Assembly (NCBI GenBank): GCA_027919835.1
Contig: JANVFP010000054.1
Location: 102,150-166,149 of the forward strand
Direction of reading: 5' to 3'
DNA from: Lentinula raphanica
Lineage: Eukaryota > Basidiomycota > Agaricomycetes > Agaricales > Omphalotaceae
Length of the DNA: 64,000 nt
Part shown: positions 1 through 64,000 of the stretch, piece by piece
Position numbering within the stretch: position 1 is the stretch's first letter
How the letters are laid out: each line of letters starts with the position of its first letter
Made by a program: the position numbers and the translations under genes
The notes under the pieces: model-generated
Told to the model about the DNA's origin: nothing
What the model saw: only the letters and a program-made list of their open reading frames with translations
Database searches by the model: none

Positions 1-313
1 AAGTTGATTGACGCTCGTAGTATTTACCCAATTTCCTTCCATAAATAGCACATAGTACGCGCTCTATATATAATGTTTCCCATTGATAATAGATGCCGTT
101 TTGCGGCTCGAATCTTTGGCCATTTCTCACCCATTGAAGGTCTTCTTTCGCCTCAATAATTGATTTTCTTTCGCATTATGCTAAGATATCCTTTTGCGTT
201 GATTATTGATTATCTTTCACCCCAGATCTAGCTAATCTATAGCGCCCGCATTTCTTTCGATTTTTCCGTCGCGAAAGTGATTGCCCGGTTTTTTTAGGCG
301 CTGGCCCATATAA
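1..313 (+). repeat. Left terminal inverted repeat of the CACTA-like element (truncated by window edge)
   Basis: This is the reverse complement of 22591-22903. The outer ~100 bp differ at only two positions, while the inner 200 bp are more diverged; a hand count gives about 89% identity overall. The inner part is AT-rich with T-runs and CTTTCGC-like words. Positions 314-544 hold no gene that I can support. Confidence 0.9.
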
Positions 314-544
314 GGCAGCTCTAGTGCCCGTCACAATCTCGCTCAAGAGTGCACCAACAGAAGATGCGTTCATGGAGGATATGTTCTTCGTGTTCGTGCT
401 AGAGGTCGCGGTCGAGTTTCAGTGTCCAAACGGTGGGATACCGATTAAGGATAAAAAAGCGGTGATGAGTTCTGGATACGGTATGGCCTGTCCACGTTCC
501 ATGATCTTGAACAAACTCCAACAACATTTATTTCAACGTTTCTA

Positions 545-2114
545 CTAGCTGGTATACATGCTCAAATCAATCTCCCTCACCTCGAAATCCTGTTCGCCAA
601 CATACTTCGCCTGCTTGAGTTCCGACATTTGTTTGAGGTAGTTTTCATCGAAGAAGGACCGAGGCCATTTTTTGGGCGGCTTCCTGGTAGAGGCTTTGCA
701 TCTAGGATCGCCTCGAATTCTACGCTTCTTGACCCTTCCGCTCTGTATGAAAAGGAACTTCTCGAAGCCCGGTAACATGTCCAACCAGTGAAGCACATTC
801 GCCAAGTATGGATCGCGGAAGGGAATGGTCATGGTGAGTTTCACGGCTTCCTCTATTATCACGCCTCGCCCATTCGTCACTGTATCAACACCATCCTCAT
901 CCTCAGACATCCCACCTGGTTTGAGTTTTCCAACCAGTCGCAGTAGGTATTGGAAAAGTTGTACCCCTTCATGATCCTCTCTTTCTTGGGATACTTGAAT
1001 CATGATAGCACAGATCTCGCTGCGAGTACGCCATTTCTGAGTGACAAATGGGTTTCAGACAGATCACTAAGATACGGAAGTAGCCTACCACATGACGGAA
1101 ATTGGTTTCTCCGTTCATCTTGATTTTCAGTTCATATTCAGACACCAGCCGTTCATGTATCTGCTGTGCGCTCTCCATTCGACCTTCGACTGTGCGGGGA
1201 ATAGACTTGATTGCCGCCAGGAAGATGCGATACAAGCGTTCGCTTAGAAGGGAAATCCAGTCTATTTTGCGTTTACCGAACCGATTGTCCTTGGCTTCAG
1301 ATACAATGGCCTGGGCTGTTTTTACTAAATTCATGAGCAATTGTTCATTCCAAGGCAATGTAGCTAGGCCTTGAGTGGTGGTTTCACGTTTGTCAATCCA
1401 CGTACAATGGATACCAGGCCCGTGTTGTAAGGGATCGTTTGAGAATTCCTCCAGTCGTTGGTCCGAAACACTGGGGCGAACGAACGCTTTGAAATTTCTG
1501 CGCACTCCGAGGGCTTCTCGAACGAGACGTCTTCCAAGTTTCTTAGAGATGAGATTGCCAATCAGAAAATATGTGGGTTTAGACCACAATGGACTTACAT
1601 TGATTTCACGTTTCTGCTGTATAGATTGCCAAGATTTGCGGACGCCTTTTCGCTTGTAACGAGCGGCAGTATGGCTGACGTTACTCTCCACGAAATCATC
1701 TTCTGACTCTGAAGACGACTCCGATGATTCAGAGTCAGAATCACTTGAAAATGCAGCATCCCGAGCCTTGCCCTTGCCCTTGCCCTTGCCCTTGCCTCTA
1801 GAACGCTATAAAGAGAGATCAGAGTCTACACCGACCCATGCTGGTATATAATATACTGACCGGACCTGTCTCGTCCTCGGTATCGGAACCAGAATCTAAA
1901 AACATCCTTCGCTTCACCTTGAAAAGCAGTCAGTAAGCAGGCTGAACCTGATGCTATGCCTCAATCCTACATAAGGCGAATGAATTCGTGCTGTTCCCCA
2001 TCCTTTATGTCTGGAATGGGAATGTCTTCCTGCTGAGCTAGTTCCCGCTGTTTCACCAGCATCCTGCTCGGGTCCAGACGACGTCCCTGCTCCAGAAGCC
2101 TGAGTCGTAGATTT
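545..2114 (-). CDS. C-terminal domain protein with GMSEDED motif (near left end; may be the 3' part of the coiled-coil gene)
   Basis: Five exons join in frame with GT..AG introns: 1971-2114, 1861-1917, 1599-1805, 1089-1541 and 545-1036. The first exons encode a Ser/Gly/His-rich linker, an acidic Ser/Asp/Glu run and a Gly-Lys repeat (1764-1795). The last two encode a globular domain with DWISLL, GGMSEDED and RKPPKKWPRSFFD. The same domain, with introns at matching places, occurs at 21490-22576. I recall similar GMSxDE-type conserved hypothetical proteins from mushroom genomes but know no function. There is no obvious start codon, so this is probably the tail of the coiled-coil gene at 2371-6707. 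A separate gene is also possible. Confidence 0.6.
1764..1795 (-). repeat. Hexanucleotide microsatellite (cttgcc)n coding for Gly-Lys
   Basis: About five units of cttgcc lie in a coding exon. On the minus strand they give GKGKGKGKGK between an Arg-rich start and an acidic Ser-rich segment. Repeat number is likely to vary between strains. Confidence 0.7.
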
Positions 2115-2370
2115 CTGTACAGGTTATAAGATCAGATTGAGATTGAAGCGTCAAAGGAACATAGTCCTAACCAAGGGCCCTCCCAACTTGTACGAAGGGA
2201 ACCGCTCTTTAGCGTATCGTAGCTCGGCATTTATATCAGCGCGAGATAATGCTCGATTTTTTCCTCTCATTGTGAAACCGAAAGCATTGCTCGCGGATTG
2301 CGCGCGGAGGTCTTCCTACATGACAGTAAGTCCCTTGACCCTGTTTGTACCGTTGCCCAGAGAAATGCAC

Positions 2371-5300
2371 CTTTAATTGATCGCGTTCTGCTTTCAGGTT
2401 GGAGATCTGTGCATGTAAGCTCGCGATCTCTGTTGCCTGGGCGCCCGCTCGTGTACTTGACTAGGACCGAAATGAAGCAGTTTCTTATAAACCAGGGAAG
2501 ATGACGCACTTTGAGAGTATCACGTTCGCTCGTCAAACTTGTGATAGATTGTTGTAATTCTTTGATTTTATTGTCATTCTGCGTGTTCATGGAGAGTTGT
2601 TGATCATATTGTTTTCGTAGCTGGTCGAAAGACTGTTGCAATTCCTTGATTCTCTGATCAGGAGACGACTTGGATCAAATCCAGTGAGGTCGAATGGGTA
2701 GTGAATGAACAGAAAAAACTACCTTGTATTGTATTCGTTCTTGTTTCAACTGCTTTAGTTCGTTGTTGAGAGAAGAGACAAGACTACGCTCGGCATCAAG
2801 AGAGGTCTGCATCATATATAGTGTTCAGCAATATGCCTTTGCAATAGTCTGAACGAACCTGTAGATTATTACGTTCTGTTCTCAGTGTTTCTATCTCAGC
2901 TCGGTTCGATCCAGAGGCCTTGAATCATTTTAAGGGCTTCGCTTGATCAAGAACGCAACACGATAGAGTTACCGTTTCTTTCAAAGCCTTGATTTCAGCT
3001 ATTCTGGCCGCAAGTTTCTCCTATGGCACGATTAAGCCCGTGATGTAGAGATAGTGACACCGGGGGCGAACCTTTATGAGTTTGTAGTCCGCATTCAGCC
3101 CATTGAATCGAATCTAATGAGAAACAGTCAGATTGGGAACATACAGGAACCAAAACACGCACTTTAGCCACTGTTTCCAAGTGCAATTTGCGTATCTGTT
3201 CTTTCTGATCCTCAATTGTTTTGCGCTGTATCTGACAATCCCTCGAAAGGGTTTTGACCCTCTCATTGAGCGTATCGGAGCTCCCAGCTGACGACTAGGA
3301 CAGCGATAAGACATGTACCGTTAAGAAAGAGAGCTTCTCACCTTGAATGCACGTAATTCCTCCAGCTCTTTCCTGTCCGATTCAACTTGTTTCTGGGATG
3401 TCTCGAGGTCGGCATATAGCATATCAAGATCAATCAACATTTTACTGACCTTTAAAGTTGTAGTGGTCGCCTCAAGCTCACGTTGGGTCTGTCCTTGAGC
3501 AGAAGCGGCTGACTGAAACTCTTCGATCTTACTGTTCATCGTGACCATAAGCGCCTTGGAAAGCATTAGACAACTCCGGTGATAAGAAATGTTGGGATAC
3601 TAACTTGATTTTCGTCGGTCAAACTTGTCCGCTCCTTCTCCAGATTCTCTTTGGCTTGTTTCAACGCTAGCACAGTCTGATCGAGATCTGTTTTCTGTTC
3701 TCGCAAGGTTTTCACGGTTTCCGTAAGTTTGCTCATTTCAGTTTGTAGCTGAGCAAGCTGGGACGATGTCTGTGCAAGGTTTGACTTTAAGAAGGATTTA
3801 TGAGTTGATCTAACGCATAGTGAGAACAGATGAGTACCTCTTTGTCCTTGCCCTTGGCTTCAGCAAGCTCCACGCTTTCACGGAGTTTCTGACACTGAGT
3901 TTCCAATTCAGCGATCCGAGATGCACGCTGCGCAAACTCCTATGAATCATAGTTTGAGAACCAGAGAGTGAGTGAGCATGAGAACGCAAGACGAACCGCA
4001 CTCTGAAGCCTGAGTGATTGTAGTTCGGCAGAGGTTGTCTTCTCAGCCTCAATTTGTAACTTGTCAATGGTCAGAGATCCGTGGAGAGGCCGAAGCGATT
4101 GAGAGAATACCTCGTTTGCATTCTCAAGATCCCTATTGGATTGTTCTAACCTCGCTAGTTCTTTCTCGAGGATAAGTACTTTGTCTTGCAAATCGGTTCC
4201 TTGAGTACCATCCCGCTCAAGACTCTGAAAGGGTGTTGTTAGAGCAACACAACAATTTCAAAATGATTGAACACATACCTCCTTCTCGTTCTCAAGATCC
4301 CTATTGCTTCGTTCCAAATCAGCTATAGTTTTCTCCAAGGACACAATCTTCTCTTTCACAACCTGTAGTTCACTAGTCATGGATGACTTAAACAAGGAAG
4401 CATGGGTGATCAGCGGAATCAAGATCAAAACACTCGCATACCTGCTTAGTCTGTGCTGAGTTTCTGGCGCGCTCCAGATCTACATGAAGCTCTTGCGCTT
4501 TTGTCTTTGCTTGTTTCAGATCTTCGCAAACCCTGGTCAACTCGTCTTCCTTAGTCTTTTGAACTCGGTCAGCTTCTTCCAGCTTCTTTTTGAACCCGGT
4601 CTTGGCTTCTTCCAGTTTGGCAATGGTGCTTTCGGACACTGTCTTGGCATTTTCTAACATGACTTTGTTTTGCTCAAGTATTTTGATCTTGTTCTCGGAG
4701 GATTTCAGATCGTTGCGAACCCTGGTCAACTCGTTCTCGGTATCGACGCGCGACTAACAAAGACGGTCAACAATGCCATATGCTGATACCATGATACTTA
4801 CATCATCCTTGGTCTTATAAATACGATTGGCTTCTTCTAGTTTGGCAATAGTGTTCTCGGATACTGCTTTGGTGTCTTTTGTAATGGCTACTTCAGCTTC
4901 GAGCGCTTTTATCTTGTGCGCCGCGCATTTCAAGTCCTCACGAGCCCTGGTCAACTCGTTCTCGGTATCGACGCGCGACTAACAGAGATGGTCAACGAGG
5001 CTGTATGAACAAGGCCGTATGCCGATACCATGATACTCACATCATCCTTGGTCTTGTAAGTACGGTTGGCTTCTTCTAGTTTGGCAATAGTGTTCTCAAA
5101 CACTGCTTTGGCGTCTTTTGAATTGGCTACTTCAACTTCAAGTGTTTTGATCTTGTCCTCCGCGCCTTTCAGCTCTTCACGAGTCCTGGTCAACTCGTTC
5201 TCAGATTCAGCGTGAGACTAACAAAAAAGGTCAAACGGTGCCGAGCTATGTCAAAACCGTGAATCTCACTTCTATGTTTCCTTCAAGTACTTTGATCTTG

Positions 5301-6707
5301 TTCTCCGCGCATTTCAGATTCTCACGAACCTTCGTCAATTCGTTTTCGGTTTTGGCATGCAGCTAACAACGACGGTCAACCGGTGCTGAAACGGTGCCGA
5401 GCTATGTCAAAACCGTGAATCTCACTTCTATGTTTCCTTCAAGTACTTTGATCTTGTTCTCCGCGCATTTCAGATTCTCACGAACCTTCGTCAATTCGTT
5501 TTCGGTTTTGGCATGCAGCTAACAACGACGGTCAACCGGTGCTGAGTTATGTTGAAACCTGAAGCCATGATACTCACGTCATCCTTGGTCTTGTAAACAC
5601 GGTTAGCTTCCTCCAGTTCTTCAACGGTTTTTGTCATCGCAGATATACTGGACTGAAGAAGGTCTTCAAATTGAGACTGACGAGAAGAACCGATCGCCGC
5701 GTACCTGATCTTTATCAGCGTTTGTCTTCAAACGTCTGATCGTGCCGCGAAGATCCATCTTCTCCTGGTGGTCTTCATCAAGCTGCTCCTGGATCAGAAG
5801 TCAGAGGCAGTTCAAGAAGATGCTGTATTTACCTCTGAATTCATTATATTCATCTCGAGATCTCTTTTGTCCTGCTCTAACTTGCCGATGGTGCCCTCAA
5901 GCTCTTGAATCTTCGTTAGATAATCCACCTCAGTGGTAGATTCGGCACTTTCTGCGTGCTGAATTGAGGTTTCATGTCAACTATTAGTAGCTAGATAAAA
6001 TTGTGAGCTCACGACGTTGACGGCTTTCGCTGTCTCCATCTCTCTTTCCAACTGAGCGATCCTTTCTTTTGATTTCGAGTTCAATTTTGACAAGCTCTCG
6101 ATGGTTTTGCCTTTTTCGAAGATATTCTCCTAGAGAGCATGGTTGAATGAAGAATTCCCGTGGGCGTGATGACAAGAAATACCCTCATTTCTGTCTTATC
6201 CGACTCGAGCTGTGATATCTGTCTCTGGAGTTCTTCGCTTTGATTCCGGACGACCGCTAGAGAGGTTTGCTGAGGAAAATGTGATTACAACATACGGAGA
6301 TATTAATTCAGCGACACGCCTACATGCTGAGCTATCTGGAATCTAAGCTTCTCAATTTCCTTCGAGGAAGCATCGGAAACCTCGACGAGGCGTACTTTCT
6401 GGAGCTAGGTTCAGTAACAATCCCTTGATATTCATCAAAATAGGACATTCACCTTCGCTGCGGTGTCTTTACCCTTGCTCGATTCCGTAGGATCCTCAGG
6501 AGCATTGGTTTCCAACGATCTTTTCTTCTTCCCCTGGGGACCAGAAATCTGGGGATCTGGTTCAGCACTGTTGCTCATGTCCATCATCACATCGTCCGCA
6601 ACGCCACTTCCGGTGGTAGAGGTCTGAGTGCTGAGAGGCATATCATTGCTATAAGACTCAGTGGCAATGTCGCTCATATCGGGAAGTTTGCTCCCAACAC
6701 CCAACAA
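2371..6707 (-). CDS. Large multi-exon coiled-coil protein (cargo of the transposon)
   Basis: The first exon (6453-6707) starts MLGVGSKLPDMSDIATES and is Ser/Thr/Asp-rich. A chain of about twenty short exons follows down to 2371. Most encode 30-60 residues of heptad-like sequence rich in Glu, Lys, Leu and Gln, such as IAKLEEANR, TRVREDLK and SLTSERDTLK. Most introns are 40-60 nt. No motor, SMC or SNARE head was seen, so this is a structural or adaptor-like rod of unknown role. Several exons are tandem duplicates of each other together with their introns (4741-5544). The reading probably continues through the Ser-rich linker at 1971-2114 into the domain at 545-1917. A second ATG at residue 11 is an equally good start. 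Exact exon borders were not all resolved. Confidence 0.6.
4741..5220 (-). repeat. Tandem exon-plus-intron duplications, ~239 bp unit
   Basis: The blocks near 4801 and 5040 share the same order of intron, TCATCCTTGGTCTT, TTCTAGTTTGGCAATAGTG and TGGTCAACTCGTTCTC, offset by 239 bp. Each unit carries one coiled-coil exon (IAKLEEANR) and one intron. A diverged relative starts near 5579 and another near 4560-4740. The coiled coil has grown by local duplication of whole exon-intron units. Confidence 0.8.
5233..5544 (-). repeat. Two essentially identical 156-bp tandem copies (exon + intron)
   Basis: Copies at 5233-5388 and 5389-5544 match base for base as far as I can read, including the intronic part with GCTAACAACGACGGTCAAC. 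Identity in an intron points to a very recent duplication or to gene conversion. Each copy adds one short coiled-coil exon. Confidence 0.85.
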
Positions 6708-7042
6708 AGACGTTCTTCAGTAGTGAGGTCCACGCAGTACGTCGAGTGAGATGCAAGGCCGTAATCGTCCCAGGAAGTGGCTACAGTACAATCGAGGATG
6801 TTCTTAAGAACAAGCTAAGCGCTTAGGGTCTAACAGACTACAGTCAAGACGGGATTTCTCAATCACATGGGTGGCGCGTGTCGCAAGCTGTCGGACCGAT
6901 CAGGACCGACCCATCCGTTTGCTTTGTTTACACTCACTATATATGATCTTCAAGTCCATCACGTTCAAATATCCCCTTCTCTTTTCTTCAACTTTCACTC
7001 TCATCGATCTCCTCGATATCGTATCCATCTCATATCGGTACC
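6708..7042. promoter_or_regulatory. Divergent intergenic region between coiled-coil gene and RING gene
   Basis: These 335 bp separate two ATGs facing away from each other, so the stretch probably holds both promoters. A TATA-like ACTATATATGATC lies at about 6936-6948, upstream of the plus-strand RING gene. Nothing else was recognised. Confidence 0.45.
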
Positions 7043-8145
7043 ATGGGTTCCCGTAAAAACACTTCGCCGAAAAAACCTTCCCCCTCTACATCTCCTACTA
7101 GATTTTCCCGTCGTCGTCGAGTGGCAACAGAGCCTCATGCCATGAGTCTTCGTCAAAGAATTAGACCTATCTCTCCCATCCCTCATGATCAGAACACCTC
7201 GAGTGGAACGACGAACACAATTCACAGCAAGACCCCCGCTCCCATGATCTACCAGGATGCGAGTTTGGCTGGAGCGAGCTTCATGTCTGGACCTTTGACT
7301 CCCCAGCCTCCCACTCCCACTCCCATGATCGACCAGGATCAGATTACTATCTTCCAATTAGAAGTTCAACGTGTCGAAGCACGCAGCAGGGCCACGACTC
7401 CCGTCTTTTTCCAGGATGTGGATGTGACTGGAGGGACCGCCATGGCTCCCGAGCCTCCCATTCCAATGTCCGACCAGGATGCGGTAACCGGTCTTCAACT
7501 CGAAGTTGAACGATTCGAAGCTCGCTCAGACGCCGTGTCTACACCTTTGACGCCCGAGCCTCCCGTTCCAATGACCGACCAGGATGCGGTAATTGGTTTT
7601 CAACTTGAAGTTGAACGATTCAAGGCTCGTTCAGATGCCGTCATCGCTGAGCAGGAAAGAGCATTAGAGCTCATCAAGGAGAAAGAAGCCGTGCTACAAG
7701 AACAGTACAAGGTAAGTCTTTGTGCCCACTGAGGCGTTCAATGCTCACGCGTCAAGTTATAGTCCGTGCAAAAGAAACATGAGGAAGATCTGGCAGCGCG
7801 TAAGAAGATTCATGAATGTCCTCTTTGCTCGGATCTCGCCTGGGATAGTCATGTGTGAGCACTGTTTTGCACTTTGAATTAAGAATCCATCTCATCGCCG
7901 TTTTCAGTCTTGCATGTGGCCATTCTTTCTGTGTACGATGTCTCAACCGACACAGGTCCGAGCATGTACGAATGCGTCAGGAGTACCCTCAAACTTCAGA
8001 TGTCCTCATTCGTTGTCCAACTTGTGGTTCCAGTATCCTCACCAAGCCTATGCGCTCTGTTGTGTTACAGAATGGAGTAAACAATTTAGCAGCTGAATTG
8101 TTGGTGATGATTCCACCGACTGAACCTCTTCAATGGTCTTACTAG
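7043..8145 (+). CDS. RING-finger (C3HC4-like) protein, first paralogue
   Basis: Three exons (7043-7711, 7763-7854, 7908-8145) splice in frame to about 332 residues. The N-terminal third is basic and Ser/Pro-rich. The middle has a repeated unit of about 38 residues (PEPPIPMSDQDAV followed by LQLEVERFEARSDA) present two to three times, then a coiled coil. The C-terminus is a RING: CPLC, then CGHSFCVRCL, then CPTC, ending PLQWSY. RING proteins are usually E3 ubiquitin ligases; that role here is inferred. The RING region is clearly paralogous to the gene at 13372-14616 (CxxC-x-LAW and CGH-x-x-C in the same order). The two genes flank the transposase in opposite orientation. Confidence 0.82.
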
Positions 8146-8349
8146 TAGTGCTGGCTGTACATGTAAACCTCCAAGTACATCATCGTTGAACTTGTTTGTA
8201 CATTTCAATTTCATAATATTAATGTTTTCATTCGATCGTCGACGATCGATTCGAAGAGACTGGCTTACATTGAAATACCGAAAGCTGTTATACATAGACG
8301 CGGTCCTATCCTCGCTGCTTGGGCCACTATATTATAATCCACCCGCGCG
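8146..8349. other. Convergent intergenic region with an 18-bp perfect palindrome
   Basis: This stretch lies between the stop of the RING gene (plus) and the last small exon of the transposase (minus). It holds a perfect palindrome TCGATCGTCGACGATCGA at 8232-8249. It probably serves as 3' end for both genes. Confidence 0.5.
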
Positions 8350-11300
8350 CTATTCAATGATAGTCTGACAAGAAAACCAGCCATCAAGTTGTATATGGTG
8401 CATTGGTGTGCATATGGAACTTACTCACTTTTAGGTTCAAGCAAACCGTAATACCGAAAGGCTCTAATTCCCATCTTGCCGTGTGAGCTACCACCCAACC
8501 GTAATCGACGACTTCCAGATCGCCAGAGAATGCTGAAGCAACCATCTTTGCCTCGAATCCGCGGTCCCAGAATAATTTGAATGGATCAGGCTTGTCGCCA
8601 ATATTGATGATATGGGGTCCACTACGGCGTACAGTGAATCTGGTTTCATCATCTTGTTTGAAGATATGCTGAATTTGACCAGCCTCCCATTCAGTCTGCG
8701 CATCGCCGTTAGGATGAAAGCAGATGTATGAGTTTCCTGCACCTGTTGCCTCCGGGGTACTATAGTAGTTTCCGTGCGGCGTCAAGACCTTGGTGTAGCA
8801 CTGAACATTCTTTGAATAATCGAAACCCAGAAAACGAATCAATCCACGAGGAGTGGAGGTTTTGAAATGAGAGTTTTCGTCGCTCTTCATGGATGTAGAA
8901 TCTGAAATGATTGCCTCTACGGCCTCCTGATTGAGTTCATCAGAAGACGATGACAATGGCTGCATGCTTTCAGTGCTGGGTCATGAGCGAGCGAGACCAT
9001 ATGCTTTCTCAATCAGCTGAAAGCAATATTTGAGCAACGGCGGACAATCATCTTGTAAGGTTAAACGTCGAAAACTGGCTCCTTTACAGAACGAGTGAAG
9101 CAAGGTGCTCTCGAATTCACCTGACATATCGTTAGATGTAGATCAATACGATGTGCTAGAGCGAACATACCGTGTTTATGATTGACTGGGATTCCCCTGA
9201 GCCGTAATATGAGTCGTTCGCCTGGAAAACACCAGAAATTTCGGACAGTACTGAATAGGTCCATTGAGTCGTAGATATGGAACGCGAGGTGATGGCTTGG
9301 TTGAATGAAACCGGGAAAATTTACTTTCAATCCATCTATATGATGACGGAGATATTCACGGAAATCCGTTCGATCCTGTTTGGATAGTTTATGCTTGGCC
9401 ATCTTGATTGCAGCGCATGTGAGATATAGCGTAGTTTCAAGAACCGAACGCATATCATTCGCATCGGTCGCGGCGTTGGGTGAATCCTCTTGCCAAAGAC
9501 TCAATAGGGCAAGCGGGAGAAAGATGGAGAATAGGTTACGCCAGTTATCCGCCTTGGGTGTGCCCCCTTTAGGCAATCCGATGAATTTGGATGGTTTTTC
9601 GACATAACTTGGAGTGACAATCTCAGAGATGGCCTGCTGTACGCGTTTGAGGACGACGGGAGAATCAACTGGTGTCCAAAAAATGGCTTCGGTAGGTTGA
9701 GTCATTCTCTGCCAGTTGTTTAGATTATCATGAACAGCAGTGTTCCAATAAAGAGAGTACTCACCCAGTCCACCAATAAAGAGATCAGATCCGACTTCTG
9801 AGCAACCTTGGTCGAGATATCCCTCGGGATACGATTAAGATCAGCACAAACATAAAGCAGGGCATCTCGGGTTTTGGTCTTCAGGCGCTTTGCTAATCTC
9901 TCCTTTCCTACGTCATCAGTTTCGACCGGTTCCCAGAGATACTGGTGGATATGTCCTATATGGACCGCAGTGGTGTACTTCATTGATGTCGCCAAGTCTT
10001 GCATAAAGGCTTGCCTCTCTGTGCTGCTGAGGGCATGGCATGGCAATCCAGCAAAATATGTGATAGGGTCCGTTGACCCGGAAGTTTTTGCAGGTGGACA
10101 ATGAGTCGATGTAAAGGAAGGCCAGACAAACGGACTTTCTTCCTGAATGCCGGTTAATCACTGTGTCATAACCGTCTCAGTGGTGCATCATGGATATCAA
10201 ACTCAACATACCCAGTTCAGAAGAGCATCTACCATATCATCTTTCGTGACGTCTCGCTTCCTGATCATTTGCAACCTCTGGAGCTTCTCGGAGGAATGAG
10301 GGGGAAAAACAACAAGATCATCACAGACGTATAGGAGGACACTCCAGATGATCGTTTTGAGCTTATTGCAGAAGCGATCTTGAGCAGATCCCGTAGCAGG
10401 CCGCCGATCCGAAAGCAAGTTGTGCACATCAGCAATTTGACCCAAGTGGCGAGGATTAGTGACAATCTCTTCCTTCAATCTCGACATCCTTTGCTGTCTT
10501 AGAGCTTGCAAATCTTCTGGAAGGTGGTCCCACTCCAGTATAGCCGTAGTGTGTTCAACATCGGTATCTGGTTCCCCAACAGAATCGGATCCTATAAGCT
10601 GAAGGGGCGGAGGCGGAGTAAACTGGTGATGATGAGCGAATGAGGAAGATGGAGTCGTGGCTTTGCTTTTAGGATCATCCTTGCTCTCTGGATTGTTGAG
10701 ACGAAGTCCGTCTCGGAAGTAGTTCTTTTCCAGAAGCAGATACATTGTATGCATGGGGTCAACGGTCAAGTGTAACGATGGTCAATAGTATGGGAGCCGC
10801 CAAAAGTCTGAGTAACGCGTGCCGTATAATTCTTCTGGAACTATTCTGTCATCCATGCAATGTGCATTTCGCCACATCTCTGCACCTTTCTTGAGGTATT
10901 CGTCATCAACTGACTGCCAATCCTCGAAATTGGTAGCATTGAGATAGGCCCGGTGCCAAGTTTTACATCCAAAACAAAAACAATGAGATCCAACGTCCAG
11001 CAGGCCGGTATACGGTCGGATAGCTTTGAAATCCATGGAAAGGATTGCCAATACGACTCTATGTATGCACTGGTAAGGCGATTCTTCGCCGTCCACATGC
11101 GCACATTGAAGTCCTCGTTCATAAGCTATCAGAAGCTCGTCTACAAGGGGTCGAATAAAATGACAATGCTCTGCTTCTTTAGAATCTGGTTCGGAAGGAC
11201 CCTGGATGATGCCCGCAAGATAGACGTACGCTGAGTCCTCCCGCATTTCTGGTGGAAGATTTAGACACGACATGGATATTACACCAGTAGAAAGGTGTTT

Positions 11301-13035
11301 GCCGCCGATTTTGTTGCCTTCGATGTTGAAAAAATCGGAGTGTAGTTTGAAAAACCACCGGCCTTCACTTCCTCGCTCCTGTACAAACAGTTTCCCGTCA
11401 GGACCCCTCAGTTCATAATAAAATCGCCCATCAGCTGTGTTTTCCTTGTCCATCGGAGGGCCGTCCGAAGTTATCTGCTCGCAGAAAGTCTCACTGTATT
11501 TTCCTATGCCTGGGAGAGCCAGAAAACGCCCGAACCAGTCCAAGAAAGAGTAGAACTCAAAAGTCTTGATGGGTTGACTGGCTGACAGCAGATCTTCATT
11601 GCAAGGTTCAGCGTTGGTTGTTGAACGGAATGTGCATTTTGAAGGATAGCATGGTATCGATGACAAAGGGAGAAGAAGGGGTTTGTAGGTGCAATTACAA
11701 CGCGGGCAGACGGCAAATACAGTGGTTTCGGTGTCAAGATTAAACTTCTTCTCGAGTCCTCGGATGTCTTCTGATATAGATGAGAGTGCTACTTGTTGCT
11801 GATAATTCGGTCCACCTGGCTGAAGATATACGAGGCTGTATCCAAACAGCCTAACAGTTTTCAGAAGGAAATTGGAGCCTCTACGGCCCAAACCCTCCAT
11901 TACACGCCCCACCAAGGCCGTTGAATACGCAATGAGAGTGGGGGTAAGATGGGAAGATGTAGGGTTGGATGCGAAAGCACCTATGACTGTGTTGAGAGGG
12001 GCTTCTCAAATTCTCAACGACGGGCCACTCACCATTGTCAAGCTTCATTGGGCTGTTATCAGGATGCGACGCCCGCCAGGTCTTCAGCAAATCTTCAACG
12101 TTCCTTACAACTAGTTTAGCTTCATCGACTTCTGTTTGCACTTCCTTCCTATAGCGTTTGGCAAGGTGAGCACCGATAGTGGCGATTGCCTGCTCTGTAT
12201 CAAGAAGAGTTTTCTGAATATCGGATGGATGAGATGTTGGGGAGAGGTTCTGTAGCGAAGCCAGAAATTTTTGAGCACTCTGGGAGAGAGAGTTTAAGCG
12301 CTGAGATGCCTGGGTTATGGTGCGATTCTGGCGGCCATCGAAAATGGTTGAGAGACCATGATCGTCCATGAAGTTCGCGCCTTGTTGCTATGCTCGAAAT
12401 CGTTATGAAGTGTGTACCTTACATTGTAAGCTCGAACTCACCAGTAATGCATCTTCCGCTAAGATTGTTAATTGGTCTAAGTCTGCGAGAGTGATAGTGC
12501 CAGCAGGCTGGCTGAAATCAATTTCCCGGTTCAAAATCGTGCTCGCCATTACAGTGAGACCATGATCTATGTTTCCCGCACTAAGGCTTAGAGGGTTCGA
12601 GGAAGATCCAGCAGCCACGGGGAATTGATTTGCATCTGTTTGTTGAGAGTATGGCGGATATTGAGGTAATGGTCGTTGTTCAGATGATGATGGAGTATGA
12701 TCCATGGCGTTTTGGGAGAGCACAGGCAGCGTAGTAACACCCGAAGGAGATACACAAGGCTGGTGACTAGGATGCACAGAAGTCGGTGAGTCATCCGGAA
12801 TGCCCGAAATTTGTGAAGGAGGTGGCACAGACAGTGCATCTGTTTGTTGAGAGGATGATGAGGACGGAAGGTGTTGAGTAGATGAGTCTTGAGAAGACAA
12901 TGGACGGTGAAAGGATGAGGAAGGAAACGATCCAACGAAATTTGAGGGAGTATAAGACTGTAAATTCCGAATCTTTCGCCCGCCCCGAACGTCGCATTCA
13001 AAGATGTCTTCAAAACCCTTCCTCTTTTTGCTCAT
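8350..13035 (-). pseudogene. Plavaka/Tnp2-type CACTA transposase with two in-frame TGA codons
   Basis: Seven exons keep phase: 12442-13035, 12033-12387, 10212-11878, 9765-10142, 9171-9708, 8429-9120 and 8350-8364, about 1400 codons. The N-terminus is Ser/Pro/Gln-rich. A zinc-binding-like segment (CPRCNC..CTFRS..CNEDLL) follows. Then come blocks typical of the family: CLNLPPEMR, YLAGIIQGPSEPD, FIRPLVDELL, HCFCFGCKTWHR, LTVDPMHTMYLLL, GLPKGGTPKADNWR, FWCFPGERLILRLRG, LLHSFC and a C-terminal VAHTARWEL. TGA interrupts at 10782-10784, between LPYY and PSLHLTVDPMH, and at 8981-8983. Both are one C-to-T change from CGA. The start chosen (13035) gives MSKKRKGFED; an upstream ATG exists at 13161. The enzyme would cut and rejoin element ends, but this copy is probably dead unless the stops are read through. 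Confidence 0.88.
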
Positions 13036-13307
13036 CGTCAAAAGAGCATGGCGAAGAGAATGAATTTGGGTCGAAGAGAACAAGTCAACGTTCAACTTGT
13101 AGGCCTTGGCCGAGTATGTGGATGATGATCGGGAAAGCCGGATGCTCTTCACGTGAGACAATCAGAATTTGAGACCTGATATTTTGATATTCGCAACCTT
13201 GTAAAGCTTACATCCCAAGTGCTTGATGGTTATTCGCAGTCGGACCAACAGATAGAGAGAGAGTTCATTACGATAGAAGGACTACATTACATTCTAGTTA
13301 CATCTTA

Positions 13308-13410
13308 CTGCCTGGGCATTTAATGGGTAGTCGTGTATGGCCGTTCGAGAGGATGATGGCTGCCCAGGTATTTAATTGGTAGTTGTGTATGGCCATTCAA
13401 GAGGATGATG
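13308..13410 (-). repeat. 52-bp tandem duplication covering the C-terminal codons of the second RING gene
   Basis: 13308-13359 and 13360-13410 are imperfect copies. The second holds the real last codons and the stop; the first lies in the 3' flank. Three differences in the aligned core are CpG in the flank copy and TpG or CpA in the coding copy. Confidence 0.7.
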
Positions 13411-14616
13411 AGGACGGGGTGGATCCCCATGGATTAGGGCAAGTCTTTGAACAGCAGCGCTAACGGCGATAGACGGGACCGGTTGGCGACAGACAGGGAA
13501 CCCGCATGCGGGGCAGCTACAAAAGTGACGCGTTTCGATGTACTGGCGTCGGGCGTTGGTGATGCACTGCGAGCAGACCGTGTGTCCACAGGTTAGACTA
13601 CACAAAGTCAACAAACTTGGACAACGACATTAAGGCGGCCAACACATACATATGCGGATTCCATGCAAGCTCATGGCAAGAGAGACAAGTGTGCTCGAGC
13701 TTGTCCATGAATTGCTTCAAGCGTAAGATTTCTTCATTATCCTGAGAGACGGAAAGGTTGAGACCACGGATCAAATGACGTTGGCAATATCGACACTTAC
13801 CTCACATAGTTGCTTCAGGGTCTCGATGTATTCTTCAATGAACTTGATAGTCGCTTGTTGTTCGTCATAAAGACGCTGAGACTTGGAAGATTTTCTTTCC
13901 ATCCTCTCAATGAGTGGATCGTTCGCAGGAATTCCCTTGGGAACAAGGGGTTTCGGGGGAAGAATCAGAGCAGACAAAACAGAATTAGGGGTAGACGCGT
14001 CAGTGCTCGGAATAGATGCGTCCGCTGTTGGGATAGACGCGTCCGCTGTGGGTATAGACGCGTCCACTGTGGGTATAGACGCGTTCACTATGGGAATAGA
14101 CGTGCCGGGGGCGGAGAAAGATGCGTCAGGAGTAGATTTTGAAAGAGTGGGGGTCGACATAGATGCACCATCACTGAAGACAGCGTTCGAAGTGGTAGGG
14201 GTGCTGGTGGTAGTAACATCGAAAGTACAACCCCTCCCCTTTGTGTTGGTTGGAGTGGGGTCAAGAGTGCTTGCGGTAGAGTCGGACGCAAGAGACATAC
14301 TAGTGGTAGCAACGTCGAAACTACGACCCTTCCCCTTTGTGTTGGTTGGGTTGGGGTCAAGAGTGTTTGTGGTAAAGTCAGACGCAAGAGGCTCATGGAG
14401 AAGGTCGCGATCGATGCTGTTGCTGAAGATAGGACCTTGCTCCTTGGTAGTGGGGGCAGGATCAGATGCGCCGGCGGCGGAATCGAAGGCGAGAGTGGCA
14501 CCAAGGTCCTGAGGCTCTTTCATACTACGCATACGCAAACACATGGAAACATGATGAGGGGATTCCTGGAGCTGGTTCCGACGATGGGAAGTTCTAGATG
14601 AGCGTTCGGGTGCCAT
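13372..14616 (-). CDS. RING-finger (C3HC4-like) protein, second paralogue
   Basis: Three exons (13801-14616, 13650-13741, 13372-13597) join in frame to about 377 residues. Residues 1-50 are basic. A long Thr/Ser/Asp-rich region follows, with repeated blocks (TNTKGKG, then about five DASIPTA-like octamers). Then come a short coiled coil and a RING: CLSC, CGHTVCSQC, CPAC, ending PLEWPYTTTN. Order and spacing match the gene at 7043-8145 (LAWNPHILTCGH against LAWDSHVLACGH), so the two are duplicates within one element. The E3 ligase role is inferred from the fold only. The disordered regions differ completely between the paralogues. Confidence 0.8.
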
Positions 14617-15585
14617 GGAAAAAAAAGTCAGAAGGGGGAGAGCTAGAAGGTTGTGGTTGAGGGGAAAGAATGCTGATGCTGAGAGAGTTCTCTTTATAAG
14701 CGTTGGATCTCAGAGGAGACAAAGGCTTGAAAGAAATATGCGATCAGCACGAGGTGAACCACGATCACATGCATTGGGTACTTACGCATCGACATCAACT
14801 CTATGCAGAGGCTATATTGAGCTACTCGCAAACAGAAAACACCCCGTCCTTGAATGTCGACAATTCGATGATTCGACGGGGATGGCTGGTTGTATCACTT
14901 CGGAGAGTCATCAAGCTTCTGAAATATCAACGTGAGGACATACCTGCGACGTGAAAATTCAGTGTACTAAAAGACTCTCAGCCAATCTCGCAGGAACGAC
15001 AGTCCACGGACGGCCAGGAAATTTCGAACGGCAGGTTTGAAGCTTCTGTAAGCCGTGTTCGTAAGGAGCAGCTCGGCCGCAGAGAAACAGCCAATAGAGC
15101 CTTGCCTAGTTGAGGGGCTGGGCGTCCGTTGGCTGTAAAGTCTCTGGGTTTAAGGATGCATCAAAATCGTGGTTTTAGAGCGTGAACGATGAAGGCAATT
15201 GGGATTTGGAAAGACCCAGAGCGTAGCCGTTGACGGATGTCGATGAACGTTGAACGTTGAACGTTGAACACCAATGACACCATTTCTGTCACATGATCAG
15301 TGTCACGAGGTAGCTTATGTAAACCGTTTCACTGTGAACCGCTTCAGTGCTGTTACTTTATACTCGTACTAGCACTTCAGCGAGACGATTAATATCCAAG
15401 GTCATATCTCCATCATCATCACTGCTATGATTTCTACTTGCGCATAGACCGTGTCACCCTTGTACTTCGACCCTGTTTGCTTGCGGTTGGACCGTCCAAA
15501 TCGTGACCAGTGTGGTTTGACCCTCGGCCTCCTCCATAAATTCCAACTCTCGCCGCTTGTTCTTTCCTCTCCAACCCACTTCCTC
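14617..15585. promoter_or_regulatory. Divergent intergenic region between second RING gene and coiled-coil/Trp-rich gene
   Basis: Nearly 1 kb without a supported gene lies between ATGs pointing apart, so both promoters should be here. A short tandem GTTGAAC array (three perfect units, one imperfect) lies at 15249-15269. TTTATACTCGTACTAG at 15357-15372 is a TATA-like stretch for the plus gene. Confidence 0.4.
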
Positions 15586-17157
15586 ATGCCACTTCCTCTG
15601 AAACGTACTCTCTCTCAAAGCACAATCGTAGACGATCAGTACGATGAGATTGATCATGCTCGATACACAGTAAGTTGGGACGTCAGTCATGGATACATCC
15701 ATCTCACTCATATCGCGCTAGCGTATGCGTATTCTCATGAAGGACGGAGCCTACGAGGACGAATTACAGATATTAAGGGCATCTGGCGATCCCGAACTTC
15801 TAGCTCGGATCAGTGAGCTGGAAAACGAGAATCGTGAACTGAAAGCCAAAGTCCATGAGCTCGAAGAGGATATTGAATTCATAATTGTGCGTGCAAAAAT
15901 TGACTGAATCTATCACTCTTTATCTGACTTGTAGCACTTCAGAACACGGAGATGGACGACGTTGCAAAACTTAAAGAGGATGTGAACGATTACTACAAAC
16001 AGGCTTGTAAAGCTGAACTGCAGGTCATGGAAATGGAAGAAGTGGTGTCAAAAATTCGAGCGGGAAAATGCGACCCAGGATACGCTCCACGAAAAACTAC
16101 CCAAGAGGTGAGCAAACTGACATGGTTCCTTGAACAAATCTAAGTCTCCAAGCAGTCGGAGATCGGCGCTCTACGATCTGAACTCGAAAAGCTCAAAACC
16201 GTCCTTGAGACGATATCCTCGAGATCTTACCCAAGCCAAGTCCAGAGCCTCAACTATCCTATGTCCACTAACATCATCGCTGCGAACTCGTCGGAACCAT
16301 CCTCGGCCGAACTCCCAAGTGCTGCTTCCACTACCGTCATTGCTGTGAGCCCATTTGACTCGGCCTCGACTGAACTCCCAGTTCCTACATCCGTCATCGC
16401 TGCTAACACATCAAATACAACCTCGCTTGAACTCCCAGTACCTACGTCCACTACTATCGCTGCAGAATCACCTGCTATCGAACTTCTTGCATCCACTGCC
16501 GTTATCGCTGCTGCAGACTCATCCACGGCCGTCATCTCTGCGAACCCGTCAAACGCAGCTGTGACCGGTACTGAAGCCGCAGCCGACAAATATTCCGACG
16601 TGGCCTCTGGTTTGAACTTCGCCTATCCTCCCGATGCGCCTCCATCTGGATGGTTCTTCGAAGCTTTCCATTACTTGCAGGCAGATCTGGGACCTCAATT
16701 TAGCGCTCTCGTATGTTTGTGGGTGTCGTTCGAGCGCAAGAATGGCTGGCGTAATCCCCACAAGCTCGCAGGTTTTGCCGCCGACAAAACTCCTGAAGTC
16801 TTATTGGCTTGGAGAAAGAACAGTCGCCGTCCTTTCCCCAGAGTTGACCAGAGTGGTCTATGCACTCCAGAGTTTGCAGCTGAGGTATGGACCTGGTGGG
16901 CCACTTTGCAACCCCAATGGCGGTCCGTTGATTATGCCGGCAAACCTTCGCCATTCGAAGATTTCGGAGGTGATATGTCCTCACTCGAAAAGCACGGTCG
17001 AAATGGATGGCTATGTCTTCTCATCTGTGTCAAATGGTGGGGTGTTGGCCTTCACACCGTACCTGCTGAGAACAGGGACCCTCAAATCAAGGACTGGCTC
17101 GCCATAATCGCCGACATGACGAAGATGCTACAAAGATTACTCTTGCAATTCGATTGA
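15586..17157 (+). CDS. Coiled-coil protein with Ala/Thr/Ser-rich linker and Trp-rich C-terminal domain
   Basis: Four exons (15586-15669, 15722-15886, 15943-16107, 16156-17157) keep frame to give 471 residues. Order: basic start MPLPLKRTLSQS; coiled coil (ISELENENRELKAKVHELEE and SEIGALRSELEKLKTV); a low-complexity Ala/Ser/Thr/Pro linker of about 110 residues; then a globular domain with many tryptophans (PPSGWFFEAF, VWTWWATLQPQWR, NGWLCLLICVKWW). I recall this Trp-rich domain as a recurring conserved hypothetical in mushroom genomes, near transposon-like genes; the function is unknown. Two coding exons of equal length (165 nt) hint at exon duplication. A protein-protein adaptor is the most I would infer. 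Confidence 0.78.
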
Positions 17158-17609
17158 GTGGGCTATCGTCTAGGTTTGCATGCTACGAAGCAGGGGTACG
17201 CGAAGCTTGAATAGAATAAGATATCGTGTGCAGAATCACGCTCTCAGAAATCTCGATGCCTCTACCTATACAGTATCATATACTACACCTACAAAATGTC
17301 CTTACACTGTCCAGAATGTCCTCGCATAAATTGTTCAGTATGTAATTCGAACGATTATCAATTAACCTCAGAGATAAGATCAGATAAAGGCCGGTTCCGG
17401 TCCCGAGATTGAGCCTAAGGCTAGCGCTCAACTAGCGCTAGTATAGTATTTCTTATTTCACATTCACCACAAGGAATCACCAACACTGAGTATCGATTCT
17501 AGCTCGCATATACGTATCGCAAGATCTACGGTCCATGATACATTGTAAGCTACAAGGTAGTGTGTGTCTTTTCGCGGGGCCTGCTAGTATTTATCCTGAA
17601 CATCTCTGG
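17158..17609. other. Convergent intergenic region
   Basis: No gene or strong repeat was recognised. Short inverted words such as CTAGCGCTCAACTAGCGCTAG occur near 17420-17440. It probably holds the 3' ends of the flanking genes. Confidence 0.3.
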
Positions 17610-17984
17610 TCAAGAATATGCCAACACCATGAACATAGTTATCGCCCCAACAATAGCGCTCACAATGACCACGATCCCAGAAAGAAAACGGGACCGATTT
17701 TGGGTATGAGGAGATGCTCGGCCAACCGGTGTGACAGTGGTAGGAGCTGGGAAGATGTTTCCATCCTGAACGATCGTCGACCCACATCCGAATGCCAAAA
17801 CAACGGTGTAGCGAGGTTGCTCGCCACCGGGGGTAGTCGTCACTGGGCCACTTCCAGTAGAATCAACGACGGCAATTAAGGGGATGTGGCGCATGGAAGC
17901 AACAGCAGGATAACCAATGTTTTCAACGCCAGTACGAAGTACGTCCACCCGGACAAAGACAACGGTGATGATGAAGGAAGCCAT
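17610..17984 (-). CDS. Small single-pass membrane protein, unknown function
   Basis: A single open frame of 124 codons starts MASFIITVVFVRVDVLR and ends with a hydrophobic stretch (SGIVVIVSAIVGAITMFM) that should be a C-terminal transmembrane helix, preceded by basic HTQNRSR. The N-terminal 70 residues are polar to hydrophobic with a Gly/Pro/Thr segment. A tail-anchored topology is suggested. No family was recognised. It lies between two other cargo genes and its frame is open without introns, but chance cannot be excluded for so short an ORF. Confidence 0.5.
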   Translation of the reverse strand: MASFIITVVFVRVDVLRTGVENIGYPAVASMRHIPLIAVVDSTGSGPVTTTPGGEQPRYTVVLAFGCGSTIVQDGNIFPAPTTVTPVGRASPHTQNRSRFLSGIVVIVSAIVGAITMFMVLAYS

Positions 17985-18433
17985 AGCGTGTGTGGTAGTG
18001 AAACTTCTGGGGTGAGTGACTCTTTACTTATGAGGTGGAACGTCAGAAATTGACTTTCTTATAACCAGCCAAAAGCTAGACAATGCACCGGATGGTGATA
18101 AAGGCTGTTGATCGATACCAATAAATCTTCAGGTCAAAGAGATATTTCAATATTACAACGTGTTACGCGTACATATATATCCCTTTGTGAGGTAAGTCCC
18201 ATTGAGATCCACATTGAGGACCGTTAACATTGTTCTTCAGTGATTTGGCACAAAGAAATCTCCCTATTAATATTAATATGCGCCGTTCGTCCTTTCCCTC
18301 ACCATTTGATATCCACAACCATCGAGCCGAGCTCGTCCATCCCCTCATTCACCATTGAGAGTCGATCTCCTCCTCGTCCTTTTCTTCTTTCTTCAGCTCG
18401 CACTGTCCTTCCTTTTCCTTCAGCAAGTTCCAT
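17985..18433. other. Divergent intergenic region
   Basis: This stretch lies between the small membrane gene (minus) and the GYNL gene (plus). It contains a degenerate third copy of the CGAGCCGAGCTCGTCC repeat near 18320 and a TATA-like TACATATATATC at about 18170. A frame from the ATG at 18278 stops after 26 codons, so it was not used as the gene start. Confidence 0.3.
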
Positions 18434-19175
18434 ATGTCGTCGTTCTCTTCACCACTCGAGCCGAGCTCGTCCTTTCTTTCACCAGAAGTTCCATCTGCGA
18501 ATTTGCAAATATCGTCACTCTCTTCACCACTCGAGCCGAGCTCGTCCTTCCCTTCAACAGAAGTTCCATCTACGCCGTATTCATGCACGGTCTCGACTAT
18601 CCATTCTCGAACATCTGGATCTGCTTCTTACCGAACATCGCCGTATAACTCAACCAATTCAACCAGAGTTTGTTCCAACCTATTCACAAGCAGAAACGAG
18701 CAAGCGTCTTTCGATTGCTCTCAACGCGTCATTCCAAAACCCCCAGGCGAGGTCGGAAGGCCTGGTCGTGGAGGTTATAATCTGCAGAAAGTATTGGGTT
18801 GGTCTAAAGAAGATTATGTTGAAGTGAAGGTATGCGTTGTGGCAGAATTGATCGTGGATACAAGCTCACCTCGTCGCTTTCAGAATTTCATCAAGACCCT
18901 TGTTCGGCACCTCGACTGCAACGTGCCGTTTACTGAGCAACCCTTGCACGATATTTATCGTATCAGAAGCGAAGTGTGTGCTATTTCACAACCTGGTTTT
19001 GCAGTGTCACTCACTCCTCTGTAATCAGGCGGTCACTAAATTCAAGTTTTTGACTCCATACAATAATCACTGGGTCGTCGATGACTTTATGCGCAGTCGT
19101 TTGATGTATGAAAAGAGATTGATGAGAAACCGTTTGAAGCGGGTGCAGGAGGCTTATGAACAGTCGCATTACTAG
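18434..19175 (+). CDS. GYNL-type conserved hypothetical protein
   Basis: Three exons (18434-18829, 18884-18973, 19029-19175) keep phase to give 210 residues. The N-terminal ~60 residues are Ser/Pro-rich with a duplicated block (LSSPLEPSSSF twice, from a 77-bp DNA repeat). The rest is globular: GRGGYNLQKVLGWSK, RHLDCNVPFTEQ, and a basic helical C-terminus (RSRLMYEKRLMRNRLKRVQ). I recall short proteins of this layout (GGYNL, a later LD..xPF..Q and a charged tail) as common unnamed repeats in Agaricomycetes. No biochemical function is known to me. It is a cargo gene. Confidence 0.68.
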
Positions 19176-19447
19176 TAGCGTGTTTCCCAACGATCCGCAT
19201 CCGCATCCTATATCTAGTAGTATCATAATCGCAAACTATCTATGTTATGCATCGTCAAGATTATACATATATAATACAACACTACCGAATTTCGCAACGT
19301 CCACTTGATGCGTCAGGGCGCGTCGCGTACTAAGTACTATAATATCATCGATAGCGACATAATCTCCACGTGTAGATTCTTTGTTCTCTGCCACTGGTTT
19401 CTCTATCTCTTACCTAAACTATCAAGGACTCTTCCAATTCTATCACT
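19176..19447. promoter_or_regulatory. Intergenic region upstream of the WD40-like gene
   Basis: Two AT-rich stretches (ATACATATATAATACAAC at about 19264) could act as a TATA region for the gene starting at 19448. Nothing else was seen. Confidence 0.3.
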
Positions 19448-21104
19448 ATGTCGAACCCCCAAACTATGCTCCAGACTATGTCGGACCTCCGTTACAAGCG
19501 GTACGCAACCTTTGAAGGTCTTCAGAACGCTATTGCTTCCATTGCAATATCGGCGGATGGTAAATACTTAGGTGCAGCAGGTGAGTGGCCATTGTGTTCG
19601 TTATCTATGCAGATTCTGAAAGCCAAATTTTGTAGGCCTTTTTGGCGCTGCTGTGTGGAACTTGACAACCTCTGAGCCTCTCAACATGCCTACACTGCGT
19701 GCGGTGGAACGTCTTTGTTCTACCTCGGCTTGGCTCTATTTTGACAATGAGCGTGGCACCACCTCTCGTTATGTTCTCATTCTTGGCTCTTTGAACGGAC
19801 AAGTAAGTGCCCTAGACGTGAATGAAGAGGAAATGGTGTGTAGATTCGAGAATAACGAGATCCATTTTCGACTCAACTCATTACCGAATAGGAGCTTCAA
19901 GCTGCTCGTCTTCCCGCTTCCCGAAGCACCGTACAACAAGTCGTTTCGCTCGACGTTCAACAACCTGAAGTCGGAAACAAGTCTCGTGCGAGAGTAGTAG
20001 CGAGTTTTGCTGACTTCATTGTCAAGTCTTGGACATTGGGCCTCAACGGCGACTTTCAGCTCGTGTTCTCTATCAATCTCGAACCCGGCTTCCTTCCGAA
20101 GACTGTTTGCTTTCACAAAGGAAGTCAACATGTACTGATTTTTTCAAAGGAGGGTGGGATTCGGTCAGTGCTTGTGGCATTGTTTGTATAATCTCTACTC
20201 ACAAGTTGTCACTTCAGTGTCCTATTAGACCGTAGTAGTGGAAAAATCATCACGCGCATTGCGAACGGGTGTGAGATTATGTGCGTTGTTAGCATCCTAT
20301 CCCTTTCCTTTCTCACATCAGTCTCAGGGCGTCGGTATCTGTGGATCAACCTACTAGTCGTTTTGTCGCCAGTACCGGTTACGGATTTCAGTTATTCAAC
20401 ATGAGCAACCTTCGTTATATTCGCACATTCGCGCACGACACGGCTCTACAGAACGACATACCCTGTCAAGTCACTTTTGCTGAAAACGGGTCCAAGGTCG
20501 TGGGAGGCACTGGTCAAGGCGAAGCCCTGCTCTTCGATAGCCAAAATGGGCTGTTAGAACAGAGGCTGAAATGCCCAAGGGATGAACTAATCCAGACTGT
20601 GACAGTAAGAGCTTTGTGCTGCCCGCTGTTTTTGGTTAACTTTGACATGATTCAAAATGTCAGACTTGCACGCTTGAGGACAAGTATTACATCGCTGTTG
20701 CTGGCTCCGCATCTGGAAGACCTTCTGATGTTATAGTCTGGTGCAAATTGCGAACACAGTCCCCAGACCACAAGAAGAAAGCAGACCCCATTCTCTTCGC
20801 CGTTCATCAATCGACTGCTATGTTTATCCTGTACGTTCTTGTCGCTATCAGTTTGCTCTTCTTCGCACTCTTTCTGGGACCTGGCTTGAAGGTTCGTACA
20901 CCTCTCAGTCCTGTGTTATCTGAGGTTCTAAAAATCACCAAGATTTCGCCTTCTGTTGCCTACTACTTGAGGTTCAATGTCAGGACATGCTTCATGACCA
21001 AAATAGCCCGTTGCCTAGAGGTGGGGTTTGCCATTGATCTTCTCTTCGATGATCAGATTGCTGAACTACAGATAGATTTTGACATCGTTGGCACGTATCC
21101 TTGA
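19448..21104 (+). CDS. WD40-like repeat protein with C-terminal transmembrane segment
   Basis: Six exons (19448-19580, 19636-19835, 19892-20163, 20218-20280, 20322-20604, 20664-21104) stay in frame for 463 residues. Beta-propeller-like repeats are visible: IASIAISADGKYLGAAG with AVWNL; VLILGSLNGQVSALD; VLIFSKEGGIRVLLDR; FAENGSKVVGGTGQGEALLFD; YIAVAGSASGRPSDVIVW. A hydrophobic helix follows (FILYVLVAISLLFFALFLG). The last ~70 residues are of unclear fold, and an extra intron may exist there. A scaffold anchored to a membrane is inferred. It is the last plus-strand gene of the element. Confidence 0.72.
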
Positions 21105-21489
21105 GAAGAAGGCATTGAACAGTTTGGGGCTACAATATGTGAATCGGCGAGAATGAGATAATATGTCAAACGGTAGCTGTGTATAGAATGTACTGTACTG
21201 CAGACGCAGCGCCCTTATACACCTTCATGCTCACTCTTATACATGGACTACAGTCATATTTGTGCAAATTAGCGAACAAAATATATTGAATAATTGATTC
21301 TAGGTCTACTGCTACTGGGGTGCACATACTGTAGATTGAACGCACAGCGGCAACTGCATTGGGCAAGGATCACAACCAAAAATGACATTTAAAAGCCAAG
21401 ATTAACAGTACGTTCTACAGCAAATTCTCATTCTCTCTGTACATGTTGAACCACGAATGGGAGGAACCTGAGAATAACAAGTTTTCGGC
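21105..21489. other. Convergent intergenic region
   Basis: This stretch lies between the stop of the WD40-like gene and the stop of the minus-strand domain gene. No gene, repeat or structural element was recognised. Confidence 0.3.
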
Positions 21490-22576
21490 TCATAGGTCAG
21501 CAAATATCATTCTATAATATATGGTCACCCACCTCGATGGTCCCGGGAAAGTGGTCTCACCGTCACCATCGTCATGCACGCGATTGTTGCTGATGAAAGA
21601 AGGTGGGAGTTTGGATGGAGCCGAACGCGTTACCACATGTTGAGTATCGACTCGTTTTAGACGTCTGGGTCCACTTTGAGGGAAGCATTCGGGGTACATG
21701 TATGGTGTGTTGTCCACGTACTCGAACAGAGGCCGAAAATCTGGGTGGCGAAAATGAAGGATGAAAACATATTTCAGAGGTTCAGTGCTATCCTCGTCAA
21801 TGGCAGTTTCTTCATCGGACATTCCAAGATATGTGAGGTGATCCAACACCTGTAAGACATAGCTCCAGAAATGTAAACCATCATTATCACCGAATGCTTT
21901 GCACATAGCAATCATCTTGGCAGCGATACGTTGTCTCCGATTGAACTTCTGGGAGAGAGTGAGCATCTTGGAGGGCTAGATTATGTCCTGACACACCGTT
22001 ACAAGCATGGCCCGATGAGCTTTCTTGTTTTTGATATCAGTAGTATAGAAGACTCCCTTTGTTTTGAGGTTGCGTGCATCACTGATAATTCGATCAATTC
22101 TAGATGCAAAGAGAGAGCTCCAATCTACGGTGGTGACACTGAGTGGGCTCGCATCGTTGAAAGTGATAGAGCGAGCCTCTGTAGTCAATAGCTCGACCAC
22201 TGCCTGATTCCATTCAGAATCGTTGGTTGTGGCAGCTGTATCCAATTGCAACGCCTGGAGCTTGGGACCGTAGAGTCTCCGATCCTGTCTGAACAAGGAT
22301 TTATCGGTTTCGGAAACAGAGTCTTTGAGACAAGCCTCATATGTGTACTGTATATTGAATGCACGATGCATTATTTCGCGCGCAATTGACTATGAGGATG
22401 TGTGTCAGATACGTAGAAGGAGAGGCCTGTCTCAGGGCTACACACATTGATGTCTGCGTCGGTGATTTGAGAAAGATTATAGCGTGCTTCAGGCATGGGA
22501 GGAAATTCGATAGCGCATCCGATCCAGAGCGAAGGAAAACCGCCTTAGTAGTAGAAGTTGAATGTTGAACGATCAA
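21490..22576 (-). CDS. GMSDEE-domain protein (near right end), paralogue of 545-2114
   Basis: Three exons (22442-22576, 22003-22389, 21490-21948) join in frame to 326 residues. Landmarks match the left-end copy in order: WN-x-x-V..L (SEWNQAVVELL), DWSSLF against DWISLL, an intron at the equivalent place, then KFNRRQRIAAKMIA against KWRTRSEICAIMIQ, LGMSDEE against GGMSEDED, and a basic, Pro-containing end (SKLPPSFISNNR). It lacks the coiled-coil part, and its start lies only 15 bp inside the right terminal repeat. Function is unknown. Both copies point the same way, so this is not simply part of the inverted repeat. Confidence 0.68.
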
Positions 22577-22590
22577 GCGCTCAGGGTGCT

Positions 22591-22951
22591 TACATAGGGC
22601 CGGCGCCTAAAAAAACCGGGCAATCACTTTCGCGATGGAAAAATCGAAAAAAACGCGGGCGCTATTGATTAGATAGATTCAAGGCGAAAGATAATCTGTG
22701 ATCAATGCGAAAGGTTCCATGAAGATAATGGGAAAGAAAATCAGTTTTTGAGGTGAAAGAAGAACTTTGATGGGTGAAAAATGGCCCAATATTCAAGCCG
22801 CAAAACGGCATCTATTATCAATGGGAAAGATTATATATAGAGCGCGTACTATGTGCTATTTATGGGAGGAAATTGGGTAAATACTACGAGCGTCAATCAA
22901 CTTTTTGATTCCAACTTTCCCGACCTGTAAAATTATGCTGCGCCCCTAGTG
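22591..22951 (-). repeat. Right terminal inverted repeat with CACTA tip
   Basis: 22591-22903 is the reverse complement of 1-313. 22904-22951 should be the counterpart of the missing left tip. Read inward from 22951 the sequence is CACTAGGGGCGCAGCATAAT. The bases just outside are ACATATATG; the 2-3 bp next to the tip (AC or ACA) are the expected target-site duplication. Confidence 0.87.
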
Positions 22952-23002
22952 ACATATATGTAGCTCGGTGATCATTCGAAGCTGAAGCGATTTCAATCAC
23001 CT

Positions 23003-24267
23003 TTAATCAAGCATATCTACAACAACAGGTCTAAACCCTGCCCCACCGAACCCAGACGTCTGATATTCGACTCTGCGCTTACCCATGGGCCAATTAGCGG
23101 CATTGACGAACACCGTGACCTCTCCGGCTTCGCCAGAAGCAGAAGCATTCGAAATCGAGTGCTCGTTGCTCTCTACCTGATCAAAATCATTTTGTACACT
23201 TCCAACGTTACCCTTAGACCAAGAATGTATATGAGCGCCATGGGCTTCGTGGATATGTCCGAATACATGTAGCCGAGGACGGAGACGAGGAAGAGCAGCG
23301 GCGAGAGCGGGGCAACCAGGGAGATCGCCTCCGTTTGTTCTGTCGAGGATGTTACGAGGAGGTCCGTGGGTTAGTCTAGAAACGGTTTGGATGATTGATA
23401 TCGATGATGAAAGGGATAGCGAGCCTGGAGCTCACAGTATATCTGCTTTTTGGAACTTTGAAACCAACGCTGTTGGAACGTGAATAAGACGAGTTTGGGA
23501 TTTCGGTGTTCAGTGTACTCACCAGGTCCTTCAGCAGCGGTGTAACCAAAAGCCCAGTTATAGAACTCTGGCGACCACTATTCACGAAAGATCAGCGGAC
23601 AGTATAAGCGACTGCTAGCACCAGGGGAATATCGATAATGACGTACCGGAGAGCCATATACCGACCACGACCGACATCCTTCTTTGGCTTGAAAAGTGTA
23701 GAATTCATTTTGCAAGTACACAACGTTCGCCTCGCGAGCCTTTGACCCTTTCAACAAGTCGAGTATACGTCCCCGTTCCTGATATGTTATGAACAATCGA
23801 TCAAGATACAAGCAGTGGTGGTGCATAGCACACTTGGGGCATTGCGTGTCCAGATGCAGACCATCGGTGATGATTCTCCTCGTACCAGCCAGCGTGTAAG
23901 GTGAGATCATGGTTCCCTGCGATGATTCTGATCATTTCGTTTGTGTCAATACACGACGACTCCCAAATTTCGAAGCGAGATAAACATTACACAGAAGTAC
24001 TCACATTTTTGTTCTATGAGGCAAGCTACATATCCAATTCATCGTCCTCTCAAACTCAGCTATAGTCCCGGAATTCGTTAGGTCTCCACTGTGCAGCAGT
24101 ACGTCTCCGTCTGGGACAGGAAATTGCTTTGCGTGTGTATCGCTAACACAGACGAAACGTGTGTAACCACTAGAAGGAGGAGGAATTTTCGTTGGATCAT
24201 ATTCGAGGTAAACGATGTCTTTGTTCTGAGGAGATCTGAGAGTTATGTCCCTTTGTCTAGCCGCCAT
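23003..24267 (-). CDS. Metallophosphoesterase, MPPED1/2 (239FB)-like
   Basis: The product is a calcineurin-like phosphoesterase. The motifs occur in order: VSDTHAK (metal Asp and His), GDLT (bridging Asp), GNHDL (Asn/His), a WSVYGSPWSPEFYNWAF block typical of the MPPED group, LTHGPPRNILD and FGHIHEAHGA. About six exons are needed; the first is 24005-24267 (MAARQRDITLR). The protein is about 300 residues, as in the family. MPPED proteins hydrolyse phosphodiesters in vitro, and the natural substrate is unclear. The stop codon (23003-23005) is only about 50 bp from the transposon tip, so the element sits in the 3' flank or UTR of this gene and may alter its 3' processing. Confidence 0.88.
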
Positions 24268-25543
24268 GGTGGTGGAAGTTCAAAAGAACGTTGCGAGATA
24301 AGATAAGATAAGAAATTCGGAGAGTTCCCGCCCACTTCAACCATCCCAACCTTCTTGTTCCAGTCAATTGCAAACTTGTAAGTACATACGAGCTTTTTGG
24401 CCTACATTCTATATCCGAAGGAAGGCTACTACCTCACAGCGCGCGTTATCCGTAAAGTTGTAAGAGATCGGTAAGTAATAAGGCATTGAAGTATCCCCAC
24501 TTCAACTCCTTTCCGAATATTGATCATGGTCCAAGGGCATTGTTGTGAGTTCGAATACTATTATCATGAAACTCGACTAAGAGCCTTTAGATTCTGGGGA
24601 AACATAGAATGATGGACTATGAGGATCCGGAGATTTCTTGAAAGTTGAAACAGCTATGCAGTTGAAATACGTCCTTTGACCAGCACGGCCGCTAACAGCC
24701 GCTAACCGAAAGAGAAAGTCTTGTCACTGGGTCTTGTGTGCCCGACAAGAGCCGACAAGGCAGATCATTGGCGGTGGCCAAGTGGCAAGCACATTATATT
24801 TGCGAGTTCATTTGCAATTGGATCGTTTCTTCTGGCTTTCAGCGCATTTCTGAGGAGAGTGACGACTCACGAGGTGCATGGTACAGCATCGTACTGGCAA
24901 GGGCCCACATGCTGTGGTGTCCGAGATACTGCTATCAGTCATCGCACGCGCTACTTCAGCCTACTCAGATAGCAATCGATGAATTACCGAAGTGTGATAC
25001 AACCTGATACAGCCTGATCAGCGATAGAGCAGATGGTGAGTTGTGTAGACATCTTTGAACGACAGCCGCCGGGCGACCTGAGAGCAGGCACCTCTCCAAC
25101 ATATTGACAAATTTGACTTTCTTCCTAACCTGAAGAATACCCAAACACCAGGTCGAGGCGAGTACTTGAGAGCTTGGAAGGAGATGGCCAATGGACAAGC
25201 TTGGACAAGAAGGAAGTTAGAACAATAAACGGCGCCCGGGAAGTATTACATAATCCACCACCGAAAAAAAATAAACCCTTTGAGGGAAAGGGTATAAAAG
25301 ATGGCCGATGGCCCATTGTTCGATTTCCGTTTGTACCTTTCCTCTGGTCTTAGGAAAACATTTATAAACTTGCTCTTATCTTTCCGTTGGGCAGGCCCTT
25401 CCCCCTTCCAATCCCTTCCTTCAAGTGAATCAAGTGTGCTATCCTCTCTAGGCCGGGCCTAGTCATCATCATCATTACCCTCGCTCGTTATCCCAGTCTA
25501 CTACAGCCCATCTCTATCCATTCATTTCGCAGATTAAACAAAG
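24268..25543. promoter_or_regulatory. Divergent intergenic region; TATA box of the GH30 gene
   Basis: About 1.3 kb without a supported gene. A good TATA box (GGTATAAAAG) lies at 25291-25300, some 245 bp before the GH30 start, followed by pyrimidine-rich sequence. Short open frames at 24721-25007 lack codon pattern and partners, and I do not call them. Confidence 0.5.
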
Positions 25544-27913
25544 ATGATGTTTTCCAACGAGTTCTCTCTCTTCTCCATCGCTCTTGCGTACATCTTCGGT
25601 TGGATTCAACTCGTTCACGGTCAGACCATCACTGGAATTGTGCGTGTTGAACCATTCACTCGGATTCATTGAGACTGACATTTGTTTGTTCGCTCAGGTA
25701 TCTACTGACGACCAAAGCAAATTGCTTCAGGATATCTCTGATGCTCCTTCATTCTCTTCTGGAAGCGGCGACGCTGATATCACTATCGACCCGACAGCGG
25801 TGTATCAGCAAATGGTAGGATTCGGTGGATCAATGAGTACGTCGCGTCTATCGTCTTGCGTTTCAACAAGAGGCCTAAACCAGTTCTCATACACAGCGGA
25901 CTCGGCTGCTCTGGCTATGCACAATCTCAAGGTCCGTGTTGGATGGGCGCCACTGATTTCGTTTCATCAAATTCACCCTCATCTCCTTATAGAAAGCCAA
26001 CGCTGACAAGTACAACGAGTACTTGAAGACGGCCTTCACCAGCGCGGGCGGAGCTATAAACTACCTGCGTGTTCCAATCGGTGCTTCTGACTTTTCCTCT
26101 TCCGGTGAGCGCAAGAATGTTCATTGTGCGTCCTGAGACAACAAATTAACGCGTCCATTCGTAGCATACAGCCTAGACGACGTTAGCGGTGACACCTCCT
26201 TCAACAACTTCAATATTTCCAACGCTCCCTCGTACCTCTACTCCACTCTGGCGGACATATATGCTGTCAATCCGAACTTGAAGGTCAGCAGTACACGTTC
26301 TCTTTGTGAGGTTTCCGATTGCTCATTTCCTATCTTCATATATCAGATTCATATACTTCCTTGGTCTCCGGTACGTGGAGGTCTGCCGTGGAGGTGGTTT
26401 CATATCTTGATTTTCGTTACAGCCAGCATGGATGAAGGAAGGAAATACGATGAACGGAGGATCTCTTAAGAGTGGTATGGTTGATTCTTGTGAGTCTTGA
26501 GGAGTACACGAACACCTCGGCAATCACTGATAAGTGGACCAGACCCTACCTATCTCTTGAAGGCGGTACAGGGTTATAAGGCCAAGAACCTACCTGTGGT
26601 CGCGGTCTCTATCCAGGTGAGTACTTTGTGTCTCGATTCTGTTCTGTCACTAACCACACCGTTATGCTCAGAACGAACCCCAGAACAGTAACCCCACGTA
26701 TCCCAGCTGTACCATCGATGCCTCCACACAAGCTACCCTCGCCAAATCTCTGCGTAGCTTGCTCGACCAGAACAGTCTCACTGACGTCAAGCTCATCGGC
26801 TATGAGCATAACTGGGATAGTACGAGCTCCTACACTATTCCCATGGTAAGCGCCTGCACTTCCGGCGTCCACATTGGCTTGACTCACCACCGGACCTATT
26901 CTGCTCCTAGGTCGAAGATGCACCGAATGCTTTCGAAGGTGTTGCGTGAGTAACATAGCACAAGTTTTTTTCTGGCTTCAATGCTGAGTTTTGGAATAGT
27001 TTTCATTGCTATGGTGGACAAGTCTCCGAAACGCAAGCTTTCAGCGCCCAATTTCCTAACATCGTATGTTCCTTCCTTCTCTTCACTTCTCTCGGCCCTT
27101 TCCGACACCTGACACTTCTTCTCAGCCGATGTATCAAACCGAATGCGCTGGCACACCGGGTTCGGATTGGTGGACTGATGTTCAGTGGTATGCTGATAAC
27201 CTGTAAGTCCTCGCTGATAGGAAGCTTTTCGCATATCGTTGATAACATCGTGGAATCGTGATATTAGCTGGTCGGACCAGGATACTTCCACGGTACGTAC
27301 CACTTCGGGAGAATTCCAATTCCAGTAATCGTTGCTGATTGGACAACGACAATAACAGGGCATGATGTGGATTTTCGCCTCGGCCGATAATGGCCAAGCT
27401 CCTTTTCCAGGTTCCAACAGCTGTGGAGACGGCTGTCGTGGAATCACAACGGTCACTTCGAGCAGTGTGACCTACAATCAGGAGTTTTACTCCATGGCGC
27501 ACTACACAAGAGCTTTTATCTCTGAGGACGGAACCACGGTGGGCAAGAGGATTGGAGCCAAAGCCAGTAACTCGAACCTCAACGTGGTTGCGTATGTCGT
27601 TGGGGATAGATACTCTCTCGTGGTCCTGAACAGTATGTTGTTGTCGTTTTTCTTTGTACGTGTCTTCCATGTTGAGCATTTATCGAAGGTGGTGGTTCGT
27701 CAAAGCAGACCATTTCCTTCCAAGGGAAACAGGTAAGCAGGCAGAAACTCTTTGTCAGACATTATACCCCATCCTTACCCATCTTTCCGATTCTAGGCCA
27801 CACATACCTTTGCTACTGGCCTGACAACGTTATGGTGGACGGGATCCAACACATCTACGAAACGAATGATTAAGAAACGAGCTGCTCATCATAGAAGGAC
27901 AACGGCTCACTAA
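25544..27913 (+). CDS. Secreted glycoside hydrolase family 30 (endo-beta-1,6-glucanase / glucosylceramidase-like)
   Basis: About 13 short exons. The start MMFSNEFSLFSIALAYIF and the following WIQLVHGQ form a signal peptide, so the enzyme is probably secreted. The mature part begins near QTITGIVSTDD. Family landmarks: MVGFGGSM, INYLRVPIGASDFS, HILPWSPPAWM, VAVSIQNEPQN (acid/base Glu in NEP), DVKLIGYEHNW, YQTECAGTPGSDWWTD (nucleophile Glu in TEC) and a C-terminal beta-domain (VVAYVVGDRYSLVVLN). Fungal members of this type often cleave beta-1,6-glucan of cell walls; that substrate is inferred. The C-terminus ends in an unusual basic tail (TSTKRMIKKRAAHHRRTTAH), so the last splice or stop may be misread. 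The TATA box at 25291 supports expression. Confidence 0.9.
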
Positions 27914-28930
27914 TGACTTTCTCCTTAGGTTTTTATCTCCTTGATGGATTATGCATGTGCCATGTATTGCTCTTGAAGGGCTTATATTATTTATCGTATG
28001 TTTCAATGATAATTGCTGGTCAACGCTTTCCCGCTCTATGTGTCTCGATCTTTGGAACTGCTTATAGTCCTCGGTGTTACTGATATGCTAGGTCATGGAT
28101 ACCAATTCAATTCGCTCAAACCAAGGTGCATAAGGATAGGGGGAGGCGGTAGGCTTTCATCGGGCTGCATAATGCTGCATAATCTTACACCCATCGATTC
28201 CATATACTCCCCAATCGTTTTCCCGTATCATGTGTCCTCTCGGAAGAAGGTTTGCACCTCTCTTGAATACGTCGTACTGATTTACAGTTGTATCGCGGGA
28301 GCCCCCGTCAAATAACGTTTCACGATTAAAGCCTAGGCGGGGAGTCGCTCGTATTCGGGCATCGTTCGAAATGATTTATACCCTTCTACACCGCAATAGT
28401 CGTGATAGCGCCTCCCGCTTCTGTGCTCGATTGCCGGTTTGACTCTGGGGCACCATCATAACGGTATGTATTCAGGGATCCCTCGAATGAATTATCGTTC
28501 CCAACTGGAGTCATCCTTTGAGCAGGAGAAAGCAATTCAGCAGCCTACAAGGGAGCTAGTACGAACTGTTGCGCGGGTAGCCAACCGCAGTTGACATCGG
28601 ATTTCTTTTCGTTCTTTCGTCACGGATACGGCATTCCCTACGCGTCTATGTCACTCTATGGTATTTTTGGGAGAAGGGAGCTTGGTCAGACAATACACGG
28701 TTTCACACTTGCTTAGGACGACGAATGCAATCGCGGCAGCGATAACCTCGATTTTTCGAGGTTAGGTATCTCATACCCAGAGACACCCATGGAGTTTTGA
28801 TCCATTCATAGGATGAGCCAGCACCGTCCAGGTAGAAGGCCGAACTTGATGTTCTGTATGTTCTCTGGAACTGCTTAAAAGGCTGGGTATTCGTGCTAGC
28901 TTGCTCCCCAACCAATCCAAGTTTCTCAGA
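27914..28930. promoter_or_regulatory. Intergenic region upstream of the aldehyde dehydrogenase gene
   Basis: About 1 kb with no supported gene or repeat. It contains the 3' end of the GH30 gene and the promoter of the dehydrogenase. The open frame at 28013-28315 has no recognisable content. Confidence 0.3.
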
Positions 28931-31113
28931 ATGTCTCAAATCTTCACCCATGAATTCAACACCCCGTATACAAGGGAAAGACATCGTTCCACACAGGCCT
29001 TTACATTAACGGCAAATTTGTAGAAGGCTCTGACAAGACTACAATAGAGTAAGTACGCCTGTCTTCACAGCCTGTATCATCACTGAATGTCATTCCATCC
29101 TTAGTATCGTCAATCCTGGTGAGCAGAATAACTTGGGGATGTGTTCTTTGACAATGCCGACACTTTCCACGTAGCTACCGGGAAGGTCATCGCGAAAGTA
29201 GCTGAAGCTACACCCAAAGATGTCGATATCGCCGTAGAAGCTGCCCAGAAGGCTTTCGACACAACATGGGGTCTCAACATGGGGGCTCTGAACGCTCTAG
29301 ATTACTAGCGAAACTTGCTCGGCTTATGGAAGAACATCAGGAAGAGCTTGCGGCCCTTGAAGCATTAGACAATGGTATGGATTGTCTATACTTTCGTATA
29401 CTGACAACAGCGTGCTAATGATGCATCTTAGGTAAAACTTTCAGTTGGGCAATGAATGCCGATACCGCTGTTGCGATCGACACAATCCGTTATTATGCTG
29501 GCTGGGCAGATAAAATCCATGGACAGGTACAAGAGGTAAACTCAGTCCCTTCAATGGTCATCGATCTCGATCGCTGAAAACTCCTTGCTAGACGGATGAG
29601 AAGAAACTCACCTACAGCCGTCATGAGCCAATCGGAGTTGTGGGTCAAATCATCCCATGGAACTTCCCTCTGCTCATGTTGACATGGAAAATTGGGCCTG
29701 GTATGTTTCGAAGACGTCTTTGATTTCGTGCTTGACAATAATTCATTAACCAAATAGCTCTTGCTACCGGGAACTGTATCGTCATGAAGGTACTGTCTTC
29801 TCTAAACTCCAGTTGAACTTGGGTTCTCATGACGGTTTAACTAGCCTTCGGAATTCACTCCTCTGACCGCCCTACGGATGTGTGAACTCATACAGGAAGC
29901 TGGATTTCCAGCAGGCGTCTTCAATCTCCTCACTGGATACGGGAGCACTGTCGGAGCAGCAATCTCGAGCCATATGAAGATTGAAAAGGTCGCTTTCACC
30001 GGTAGTACCATGGTTGGCCGCAAGATTATGGAAGCTGCGGCAAGGAGCAATCTCAAGAACGTCACACTCGAGCTTGGTGGCAAGAATCCCAACATCATAT
30101 TCAACGATGCCGATCTCGACCAGGCCGTCAACTGGGCAGTCCATGGGAGCTAGTAAGTATTTTCATTGAGCGACCGCCCCAACATAGATTTAACAAGATT
30201 CCCAGTTGGAATCATGGTCAAGCTTGTACCGCTGGTTCTCGGATCTTTGTCCAATCCGGAATATATGATGAGTTCCTTGCGAAATTCACCGACAGGTGTC
30301 GGTCCTTGAAGGTCTGTATAGATCATCAACAGCGATTGAATAAACGAACTCAAACATCCACTTCTTTCATCAAAGGTCGGAGACCCATTCGCTCCCGACT
30401 CTTACCAGGGTCCGCAAGCGTCGAAAGCCCAGTACGATGTATGTAACGTTCATCAATTACCTCCATTCCAGACATGAGACTGATGCATTCATTACTCAGC
30501 GTATCATGGAATTCATCCAATCCGGAAAAGACCAAGGCGCCACTGTCCATCTCGGTGGTGACCGTAACGGCACAGAAGGTTACTACATCAACCCAACCAT
30601 CTTCACGAACACTACTCCGGATATGAAGATCGTCCAAGAGGAGATCTTTGGTCCAGTTGGTGTTATCATCAAGTTTGAGGACGAAGAAGGTTCGCAATTA
30701 CTTTCTCTCTTCGCTGGCCTCACGGATGACCTATGACCATATTGTCAGATGTTATTCGTCAGGCCAACGATACTCTCTATGGCCTAGCCGCTGCCGTCTT
30801 CAGTCAAAACATTACTCGAGCCATCAACACCGCTCACCGGTTAAAGGCTGGGACTGCTTGGGTAAGGCATTGTCGAGGCTTCACGCCCCATCTGACATTT
30901 ACCAAATCACTCGCAGATCAACTGTGTGAACCAAATTCACACTAATGTTCCATTCGGTGGATTCAAACAGTCTGGTATCGGTCGCGAATTGGGAGAATAT
31001 GCCCTGCATAAGTTAGTGATCTCTTCGATTCAGACATACCCTCTGCTCATGGTCACCTCTTTAGCTACACTGCGGTCAAAGCTGTTCAAGTAAATCTTGG
31101 ATATGTCATGTAG
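28931..31113 (+). CDS. NAD(P)+-dependent aldehyde dehydrogenase (two apparent -1 frameshifts)
   Basis: The gene has about ten exons and a total near 500 residues, normal for the family. It has [10 protein letters not shown], the nucleotide-binding [18 protein letters not shown] (general-base Glu), GQACTAGSR (catalytic Cys), QEEIFGPV and [15 protein letters not shown]. It oxidises aldehydes to acids, in cytosol or mitochondria; no clear targeting peptide is seen. Two places break the frame. The first is a CCCC run at about 28963-28966, after EFNT, where five C would restore VYKGKTSF. The second is a GGGGG run at about 29280-29285, after GLNM, where one more G would give [13 protein letters not shown]. 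Everything else, including splice sites, is intact, so the breaks may be assembly errors rather than true mutations. Confidence 0.9.
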
Positions 31114-31352
31114 AATATTTCCATAGAACCAGTGAACGAGTAGATGTAGAAGGTCAAACCAAAATTAAGTAGGCAGGGACGACTTGGCATACGGCGAAGG
31201 TAAATTGAAATGATAGGAAACCATGTACTAGTAGAACTGTTCAATCAGTTATCATCATCATCATCATTATCGTTTTGCAGTGTCATCAGATCGTTCAAAC
31301 TACACAATGGATGAATTCAGTCACTTGAATCGTGTCAGAGATTCGATCGAGC
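31114..31352. other. Convergent 3' region with ATC microsatellite
   Basis: This stretch lies between the stops of two convergent genes. It contains a short ATC repeat (31252-31268), and nothing else was seen. Confidence 0.4.
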
Positions 31353-33065
31353 TCACCAGTGTACGAACGGTCGGACTACAGCCGCAACTTCACCCAACCT
31401 TGTCTTGAAGTCTGGAGACAGTACCTCGGAATCCTTGAATCTACATCACCAGATATCGGCTCTTGAGACCTAGAAAAAACCAGGTAGTCCTTACCGATGA
31501 ACAACGGCAAAAGTACGACATTTGAGAAGATCGATATCCCTTGTTCCATGATCAGTGTCGAAATAAACGAGCAGAAATAACACTCCAATCACTTATGATC
31601 CTTGTCGAACCCCTTTGGCGCTACTTTCAACTCGTCCTCAGCACCGAAAATGTTTCTGCGGCTGCCATCTTTTGTAGGTGTCGGGTCCCCGAAGAGCTCG
31701 ACGAATTCAGGATCAGAGATAACCTGTCGTAGTCTATCGGGGGAGCGAGATATATTGGAGCTGGCAGTCACATCCTCCCTTCAGGCGGGTTTATTTGAGG
31801 ATAATAGCGAAACTCACCGGATAGTAGCTAACTCATTTTTGCCTGGACACCATGTACCGGCTGCGAGAAGACTCTCACCACCGGGTCGAACTGACGGAGA
31901 GATGTAAATACGACGCGGTAAACTGATTCGAACGAAGCACTTACTGGAACTGGAGAGTTCGTGCGCAAGATGGTATAAGAATCTGTCGAAGAGCAGCGAA
32001 CGTATGCTCACATATGATCTATTGACTGGTCTTAGTCGCTTAAATAGATCACAAATATAAGCCAGACTCACAGCACGCAAATATCCCTTTCCTGCCACTT
32101 CTGGAAAAGCTCGCGGAGAGGTTCTTCTTATAGGGAGTTTTGTCATTACTGAACCGAATCTGAGTAGAGAAATCAGCGTTCAGTTGTAAGGTCAAGACAA
32201 CACACAGTCGCTCGACCGACTTACATCTCGGTAGATCCTATGTATCACGTCTTTGGGCGGCAGAGGGGGAACATGTGGATCTACTTCTGTAAGCACCTCA
32301 GTGAAACTGTTCACGAAGTCCTTGAATTCCTTTTCAGCGAGACGGTAGACAGGTTCTTCGAGATAGAGTTAAGATGAGCTCTTCAGAAATGTGAAGTTAC
32401 TGGTCTACCGTGTAGTTTGAACCTGCACGTCAAAACGTTAACTCCAACACAAAATCGCAGGGCAACAGTACAAACCATTCCCTATCGTTGCACTCTGTAT
32501 GCGTAAGTTTTTCCAGAAAATCAAAGGTGTTCTTGGATATTTGACCAGGAGGAACTGTCGAACGATCAACGAGGCGAATTGTTCGTGAAGGGGTTCGATT
32601 AATACCTCTGCCAGTCTTCGGAGCCTGGACAACCGCCCCAACTATTTCTTGGCCCTCTCTCAAGTCAAGTTCAGAGTCCTCCTCATCTTCATCTACTCGC
32701 CGCCGCCTTTTACGCGCTGGAGACGTGACAGGTTGTTTTCCGCGTTTCCTCTTAGGATTTTGAGTTTCTTCGTGTTCTTCGTCAGCCTCTTCAGCGTTGA
32801 AGTCCGAGTCATCGTCCAGTGCGTCACTATCATAGTCCCGAGCTCTTTTTCGTTTCTGACCCCTTCTCTTCGTCACAACTTCCTCGGCCTTTTCATCTTC
32901 TGTGCCGTGGTCAGCATCAGAGTCTTCCCTCTCTTCTTTTTCAATATTCGCGTTGGAGCTCTTCCGGCGGCGGGTACTATCCGAAGATTGCTTTGTTTTC
33001 CCGCTGTTAGTGGTAATATTTTGACTAGAGGTCCTCGTCGCGCGACGGTTGGTGGTTTTAGCCAT
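31353..33065 (-). CDS. DUF2461-domain protein with long charged N-terminal region
   Basis: The first exon (up to 33065) encodes about 150 residues of very charged, disordered sequence with several nuclear-localisation-like clusters (KRRGQKRKRAR, NPKRKRGK, ARKRRRRVDEDEED). A domain follows that I recognise as DUF2461: FDFLEKLTHTECNDREW, FVNSFTEV, IHRIYRD, IRFSNDKTPYKKN, HVSIAP, AAGTWCPGKNELATIR, KGFDKDHKDIDLLKCRTFAV and a tail LSPDFKTRLGEVAAVVRPF. Seven or so exons are needed. DUF2461 is widespread in bacteria and fungi with no settled function. Nuclear localisation is inferred from the basic clusters. Confidence 0.8.
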
Positions 33066-34026
33066 TGAAGTCGAGCAGAAAGGTTGTGGTCAAAGCTCAA
33101 GAGCGAGCCCAAATTTGAATTTCGATTACTCAGTCGCCAAGACGGGAAACGCCAATCATGTGAAGATCACGAGCGGCGCGGCGACGACGAACATTTGAAT
33201 ATTGAACTCTACCTCCACCACCGTCTCACCTTCGTTATTTTACTAGAATCACCGACTCGTCCTTGTCATTTTCCTTGTCATGTTCGTGGTAAGAGTCGAG
33301 GACAAAGGAAGCAGATGAAGTGAGCACTGAAGAGAATGAGCCAGTGTAGAATTACAGGTGAATCTTTCTCCTGTAATATTGTTACGTCTGGTCGATAATG
33401 CCTTCCGATGCCGCTCACTGCTTACCTTGGCTCTCAACCTCTCACATTCCAAATCAACAACTCAGGTGGCATTCGATCCACCTACGGACTCAGACTTGAT
33501 GTTCTTCATGTCTCGTGGACAGCCAACCAGACGCCATTCTTGGATCGATACGCGTAAAGAGACGATCATAGACAATGTCACTGCCGAGTACGATGACTGG
33601 AGAAATTTGGAGAAGACAAAAGCGTGTTTCGTTGAGAATGATTCTGAACGTGGTAGTCTTGGCAAGTAGTGGTCGAAGCTAAGCGCTAAAGGTTCAAACT
33701 CAAAATTGAATTCCGATTACTGACCTTCACTCATTTTGCCAACACCAATCATGTGAAGATTATGAGCGCGGCGACCTTCAACTGGAATTCCTGCAGAATT
33801 TGGCAAGGTTGTAGTGATACATCGTTGACACAAATACGGACTTCGAAAATTCAGAGAGGTATGATTGATATCGCTCAAATTCTATACTATCTTATATGAT
33901 CCCTAGCGTGGATAGGAGATAGCCTATTATCAATCAGAAAGAGAACACCAGGTGACTCGCAGGCTAAGCTATTAACAAAACCTTCGGGCCATCATGTTAG
34001 TTTGCCAGTCAAGATTCTTCCCCTGT
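33066..34026. other. Intergenic region with a dispersed imperfect repeat
   Basis: 33109-33184 and 33703-33776 resemble each other (AATTTGAATTTCGATTACT against AATTGAATTCCGATTACT, then CCAATCATGTGAAGAT and GCGGCGAC in both), so the upstream region of the DUF2461 gene seems partly duplicated. The 104-codon open frame at 33358-33669 between them has no recognised homology and is not called a gene. From about 33825 the sequence is homologous to 36265 onward. Confidence 0.45.
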
Positions 34027-35304
34027 TTATTCAAGGATATCGATATGCTGGTTTCCTTCCACGACAGAAAAAGCACCCGGAGACAAGGTTGTGTCCGGGT
34101 CCAACCCGAAGTTCTGGGAGAATGCGAATGCACTAGGTCCTGTTAATTCGACTTTCTTCCGTAATCCACCTCCTTCGGTAAAAGGACCAACTGGGCTGAT
34201 GAAAGCGTCATGATAGTTGTTTGCTTGAGATCGGTCGTCTAGTATGAAAAGATGAGTTTTAACATATCAAGCAAAGGCAAAGCGATTGACTCTGATTTCC
34301 ATATCTTCTCTCAACGTTGATCGGGGAAGCGTCAGCTGCATATTGAGCGCTTCTGCTTGAAAACTCTGCCCTTCCTGCGCATATCATTGACATAGAAAGG
34401 TAGAGGAGGTCTTAATTCAAAAGTAAAACTCACTTGGTGGGGGAGGTGCCTTTGGCACCGAGACTTTTGCATGTGGGAATGGTGTTGACCAATGACCCAT
34501 TCGTATAGCTGATGGTTGATTTTCAGCTGAACACATTTTATTCGCGGGAGAAGAGCGCCGCACGATTCATCACGGTTCGATCGCCATTTATCACCTCAAA
34601 AGAACCTCCCGAAACTGAGAAGCCACTGGCGTAGGCAAAGTAGCTTGGGTCATTCGAAGCACTCTTTGATCCCGCTCTGACGGATTCCCGAGCCTTCTCT
34701 AGTATTGGTTCAAGTTCCTCACAACTGTGAACTGACGAAAAATTATCATCTGACAAGACACGTTGAGTTCAAAACTCACCTTCGTATGTTTCGAGCAACT
34801 TGAGCATTTCAAATTGTTCTCTTGAGATCTCTTTGGCAAGGTCTACAGCGTATGGCTCATCATAATCATACTAGACTAGATGCTGGTTACTAGTTGGAGC
34901 TTACAATTTCTGTCCGTGTATTCTCTTTGTCCTCGAGGACCGCTCCAGCTGACAAAAGTCTCAGTGAATGTTTGAATGGCAACGAGAGCGAGATCAACTT
35001 CGAATCGGGTTTCTCCTTGTCGTAAACAGTCGATTCTTGGTTGGGGTAGCTGTTCATTGGAAACAAAACACCAGATGGGATGGAAATCAAGGGATTGAGT
35101 CTTGCGCCAAGACTGGGACTCGGGAGTCAGTGGCACGTCGTCAACACGTGTACATACTGTTGCAATTCGTGTGGACAACGTGTGGACACAGGCTGGACAG
35201 ATTTGACGCTGAGGAATAGACTGACTAGTAATAGTGCCGGGTGCGATGCACATTGAACGTTGGATCGTCTCGTACATTTGGATGGCAGATAGTGACGAGA
35301 CCAA
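34027..35304 (-). CDS. Array gene 1: multi-exon protein ending in a Gly-Asn-Gln motif
   Basis: The model is approximate. The last exon (34027 to about 34245) encodes VGPFTEGGGLRKKVEL, FAFSQNFGLDPD and ends SPGAFSVVEGNQHIDILE. An upstream exon (34538-34756) carries a second motif copy, FSVSGGSFEVINGDRTV, after an acidic helix (ELEPILEKARESV). The most upstream exon (34876-35304) has RQICPACVHTLSTR and FVSWSGPRGQREYTDRN. The whole block, flanks included, is paralogous to 36449-37924. Function is unknown. The motif repeats across this region and is the main shared signature. Confidence 0.5.
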
Positions 35305-35634
35305 TTCTCTGATTGGATCGCTTCAATGGCCAATCGGCACCGATTCCATGCATTGGACAGGAATCAGTATAGAATGGAGGCGAGCTTACTTAGTACGAGC
35401 AGGCTGGCAATGATAATAGTTAACTTTAAGTGATGTAGCGTTGGCAAGTTGTTCGGGTAAGCAAAGACTCTCCTAGAGTCTCATCTTGAGTAACGAACGG
35501 AAGCCGTGGCTTAGAATTCAAGAAAAAAAACTGGTTTTCGCATACATGTTCAAAGGCTCTGAGTACATTTCCACAGTCAGACATAAAAGAAACACTATAC
35601 ATCATATCGTATCACAAGGCAACAACAGTCACGA

Positions 35635-35977
35635 TCATATTGCAGTCAGAAGAGTCAGTTGAGAAAAAATAGATAGAGATGAATGGCTAAAACAATAAAT
35701 TCGATCATCGACAACGATGGATTGATTGCCAACAATCACAAAGAATGAGCCCGGTTGTACTCCTGACGAATTCAACGAGGGGTCCTCAGCATACGCCAAT
35801 AAACTGGGTCCCAAAACTCCAACACTTCTGTCTGCACCGTGAGGTATAACAAGATTTTTCTTCATGAACTGCCAAGGGGCCGCTCTGTGTTGGTGATTGG
35901 CTGCCAGACATACAACGTGCAGTGGGCGAGCCTCTTGCATCTAATACTGTGGAAGGATCTGCAAAAGGGTTCAACAT
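35635..35977 (-). pseudogene. Array fragment: isolated C-terminal motif exon
   Basis: The frame contains GVLGPSLLAYAEDPSL and the motif QPGSFFVIVGNQSIVVDD, then a stop near 35635. It looks like the last exon of an array gene without a clear 5' part. 35305-35634 between it and array gene 1 holds nothing that I can support. It could also be the 3' exon of a short gene starting near 36140. Confidence 0.4.
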
Positions 35978-36448
35978 CAGTCAGGAGAAGTGTACAGTCT
36001 AAGAAGAAATTGGATCACGGTAAAGACTATAAAGCGAGTCGAGATTGCAACTCACTACTTACAAGTAGGAGACCGGGAGTGGCTTACTTAGGACAGTCTC
36101 GAGCAGGAGTTATTTGTCTGTCCTCAGAGTACGTCAGTTGAGTCTTGTAGCATTGATGTTGTTATTCATGATGCCGTGCGTTTTACATTCCCTCATCAGG
36201 TCCAACTTCCTTCAGGATCGTGATTTGGGAATGAGTAGAAAACTGGATTTTGGTGATACATCGTCGACAGAGATACGGAATTCAAACATTCCGAATAGAT
36301 ATGATTGCACTTGCTCAGAACTTGTTATACTTTATCTTACGTTTATCCTACGCCCTATGGATAGGAGATAGCTTACTGTTAGTGAGAATACACCGGGCGA
36401 GTAGGCTAAGCTACTTACAAAAAACTTGCCTTCATGTTAGTTTGCCAG

Positions 36449-37924
36449 TCAAATGATATCTATATTCTGGTTCCCTCCCACGACAGCAAAAGCACCCGGA
36501 GATAATGTTGTGTCTGGGCCCAACACGAAGCCGTGGGCGAATGCAAATACATTAGGTCCGCTCATTTCAACTGTTGTCTTTCCAACCTCCCCCCAGCTTC
36601 CGCCTTGAGTATCATCCACTGAAGAAATTGTTTGAGATTCGCCGTCTATGGAACAGATGAGTTGAGTTTCACATACTAGACGGAATGAATTGACCCTGAT
36701 TGGGATGTTGTCGCTCAACAGCGTTGGAAGAAGCGTCAACTGCATATTGAGGACCACTATTCACACTTGAGAGCTCCCCCCTTTCTTCAGGCTCCCTTTC
36801 TGAAAAACTCATTGGCATGAAAGGAAGAGAAAGAATTTACCAGAAAACACAACTCACCCCGTAAAGTACGTGCAACTCTCCGCTGCGCTGAGACTCCGGT
36901 ATGCTGAGTGTACATTGACCCACGATCCAAACGCGTAGCTAGTAATCAAATTACAAAAGCGGGCACATGCCACTTGTTGAGAGAATAGCGCACAGTTCAC
37001 CACCGTGACATTTTGATTGCCACCTATCGCATCAAATGTACCACCCGAAATTGTAAATTCACGGGAGAATGCAAAGGAATTTGGGCCATCAATGACAGTC
37101 CTAGATGCTGCTCTGCTGGATACCCGAAAGCTTTGCAGGACTTCTTCAAGTTCCTTGCAATTATGAACTAGAGAAGATATCAGGATACGATAAGATACTC
37201 GAGTTCAGAACTCACTCCCATATTCTTCGAGCATCCTGAGCATTTCAATTTGTTCTCGTGAGCTCCTAAAAGTGAGGTCTGAAGCGTATATATCGTCAGA
37301 ATCATGGACTAAATGCCGACTAGGAGCCTACTCACTACCCCCCTTCTCATCCGAGTCATAATATTCTCTTTCGCTCCGAGGGCTGCCAATCCAGCTGAGG
37401 AGGGTTAGAGAACATTTACATGGTGAATAGCGAGACCAACTTTGGATCTGGTCCCTGCAATCTCCTGTTGTTGTATGCAGAGTCTTGTTCAAGTTGAAGG
37501 CGTGTCTCCATTGAAAGAGTTGGGAATGAACCTGGTAAGTACGGAGACATTCACCTTTTAATCCAAACCTTCTCTCATCCTGTGGAGCCACATTCCCAAC
37601 ACGTGTGGTAAAGAGGCTGCGTCCTGCGACAGATTGACGCTTGAGCATAGATAAAATAAGTGACACATCATATGAATCAGAAGCGAGCTCGCGGAAAAAC
37701 CACTGCCTACATAGCATAACGACGAAGGAAGGTACAAGGTTTGTCTTCCAAGAGGCTAGCTTGAAAGTAGATCGTGACCTATGTCCGGACTTAAAGGGCC
37801 TGCTGCTCAGGATGCTATGTGACTTCGAGGCTACTAATAGTATAAACACCATCAACATAGGATTCTTTTCACTGAGCAAGATGTAAGCGTTGGTCATATT
37901 GGCATAGTTGAGGATAGAATCCAT
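36449..37924 (-). CDS. Array gene 2: tandem paralogue of array gene 1
   Basis: The last exon ends FAFAHGFVLGPDTTLSPGAF.. with the motif GAFAVVGGNQNIDII and a stop at 36449. A middle exon (about 37005-37170) carries FTISGGTFDAIGGNQNVTVV after FAFSREF. The first exon (to 37924) has LSWIGSPRSEREYYDSDE, matching FVSWSGPRGQREYTDRN of gene 1. Even the 3' flanks match (GTTAGTTTGCCAGTCAA at about 33998 and 36435). A gene duplication of about 2.4 kb period is clear; exon borders remain approximate. Function is unknown. Confidence 0.5.
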
Positions 37925-38770
37925 CTAGCAGGAGCATAGCAATCCAGTACTCAAGCTGTGGAGAAAGTTTCCCTATCAGATCGATGATAGAGGTGAAACC
38001 TGGAGGACTTCTTACATCAATTTGGTGGACGAGTGAGATGTGATTGAATCGGCTTCTACATGATTGAACGGACTTCCTTCTTCATAGAGTCCGGTCCTTG
38101 TCCATGGGAGATATGTGGCGTTCGCAGTACGACACTGTTTGAATTCCTGGCTCAAATCGGATGTGCTTTGAGCCTAGTTGACCATATAACATAGGTGCCC
38201 ATTTTCTCCATCCGCTTCCTGCCACAGACCAAATACAGGAAGACCAGAAGACGATAAATAGGGGGATGATAGTTCATTCTGTCCTATACGAGGGTGCTTC
38301 ACCTTGTGAGAATGAAGATAGAGGGAAAGATTCTGACTGGCTCCGACCTGAGCAACAGTGGGAACGCGACAAACGTGACTTGGCCGTGACGGTCAAATCC
38401 ATTATTTGTTGTTTGTAATTATTTGCCCTTCGGGCTTCCGTAATGTTGAAGCTTCCAGTCACAACTCTCGATGTCCATCTATGTCCATTCAAGTCGGCAC
38501 CACATTCAACGACGATGCGCGAGTCAGAAAGCTGATTTCCGTTTCATGATCTCTCTTCTGCTGGTCATACACTATTAAGAGGCTCGCTCAAGACTCGCGC
38601 CGAGCGAGTATAAAGTGGTACCGTACTGGATCGATACAATTATATACCAAGAGTCAAGACTAATTTCTGATTTTTCCGGCTTTCAGCGTTCCGACACTAT
38701 TACAACCCCGTCAGAACCACCGGCACCCACCCCACTCAATCCTACAAGTGGACAGTGTCAATCATCTTCA
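37925..38770. other. Intergenic region in the array
   Basis: No motif exon or other gene is recognised here. The direction of transcription (minus) means it should hold the promoter of array gene 2. Confidence 0.3.
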
Positions 38771-40464
38771 CTAAGAGTTGAAAGTTCGTCGTGAACTATT
38801 ATTAATTGACAATGATTTGATCGCCACCGACAACAGAAAAAGTAAGAAGGCAATAGCACATGCGAACAAACTGGGGCCACCCATGGTGACACTTTCGTGT
38901 GCACTGCTAGGTAAAACACGGTGTTCGTCTTCATAAAATGAGCCCAGTGTTGAGGTTTGGCCGGTCATCCGAATTTGTGAGATAGCATCTGCAATAAGGT
39001 ACCGGTCCAACAGAATCAGGTAAAGATACAGGTAAAATCCTAGCAACAAACTCAACCTTGACGAAGCGTATCATCAGCAGATCGTCCACCATCCGCATCT
39101 CGGTCATCAAGAGACTGTCTGTAATACGCTTTTGTGCCAACAAAATCAAACATCGAAATCAAGGATCACTGTCGCTGGCACAACTCACTAATGGTTTGAT
39201 CACGATTCACGATCGAAACCTCACCTCCGCAGATAGAGAAATTGTGTGCTTCCGTAAATGCGTGAGGCAATCCTCTTGCCGTAAGATTGCCATCCATTGT
39301 CGATTGATGTTGTCTAGAGATTTCAACCCTTTCGGTACTGCCAGGTGAATTCTCCTTAAATTCTGTCGCCGTACGGAACACGATCAGCGAAAGGGGAATG
39401 ATGAACAAGACACAAGTTCAACAGACTTCTTCGATGTAATCGATGTGAAGGGCCCGATTCCCATCTTGAAGAAATCCCTCCTGGAAATTTGGTTTCAGCA
39501 TCTCAGAGATGAATCGAAGCCAAGTTCGACCAGATAACAAAGACGTACTAATTGTTTGATTTCCCCGCACAGCAGAGAGACGACCTCCGTGGATACTGAA
39601 CTTAGTAGCTTGACTCATTATACTTGGTCCTGAATGTTGACTGCGACTGCGTCCGCTGCTCTGTTCCCCTCCAAGGCGAGGTGCCCCATAGTCAGGACTA
39701 GGTTCTCTACGATGCCGAGGGTGTCCTTCTGAGCCGTATATGATCAATACTGAAGGTTGATCTCTCAGATATGTTGATTGAAGCAAGGGAAACGTACCAC
39801 ATTGGCCGTGCGTCATACGGTCTTCAAGCAGTGTTGTCAGTCAATGCTCAACAGCATTCTGTTTGTAAAAATCTCACCTCCGAGGCGCCCTTCTGATATT
39901 CGACTTGGATGCTGAAAATATCCCTGTCGTTCTTGTACGTTAAAATCAACTGCAAGCCAGTGTTCATGCTATCAATCTCACTGCCAGGACCGTAAGCCTC
40001 GTATCAAAAATGAAACTAACCCTCGTTGTCATCGGAGTCAGTATAGTGATGTGGCACAGTGCTATCGTCTTCACTGCCCTCTGAAGAATTTCTGGTTCCC
40101 ATGTATATGTCGGTCCCAGACAGGTGAACATTGTGTCGATCTGGATGAGGAGAGCTCGTAAGTATTAACAACCAACTAAGAAAGAGAAGAATGACAATCG
40201 AGCAGCCGATCTCCCCCGTGAGATAACTGAGCTCTTTCCATGTATGTGGGTCCCGGCGACTGGGTATGACTGCGTTGGTTTTCCTGAGTCTTTGGGAAGC
40301 GTACGAACTTGTTGCAGACGAGTGGGGGGAAGACTTGTGTGCACTAATAGCATGTGTTTGGTTCTAAAGAACCTCGAGCGCCAGTCTGTCAGAATCGAAA
40401 ACACAAGAGATACATACTCACACGAGCAGGCAGGGATATTGCGGCATCATGACAAGAAATAAGT
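38771..40464 (-). CDS. Array gene 3: Ser/Asp-rich protein with two motif copies and a broken third
   Basis: Exons are visible in order. They include a Pro/Lys segment (LPPTRLQQVRTLPKDSGK, ~40200-40330), an acidic segment (SSEGSEDDSTVPHHYTDSDD, ~40025-40160), then ~39545-39800 with motif FSIHGGRLSAVRGNQTIS and ~39205-39370 with motif FSICGGEVSIVNRDQTIS. Both motif exons end in the same way, with a phase-1 GT donor right after QTI. A third copy at 38814-38890 starts GGPSLFACA but then needs a frame change to read FSVGGDQIIVN and stop. Borders and start are uncertain. Function is unknown. Confidence 0.45.
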
Positions 40465-41024
40465 AACGCCGAAACCTTCGAGTACGTTTCACGCTCTTAT
40501 CGTACACCCCTTCAATACAAGGTCGTTTCGTCTCTTGAATAGTAACGGTATCGGCGGAGATTTTGCTGGTAGTACTACTAGGTAGTACTAGACCGTCTCT
40601 CAATCATGGCCCACAAGCTCGCTCCCAGATTCGGACCATCGTTCACGTATGAACGGGTGTTAGAATTCAATACCTGATTCAGAAGGATTTTCAGTGGATT
40701 TCTCGAGAATACAAACAAAATCATGCAGAGAGGGGGGATGAATCGTATGGATACAGCAGTCACGATAGTCCTTCGAAATTACAGAGTTAAGAGACAACAG
40801 AGAGCAAACGTGGAAGAGAACAACTTTTTCAAAGCAAATGGACAAAGGGGTCGACCAGCGATAAGTCAGATGCACAGATGGTCCATGGCACCAGCGATGA
40901 ACGGGGTTTGGAACATTCAAATCAATCAAGATTCATGACCATGGGACTGGCAGATGATAAGACTGAGTGGGGGGAATTTTGAGGGGCAGATGAATGACAT
41001 CCAGCGTTCAACTCGAAGTAGGGT
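40465..41024. other. Intergenic region downstream of the DUF6699-like gene
   Basis: Two open frames (about 40660-40929, both strands) have no recognisable content, and I do not call them. A TAGTACTACTAGGTAGTACTA inverted word lies near 40570-40590. Confidence 0.3.
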
Positions 41025-41883
41025 TTAGGCCAAAGGTTTAGAGACAAAACCAACCTCATAGACAGTATCAACAGTTTTGGTCAAGCCGCCAAAGTAGACG
41101 CACTCGCATAGCAAATCGGTCCATCTCAGGTGAGGATAGTCCGAGCCGTTGAGTTTTCGTCGGTTATCTTGGGTTCTTCGGCCACGAACAAGGCGGTCCG
41201 GATGGATGCGGGACATATCAGACTGCGAAGGTGTAGAGAGCAAAAAGCTCGATAGTGAAGTAAATACATCATGTACTGTCACCCCACGAGGAGATGACAC
41301 TCTAACGGCAAGTGTTTTCCCGGAACAGATGAAAGATACGCCGAGAAGGATGGATTGAACGGGAGGGTATACTGCAAGATCGTTGGAAGAAAGTCCATCT
41401 AGAAAGGCGATCGAGCTACAGGGATACGTGACATTGAAGACCGCTCTTGGTGGACAACGTAAGAGAGGATTGAGCGTGGTAGCTATGATTCCAACTGAAT
41501 ATTGATAAGAATATGGTTGGCAAGATGAACACTTCAAGATACTCACCATCGGGGAGGGGAATAGTAGAAAGCAAAGGTGCACCAGGTGCCGGTGTACCTG
41601 GGTACTGCTGAGGGAGTGAAACAGCATGATTCAAATAAGGTGTTGCAGGTGTCGGAACAAAAGTCGCGACGGTAGGTGGAAAAGTAGTGAACGGTGATGA
41701 CGGCCCGTAGGATGGTGAAGGATAGGAAGGATTGGATCGATGCGAAAGTGCAGCTGACTGAGAATGTGTGGATGAATAGTGACTTGGAGGCGGAGCAGAC
41801 GTCTCCGAAGAGAGTGTGCCCCAAGTGCCAATAGAGTCTCTATCAGTATGCGGGGAATGTGTAGATTTAGAGTAGTGGGACAT
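41025..41883 (-). CDS. DUF6699-like domain protein
   Basis: Two exons (41547-41883 and 41025-41494) join in phase for 268 residues. The first ~110 residues are Ser/Pro/Tyr-rich and disordered (MSHYSKSTHSPHTDRDS). The second exon encodes a compact domain with LNPLLRCPPRAVFNVTYP, VRVSSPRGVTVHDVFTSL and a C-terminal aromatic part, which resembles the DUF6699 layout known from basidiomycetes (hydrophobic start, GVTV-DV helix, final WxxL). Function of that domain is unknown to me. The family call rests on pattern memory. Confidence 0.68.
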
Positions 41884-42655
41884 TTTCTACGTGAGGCAGG
41901 AGGCAAAATGACTGGGGAGAAAGACTGGATTCGAGTCATTTCTTTATACTCGACATGTTTGTTCTAGTTTCTAGCCAATCGGACACAGTCTGCAGGGCGG
42001 TGGGAGGCGGGATGTCAAAGAACGCGCCTTACGAGCGGGAAATTTAACCGAGAATGGAAATTGGTGGGTTCCGCCATGGGAAAAGATGTCGCGAAATGTT
42101 CCAAAAGGGGATGTATGGCGTCTAAATATACCTAATTAGGAGCTAGGGCGCGGGACCGAAATAGAGTTCGTCGGTCCCGACGTCAACCCATTCAAAATTT
42201 AGGCGCAAAGATATGGCGATAGAGATCGCACAGTGCTGCATATTGATATGACTCACCGTGTTCCGTCGAGAAGAACACCACGTGAATATTCAGAGTCAGT
42301 GTAGTTCAACCGCAGCGGGATGCCACCGGGATGGTAGGCATCATCAAGAATGAATTAAAGTGGTAAAGGCGTTCTAGGGCGTACTGAGCTGGTTTGACAT
42401 CGCAATCAGCCATAAAGATGTCGCCAGGAGGTGAGTCTTCCTACCTCAACTCTCCTGATGCATCAAGATACCCACCTTCGATATATTCGATGTCAAGGCG
42501 TACTGAACTGGTTTAAAATCGAATTAATGCATGAGAAAGGCGATGAGGGTGACATGAACCAGTATATAATCATGATCAAGAGTGCCAACGACAATGATAT
42601 AGAGAAATGGTTCAAGAAGAGAGGAGTTATAGAAATCGTTCAACATCAACGGCGT
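41884..42655. promoter_or_regulatory. Intergenic region upstream of the DUF6699-like gene
   Basis: TTTCTTTATACTCGACATG at about 41939-41957 is TATA-like for the minus-strand gene only if read on the other strand, so no clear box is assigned. No gene or repeat was recognised. Confidence 0.25.
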
Positions 42656-43636
42656 TTAAAATCGTTGGTCATGATAACGACCCGAGTCACCCGACCCCAG
42701 GTAACGCCTGGCACGTTCTCCACGCTCAGCTCTGGGTCTATCAGGTTCAAAAGGCTGTGGTAAGATTAAGACCTGGTCTCCACCTACAGCGCTGAATGAG
42801 CCTGCTTCGAAGGACCCGCCCTCACTATGAAAGCCCTGTGCGTTCATTAAGACATTAGCTGCGGATGGTTCTGATATCAAATTCCCAGCAACAGCACTAT
42901 GGCTTCCAGTCGCGTAAGAGGGGTAGCCGCTGGTATCATAGTCATCGGGAGGCGGAAGCTGGGATTGACGAGGAAGTACGTGTGTCGAATTCGCTACAAA
43001 CAGAACTGAATTAGGAAATACACGATTGTATGCTTAGACGAAAGTACTTACATCGGTCAGGAATTTGTCGATCAACAATTTCTCTGCATCCGGAGACAGC
43101 ACTAAAAGAGGCTATTCCAAAAGTGGCAGGCTGGTTTACAGAGCCATGACCAGAATGTCGAAAATCGGCCAAGACACTGGGAGATGGAGATGGAGATGGA
43201 TAGGTCGCTCTATGTCGGACAGGTGGTCGACTCGAAGAAGAGGAATGAGATTGAGACGCTAGTAATTCGGAGTAAGCACCGAAGAGTTCGACGAAGATAT
43301 TCAGTACTGACACTCATAGTAGTCAGTCGCAGAAGATGAAGGGTTCCGTTTCCGAATGGTCTGGTTGCCGCCAACAGCAGCAAAGGCGCCAGGCCCAACA
43401 TCACTAGCGAGGATCAGGGTGCCATGACTTCCAAAGCCTACGCTGGGAATTTGGCGAGCATGTGTCGCCCTTCTGGAAGGCAGCTTGACCTCATAACGGA
43501 AAGGATGATCTGAGAGCTTGGCGGTCAGAACAAGGACATACAAACGCGATATTGAAAGAAACGTACGGTAGCTAGAGGAATTTCCGTGCCCTCGAGTCCG
43601 GTATCGACCAGGACCATTGGGATGCCCCGAGCTCAT
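42656..43636 (-). CDS. Array gene 4: Ser/Arg-rich protein with three motif copies
   Basis: A start at 43636 gives MSSGHPNGPGRYRTRGHG. An exon with SDVGPGAFAAVGGNQTIRK (~43330-43500) follows. Then comes an exon rich in Ser/Pro (TYPSPSPSPSVLADF) with motif FGIASFSAVSGCREIVDR (~43060-43265). The last (42656-42980) has DDYDTSGYPSYATGSH and motif EAGSFSAVGGDQVLIL. Spacing between motifs is about 80-100 residues with low-complexity linkers. The pattern looks like a disordered chain carrying short, repeated, probably beta-forming segments. Exon ends are approximate. Confidence 0.48.
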
Positions 43637-44037
43637 GGGAGGAGGAGGCAGGAGAGGCCAAGTTGGACGTATACTGAATCATTTATAGGAGGAATCCATG
43701 ACTCATGGCTAGTCAAGTCACAGCGCAGAGGGCTCAGAGAGAGAGGGCTCTTTTTGGCGATAACAGCTGTACGATTGCGGTGCTGCTGTGGGTGCTGTAG
43801 GGTGTAGGGTGCTGGTGAATGAATTTGGATGTATGTGTAGGGTGCTGGTGAATGAATTTGGATGTATCAAAGTTTTTGACCTGGTAGTTGTAGTCAACCT
43901 TCAATTGACGTGATGGCTCAGCCGCAGCGCTCAAGAGGCGCCAGGCTAGCGCCCTTACAGTGAGTAAGAACAAACTGTAACTTCATGATGCTGTATGCAT
44001 CTGAGGAAAATTGACTGAAATACATCAATACCTTGCA
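43637..44037. repeat. Intergenic region with a 33-bp tandem repeat
   Basis: TGTAGGGTGCTGGTGAATGA starts at 43803 and again at 43836, giving two units of 33 bp. The rest of the stretch holds no recognised gene. Confidence 0.7.
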
Positions 44038-45577
44038 CTACCTGAACTGAAGCCATATTGTGTGTGTTTTCCTTCCAAACGCATTCCCAATGCACTGTAC
44101 TGAGGCTCCATCGGGATCAACTGTTTCACAATGGAGATGATTTGAACGTCCCTGTCGATTAGTGGTCAAATCATCACGTTGTGGTAGTTGTATCAAACCG
44201 TGAAGCCGGGAGCTCGAATCTCCCCAGGGACATTTTTGTTTTTCTAACCAAGTACTTCCTCGAGCGGAGAGAAGGGGATTGAGACGTGTCAGAATCAGTT
44301 GGGCGATGCCCATCGCCTTCAATCCCAACCATACCGCCGTGTGTTCCTTGTTTGTCTTAACAAATTGGGACGTACATACCATCCTCCGAAAAGTGTAGAA
44401 TAATATGATATTCCAGCTCCACAATCTAAGAAAATGTCTATGCAAACCTAAGGCTACACCAAAGCTACACCGCCAGTGTTCAGTCCACCCTGCAAGATTG
44501 AGTATGATCAGTTCGGGAGTTACTATCACGGTTGAAAGTTGAAGAAGTACGAACCATATCTCTTGGTTCCCAGCAATGGCCGTGAACGCTCCTGGCGCTA
44601 TGGAACCTCCCCTTATGATAAAATTCGAAGCACCATACAAAACACTAGCCCCTGCAACAGAGGTCGAAGTCATGTCTCCCTCCCAGTGCGAGGTTGGAGA
44701 ATGGTGCCGAGAATTCAAGCCTCCTGCAGAGAAGGATATCAGACCTGCGAGTACATGAACAGAAAGGAGCCGTTTACCTCGAGATGTATGCCGGAACCTG
44801 GCTTCACCATGAAAAGCTTGCGTTCGAGTTCCCCCTTGAAAGAATCACAATAGGATTCAGGGCATCTCCATAGTAGGGAACGCTTTGACTTACTGCGTCG
44901 GTCAATGACGACCCTGTTACCTGCTACTGCAGAGAATGCCCCCGGCGACATGTTGTGGTGGCGTTGATACGAACTTCTGCCTTCAGAGTTCCATCTCGAC
45001 AGGGGCCTTTGGTCGAAACGCCTATCGAACGTGTTCTCTTCATCATATGTTGATTCGTGAATGGCATCAACCCATTCGCGTTCAAGTTCGTCTTCCGAGT
45101 CCTGTCTGGACAGGCTCAGAGGATGATCGTATACACTTATTTTGTCTTCGCCGTCGAAAACAAAAGATTGACCCGCTGAAAGGAAGGCCAAAGTTGGTAC
45201 TTATGCATACGACCCCGTCAGGTGCAACGAACGACTTACGATGAGCTCGAATCCATTCGATTACCTTTTTTTCGTTGCTAGTAACTTGTATAGCGTTCTC
45301 CGAGTCTGGGAAGGCAATTCAGCGGATACACAACGCGATGTGGTCTCATCTACACACTGTGCTCGAGAGCTTCCGCACTATCGGTGCTCAGCAAGGATTC
45401 TGATGAGCTGTTAGGAGAGATTGCTTCATGACCCGGGACTGTGAGCTTTAGTCTCATATTGATAGCAGGATAGAATTCACCATGAGAGGGTATTTCTTCA
45501 TCTGAAGATGGCGAGATTGAACGCGGGCTCGAATTTCCGGAGAAATATCCTGAGTTTGATTGCGAGATTGAGGCCAT
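44038..45577 (-). CDS. Array gene 5 (copy 1 of the duplicated segment): two motif copies
   Basis: The start at 45577 gives MASISQSNSGYFSGNSSP, a Ser-rich acidic N-terminus. Later exons read VTSNEKKVIEWIRAH, SFVFDGEDKISVYD, a charged RQDSEDELEREW segment, then motif NMSPGAFSAVAGNRVVIDRR with a phase-1 GT donor at its end. Two exons on comes SHWEGDMTSTSVAG with motif FIIRGGSIAPGAFTAIAGNQ and EIW. The 3' part (44038-44560) is uncertain. A second copy lies at 58653-59646, where the last motif is cut off by the duplication junction. Function is unknown. Confidence 0.52.
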
Positions 45578-46187
45578 GTCACCAATTAAGAGAAGTTTGC
45601 GAGTGAGATTGGCACCATTGCGAAAGATGCATTTATACAAGTTGCATCGAACATAGATCATGATCCTGGATTCAAAATAAACGCCGTAGTAAACAGCACT
45701 GGAGTAATAGAAGTGTGTCTCGGGGATCCCATGAGTATAGCTTCAATGAATGAACGAAGGAAGACAGTGTATTGTGGCGATGAGACTCTGACTGATCATG
45801 AGGGTACTACATACTGCGGGCGCTTAAAGCATTGCGCCCCGCGTGCGCTTGTTACCCACTGAAGTTCCGACTTCTCCCTACGAGCCGCCTACCCTACCTC
45901 ACTCAACTTCATGAACAGTTTCGAAAAGCTGGCGTTATGTTCCAAGAAAATATAGCTACCCTTAGCGCTACCGTCCTGAACGGGTCTAGACTAATGAAAT
46001 GAATGAACAACAGCATGTACACAGGATTTGACAATTTTACAATAGCATGCACATGAACATGTAAAGAATTTACATAGCATAAACTACAGCTTGAGGAAGT
46101 GCTCCGCGAGTTGGACCAATCTTACAAAATCGGGGTGGATCCTACACTGTAATCATGGAAGGTGTGTGCTGTACATACATCAAGCGC
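45578..46187. other. Intergenic region inside the duplicated segment
   Basis: This stretch is between the start of array gene 5 and the 3' end of the next minus-strand gene. No gene was recognised. Confidence 0.3.
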
Positions 46188-48267
46188 TTAGAAATTGCCA
46201 TTGGTCCCCCACTCTTGGGCCCAAGGATCCGTTGTATCATCATGATCGAAAGCTTGTGGTATAGCCTCTGTGACTTTGCTTGGAGAACCCGAGCGGCTGG
46301 CACTTTCGCCATGACTGCTGTTCCCTGTTTGCCGTTGATCTGAGATGTGGAAGTCGAGTCAACATGGTGTTCGTGAGACAAAGTACACCGTATACCCTCA
46401 CCGTCGTTATCGGTGTCATCCTGACCATTCCTATCTTTCTTACGGTCCGACCACGCACGGTCACGTCCGCGTCCAGTCTTCGATTTCTTCGCTCCCTCTT
46501 TCCGTCTCTTCGCAGCCTCTTCCTCTCTTTTCATCTTCTTCGCCACTTGACAAATCCCTTTCGAACAAAGCGGTCCATGCACAGGACACTCCTTTTTACT
46601 TTCTCTCTCGGCATCCTGCAAGACTACATCTTCCCACAAGTTCTGTTTGACGGTCTCTGTCGTCACATCGTACTCGACATCCGCCACGTCAATCCCAGGC
46701 GGTCCGTCTTGCAAAGCACCCATGGGAAATTCGGGGTCGGGATCGTCCTCGTCAGTGAGTAAGCTTTCGTAAACTTTGTCCATCTCATCAGCAACGATCA
46801 TGGTGTTCACGCCTTGGACTACGACATCAACTTCATCCTCATCAGCGGCACCGATAGGAAACTCGGTATCTACTTCAGAAGCCCAGTCTAATTTCGATGG
46901 AGAGTCGGAAGAAGAGCCCGAGGTTGCTGTGCGAATGAGTTCAGATGGCGCAGCAGGAGTGTTTGTTGAGATACGTGGAAGACCAGGTGGATACTGTAGA
47001 GGAGGAGAAGAAGCAGAAGAAGCAGAAGAAGAAGGAGGAGATAGTCCTGTCTTCACGGGTTTCGGTAAAACTTTCGTAGAGGTAGACTGCGGCGCGGCAC
47101 CTTGAAGCTTCTTGCCCCAAGCACCTTGAAGCGGTTTTGACACTGCGACAGATGATCCATTGGATGTCGAAGGGGGAGGAAAGAGTGTCGCAGCATCCTT
47201 TGGCTTAACCCAGACATTCGGTGGAGCTTTCACAGCTGATGGGACGTTGGAGCGAGCAGTTGGTTTGATTACTATGACATAAAATTTTCGGTCGCAGAAA
47301 GGTCAAAATGAATAGAGAGCAGTCATACCAGGAGGCCTACTACCGTTATTACTCGCTCTAGTAATCAAAGGTGTTGTGTTACTCCAAGTCACACGTTGAG
47401 TTTCCGCAGAAGAACCTGCTGTGCCTTGAACCCACGCACTAGAACCTACGACTGCGAGGAGGTGAGAAGAGTGCAGATACTATGGATGAGGAAGCTCGTA
47501 CCTGGTTGAACAGGTCTGGGAGGAGGGGGAAAGCTGGCCACTGGTAAAGGTTGGCAGATTCTTTTGCTTGTTTTGTCTTCTGCGGGGAGATTACACCAAT
47601 GGGTCGAGGGATAAGGATATTTGAAAGCTCTACAAAGCGGGAATGGCTCAGTGGCAGATGTTGGAACACGAACAAAGGGAGTACTCGTACGATAGCGATT
47701 GCGGAACGTTCAGCCACTCATCTCTTACATTGATGGTTTTCCAGCCTTTAACGTGAAATAATGATGTTTGAGCGACGGAATGACAAAGGCGAGAAATACC
47801 CAAGTACCATCTTTCTGTGCACCACGATGATCGTTATATACAGAGTAGAATATCTGAGAACAACATTCTCGCTCTTCCGAGTTTGGATTCTTCAAGAAGT
47901 CCTTCCTACATAGAGTCAACCAAGCTGCAAGCAGATAGCACTTGACGAGATATCGCACCATCTATGCTCACCAAGCAAGTTCCGATGTTCATCTTCTTGG
48001 AAAGCTCGGTCGACTTCGATGATGACCATTCCCCGTGCCTATAACTATTCGTCAGAATGACGGTCGAGTATACGAAGTAGGTATACTCACTGTGGGCTTG
48101 TACATGATAGCGATGAGATACTCCTTCTTGATACACGATGCGATCCAACGTGAGAACGTTATCTGGTCCTCCCTGAGCTTCCAGTTAGAGTTGAGAGGGT
48201 AAGGGAAGCAGATCGTAAAGTAACGCGTGTTTATGTCACCGGGAGGTGTTGGACTTCGTGTGGGCAT
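46188..48267 (-). CDS. Conserved fungal protein with CPVHGPLCSKGIC motif (copy 1)
   Basis: The start at 48267 gives MPTRSPTPPGDINTRYFTIC. Six or so exons follow: IEVDRAFQEDEHRNLL; AWLTLCRKDFLKNPNSEE with GTWVFLAFVIPSLKHH; short linkers; then the large exon to about 46345 (APPNVWVKPKDAATLFPPPS, a Ser/Pro region, an acidic region, LWEDVVLQDAERESKKECPV, the Cys/His cluster CPVHGPLCSKGIC, and a Lys/Arg-rich helix). A last exon spliced over an intron at about 46283-46345 gives SHGESASRSGSPSK, DHDDTTDPWAQEWGTNGNF and stop at 46188. I recall basidiomycete proteins with this Cys/His cluster and a DPW end but no established function. The cluster could bind zinc, which is inferred. Confidence 0.7.
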
Positions 48268-48846
48268 TTCGTGCAGTTAATCTGGTCAAACTTGAAAGCC
48301 ACTGAAGATTGATCCAAGGTTAATATAACCTGCAAGTCAGCACGCACATATCAGTTTGAGTTGCGCAGCGAGAGAGTTTGTGTCTGTAATGGATGGATGG
48401 AAAGGTATAATAATAATAGATAGAGAAGGTGAGTAGCTGGTGAGTCTGGTGAGAGCTGCGCCTGCAGCAGGTAGTAAACTTTATTCAGTACATAAGCGCT
48501 CATGAGCGTCTAGAAAGGACTCTCACGCCTCTCCTTCGATAGGGGCCTTTATCATTTCTGAGAAGCAGCGATTAAGCTTGAGTCCCTCTAGTCGAGTGTC
48601 TTTGACAGCGAGAGCAATGAGTGTTACAATAAAATATTGCAAAGGCATTCAAAAGTCGATATCAATTGAGTAGCATCCACCAAACAAGTACACGAATAGA
48701 AGATCGCTGCCCAATGTGATAAACATGCCTTCCCTCTCCCCTATTTCCTCCTTCTATCCCTCTATTGCAAGCTTTTTATCCCAGTGCGTCCTTGCCGCAC
48801 TCTTCTCGTCTTGAATGTGATCGTACCATGATTGCGGAACCTCGTA
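48268..48846. other. Intergenic region upstream of the CPVHGP gene (copy 1)
   Basis: The stretch contains a TAATAATAATAGATAGAGA simple repeat near 48408 and otherwise no recognised feature. Promoter elements for the gene starting at 48267 should be here. Copy 2 has several deletions in the same stretch. Confidence 0.3.
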
Positions 48847-49332
48847 TCATTTATCAAATTGCGGAAGTTGGAGCACGACACGTTCCATCCAATCAACACA
48901 GGTCCCGCCTACTTTAGAGACTGCGATCTCCATCAGAGTATCGTCCACAAGCTTTTTGGTGACTGTCTCGTCTGTGACTTTTGGGCTCTCAAGGTACAAG
49001 ACGCCAAGTGACTGGACAGTAGCTCTCTCTTCAATAACCCTTTTCTCCAAATCCTGTTTCGGCGCCTCACCCGAAACTAAACACGGCACAAGCTTTGTAT
49101 TGCGATCCGTAGGAGGAAACTTCGTCCCATCAACCTTGGAAGTCGAAATCCCTGGCTCACCGTACTTGGGCATTTGTGCGTGAACGAAATAGTCACCAAT
49201 CAGCAAAACTTGATGCAGGGTGTCTTTGAGCTTGTAGAGCTTCACTTCGTAAGCTAAAAATTCTGTCAGCAGACAACATCCCCATCAGATGACTCAGACT
49301 ACCTGTGGTACCAGAAGGTGGTGCTGAAGAGG
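48847..49332 (-). CDS. Unknown protein, 3' exons only (copy 1)
   Basis: Exons 49303-49332 and 48847-49253 join in frame (SSAPPSGTTAYEVKLYKLKD). The long exon gives LHQVLLIGDYFVHAQMPKYG, TKFPPTDRNTKLVPCLVSGE, a Glu/Lys helix and a C-terminal VDWMERVVLQLPQFDK. Upstream exons were not found with confidence. No family was recognised. The fold looks globular with mixed content. The frame is broken in copy 2. Confidence 0.45.
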
Positions 49333-49587
49333 CTGTTCGAAAGGAATGATCAGGTTATGCGACTACACAAACATATTTGAAGATTGGAACTGTATTCACG
49401 GTTTGTACGACGTTCCAGTAGGTGAGTGTTGGAAAGGGGCATCGCCGCCGCGTATAGGAAAGTTGTGAGGACACAACTCAAAGCGATCAAGTGCGAAGGC
49501 ATAAACAGCATTTTGGGCTAGTAATTGCCAAAAGGTTAATGATTAGTCGACGTGTGTCTTGAACGATGAATAACAATTCTCACATGA

Positions 49588-49820
49588 TACTAATCTGGAA
49601 AACTATATTGGGCCTGGACTCTCTAGGTAACACCAGGGACACCCCCCAAATCCTTGGCCTTCTTCATTTGCCTGAGAGATATTCCAAGGATACCCAGGGC
49701 AGCCTGGGGCAGCCCAGGGATCCTAAAGATCCTGTAAAGCTCTCAGGCTAACAAGGATTTGGGGGGTGTCCCTGTGGAATCACAGAGACCAGAGGCAAAT
49801 GGGTGTTTTCCAGATTAGTA
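49588..49820. mobile_element. Foldback/MITE-like element, family with core GACACCCCCCAAATCC (copy A)
   Basis: The stretch is a long imperfect palindrome. Outer arms TACTAATCTGGAAAAC (49588) and its reverse complement (ending 49820) enclose an inner inverted pair CAGGGACACCCCCCAAATCC (from 49634) and its complement (ending 49774). Inside those is a third pair, GCCTGAGAG and CTCTCAGGC. There is no coding capacity. It could form one long hairpin as DNA or RNA. Another element at 50603-50826 shares only the inner core. Confidence 0.78.
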
Positions 49821-50602
49821 CTATGTACTACAGTTTTGTTTCTTGACAACAAATTTTGAGTGTATATCAAAAGATATGATGAAGGATGTCGGTAATTGGC
49901 GAGAGATAAGACGAACTGGAGAATATCAGGTGAGTCAGAGATGTGATTATCGTTGAAGACCATTTAAAAGCCATACCGAACCAGCGCTGTCGAGGGACTT
50001 CAAGTGGGGAAAAAAGGCTAGTTTCGCAGTCCTTTTATGAGGTCCTGTGGGTGTCTACGTAAGTTTAAAGACGAAACATTCCGATTGTTTCCACTTTTTT
50101 CCTTGGACAAAATCTCTGATGATCTGCGCAGATTCTGCGTGTTTCGCTTGAAGTTGTAGTACTGCACGGACCATCTGATCTGTACATGACTATCGCGGCT
50201 GTGCTCTAAATGTGCAGATAAAGATACTGATATGAGAGAAACATCTGGGTGTTTGCCCCGTCATTCTACATCCCTTGAGTGTTTAGAGGCGACGCAAGAG
50301 CTACTAGCTTACCACTAGGGTCCGTCTGGTTTTTGTTCAACGGGAAGCACGCTGCACTGGGAAGCACAGAGAAACAGATGAGGGTTGTAAGTTGTTGTGA
50401 GGGTGTTTTAGGATGTAGATACGCCCACGCATGGTACCGAGAGGCTATACGCAATAGCAACTGAATAGCGAATACATTGTGGGCCTTGTGGACGAGTGAT
50501 TGAAGAGCAGAATACTGAGAAGAGATGAGAACTGAGTAGTGAGGGTGTTTCAAGCCGTTTCAAGGTGAGATATCTTGAGTTTTTGGCATGAGGCCTGAAG
50601 CA
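49821..50602. other. Stretch between the two foldback elements
   Basis: No gene was recognised; short open frames on both strands look like chance. 49821-49942 still belongs to the duplicated segment. Confidence 0.3.
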
Positions 50603-50826
50603 CATCAGCAAAATCACTCTATCCCTGGAGACCCTAGAGACACCCCCCAAATCCTGAGCAGCCTGAGAGTACTAAAAGTACTTTGGAGTCTCTGAGAGTA
50701 CTTTGAATGTCTTTGAAGATCTCTGAGGGTGCTAAATTTTCTCTGAGCACTCTGAAAGTGATAAAATCTCTCTAGGATTTGGGGGGTGTCTCTGGAGACT
50801 CCAGAGACAGAGTGATTTTGCTGATG
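50603..50826. mobile_element. Foldback/MITE-like element, same core, different arms (copy B)
   Basis: The outer arms are CATCAGCAAAATCACTCT (50603-50620) and its exact complement (50809-50826). The inner pair AGAGACACCCCCCAAATCCT (from 50636) has its complement ending at about 50793. The interior again folds back (GAGTACTAAAAGTACT, CTCTGAG words). The core is shared with 49588-49820 but the outer arms are unrelated to those of that element. Confidence 0.76.
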
Positions 50827-51384
50827 CAGGTGCTATCAGATGGTGGTGCTAAGCGTCACCGAAGGCGCATGGAGTGAGATAGATTTACCATATAGTAGCA
50901 TATACCACGCCCTATAGGAGCCTACATAGGACACCGTAGGCGATTGCATTGCTTCAGAGCGATACACCAGTGATAAGCCTGTGCTTTGATTTGCTATCAG
51001 TCGGGCACTTTGCAGCCTTTTCTCAAATGGCATCTATGTAAAACGCAGATCCAAGAGCCAGAATATGTGCAAGTTCAATGAACCCTAGTCTCTAAACATG
51101 AAAAACAAGAAACAAGTTGTATGCCCGGGTAGACGGCATCTGACGGCATCTGACCCGTCTCGCCGTCGGCGGAGCTCGACAGAGGCATCGGCCCCCAAGC
51201 GCTGAGCTTTTTTTCGGTCACAGCCGCACCTTGCAATTCAACTTCCATCTTCAAAGTTCAATCCAATGTTCATGATCTCAACTTGCTCTATTGACCAGTT
51301 GCAATCCTGCTCACATTTGAACATCCAGAGTTGCTACCATCGGCCACAAGGATAGGTCTTGTCAGTGATGGACAAGTCATTGAC
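50827..51384. other. Region between foldback element and retrotransposon
   Basis: There is no supported gene. Near 51133-51160 a short direct repeat ACGGCATCTG occurs twice. The true left edge of the retrotransposon could lie inside this stretch. Confidence 0.3.
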
Positions 51385-51523
51385 TGAGCGAGAGGCTAGC
51401 AGAGCTAGCTTCTCAGAGGATAAGATAAGCAAGGCAATGATGGCCGGTCTCGGTGCCTTGAGCGCTTAACTCTTCTCAACTGTGCCACCATTGCCGTTGC
51501 TGCTGAACTAGGTTTTTTGAGAC
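51385..51523 (+). repeat. Left 139-bp direct repeat of the retrotransposon
   Basis: It matches 58431-58569 over 139 bp with four differences, and all four are CpG in the right copy and CpA or TpG here. It contains GCTAGCAGAGCTAGC and ends GGTTTTTTGAGAC. Confidence 0.93.
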
Positions 51524-51586
51524 TTCCTCAACTTCTACCTCCTTTTCCTCACGCGTTTTCACAACGAACATCATACCGGGCTCGAC

Positions 51587-53341
51587 ATGACACAGCATAC
51601 ACCCAATAAAGTCGACGAAACACGCGCCAAACTCTCAGGGATTCGACGCGCAGGTCCTTCCATCGCTCAGGAGGGAAGGCAGAGGAGAACACACGTAGCA
51701 GGCTTGGAAGCTTTCTTGAAGAAACTGCCTCTGGAGCAAAAGTTGAAGAAAAATTATGGGATAGAGGAGAAGAACCTTGAGAGGAGGGAGAAGCATGCAA
51801 AATTTGAGGCAGGACTGGAGCAGGAGGATGGTTCACCCACGGCCTTGTTGATATCGGTTTCTTCCGAAGAATAGAACACCATACGTAGGAGCAAGACGCT
51901 CTTCGAGCGGGTCAAAGACTACATCCCAGCAAAATTCTTAGCGTGGATGCTGGAGATAAACGACGCCAAGGACGAGGTGAGGACGAGCAAGAACCAGCCC
52001 CCTACCCAACGAGCGGACACACTGGACTCCACCGCTGGTGCGGCTCACGCAACTCTCGAGGAACTTGTCGAGACGGAAGCAGATCCAACAAAAGCAAGGA
52101 CTATTGAGATTCCACATCCTCTTCTTCCTATGGCTTCCTACCACTGCTACCTTCCTTTGCCCATTTTCACGGACGAAAACCTTCTGTTCATCAAGAACAA
52201 CCTCTCGACCTTCAAAACCGAGAAAATCTACCTGCCAAACACCACCGAAAAGACCACAATCTTGCTACTCAGTGACATCACCGAAAAACTCGGGATCGAC
52301 CGGGCAAAAACTACATCGAGCGAAGGCCTTTCCTACCCAAAATTTCAGCGGGCAGCGGCAAATTTCTTTAGGTTCGAGACTGAGCGGGACCCCAAAGGCA
52401 AGGAGGGAAATCGTTTGAAGTGGACCCAGAGCCATTTTCTCTTCTGGATGAACTGCCCGGATGCGGAAGACACATACCACATCTGGAAGCCAAGGGAATA
52501 CGAGATGCGAGTCGACCGACAGAACTACAATACAGCTTTTGATATCAACAATTATTGTCTTGCCTGGAATCGCATCCAGATGACTATTGATAACCAGCAA
52601 TCCCCAGCCACAATGTAAGGCCAACTCCATACCTAAATTCGCAGCTCAATTCTAACTCCAATTCTAATTTGAACTCCTAGTTTTGTCCCTCAGGCAGCAT
52701 CGGTACCAACCACAGAAAGTGGACCGAGCTCAGCCAGGAGGTAAGCTCTAACGTTCTTCATTCCTACAACTCCCAACTCCTAAACTCGCTCCTTGAACTC
52801 TAAATCCAACTCTTGAACTCTTATCTAACTCTCAACTCCCAATTCTTTGAATCTTTCCAATTACTAACAATTCAATAGAAATGACTCTCAGCTACGTCAA
52901 AAGCACCAGCCAGAGGCAACTTCGTCCTCGGAGCCCTTTCCGAAAGGCAGCAAGGGTGACACCCGCGACCATTGCTGCCTTGGATGCGCAAAAGCGGGGC
53001 ACTCGGCTACCAACCACACTGGTCGTCACGGCCCACTCCTCTGGGCGTGTTGGGTTAACACCCCAAAGGGATTCGTTCTTGGACTTCCTGAGGGGCCAGA
53101 GCGACGCATCTGCTACCAGTGGAACATCAAGGGTTACTGCACTTCGAAGGACTGCCCCAACGTCCATGTCTGCAGTGTTTCTGCGGTGTTGCGCGGTTTT
53201 TCCGCGCAGGCGTGCAATGATCAAAAAGATCAACTTAGACTGTTGCATAGTATCAATAAGGACTGTAGTGAGCCCGAACTAGCAGTCAAACTTGTGTCAG
53301 TATCAGCTAGGATACAGATCCTTTGGCAGGATCAGCCATGA
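51587..53341 (+). pseudogene. Gag-like protein of the retrotransposon (two introns, one nonsense codon)
   Basis: The frame runs 51587-52614, 52681-52740 and 52879-53341, with GT..AG introns that keep phase, and is interrupted by TAG at 51872-51874. The first exon gives a coiled-coil-like start (LKKNYGIEEKNLERREK) and a globular part with LPIFTDENLLFIKNN and GLSYPKFQRAAANFFRFE, typical of DIRS gag proteins. The last exon has a zinc knuckle-like CCLGCAKAGHSATNH and a CCCH-like ICYQWNIKGYCTSKDCPNVH. The introns are built of AACTC-type repeats. Spliceosomal introns are known from DIRS-like elements. Confidence 0.72.
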
Positions 53342-54903
53342 ATATCCACTTAGAGCTATTGCTCGCACCCTTGGTCGGGGATCCCTCAAGAATGCTGACT
53401 ACTGATACGAGCACACCAAGGGAATATCGACTTAGTATCAAGATCTGCCGGATCGGCACAACTGAGTTTGGTACTTGGCTGTAATGACGGAAATTTCACT
53501 TGATCTAGCAGATCAGAGACGATGAGAGCCTATCCGGACGAGTTACCACACGGAAACCCTACGCAAAGTAGCGGAAACCGTCGGAAACATGATGATCTAG
53601 CATTTCCGTGGCAGTACGGGTGAAACCCGCAGTGGAAACACGCATATGTTCAAGTTCTAAACTGGGATATAGCATATGCTATGTACAGCTTTGACCAGCA
53701 CTCACAGAAACGCGCGGAAACCTACGGAAAACACTTCTGAAGCATTTACCTTCGTTGTCCGCTCCAGAACCCCAGGCTATATGCATACCGTTCGAAAGCT
53801 ACGGACCAGACCTACCTGATCCGCGAGATCAACCACTGTTACGAGTCCATCTCATTAACTTGGGAAGACCACTACCATTCCGCGGAAGCAAATTCGTCGG
53901 AAACACTTGAGCAACACAGGCAGGAGCCACTCTGACAAGTTAGGCACCCTAGCATGTGGATGCTGCACAGACCATGGTCGGAACTTGCTTGGTCTTCTAG
54001 ATCTGGCAAAAGTACGACGAAATATGGACAAGTTTCATCTTTTTCTCTGTTTTCCTTACTATTTCCTTGCGTGTTTGTATCGTTTCAGTCATATTTTACT
54101 ATTTAAGTGTATATTATCGGACTCCGTCCGTAGAAATAGCTAGATCTACTAGATCAAGGACAAATATGGGTATCGGACTTTTTGTAGTGTACTTAAAGAC
54201 CTGTATCTGCACAAATAAAGGAAGTTTCGCGCCCAGATCTCTCTGAACTGGTAATCCTTTTCATCCATACGTGGGAGTAAAGGCTTCTAAGCCGTACCGG
54301 ACCTTGCAGATTAAGTGTGTTACTTCATCGCGATAAGCCCGACTTTTGAGTGGTTTGACTTGGTGTCTGTCACTTGCTAGTTGAAGGTAGACTCCGTTCC
54401 GGAGATACAGAGGACTTGGTCTCAGGTTGTGCCGAGTGAACGTGCAGAGTTTTGGTGGCTCTGTTCAAGTTGACACGTAGTGATTGGTGATCTGCGTGAT
54501 CTTCGAGGTTTTACTGAGAATAGTGATCAGTACTGCTTCACCCGGGAGCGGAATCGATTGGTCTACCATAACGTCTGGTACCCCGTTGCTTTCCGAGCCT
54601 AAAAACCCTTATCCGAGTGGAAGCCACTCAAAACAAACCCTTTAGTCCAGATCTTACGACTGGTATATCCGTGTCACTTCGTTCTGCTGACCAGTATTGC
54701 TGATCTAAAAGATCTTACAAGACTGCGTTCGACTTGAGATATAAGGTAGTGCAGAATCTCTGACAACGCCCCACACCTCGCTATAAATACAATTTGATTG
54801 ACGAATCCGTGAAGTCGTACTCTGTGTTCGTGCTAAGTGACCTGTCATAAGGCATTATACTAAGAACCGACTTTATACCTCGTTAGCGGGAACCCATCTC
54901 ACC
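53342..54903 (+). other. Long non-coding gap between gag and pol of the retrotransposon
   Basis: About 1.56 kb without a long frame. It contains repeated GCGGAAACC-type words (53560-53740), a TATAAATAC box at about 54783 and AAATAAAGG at about 54214. The TATA box 120 bp before the RT start suggests an internal promoter for pol. An inserted solo LTR is another possibility, but I found no flanking duplication. Confidence 0.4.
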
Positions 54904-56706
54904 ATGCCTTCACTTTCCAGTGTCGCTCCCGACCTAACTGAAATCTTCTACAAACTCTCCATTCCTCTGGTGCTCACTTATCACAATTTCTTGGACAGAA
55001 TACACTGTCGAGCTCCGCTCCCAAATACACCTGCAGATTATATTAAACTCTATGAACGCATCGTCACACCTTACAACGCCAACACTTTTGAACGCAAACT
55101 TGCAATCACTGACCTCACTCATCGATACCCAAACTTAGTCGACCATCTTCGCAATGGCTTCCCAATAGGCTATATGCCACTTCTGCATGAAACTTTCATC
55201 ATACCAAATCATCCTTCGGTAGCACAACATCCAGACATTGTCAGGAACTACATCAGAGACAAAGTAGAAGCAGGCCGTATGGCAGGTCCCTTCGACCGTG
55301 GTCAGGTCTTCCAAATCATGCGCGGCCACTTCTATGTCTCGCCGCTCATCGTTTCCACGCAAATACAAGCACCTGGCAAACCCGCCAAATATCGGGTATG
55401 CCGTCACCTATCAAAAGACACGTGCGACTCTCAAGGGTGACCCATGCCCTCGGTCAATTCTTTCATACAAAAGAAACTCTTTCCTACTCGTTTTGATACG
55501 GCGGTCAAAGTCGCCGACATGGTGGCCAATGCCCCACCTGGAACTCAAGCCTGCTCCCTCGACATTTAGAAATTCCATCGAATGTGCCCAGTCCTACCTG
55601 ACCATCGGCCCTACTTGGTGGTTCAGGATGACAAAGGAGAATTCTGGATCGACTTGTGCAACTGCTTTGGCCTTGCATCAGCTAGCAGCAGCTCCGGGAT
55701 GATCTCAAATGCCACTGTCGATATTTGGATCAAGAAAGGATTGGAAGTGATTCTCAAGTACGAAGACAACCTCGAACCTTTCCGGACTATGCTGGCAGAT
55801 GGGACCTACAGGTACACCAAAGCAGAGATGTTGAGGATGATAGAGGAACTGGACATCCCTTGGCACTTTTTCAAAGGGGATGGAGATTTTGTCTTTATCA
55901 CAAGGTTCATTGGTTTTCTCTGGGACCTTCAACGGAAACGGGTCAGTCTACCTGAAGAGAAACGACTCAAATACCTGGAGCGGATCTGCATATTCATCGC
56001 CAAATACTCACACGCTCAAGCTCCTCTCTCCAAAATTGAATCAATTCACGGCACACTTTGTCATATCGCATTCATCTACCATGATGGATGCACACACCTT
56101 CCGGCAATCTCAAACTTCATGGCTTCCTTCCACGGCTCCTTTGAGGAGACTCGGGGTCGATTCCCTAATCCTCAACTCATCTCAGAACTTCACTGGTGGA
56201 AACTTCGGCTGATGGACCCTTCATACTATCGCAAATTACGGCCTAGGGGTCCTCTCCAAGACTTAGGCATCTACACTGACGTGTCAACAGAATGGGGAAT
56301 CGGTATCATCATCCAGGGTAAATGGGCAGCATTCCAACTCCGACCGAACTGGAAGGTTCCTGGCCGAGGTATCTGCTGGTTAGAGACTGTCGCAGTTGAA
56401 CTTGCTGTCTACTTCCTTGAGGCCGATTCTTTTCACGACATATACTTGCTTTTCCGATGCGATAACAAGGGAACGGTTGGCGCCGTCGAAAAATCTCGCA
56501 GCCCAAATTATTGGATCAACAGTTCCGTACAGCGCATGTGTGGTGTTATTGGCCCACTCTTCATCCAGCCAGAAATTGTTTACATTCCTTCTAAAGAGAA
56601 TCCAGCAGATCCTATCTTGCGCGGGGAACCAGGACCACTGAACTCTAAACTTGAACTCTCTTTTCAGCTCCCAGACGAGCTCAACGAATTCCTCTTTTAT
56701 GTTTAG
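54904..56706 (+). pseudogene. Reverse transcriptase-RNase H of the retrotransposon, inactivated
   Basis: One frame from MPSLSSVAPDL is broken by TGA (55438-55440) and TAG (55567-55569). RT landmarks are VCRHLSKD, NAPPGTQACSLDI, KFHRMCPVLPDHRPYLVVQD, FGLASASSSSGMI, LKYEDNLEPFR and SKIESIHGTLCHIAFIY. The active site that is normally YEDD reads YEDN here (AAC at 55768-55770). The RNase H part has YTDVS, ETVAVELAV, RCDNKGTVGAVEK and YIPSKENPADP. The role was copying element RNA into DNA; this copy cannot do it. The TGA and the D-to-N change both fit CpG deamination. Confidence 0.85.
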
Positions 56707-56729
56707 GTTTGTAAACTCAGACTTCAACT

Positions 56730-58190
56730 TTGTACAACTCAACTCTAACTCTCTTATCCAGTCCACTCTCTATCTTGGCGCCAGGATGTCCTGGTGCGAG
56801 CTCTGATGAACCGCGCACATCAGAGACTCGAACGGTTACGGAAACTCATCAAACCAATACCCTTGAACATAACATTCTTGATCCACTCCAGCTTCTCTTC
56901 TCCCTGCCAGTTACCGGTACAGCTCAACACCCGCATCAAGCGGAATTACACAACACATCTGAACAACAGCTTGCTCCCCGGAAAGCCCAAAAAGACCGTC
57001 TCATTGCTCATAACAAGTTCCGTCTGAATGTTTGGGTGGCCGAACGCCTCAATACTTGGAGTTCACCCTTTGCAGAAAACCAGAAATCATCAGACTTACT
57101 CAAACTCCCCGAACATCTTCTTGCAGCAACTCAGTCCCTCATCGCTGATAGCTTCGCGGACCAAACCAAGTCATTGTACGGCGCTGGGCTGTTACGTTAT
57201 CACCAATTTTGTGACCGCGAAAATATACCAGACGAAATGAGAATGCCAGCACCGGAACTCCTCATTGCAGGCTTTGTGGCATCACATGCGGGTTCGGTTT
57301 CAGGCAGTACCATACGTTCATGGCTATCAGGCATCCACGCATGGCACATAATGAATCAAGCCCCCTGGCCCAAAAACTCCGAATTCTTGGCTCTTGCACG
57401 CAGATCAGCAAATGCGAAAGGCTCACACCTCCGTCGCACGCAACGTAACCCGATTACATTACAGCACCTCCTAGCACTCCGTGCAAATCTGACTCTCGAT
57501 AATCCCTTTCACTGTGCAGTCTGGGCACTAGCACTAACCTGCTTCTGGGGTTGTAGACGCTTGGGAGAATTGACAGTCCCTTCCGAATCTAAATTTCATC
57601 CAGCCCACCACATCACTCGAACAGGTACAATTGACAATTTCCTCATCACTTCCGACCGTCGTCGTTTGAAATTTCACATCCCCTGGTCCAAATCAACAAG
57701 GGAACAGGGAGCAGACGTGATCGCATCCTCAAATATTACAGCACTCTGCCCATGTGAGGCATTCGAGCTCCACTGGTCCCGGAACCAGGCAGTACCAGAT
57801 GCCAGTTTCCCCCTCTTTGCATTCATTGATGAGCACGGCAGGCCTAGACATATGACGAAGTCCAAATTCCTCAAGTTCGTCACCAGCATATGGAACTCAG
57901 CAGGCATGAAGCATGTCTTAGGTCATAGCTTCCAGATCGGCGGAGCTGTTGAACTCCTGTTAGCGGGTGTCCCGCCTCACGTTGTGGCAGCCATTGGAGG
58001 CTGGTCATCACTTGCATTCCTGGTCTACTCGAGACGGATTGAGGACATCATACTCTCGCAGATGTCGGACACTTACAAGAATGACTGGGACCGTATACGA
58101 CTTGCAATTAAAAACTTTCAGAAAGAGAATCAAATTTCGGACTCATTAATTACCAACTGTACTCAAGGACTCACACTCTCAGATGCATAA
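56730..58190 (+). pseudogene. Tyrosine recombinase of the retrotransposon, catalytic Arg replaced
   Basis: The open frame is 486 codons. The SAM-like N-terminal part has TKSLYGAGLLRYHQFCDREN and IRSWLSGIHAWH. The catalytic part has CRRLGELTVPSE (first Arg), FHIPWSKSTREQG, GHSFQIGGAVELLLAG and a C-terminal FLVYSRR (Tyr nucleophile). Enzymes of this group have H-x-x-R at the box where this copy has HSFQ (CAG at 57933-57935), so the second catalytic Arg is lost. The first residues may follow an intron after the RT gene (56707-56760, again AACTC-rich). The frame is otherwise open, so inactivation is recent or the protein is a partial relic. Confidence 0.85.
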
Positions 58191-58430
58191 CTGTTGTAAT
58201 TTTTGTAATTCTTGCAGAAAATATATTGTGTTCCACAATCACATCGCCCTTGCTCTGTTTGGGGGTCGAGTAGCCTCGGTGGAGCATTGGGCTCTGTCTG
58301 GGTGTCCCGGCTACTCTCCCATTCATGGGTGGGTAATGCGGGGCCAAGCCCCAGGCAAACCCTCAATAACTATTAACAAACTCCCTACTCTGTGTCCTCT
58401 GGCTAGAAGTAGCCGACGGACTTATCTTAT

Positions 58431-58569
58431 TGAGCGAGAGGCTAGCAGAGCTAGCTTCTCAGAGGATAAGATAAGCAAGGCGATGATGGCCGGTCTCGGC
58501 GCCTTGAGCGCTTAACTCTTCTCAACCGTGCCACCATCGCCGTTGCTGCTGAACTAGGTTTTTTGAGAC
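58431..58569 (+). repeat. Right 139-bp direct repeat of the retrotransposon
   Basis: This is the partner of 51385-51523 and keeps all four CpG sites that are lost there. It is preceded by CTTATCTTA (58421), which can pair with TAAGATAAG inside the repeat, giving a potential hairpin. Confidence 0.93.
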
Positions 58570-58652
58570 CCTCCCACCTCCCTATTCACACTCTAGTGCC
58601 ACAGGCACTCCAGGCTTAGCTAAAACCGCTTCGGTGGGTTGCCCACCCACTC

Positions 58653-59646
58653 CTGGTGCTATGCAACCTCCCCTTATGATAAAATTCGAAGCACCATACA
58701 AAACACTAGCCCCTGCAACAGAGGTCGAAGTCATGTCTCCCTCCCAGTGCGAGGTTGGAAAATGGTGCCGAGAATTCGAGCCTCCTGCAGAGAAGGATAT
58801 CAGACCTGCGAGTACATGAACAGAAAGGAGCCGTTTACCTCGAGATGTATGCCGGAACCTGGCTTCACCATGAAAAGCTTGCGTTCGAGTCCCCCCTTGG
58901 AAAGAATCACAATAGGATTTAGGGTGTCTTCCCAGTAGGGAACGCTTTGACTTACTGCGTCGGTCAATGATGACCCTGTTACCTGCTACTGCAGAGAATG
59001 CTCCCGGAGACATGTTTCTGCGGCGGCGTTGAAACGACCTTCTTTCTTCAGAGTTCCATCTCAACAGGGGCGTTTCATCGAAATGCCTATCGAACGTGTT
59101 CTCTTCATCATATGTTGATTCGTGAATGGCATCAACGGGCCATTCGCGTTCAAGCTCGTCTTCCGAGTCCTGTCTGGACAGGCTCATAGGATAATCGTAT
59201 AGACTGATTTTGTCTTCGCCGTCGAAAACAAAAGATTGACCGGCTGAAAGGAAGATAAGAGTTGGTACTTATGCATACGACCCCGTCAGGTGCAACGAAC
59301 GACTTACGATGAGCTCGGATCCATTCGATTACCTTTTTTTCGTTGCTGGTAACATGTATAGCGTTCTCTGAGTCTGGGAAGACAATTCAGCGGATACACA
59401 ATGCAATGTGGTCTCATCTACACACTGTGCTCGAGAGCTTCCGCACTATCGTTGCTCAGCAAGGATTCTGATGAGCTATTAGGAGAGATTGCTTCATGAC
59501 CCGGGACTGTGAGCTTTGATCTCTTATTGATAGCAGGATAGAATTTACCATGAGAGGGTAGTTCTTCGTCTGAAGATGGCGAAATTGAACGCGGGCTCGA
59601 GTTTCCGGAGAGGTATCCTGAGTTTGATTGCGAGATTGAGGCCATG
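58653..59646 (-). pseudogene. Array gene 5, copy 2 (3' truncated)
   Basis: The start at 59646 (MASISQSNSGYLSGNSSP) and the exons with RQDSEDELEREW and NMSPGAFSAVAGNRVIIDRR match copy 1. The last motif exon reads GGCIAPG and then runs into unrelated GVGGQPTEAVLAKPG, so the second motif has lost its A-F-x-x-I-x-G-N-Q half at the junction. The remaining exons (44038-44588 in copy 1) are missing. Confidence 0.7.
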
Positions 59647-60256
59647 TCACCAATTAAGAGAAGTTTGCGAGTGAGATACCTGACACCATTGCGAAAGATT
59701 GCATTTATACAAGTTGCATCGGACATAGATCATGATCCTGGATTCAATATAGACCCCGTAGTAAACAGCACTGGAGCGATAGAAGTGTGTCTCGGGGATC
59801 CCATGGGTACAGCTTCAACGAATGAATCGAAGGAAGACAGTATGTTGTGGCGATGAGATGACCGATCATGAGAGTACTACTGCGGGCGCTTAAAGCATTG
59901 CGCGCGTGCGCTTGTTGCCCACTGAAGTTCCGACTTCTATCAATACCCTACGAGCCGCCTACCTACCTCACTCAACTTCATGAACAGTTTCGAAAAGCTG
60001 GCGTTATGTTGCAGGAAATTATAGCTACCCTTAGCGCTACCGTCCTGAACGGGTCTAGACTAATGAAATGAATGAACAACAGCATGTACACAGGATTTGA
60101 CAAATTTACAATAGCATGAACATGAACATGTAAAGAATTTACATAGCATAAACTACAGCTTGAGGAAGTGCTCCGCGAGTTGGACCAATCTTACAAAATC
60201 GGGGTGGATCCTACACTGTAATCATGGAAGGTGTGTGCTGTACATACATCAAGCGC

Positions 60257-62340
60257 TTAGAAATTGCCATTGGTCCCCCACTCTTGGGCCCAAGGATCCG
60301 TTGTATCATCATGATCGAAAGCTTGTGGTATAGCCTCTGTGACTTTGCTTGGAGAACCCGAGCGGCTGGCACTTTCGCCATGACTGCTGTTCCCTGTTTG
60401 CCGTTGATCTGAGATGTGGAAGTTGAGTCAACATGGTGTTCGTGAGACAAAGTACACCGTATACCCTCACCGTCGTTATCGGTGGCTTCCTGACCATTCC
60501 TATCTTTTTTACGGTTCGACCACGCACGGTCACGTCCACGTCCAGTCTTCGATTTCTTCGCTCCCTCTTTCCGTCTCTTCGCAGCCTCTTCCTCTCTTTT
60601 CATCTTCTTCGCCACTTGACAAATCCCTTTCGAACAAAGCGGTCCATGCACAGGACACTCCTTTTTACTTTCTTTCTCGGCATCCTGCAAGACTACATCT
60701 TCCCACAAGTTCTGTTTGACGGTCTCTGTCGTCACATCGTACTCGACATCCGCCACGTCAATCCCAGGCGGTCCGTCTTGCAAAGCACCCATGGAAAATT
60801 CGGGGTCGGGATCGTCCTCGTCAGTGAGTAAGCTTTCGTAAACTTTGTCCATCTCATCAGCAACGATCATGTTGTTCATGCCTTGGACTACGACATCAAC
60901 TTCAACTTCATCAGCGGCACCGATAGGAAACTCGGTATCTACTTCAGAAGCCCAGTCGAATTTCGATGGAGAGTCGGAAGAAGAGCCCGAGGTTGCTGTG
61001 TGAATGAGTTCAGATGGCGCAGCAGGGGTGTTTGTTGAGATACGTGGAAGACCAGGTGGATACTGTAAAGGAGGAGGAGAAGAAGCAGAAGAAGCAGAAG
61101 AAGGAGGAGATGGTCCTTTCTTCACGGGTTTCGGCAAGACTTTCGTAGAGGTAGACTGCGGCGCGGCACCTTGAAGCTTCTTGCCCCAAGCACCTTGAAG
61201 CGGTTTAGACGCTGCGACAGATGATCCATTGGATGTCGAAGGGGGAGGAAAGAGTGTCGCAGCATCCTTTGGCTTAACCCAGACATTCGGTGGAGCTTTC
61301 ACAGCTGATGGGACGTTGGAGCGAGCAGTTGGTTTGATTACTATGACATGAAAGTTTCGGTCGCAGAAAGGTCAAAATGAATAGAGAGCAGTCATACCAG
61401 GAGGCCTACTACCGTTATTACTCGCTCTAGTAATCAAGGGTGTTGTGTTACTCCAAGTCACACGTTGAGTTTCCGCAGAAGAACCTGCTGTGCCTTGAAC
61501 CCACGCACTAGAACCTACGACTGCGAGGAGGTGAGAAGAGTGCAGATACTATGGATGAGGAAGCTCGTACCTGGTTGAACAGGTCTGGGAGGAGGGGGAA
61601 AGCTGGCCACTGGTAAAGGTCGGCAGATTCTTTTGCTTGTTTTGTCTTCTGCGGGGAGATTACACCAATGGGTCGAGGGATAAGGATATTTAAAAGCTCT
61701 ACAAAGAGAGAATGGCTCAGTGGCAGATGTTGGAATACGAACAAAGGGAGTACTCGTACGATAGCGATTGCGGAACGTTCAGCCACTCATCTCTTACATT
61801 GATGGTTTTCCAGCCTGTAACGTGAGATAATGATGTTTGAGCGACGGAATGACAAAGGCGAGAAATACCCAAGTACCATCTTTCTGTGCACCACGATGAT
61901 CGTTATATACAGAGTAGAATATCTGAGAACAACATTCTCGCTCTTCCGAGTTTGGATTCTTCAAGAAGTCCTTCCTACATAGAGTCAACCAAGCTGCAAG
62001 CAGATAGCACTTGACGAGATATCGCACCATCTATGCTCACCGAGCAAGTTCCGATGTTCATCTTCTTGAAAAGCTCGGTCGACTTCGATGATGACCATTC
62101 CCCGTGCCTAAAACTATTCGTCAGAATGACGGTTAAGTATACGAAGTAGATATACTCACTGTGGGCTTGTACATGATAGCGATGAGATACTCCTTCTTGA
62201 TACACGATGCGATCCAACGTGAGAACGTTATCTGGTCCTCCTGAGCTCCCAGTTAGAGTTGAGAGGTAAGGGAAGCAGATCGTGAAGTAACGCGTGTTTA
62301 TGTCACCAGGAGGTTGGAATTCGTTTGGGCATTTTGTGCA
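60257..62340 (-). pseudogene. CPVHGP protein gene, copy 2 (frameshifted first exon)
   Basis: The large exon (60257 to about 61302) keeps APPNVWVKPKDAATLFPPPS, CPVHGPLCSKGIC and the Lys/Arg helix with few substitutions. The first exon, near 62225-62330, has lost about four bases compared with copy 1, in CTCCC, CCC and GGG runs, and the ATG frame stops after nine codons. Either the gene is dead or the assembly has indel errors in this copy. Confidence 0.65.
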
Positions 62341-62915
62341 GTTAATTGGTCAAACTTGAAAGCCACTGAAGATTGATCCAAGGTTGATATAACCTGTAAG
62401 TCAGCACGCACATATCAGTTCGAATTGCGCAGCGAGAGAGCTTTTGTCTGTAATGGATGGATGGAAAGGTATAATAATAGACAGAGAACTTGGTGAGTAG
62501 TCTGGTGAGAGCTGCGCCTGCACAAACTTATTCAGTACATAAGCGCTCATGAGCGTCTAGAAAGGACTCTCACGCCTCTCCTTCGATAGGGGCCTTTATC
62601 ATTTTGAAAAGTAGCGATTAAGCTTGAGTCCTCTAGTCGAGTGTCGTTAACAGCGAGAGCAATGAGTCCTGCAATGAGAAAGTGCAAAGGCATTCAAAAG
62701 TTCACAAAGTCGATATCTACTGAGTAGCATCCACCAAACAAGTACACGAAGAGAAGATCGCTGGCCAACGTGATAAAACCTGCCTTCTCTTCCCTCTCCC
62801 CTATTTCCTCCTTCTATCCCTCTATTGCAAGCTTTTTATCCCAGTGCGTCCTTGCCGCACTCTTCTCGTCTTGAATGTGATCGTACCATGATTGCGGAAC
62901 CTCGTATCATTTATC

Positions 62916-63391
62916 AAATTGCGGAAGTTGGAGCACGACACGTTCCATCCAATCAACACAGGTCCCGCCTACTTTAGAGACTGCGATCTCCATCAGAGTA
63001 TCGTCCACAAGCTTTTTGGTGACTGTCTCGTCTGTGACTTTTGGGCTCTCAAGGTACAAGACGCCAAGTGACTGGACAGTAGCTCTCTCTTCAATAACCC
63101 TTTCTCCAAATCCTGTTTCGGCGCCTCACCCGAAACTAAACACGGCACAAGCTTTGTATTGCGATCCGTAGGAGGAAACTTCGTCCCATCAACCTTGGAA
63201 GTCGAAATCCCTGGCTCACCGTACTTGGGCATTTGTGCGTGAACGAAATAGTCACCAATCAGCAAAACTTGATGCAGGGTGTCTTTGAGCTTGTAGAGCT
63301 TCACTTCGTAAGCTAAAAATTCTGTCAGCAGACAACATCCCCATCAGATGACTCAGACTACCTGTGGTACCAGAAGGTGGTGCTGAAGAGG
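62916..63391 (-). pseudogene. Unknown protein, copy 2 (one-base deletion)
   Basis: This is the counterpart of 48847-49332. CCCTTTCTCC at about 63099-63108 has one T fewer than copy 1, shifting the frame after the APKQDLEK segment and removing the VDWMERVVLQL end. Confidence 0.6.
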
Positions 63392-63646
63392 CTGTTCGAA
63401 AGGAATGATCAGGTTATGCGACTACACAAACATATTTGAAGATTGGAACTGTATTCACGGTTTGTACGACGTTCCAGTAGGTGAGTGTTGGAAAGGGGCA
63501 TCGCCGCCGCGTATAGGAAAGTTGTGAGGACACAACTCAAAGCGATCAAGTGCGAAGGCATAAACAGCATTTTGGGCTAGTAATTGCCAAAAGGTTAATG
63601 ATTAGTCGACGTGTGTCTTGAACGATGAATAACAATTCTCACATGA

Positions 63647-63878
63647 TACTAATCTGGAAAACTATATTGGGCCTGGACTCTCTAGGTAACACCAGGGACA
63701 CCCCCCAAATCCTTGGCCTTCTTCATTTGCCTGAGAGATATTCCAAGGATACCCAGGGCAGCCTGGGGCAGCCCAGGGATCCTAAAGATCCTGTAAAGCT
63801 CTCAGGCTAACAAGGATTTGGGGGTGTCCCTGTGGAATCACAGAGACCAGAGGCAAATGGGTGTTTTCCAGATTAGTA
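63647..63878. mobile_element. Foldback/MITE-like element copy A in the second duplicate
   Basis: Same as 49588-49820 except that one inner arm has GGGGG instead of GGGGGG. It was duplicated together with the segment and is not a separate insertion. Confidence 0.8.
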
Positions 63879-64000
63879 CTATGTACTACAGTTTTGTTTC
63901 TTGACAACAAATTTTGAGTGTATATCAAAAGATATGATGAAGGATGTCGGTAATTGGCGAGAGATAAGACGAACTGGAGAATATCAGGTGAGTCAGAGAT

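Follow-up and report, generated by a model that had tools for sequence, protein, structure and literature searches.

A CACTA/EnSpm-Type Transposon of Lentinula raphanica from a Lineage Probably Carrying a Conserved Multi-Gene Core

Introduction

One or two proteins suffice for an ordinary DNA transposon. In plant En/Spm, the accessory protein TnpA is encoded beside TnpD, and short subterminal repeats are typical of CACTA/EnSpm elements. Maverick/Polinton transposons carry a conserved multi-gene set in variable order, with a polymerase, an integrase and a capsid, and the cargo of Starships is variable. EnSpm elements of fungi are described as having CAC..GTG ends, 3-bp target duplications and a transposase in which C(2)C and H(3-4)H lie between the second D and the last E, and some of their families carry one extra gene, TET/JBP (Kojima 2025, PMC12730594). 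For Plavaka, the ends given are TGT..ACA with 2-bp duplications or CATCA..TGATG with 2–3-bp duplications (PMC12730594), and the Plavaka domain is PF18759 (PMC8290104). Enlarged EnSpm families of 16–20 kb with 4–5 ORFs are summarized in a review for the red alga Chondrus crispus (PMC6431247), and Starships have been reported in the basidiomycete Tremella fuciformis (PMC13066641). No multi-gene CACTA element of mushrooms was found in a search of the literature, which is weak evidence of absence given the poor coverage of subscription journals, and the literature search returned no paper on Lentinula raphanica and transposable elements. Here, a window of 64,000 nucleotides of L. raphanica DNA (contig JANVFP010000054.1, positions 102,150 to 166,149) was analyzed, at the left edge of which lies a large element, hereafter element A.

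Results

Ends and Target Duplications

Element A spans C54:102102–125100 (22,999 bp) and is complete at both ends, each with a CACTA tip. A sequence-only reading had placed it at 1..22951 of the window and predicted a tip further left; the element starts at −47, and the corrected window coordinates are −47 to 22951. The 48 bases outside the window (C54:102102–102149) open with CACTAGGGGCGCAGCATAATTTTACAGG, and the same tip is found at 22951 on the minus strand. Window positions 1–307 pair with 22597–22903 as inverted ends (88%), and the full inverted ends, which had been expected to be long and matching, measure 363 bp with 89.5% identity. The target duplication is 3 bp, ACA on both flanks. 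Both the tip predicted left of the window and the predicted duplication were found, in agreement with a single large mobile unit of a basidiomycete bounded by CACTA ends. No unoccupied copy of the flanks of element A was found in the same genome.

Exact 3-bp duplications were observed in all four large elements with both ends read, namely, A, C7 (64.7 kb, AGA), C22 (C22:826276–863714, 37.4 kb, AGG, tip CACTG) and C11 (C11:592269–614754, 22.5 kb, CTA, tip CACTA), their sizes ranging from 22 to 65 thousand bases, and 3-bp duplications were likewise present in six of the seven short elements with related ends. The C11 target has the appearance of an intron in a gene with multiple copies; it is uninterrupted in two further copies, C39 and C8, which are 84% identical through the site and have no element there. 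No empty site for C22 was found in the same genome. C57 and C53 contain blocks that proved near-identical in both parts that were compared; their left flanks differ, and they start exactly at a CAC tip.

Gene Content of Element A

The features of element A are as follows (window coordinates; gene models were predicted from the sequence, and the coiled-coil gene is given as a span rather than by exons).

1..314, plus strand: left terminal inverted repeat, extending 48 bases left of the window, tip CACTAGGGGCGCAGC, ACA flank
545..1805, minus strand: core of the GMS1 gene in two main exons, encoding a GMSxDE protein; dN/dS against copy B, 0.24
2300..6700, minus strand: long coiled-coil gene with internal repeats, near copies spaced 145–239 bp start-to-start
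7043..8145, plus strand: RING1, with a repetitive N part and a C-terminal C3HC4 RING (PF15227, 31.0 bits, cut-off 30)
8384..13161, minus strand: gene for the Tnp2-type transposase in several exons, with D-D-C(2)C-H(4)H-E residues, dN/dS 0.08–0.10 in core exons
13370..14709, minus strand: RING2 gene, approximate limits (PF00097, 21.5 bits, cut-off 21)
15586..17157, plus strand: WR, Trp-rich protein, coiled-coil N part, conserved C domain of ~180 aa
17610..18023, minus strand: small membrane ORF, probably not a gene, searches of B, C11 and C22 yielding no relative
18359..19172, plus strand: GYNL gene, motif PGRGGYNLQKVLGW, approximate limits, absent from copy B
19620..21104, plus strand: WD40-like protein with a hydrophobic stretch at the C terminus
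21490..22389, minus strand: GMS2 gene, relative of GMS1, dN/dS 0.35 against copy B
22589..22951, minus strand: right terminal inverted repeat of 363 bp, with 89.5% identity to the left repeat, tip CACTAGGGGCGCAGC, then ACA

Nine non-transposase genes had been proposed within these ends, and eight of them were upheld. Relatives of both GMSxDE genes, RING1, the Trp-rich gene, GYNL and the WD40-like membrane gene were found in other elements; RING2 is a second RING protein according to its Pfam match, with a tail of 35 codons matched in copy B; and the long coiled coil is present and repetitive, with two pieces that both match copy B well, one of them also matching C11 weakly (E = 5.7e-4) and neither matching C22. 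The ninth, the small membrane ORF at 17610–18023 (minus strand), is unsupported, as no counterpart was detected in copy B, C11 or C22, and on this sequence comparison it is probably not a gene. Element A has no gene for the further protein X found at other loci.

Only RING models reached curated Pfam cut-offs among the scanned proteins of A and C11. The C11 counterpart of the WD40-like protein matched the CDC20/Fizzy WD40 model with E = 7.1e-5, far below the cut-off of that model. Full-length relatives of WR were identified in L. raphanica (48%) and L. edodes (39%), its structure model being too poor for fold comparison (mean pLDDT 45.6, pTM 0.28), and a protein search with GMS1 gave one partial match. 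An antisense ORF at 19769–20143 with a P-loop-like motif, GASGSGKTS, was also considered; since its dN/dS was 0.47 (bounds 0.22–1.08) and copy B has two stops in it, the sense WD40 frame was preferred.

Transposase and Classification

The transposase of element A matched Pfam Transposase_21 (tnp2, PF02992) with E = 7.5e-6 and 25.7 bits, just under the curated cut-off of 28.6, and carries the D-D-C(2)C-H(4)H-E residue pattern. In an alignment of 33 rows holding 30 of the 59 transposase relatives, the first D was conserved in 31 of 31 and the second in 30 of 31 lettered rows. H(3-4)H..FPxE was found in 25 of 62 rows, including A and C11; the C22 row is without it, and many others are partial. 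The glutamate of FPxE is presumably the catalytic E, by a reading carried over from RAG1 and DUF4218. The acidic residue in R.S(E/D).W varies (D in A, A in C11) and was rejected as the third catalytic residue, for which FPxE is the better candidate. The main transposase exon is 46–52% identical among A, C11 and C22.

The sequence-only reading had described a Plavaka/Tnp2 transposase. The Tnp2 assignment holds, given the PF02992 match and the residue pattern. The Plavaka filing was rejected because the ends are neither TGT..ACA nor CATCA..TGATG and the duplication does not fit; PF18759 was not among the Pfam matches of the transposase pieces of A or of P0004, although, speaking for Plavaka, it was carried by P0056, a distant relative. 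The ends and the 3-bp duplication fit EnSpm, Plavaka fitting less well, with the reservation that this filing is based on termini, duplications and Pfam domains and that the two groups are related.

Copy B and Selection

Copy B lies elsewhere in the genome and is collinear with A. It has a CACTA tip and is decayed: its GMS1 is interrupted by an insert of ~2.2 kb and contains one stop, it lacks GYNL, the C part of WR and the greater part of RING2, and it holds a large satellite as well as a 587-bp repeat that occurs five times. No empty site for B was found in the same genome. The dN/dS values between A and B were 0.24 for GMS1, 0.35 for GMS2, 0.38 for RING1, 0.28 for WR (135 codons), 0.42, 0.30 and 0.48 for the WD exons and 0.08–0.34 for the transposase pieces, all with upper bootstrap bounds below 1; they refer to a single pair, are averaged over the whole divergence and leave out GYNL, RING2 and the coiled coil. 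A value of 0.20 for RING2 was withdrawn, since of the 74 codons compared, 39 had been matched to RING1 of B and 35 were true. The A/B pieces that could be compared are under purifying selection.

Recurrence of the Gene Set and Alternative Explanations

The genome carries about 25 loci that pair a Tnp2 transposase with a nearly constant set of extra genes. At least three of five families (GMS, WR, GYNL, WD40-membrane and RING) were present within 40 kb at 24 of the 25 close transposase loci, of which four had their ends read, as against 2 of 17 distant loci. RING was found by search at only 13 of the 25 close loci, and all 15 matches of X had a transposase or some other family of the set no more than 40 kb away. 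The expectation that the same gene set would be found between CACTA-type ends elsewhere in this genome was borne out by C11 and C22: inside the ends of A, C11 and C22, the transposase, two GMS, RING, WR, GYNL and WD are all present, in an order that differs in all three and in varying orientation.

A mobile cargo cluster had been suggested for element A. Its mobile multi-gene character is supported, but not passenger cargo, since the recurrence of the same families at 24 of 25 related loci makes these genes look like a working core rather than passengers picked up once. That a CACTA transposon captured a host gene cluster benefiting the fungus, with passengers as in Starships, would account for the many genes per element, the purifying selection and the varying gene order. 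However, passenger sets are expected to differ between elements, whereas here they recur within one transposase clade; the families are rare elsewhere, with 50 of 55 GMS and 27 of 28 WD matches lying within 40 kb of a transposase (WR, with 35 of 54, being the exception); and the dearth of proteins reaching Pfam cut-offs other than RING among the scanned A and C11 proteins also speaks against host cargo, which we consider improbable.

Still less probable is an integrated virus-like or self-transmissible agent using Tnp2 as an integrase and the extra proteins for packaging or cell-to-cell transfer. A constant set of about eight genes in shuffled order, together with a long coiled coil and a WD40 membrane protein for which no role in transposition is known, would suit such an agent, but no polymerase, helicase, protease or capsid was matched in Pfam among the scanned proteins. 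Least credible of all is an artefact of repeat islands, in which independent repeats, one transposon per family, inserted in the same gene-poor islands: the repeats and satellite of B, the many internal repeats of C22 and the occurrence of WR alone (19 single-family clusters) are in its favor, but it is contradicted for A, B, C11 and C22, as A, C11 and C22 hold the whole set between matched ends with exact duplications, A and B are collinear at different places, the C57 and C53 blocks begin at the tip with differing flanks, the C11 target is uninterrupted in related loci and distant members of the transposase superfamily are without the set.

Discussion

Element A is very probably a CACTA/EnSpm transposon from a lineage in which a core of several genes is conserved, and the explanation that we favor overall, namely, such an element with extra proteins acting on its own behalf, is likely. 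The core would comprise one Tnp2 transposase, two GMS proteins, WR, GYNL and the WD40 membrane protein, often joined by a RING protein and/or X. The transposase would bind the long inverted ends and move the whole unit. By analogy with plant TnpA, GMS, WR, GYNL and X would most likely be transposition cofactors, and RING and WD40 might steer host ubiquitin-dependent turnover, allowing escape from silencing or restraining the transposase; these roles are proposed tentatively. It is more doubtful that a complex of paired GMS, WR, GYNL and X encoded by the element is required for transposition or controls it, with RING and WD40-membrane proteins making up a ubiquitin pathway of the element's own that defeats host silencing; if true, this would be a cut-and-paste transposon with a viral complexity and constancy of gene set.

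About seven families have been kept despite reshuffling of their order and divergence of the transposase to about half identity, suggesting that the proteins matter to the element. The lineage is far more elaborate than ordinary cut-and-paste elements of its class. It provides a way of studying how large elements of mushrooms survive silencing, suggests a context for several uncharacterized mushroom protein families and, with its different transposase, represents a basidiomycete counterpart of the giant elements of fungi. A number of Lentinula genes annotated as hypothetical may likewise be transposon equipment.

Among known systems, Maverick/Polinton elements share a conserved set in shuffled order and differ in their polymerase, integrase and capsid; no protein-primed polymerase, integrase or capsid was matched in Pfam among the scanned A and C11 proteins. 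Plant En/Spm resembles the lineage of element A in having an accessory protein beside a Tnp2 transposase and differs in having one accessory only; in addition, exact subterminal repeats were not found here, no exact 9-mer being commoner than in shuffles within the outer 450 bp of four elements (exact motifs only). Starships are also large fungal elements with many genes, but they have a tyrosine recombinase captain instead of Tnp2, for which no Pfam match was obtained among the scanned A and C11 proteins, and a variable cargo, whereas the set here is constant. The EnSpm families of C. crispus, as far as their description in the review goes, are likewise multi-ORF CACTA elements, with fewer ORFs than element A. 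Plavaka shares a related transposase and its occurrence in mushrooms, and differs, in its published description, in ends, duplications and PF18759. The fungal CACTA/EnSpm elements have the same CAC..GTG ends, 3-bp duplications and transposase residues; TET/JBP had no Pfam match among the scanned element proteins, and where some of those families have one extra gene, the lineage of element A carries about seven extra families in elements of 22–65 kb.

Large elements, their ends and target sites

The CACTA-type transposon that the sequence-only reading had placed at window positions 1..22951, as a candidate mobile cluster with about nine non-transposase genes, is real and bigger than stated: its left end lies before the window, its ends and duplication were read, and relatives were found elsewhere in the genome (49.06 Mb in 75 contigs). 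The sequence CACTAGGGGCGCAGCATAATTTTACAGG was present at both tips of this element (A), ACA on either flank, and the inverted ends of 363 bp had an identity of 89.5%. Units with CACTA-type ends and the gene set were found at several places, with 3-bp duplications (numbers after C denote contigs of the same genome). The window itself corresponds to C54:102150-166149.

Large elements
Element A: C54:102102-125100 (window -47 to 22951), 22,999 bp; CACTA tips, ACA duplication
Element B, decayed copy of A: C7:840905-905629, 64,725 bp; AGA duplication
Element C11: C11:592269-614754, 22,486 bp; 545-bp inverted ends (99.1%), CTA either side
Element C22: C22:826276-863714, 37,439 bp; same tip as C57 and C53 (CACTGCGGCCCGACC), AGG either side

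To the left of the window, a tRNA-like gene was predicted on the minus strand (C54:101982-102072), 29 bp from the left tip, so that element A lies just upstream of it; this arrangement was seen in one case only.

Element C11 occupies an apparent intron of a multi-copy gene, and in a related locus this target is found uninterrupted. Both C11 flanks were matched through the site, with the element absent, at C39:435460-435749 and C8:1075665-1075954 (84%; the junction shows two gaps of 3 bases each); these two unoccupied sites were identical over the matched stretch and may therefore count as one observation. The junction was also spanned by search matches at C28, C14, C51 and C8:1549715 (72-75%). 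The element blocks of C57 and C53 had unrelated left flanks, started at the identical base at the CACTGCGGCCCGACC tip, and showed 99.4% and 99.8% identity in the two parts compared, a middle of about 8 kb lying outside the comparison. Both contigs terminated within the block (C57:111782, C53:160385 to contig end); since near-identical blocks stand at these ends, the assembly probably broke at recent element copies.

Seven short elements with related tips were read (763-1129 bp), six of them with exact 3-bp duplications, and the tip pattern, with up to two mismatches allowed, gave 30 genome matches, whereas its reversed control gave 0. A related tip, CACTAGGGGCGCGGCACAATTT, delimits 7.8 kb at C4:1039740-1047540, which is perhaps another, smaller family.

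Transposase loci and the co-occurring gene set

The transposase core search revealed at least 44 genome matches, or at least 42 loci after removal of second pieces at C25 and C27; 25 loci with at least 180 bits, A and B included, were considered close, and 17 below 180 bits distant. Five families were searched one by one, using GMS1 (GMSxDE proteins), WR (Trp-rich protein), GYNL (a motif-named family), RING1 and WD2 (a piece of the WD40-like membrane protein gene, WD). At least three of them were found within 40 kb at 24 of the 25 close loci, whereas this was so at only 2 of the 17 distant ones (C14:102950 and C28:601598), both themselves no more than 40 kb from close loci. Within this distance of the close loci, GMS was found at 24, WR and GYNL at 23 each, WD at 21 and RING at 13. 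The sole close locus without the set, C27:741713, had gene X, a further small protein family, 6.8 kb off. Genome-wide, the matches lying within 40 kb of any transposase match were 50/55 for GMS, 27/28 for WD, 26/32 for GYNL, 33/42 for RING (E up to 1 allowed) and 35/54 for WR, versus at most 7.2% expected under uniform scatter, although these matches are not independent events because some are exons of one gene.

Gene order (strand in brackets; TP, Tnp2-type transposase)
A: GMS1 (-), coiled coil (-), RING1 (+), TP (-), RING2 (-), WR (+), GYNL (+), WD (+), GMS2 (-)
C11: RING (+), GMS (-), coiled coil (weak), GMS (+), X (-), WR (+), TP (+), GYNL (-), WD (+)
C22: GMS (-), RING (-), WR (-), X (+), WD (-), GYNL (+), TP (-), GMS (-)

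Genes of the three elements were matched using ORF pieces (tblastn, E ≤ 1e-3); the RING of C22 was detected with the C11 query (E 1.6e-10) and not with that of A. Gene X of C11 (126 aa) had 15 matches in the genome, all 15 within 40 kb of a transposase match or another family of the set (WR alone at C68, transposase alone at C27), and none was found in A or B. Adjacent WR and X were also observed at C68:7574-10086 and C1:197663-200164, with no transposase match within 35 kb; these are possible further or decayed members.

Copy B and selection

B was largely collinear with A, with about 69-92% nucleotide identity in the longer matched stretches, and was swollen by nested repeats; it also contained one inverted piece and an insert within GMS1, and lacked the stretch that in A carries GYNL together with the C-terminal part of WR. 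A satellite with about 99-bp spacing occupied much of roughly 8 kb of B (B positions 36072-44140), and outside it lay five copies of a 587-bp repeat, possibly the long terminal repeats of retroelements nested in B.

The dN/dS ratio between A and B was 0.08-0.48 in alignable pieces of GMS1, GMS2, RING1, WR, WD and transposase, with all upper bootstrap bounds below 1; this is an average since the common ancestor and not proof of present function. GYNL and the membrane ORF (window 17610-18023, minus strand) had no counterpart in B, and that of RING2 was too short for the comparison. One stop each was found in the GMS1, WD3 and TP1 (WD and transposase) pieces of B. An open antisense frame over the WD40 gene (window 19769-20143, minus strand), with a P-loop-like motif and two stops in B, is likely due to chance.

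Encoded proteins and their relatives

The transposase of A matched Pfam Transposase_21 under the curated cut-off. In its main exon, D155 and D256 were near-invariant (33 aligned rows), and the second D was followed by CxxC and, downstream, by HHLAFH and then FPGE; Kojima (PMC12730594) describes this order (D, D, CxxC, H..H, E) for both EnSpm and Plavaka. At least 59 relatives were found outside this genome at E up to 1e-3, and among the matches listed the best were in Lentinula, followed by Gymnopus, Rhodocollybia, Dendrothele, Hymenopellis, Schizophyllum and others. The L. raphanica relative P0024 (C8R42DRAFT_563696) shared unusual stretches with the C22 transposase by eye. In P0028, an L. 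lateritia gene model, RING is fused to transposase, which hints at a similar neighbourhood in that species.

RING1 and RING2 each passed at least one Pfam RING cut-off; WD of C11 was weakly similar to CDC20-type WD40 models of Pfam, and a hydrophobic stretch was present at the end of this protein in both C11 and A. The Pfam scan revealed no family match for GMS, the WR domain, GYNL or X. Full-length WR relatives were found, among the matches listed, in L. raphanica and L. edodes.

Proposed mechanism and classification

CACTA elements move by cut and paste: their Tnp2 transposase makes the cuts at the ends, and the unit is pasted as a whole. By analogy, the transposase of this lineage would cut at the element ends and paste the entire unit. 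The constant extra proteins would work for the element. As two GMS genes occur in each of A, C11 and C22, and GMS is present at 24/25 close loci, GMS is the strongest candidate for a cofactor that would bind the ends. The combination of RING and WD40 suggests a putative hold on host ubiquitin turnover. The lineage is classed with CACTA/EnSpm, because its ends, duplications and transposase fit there; it differs from the published CACTA elements found in how large and how constant its gene set is.
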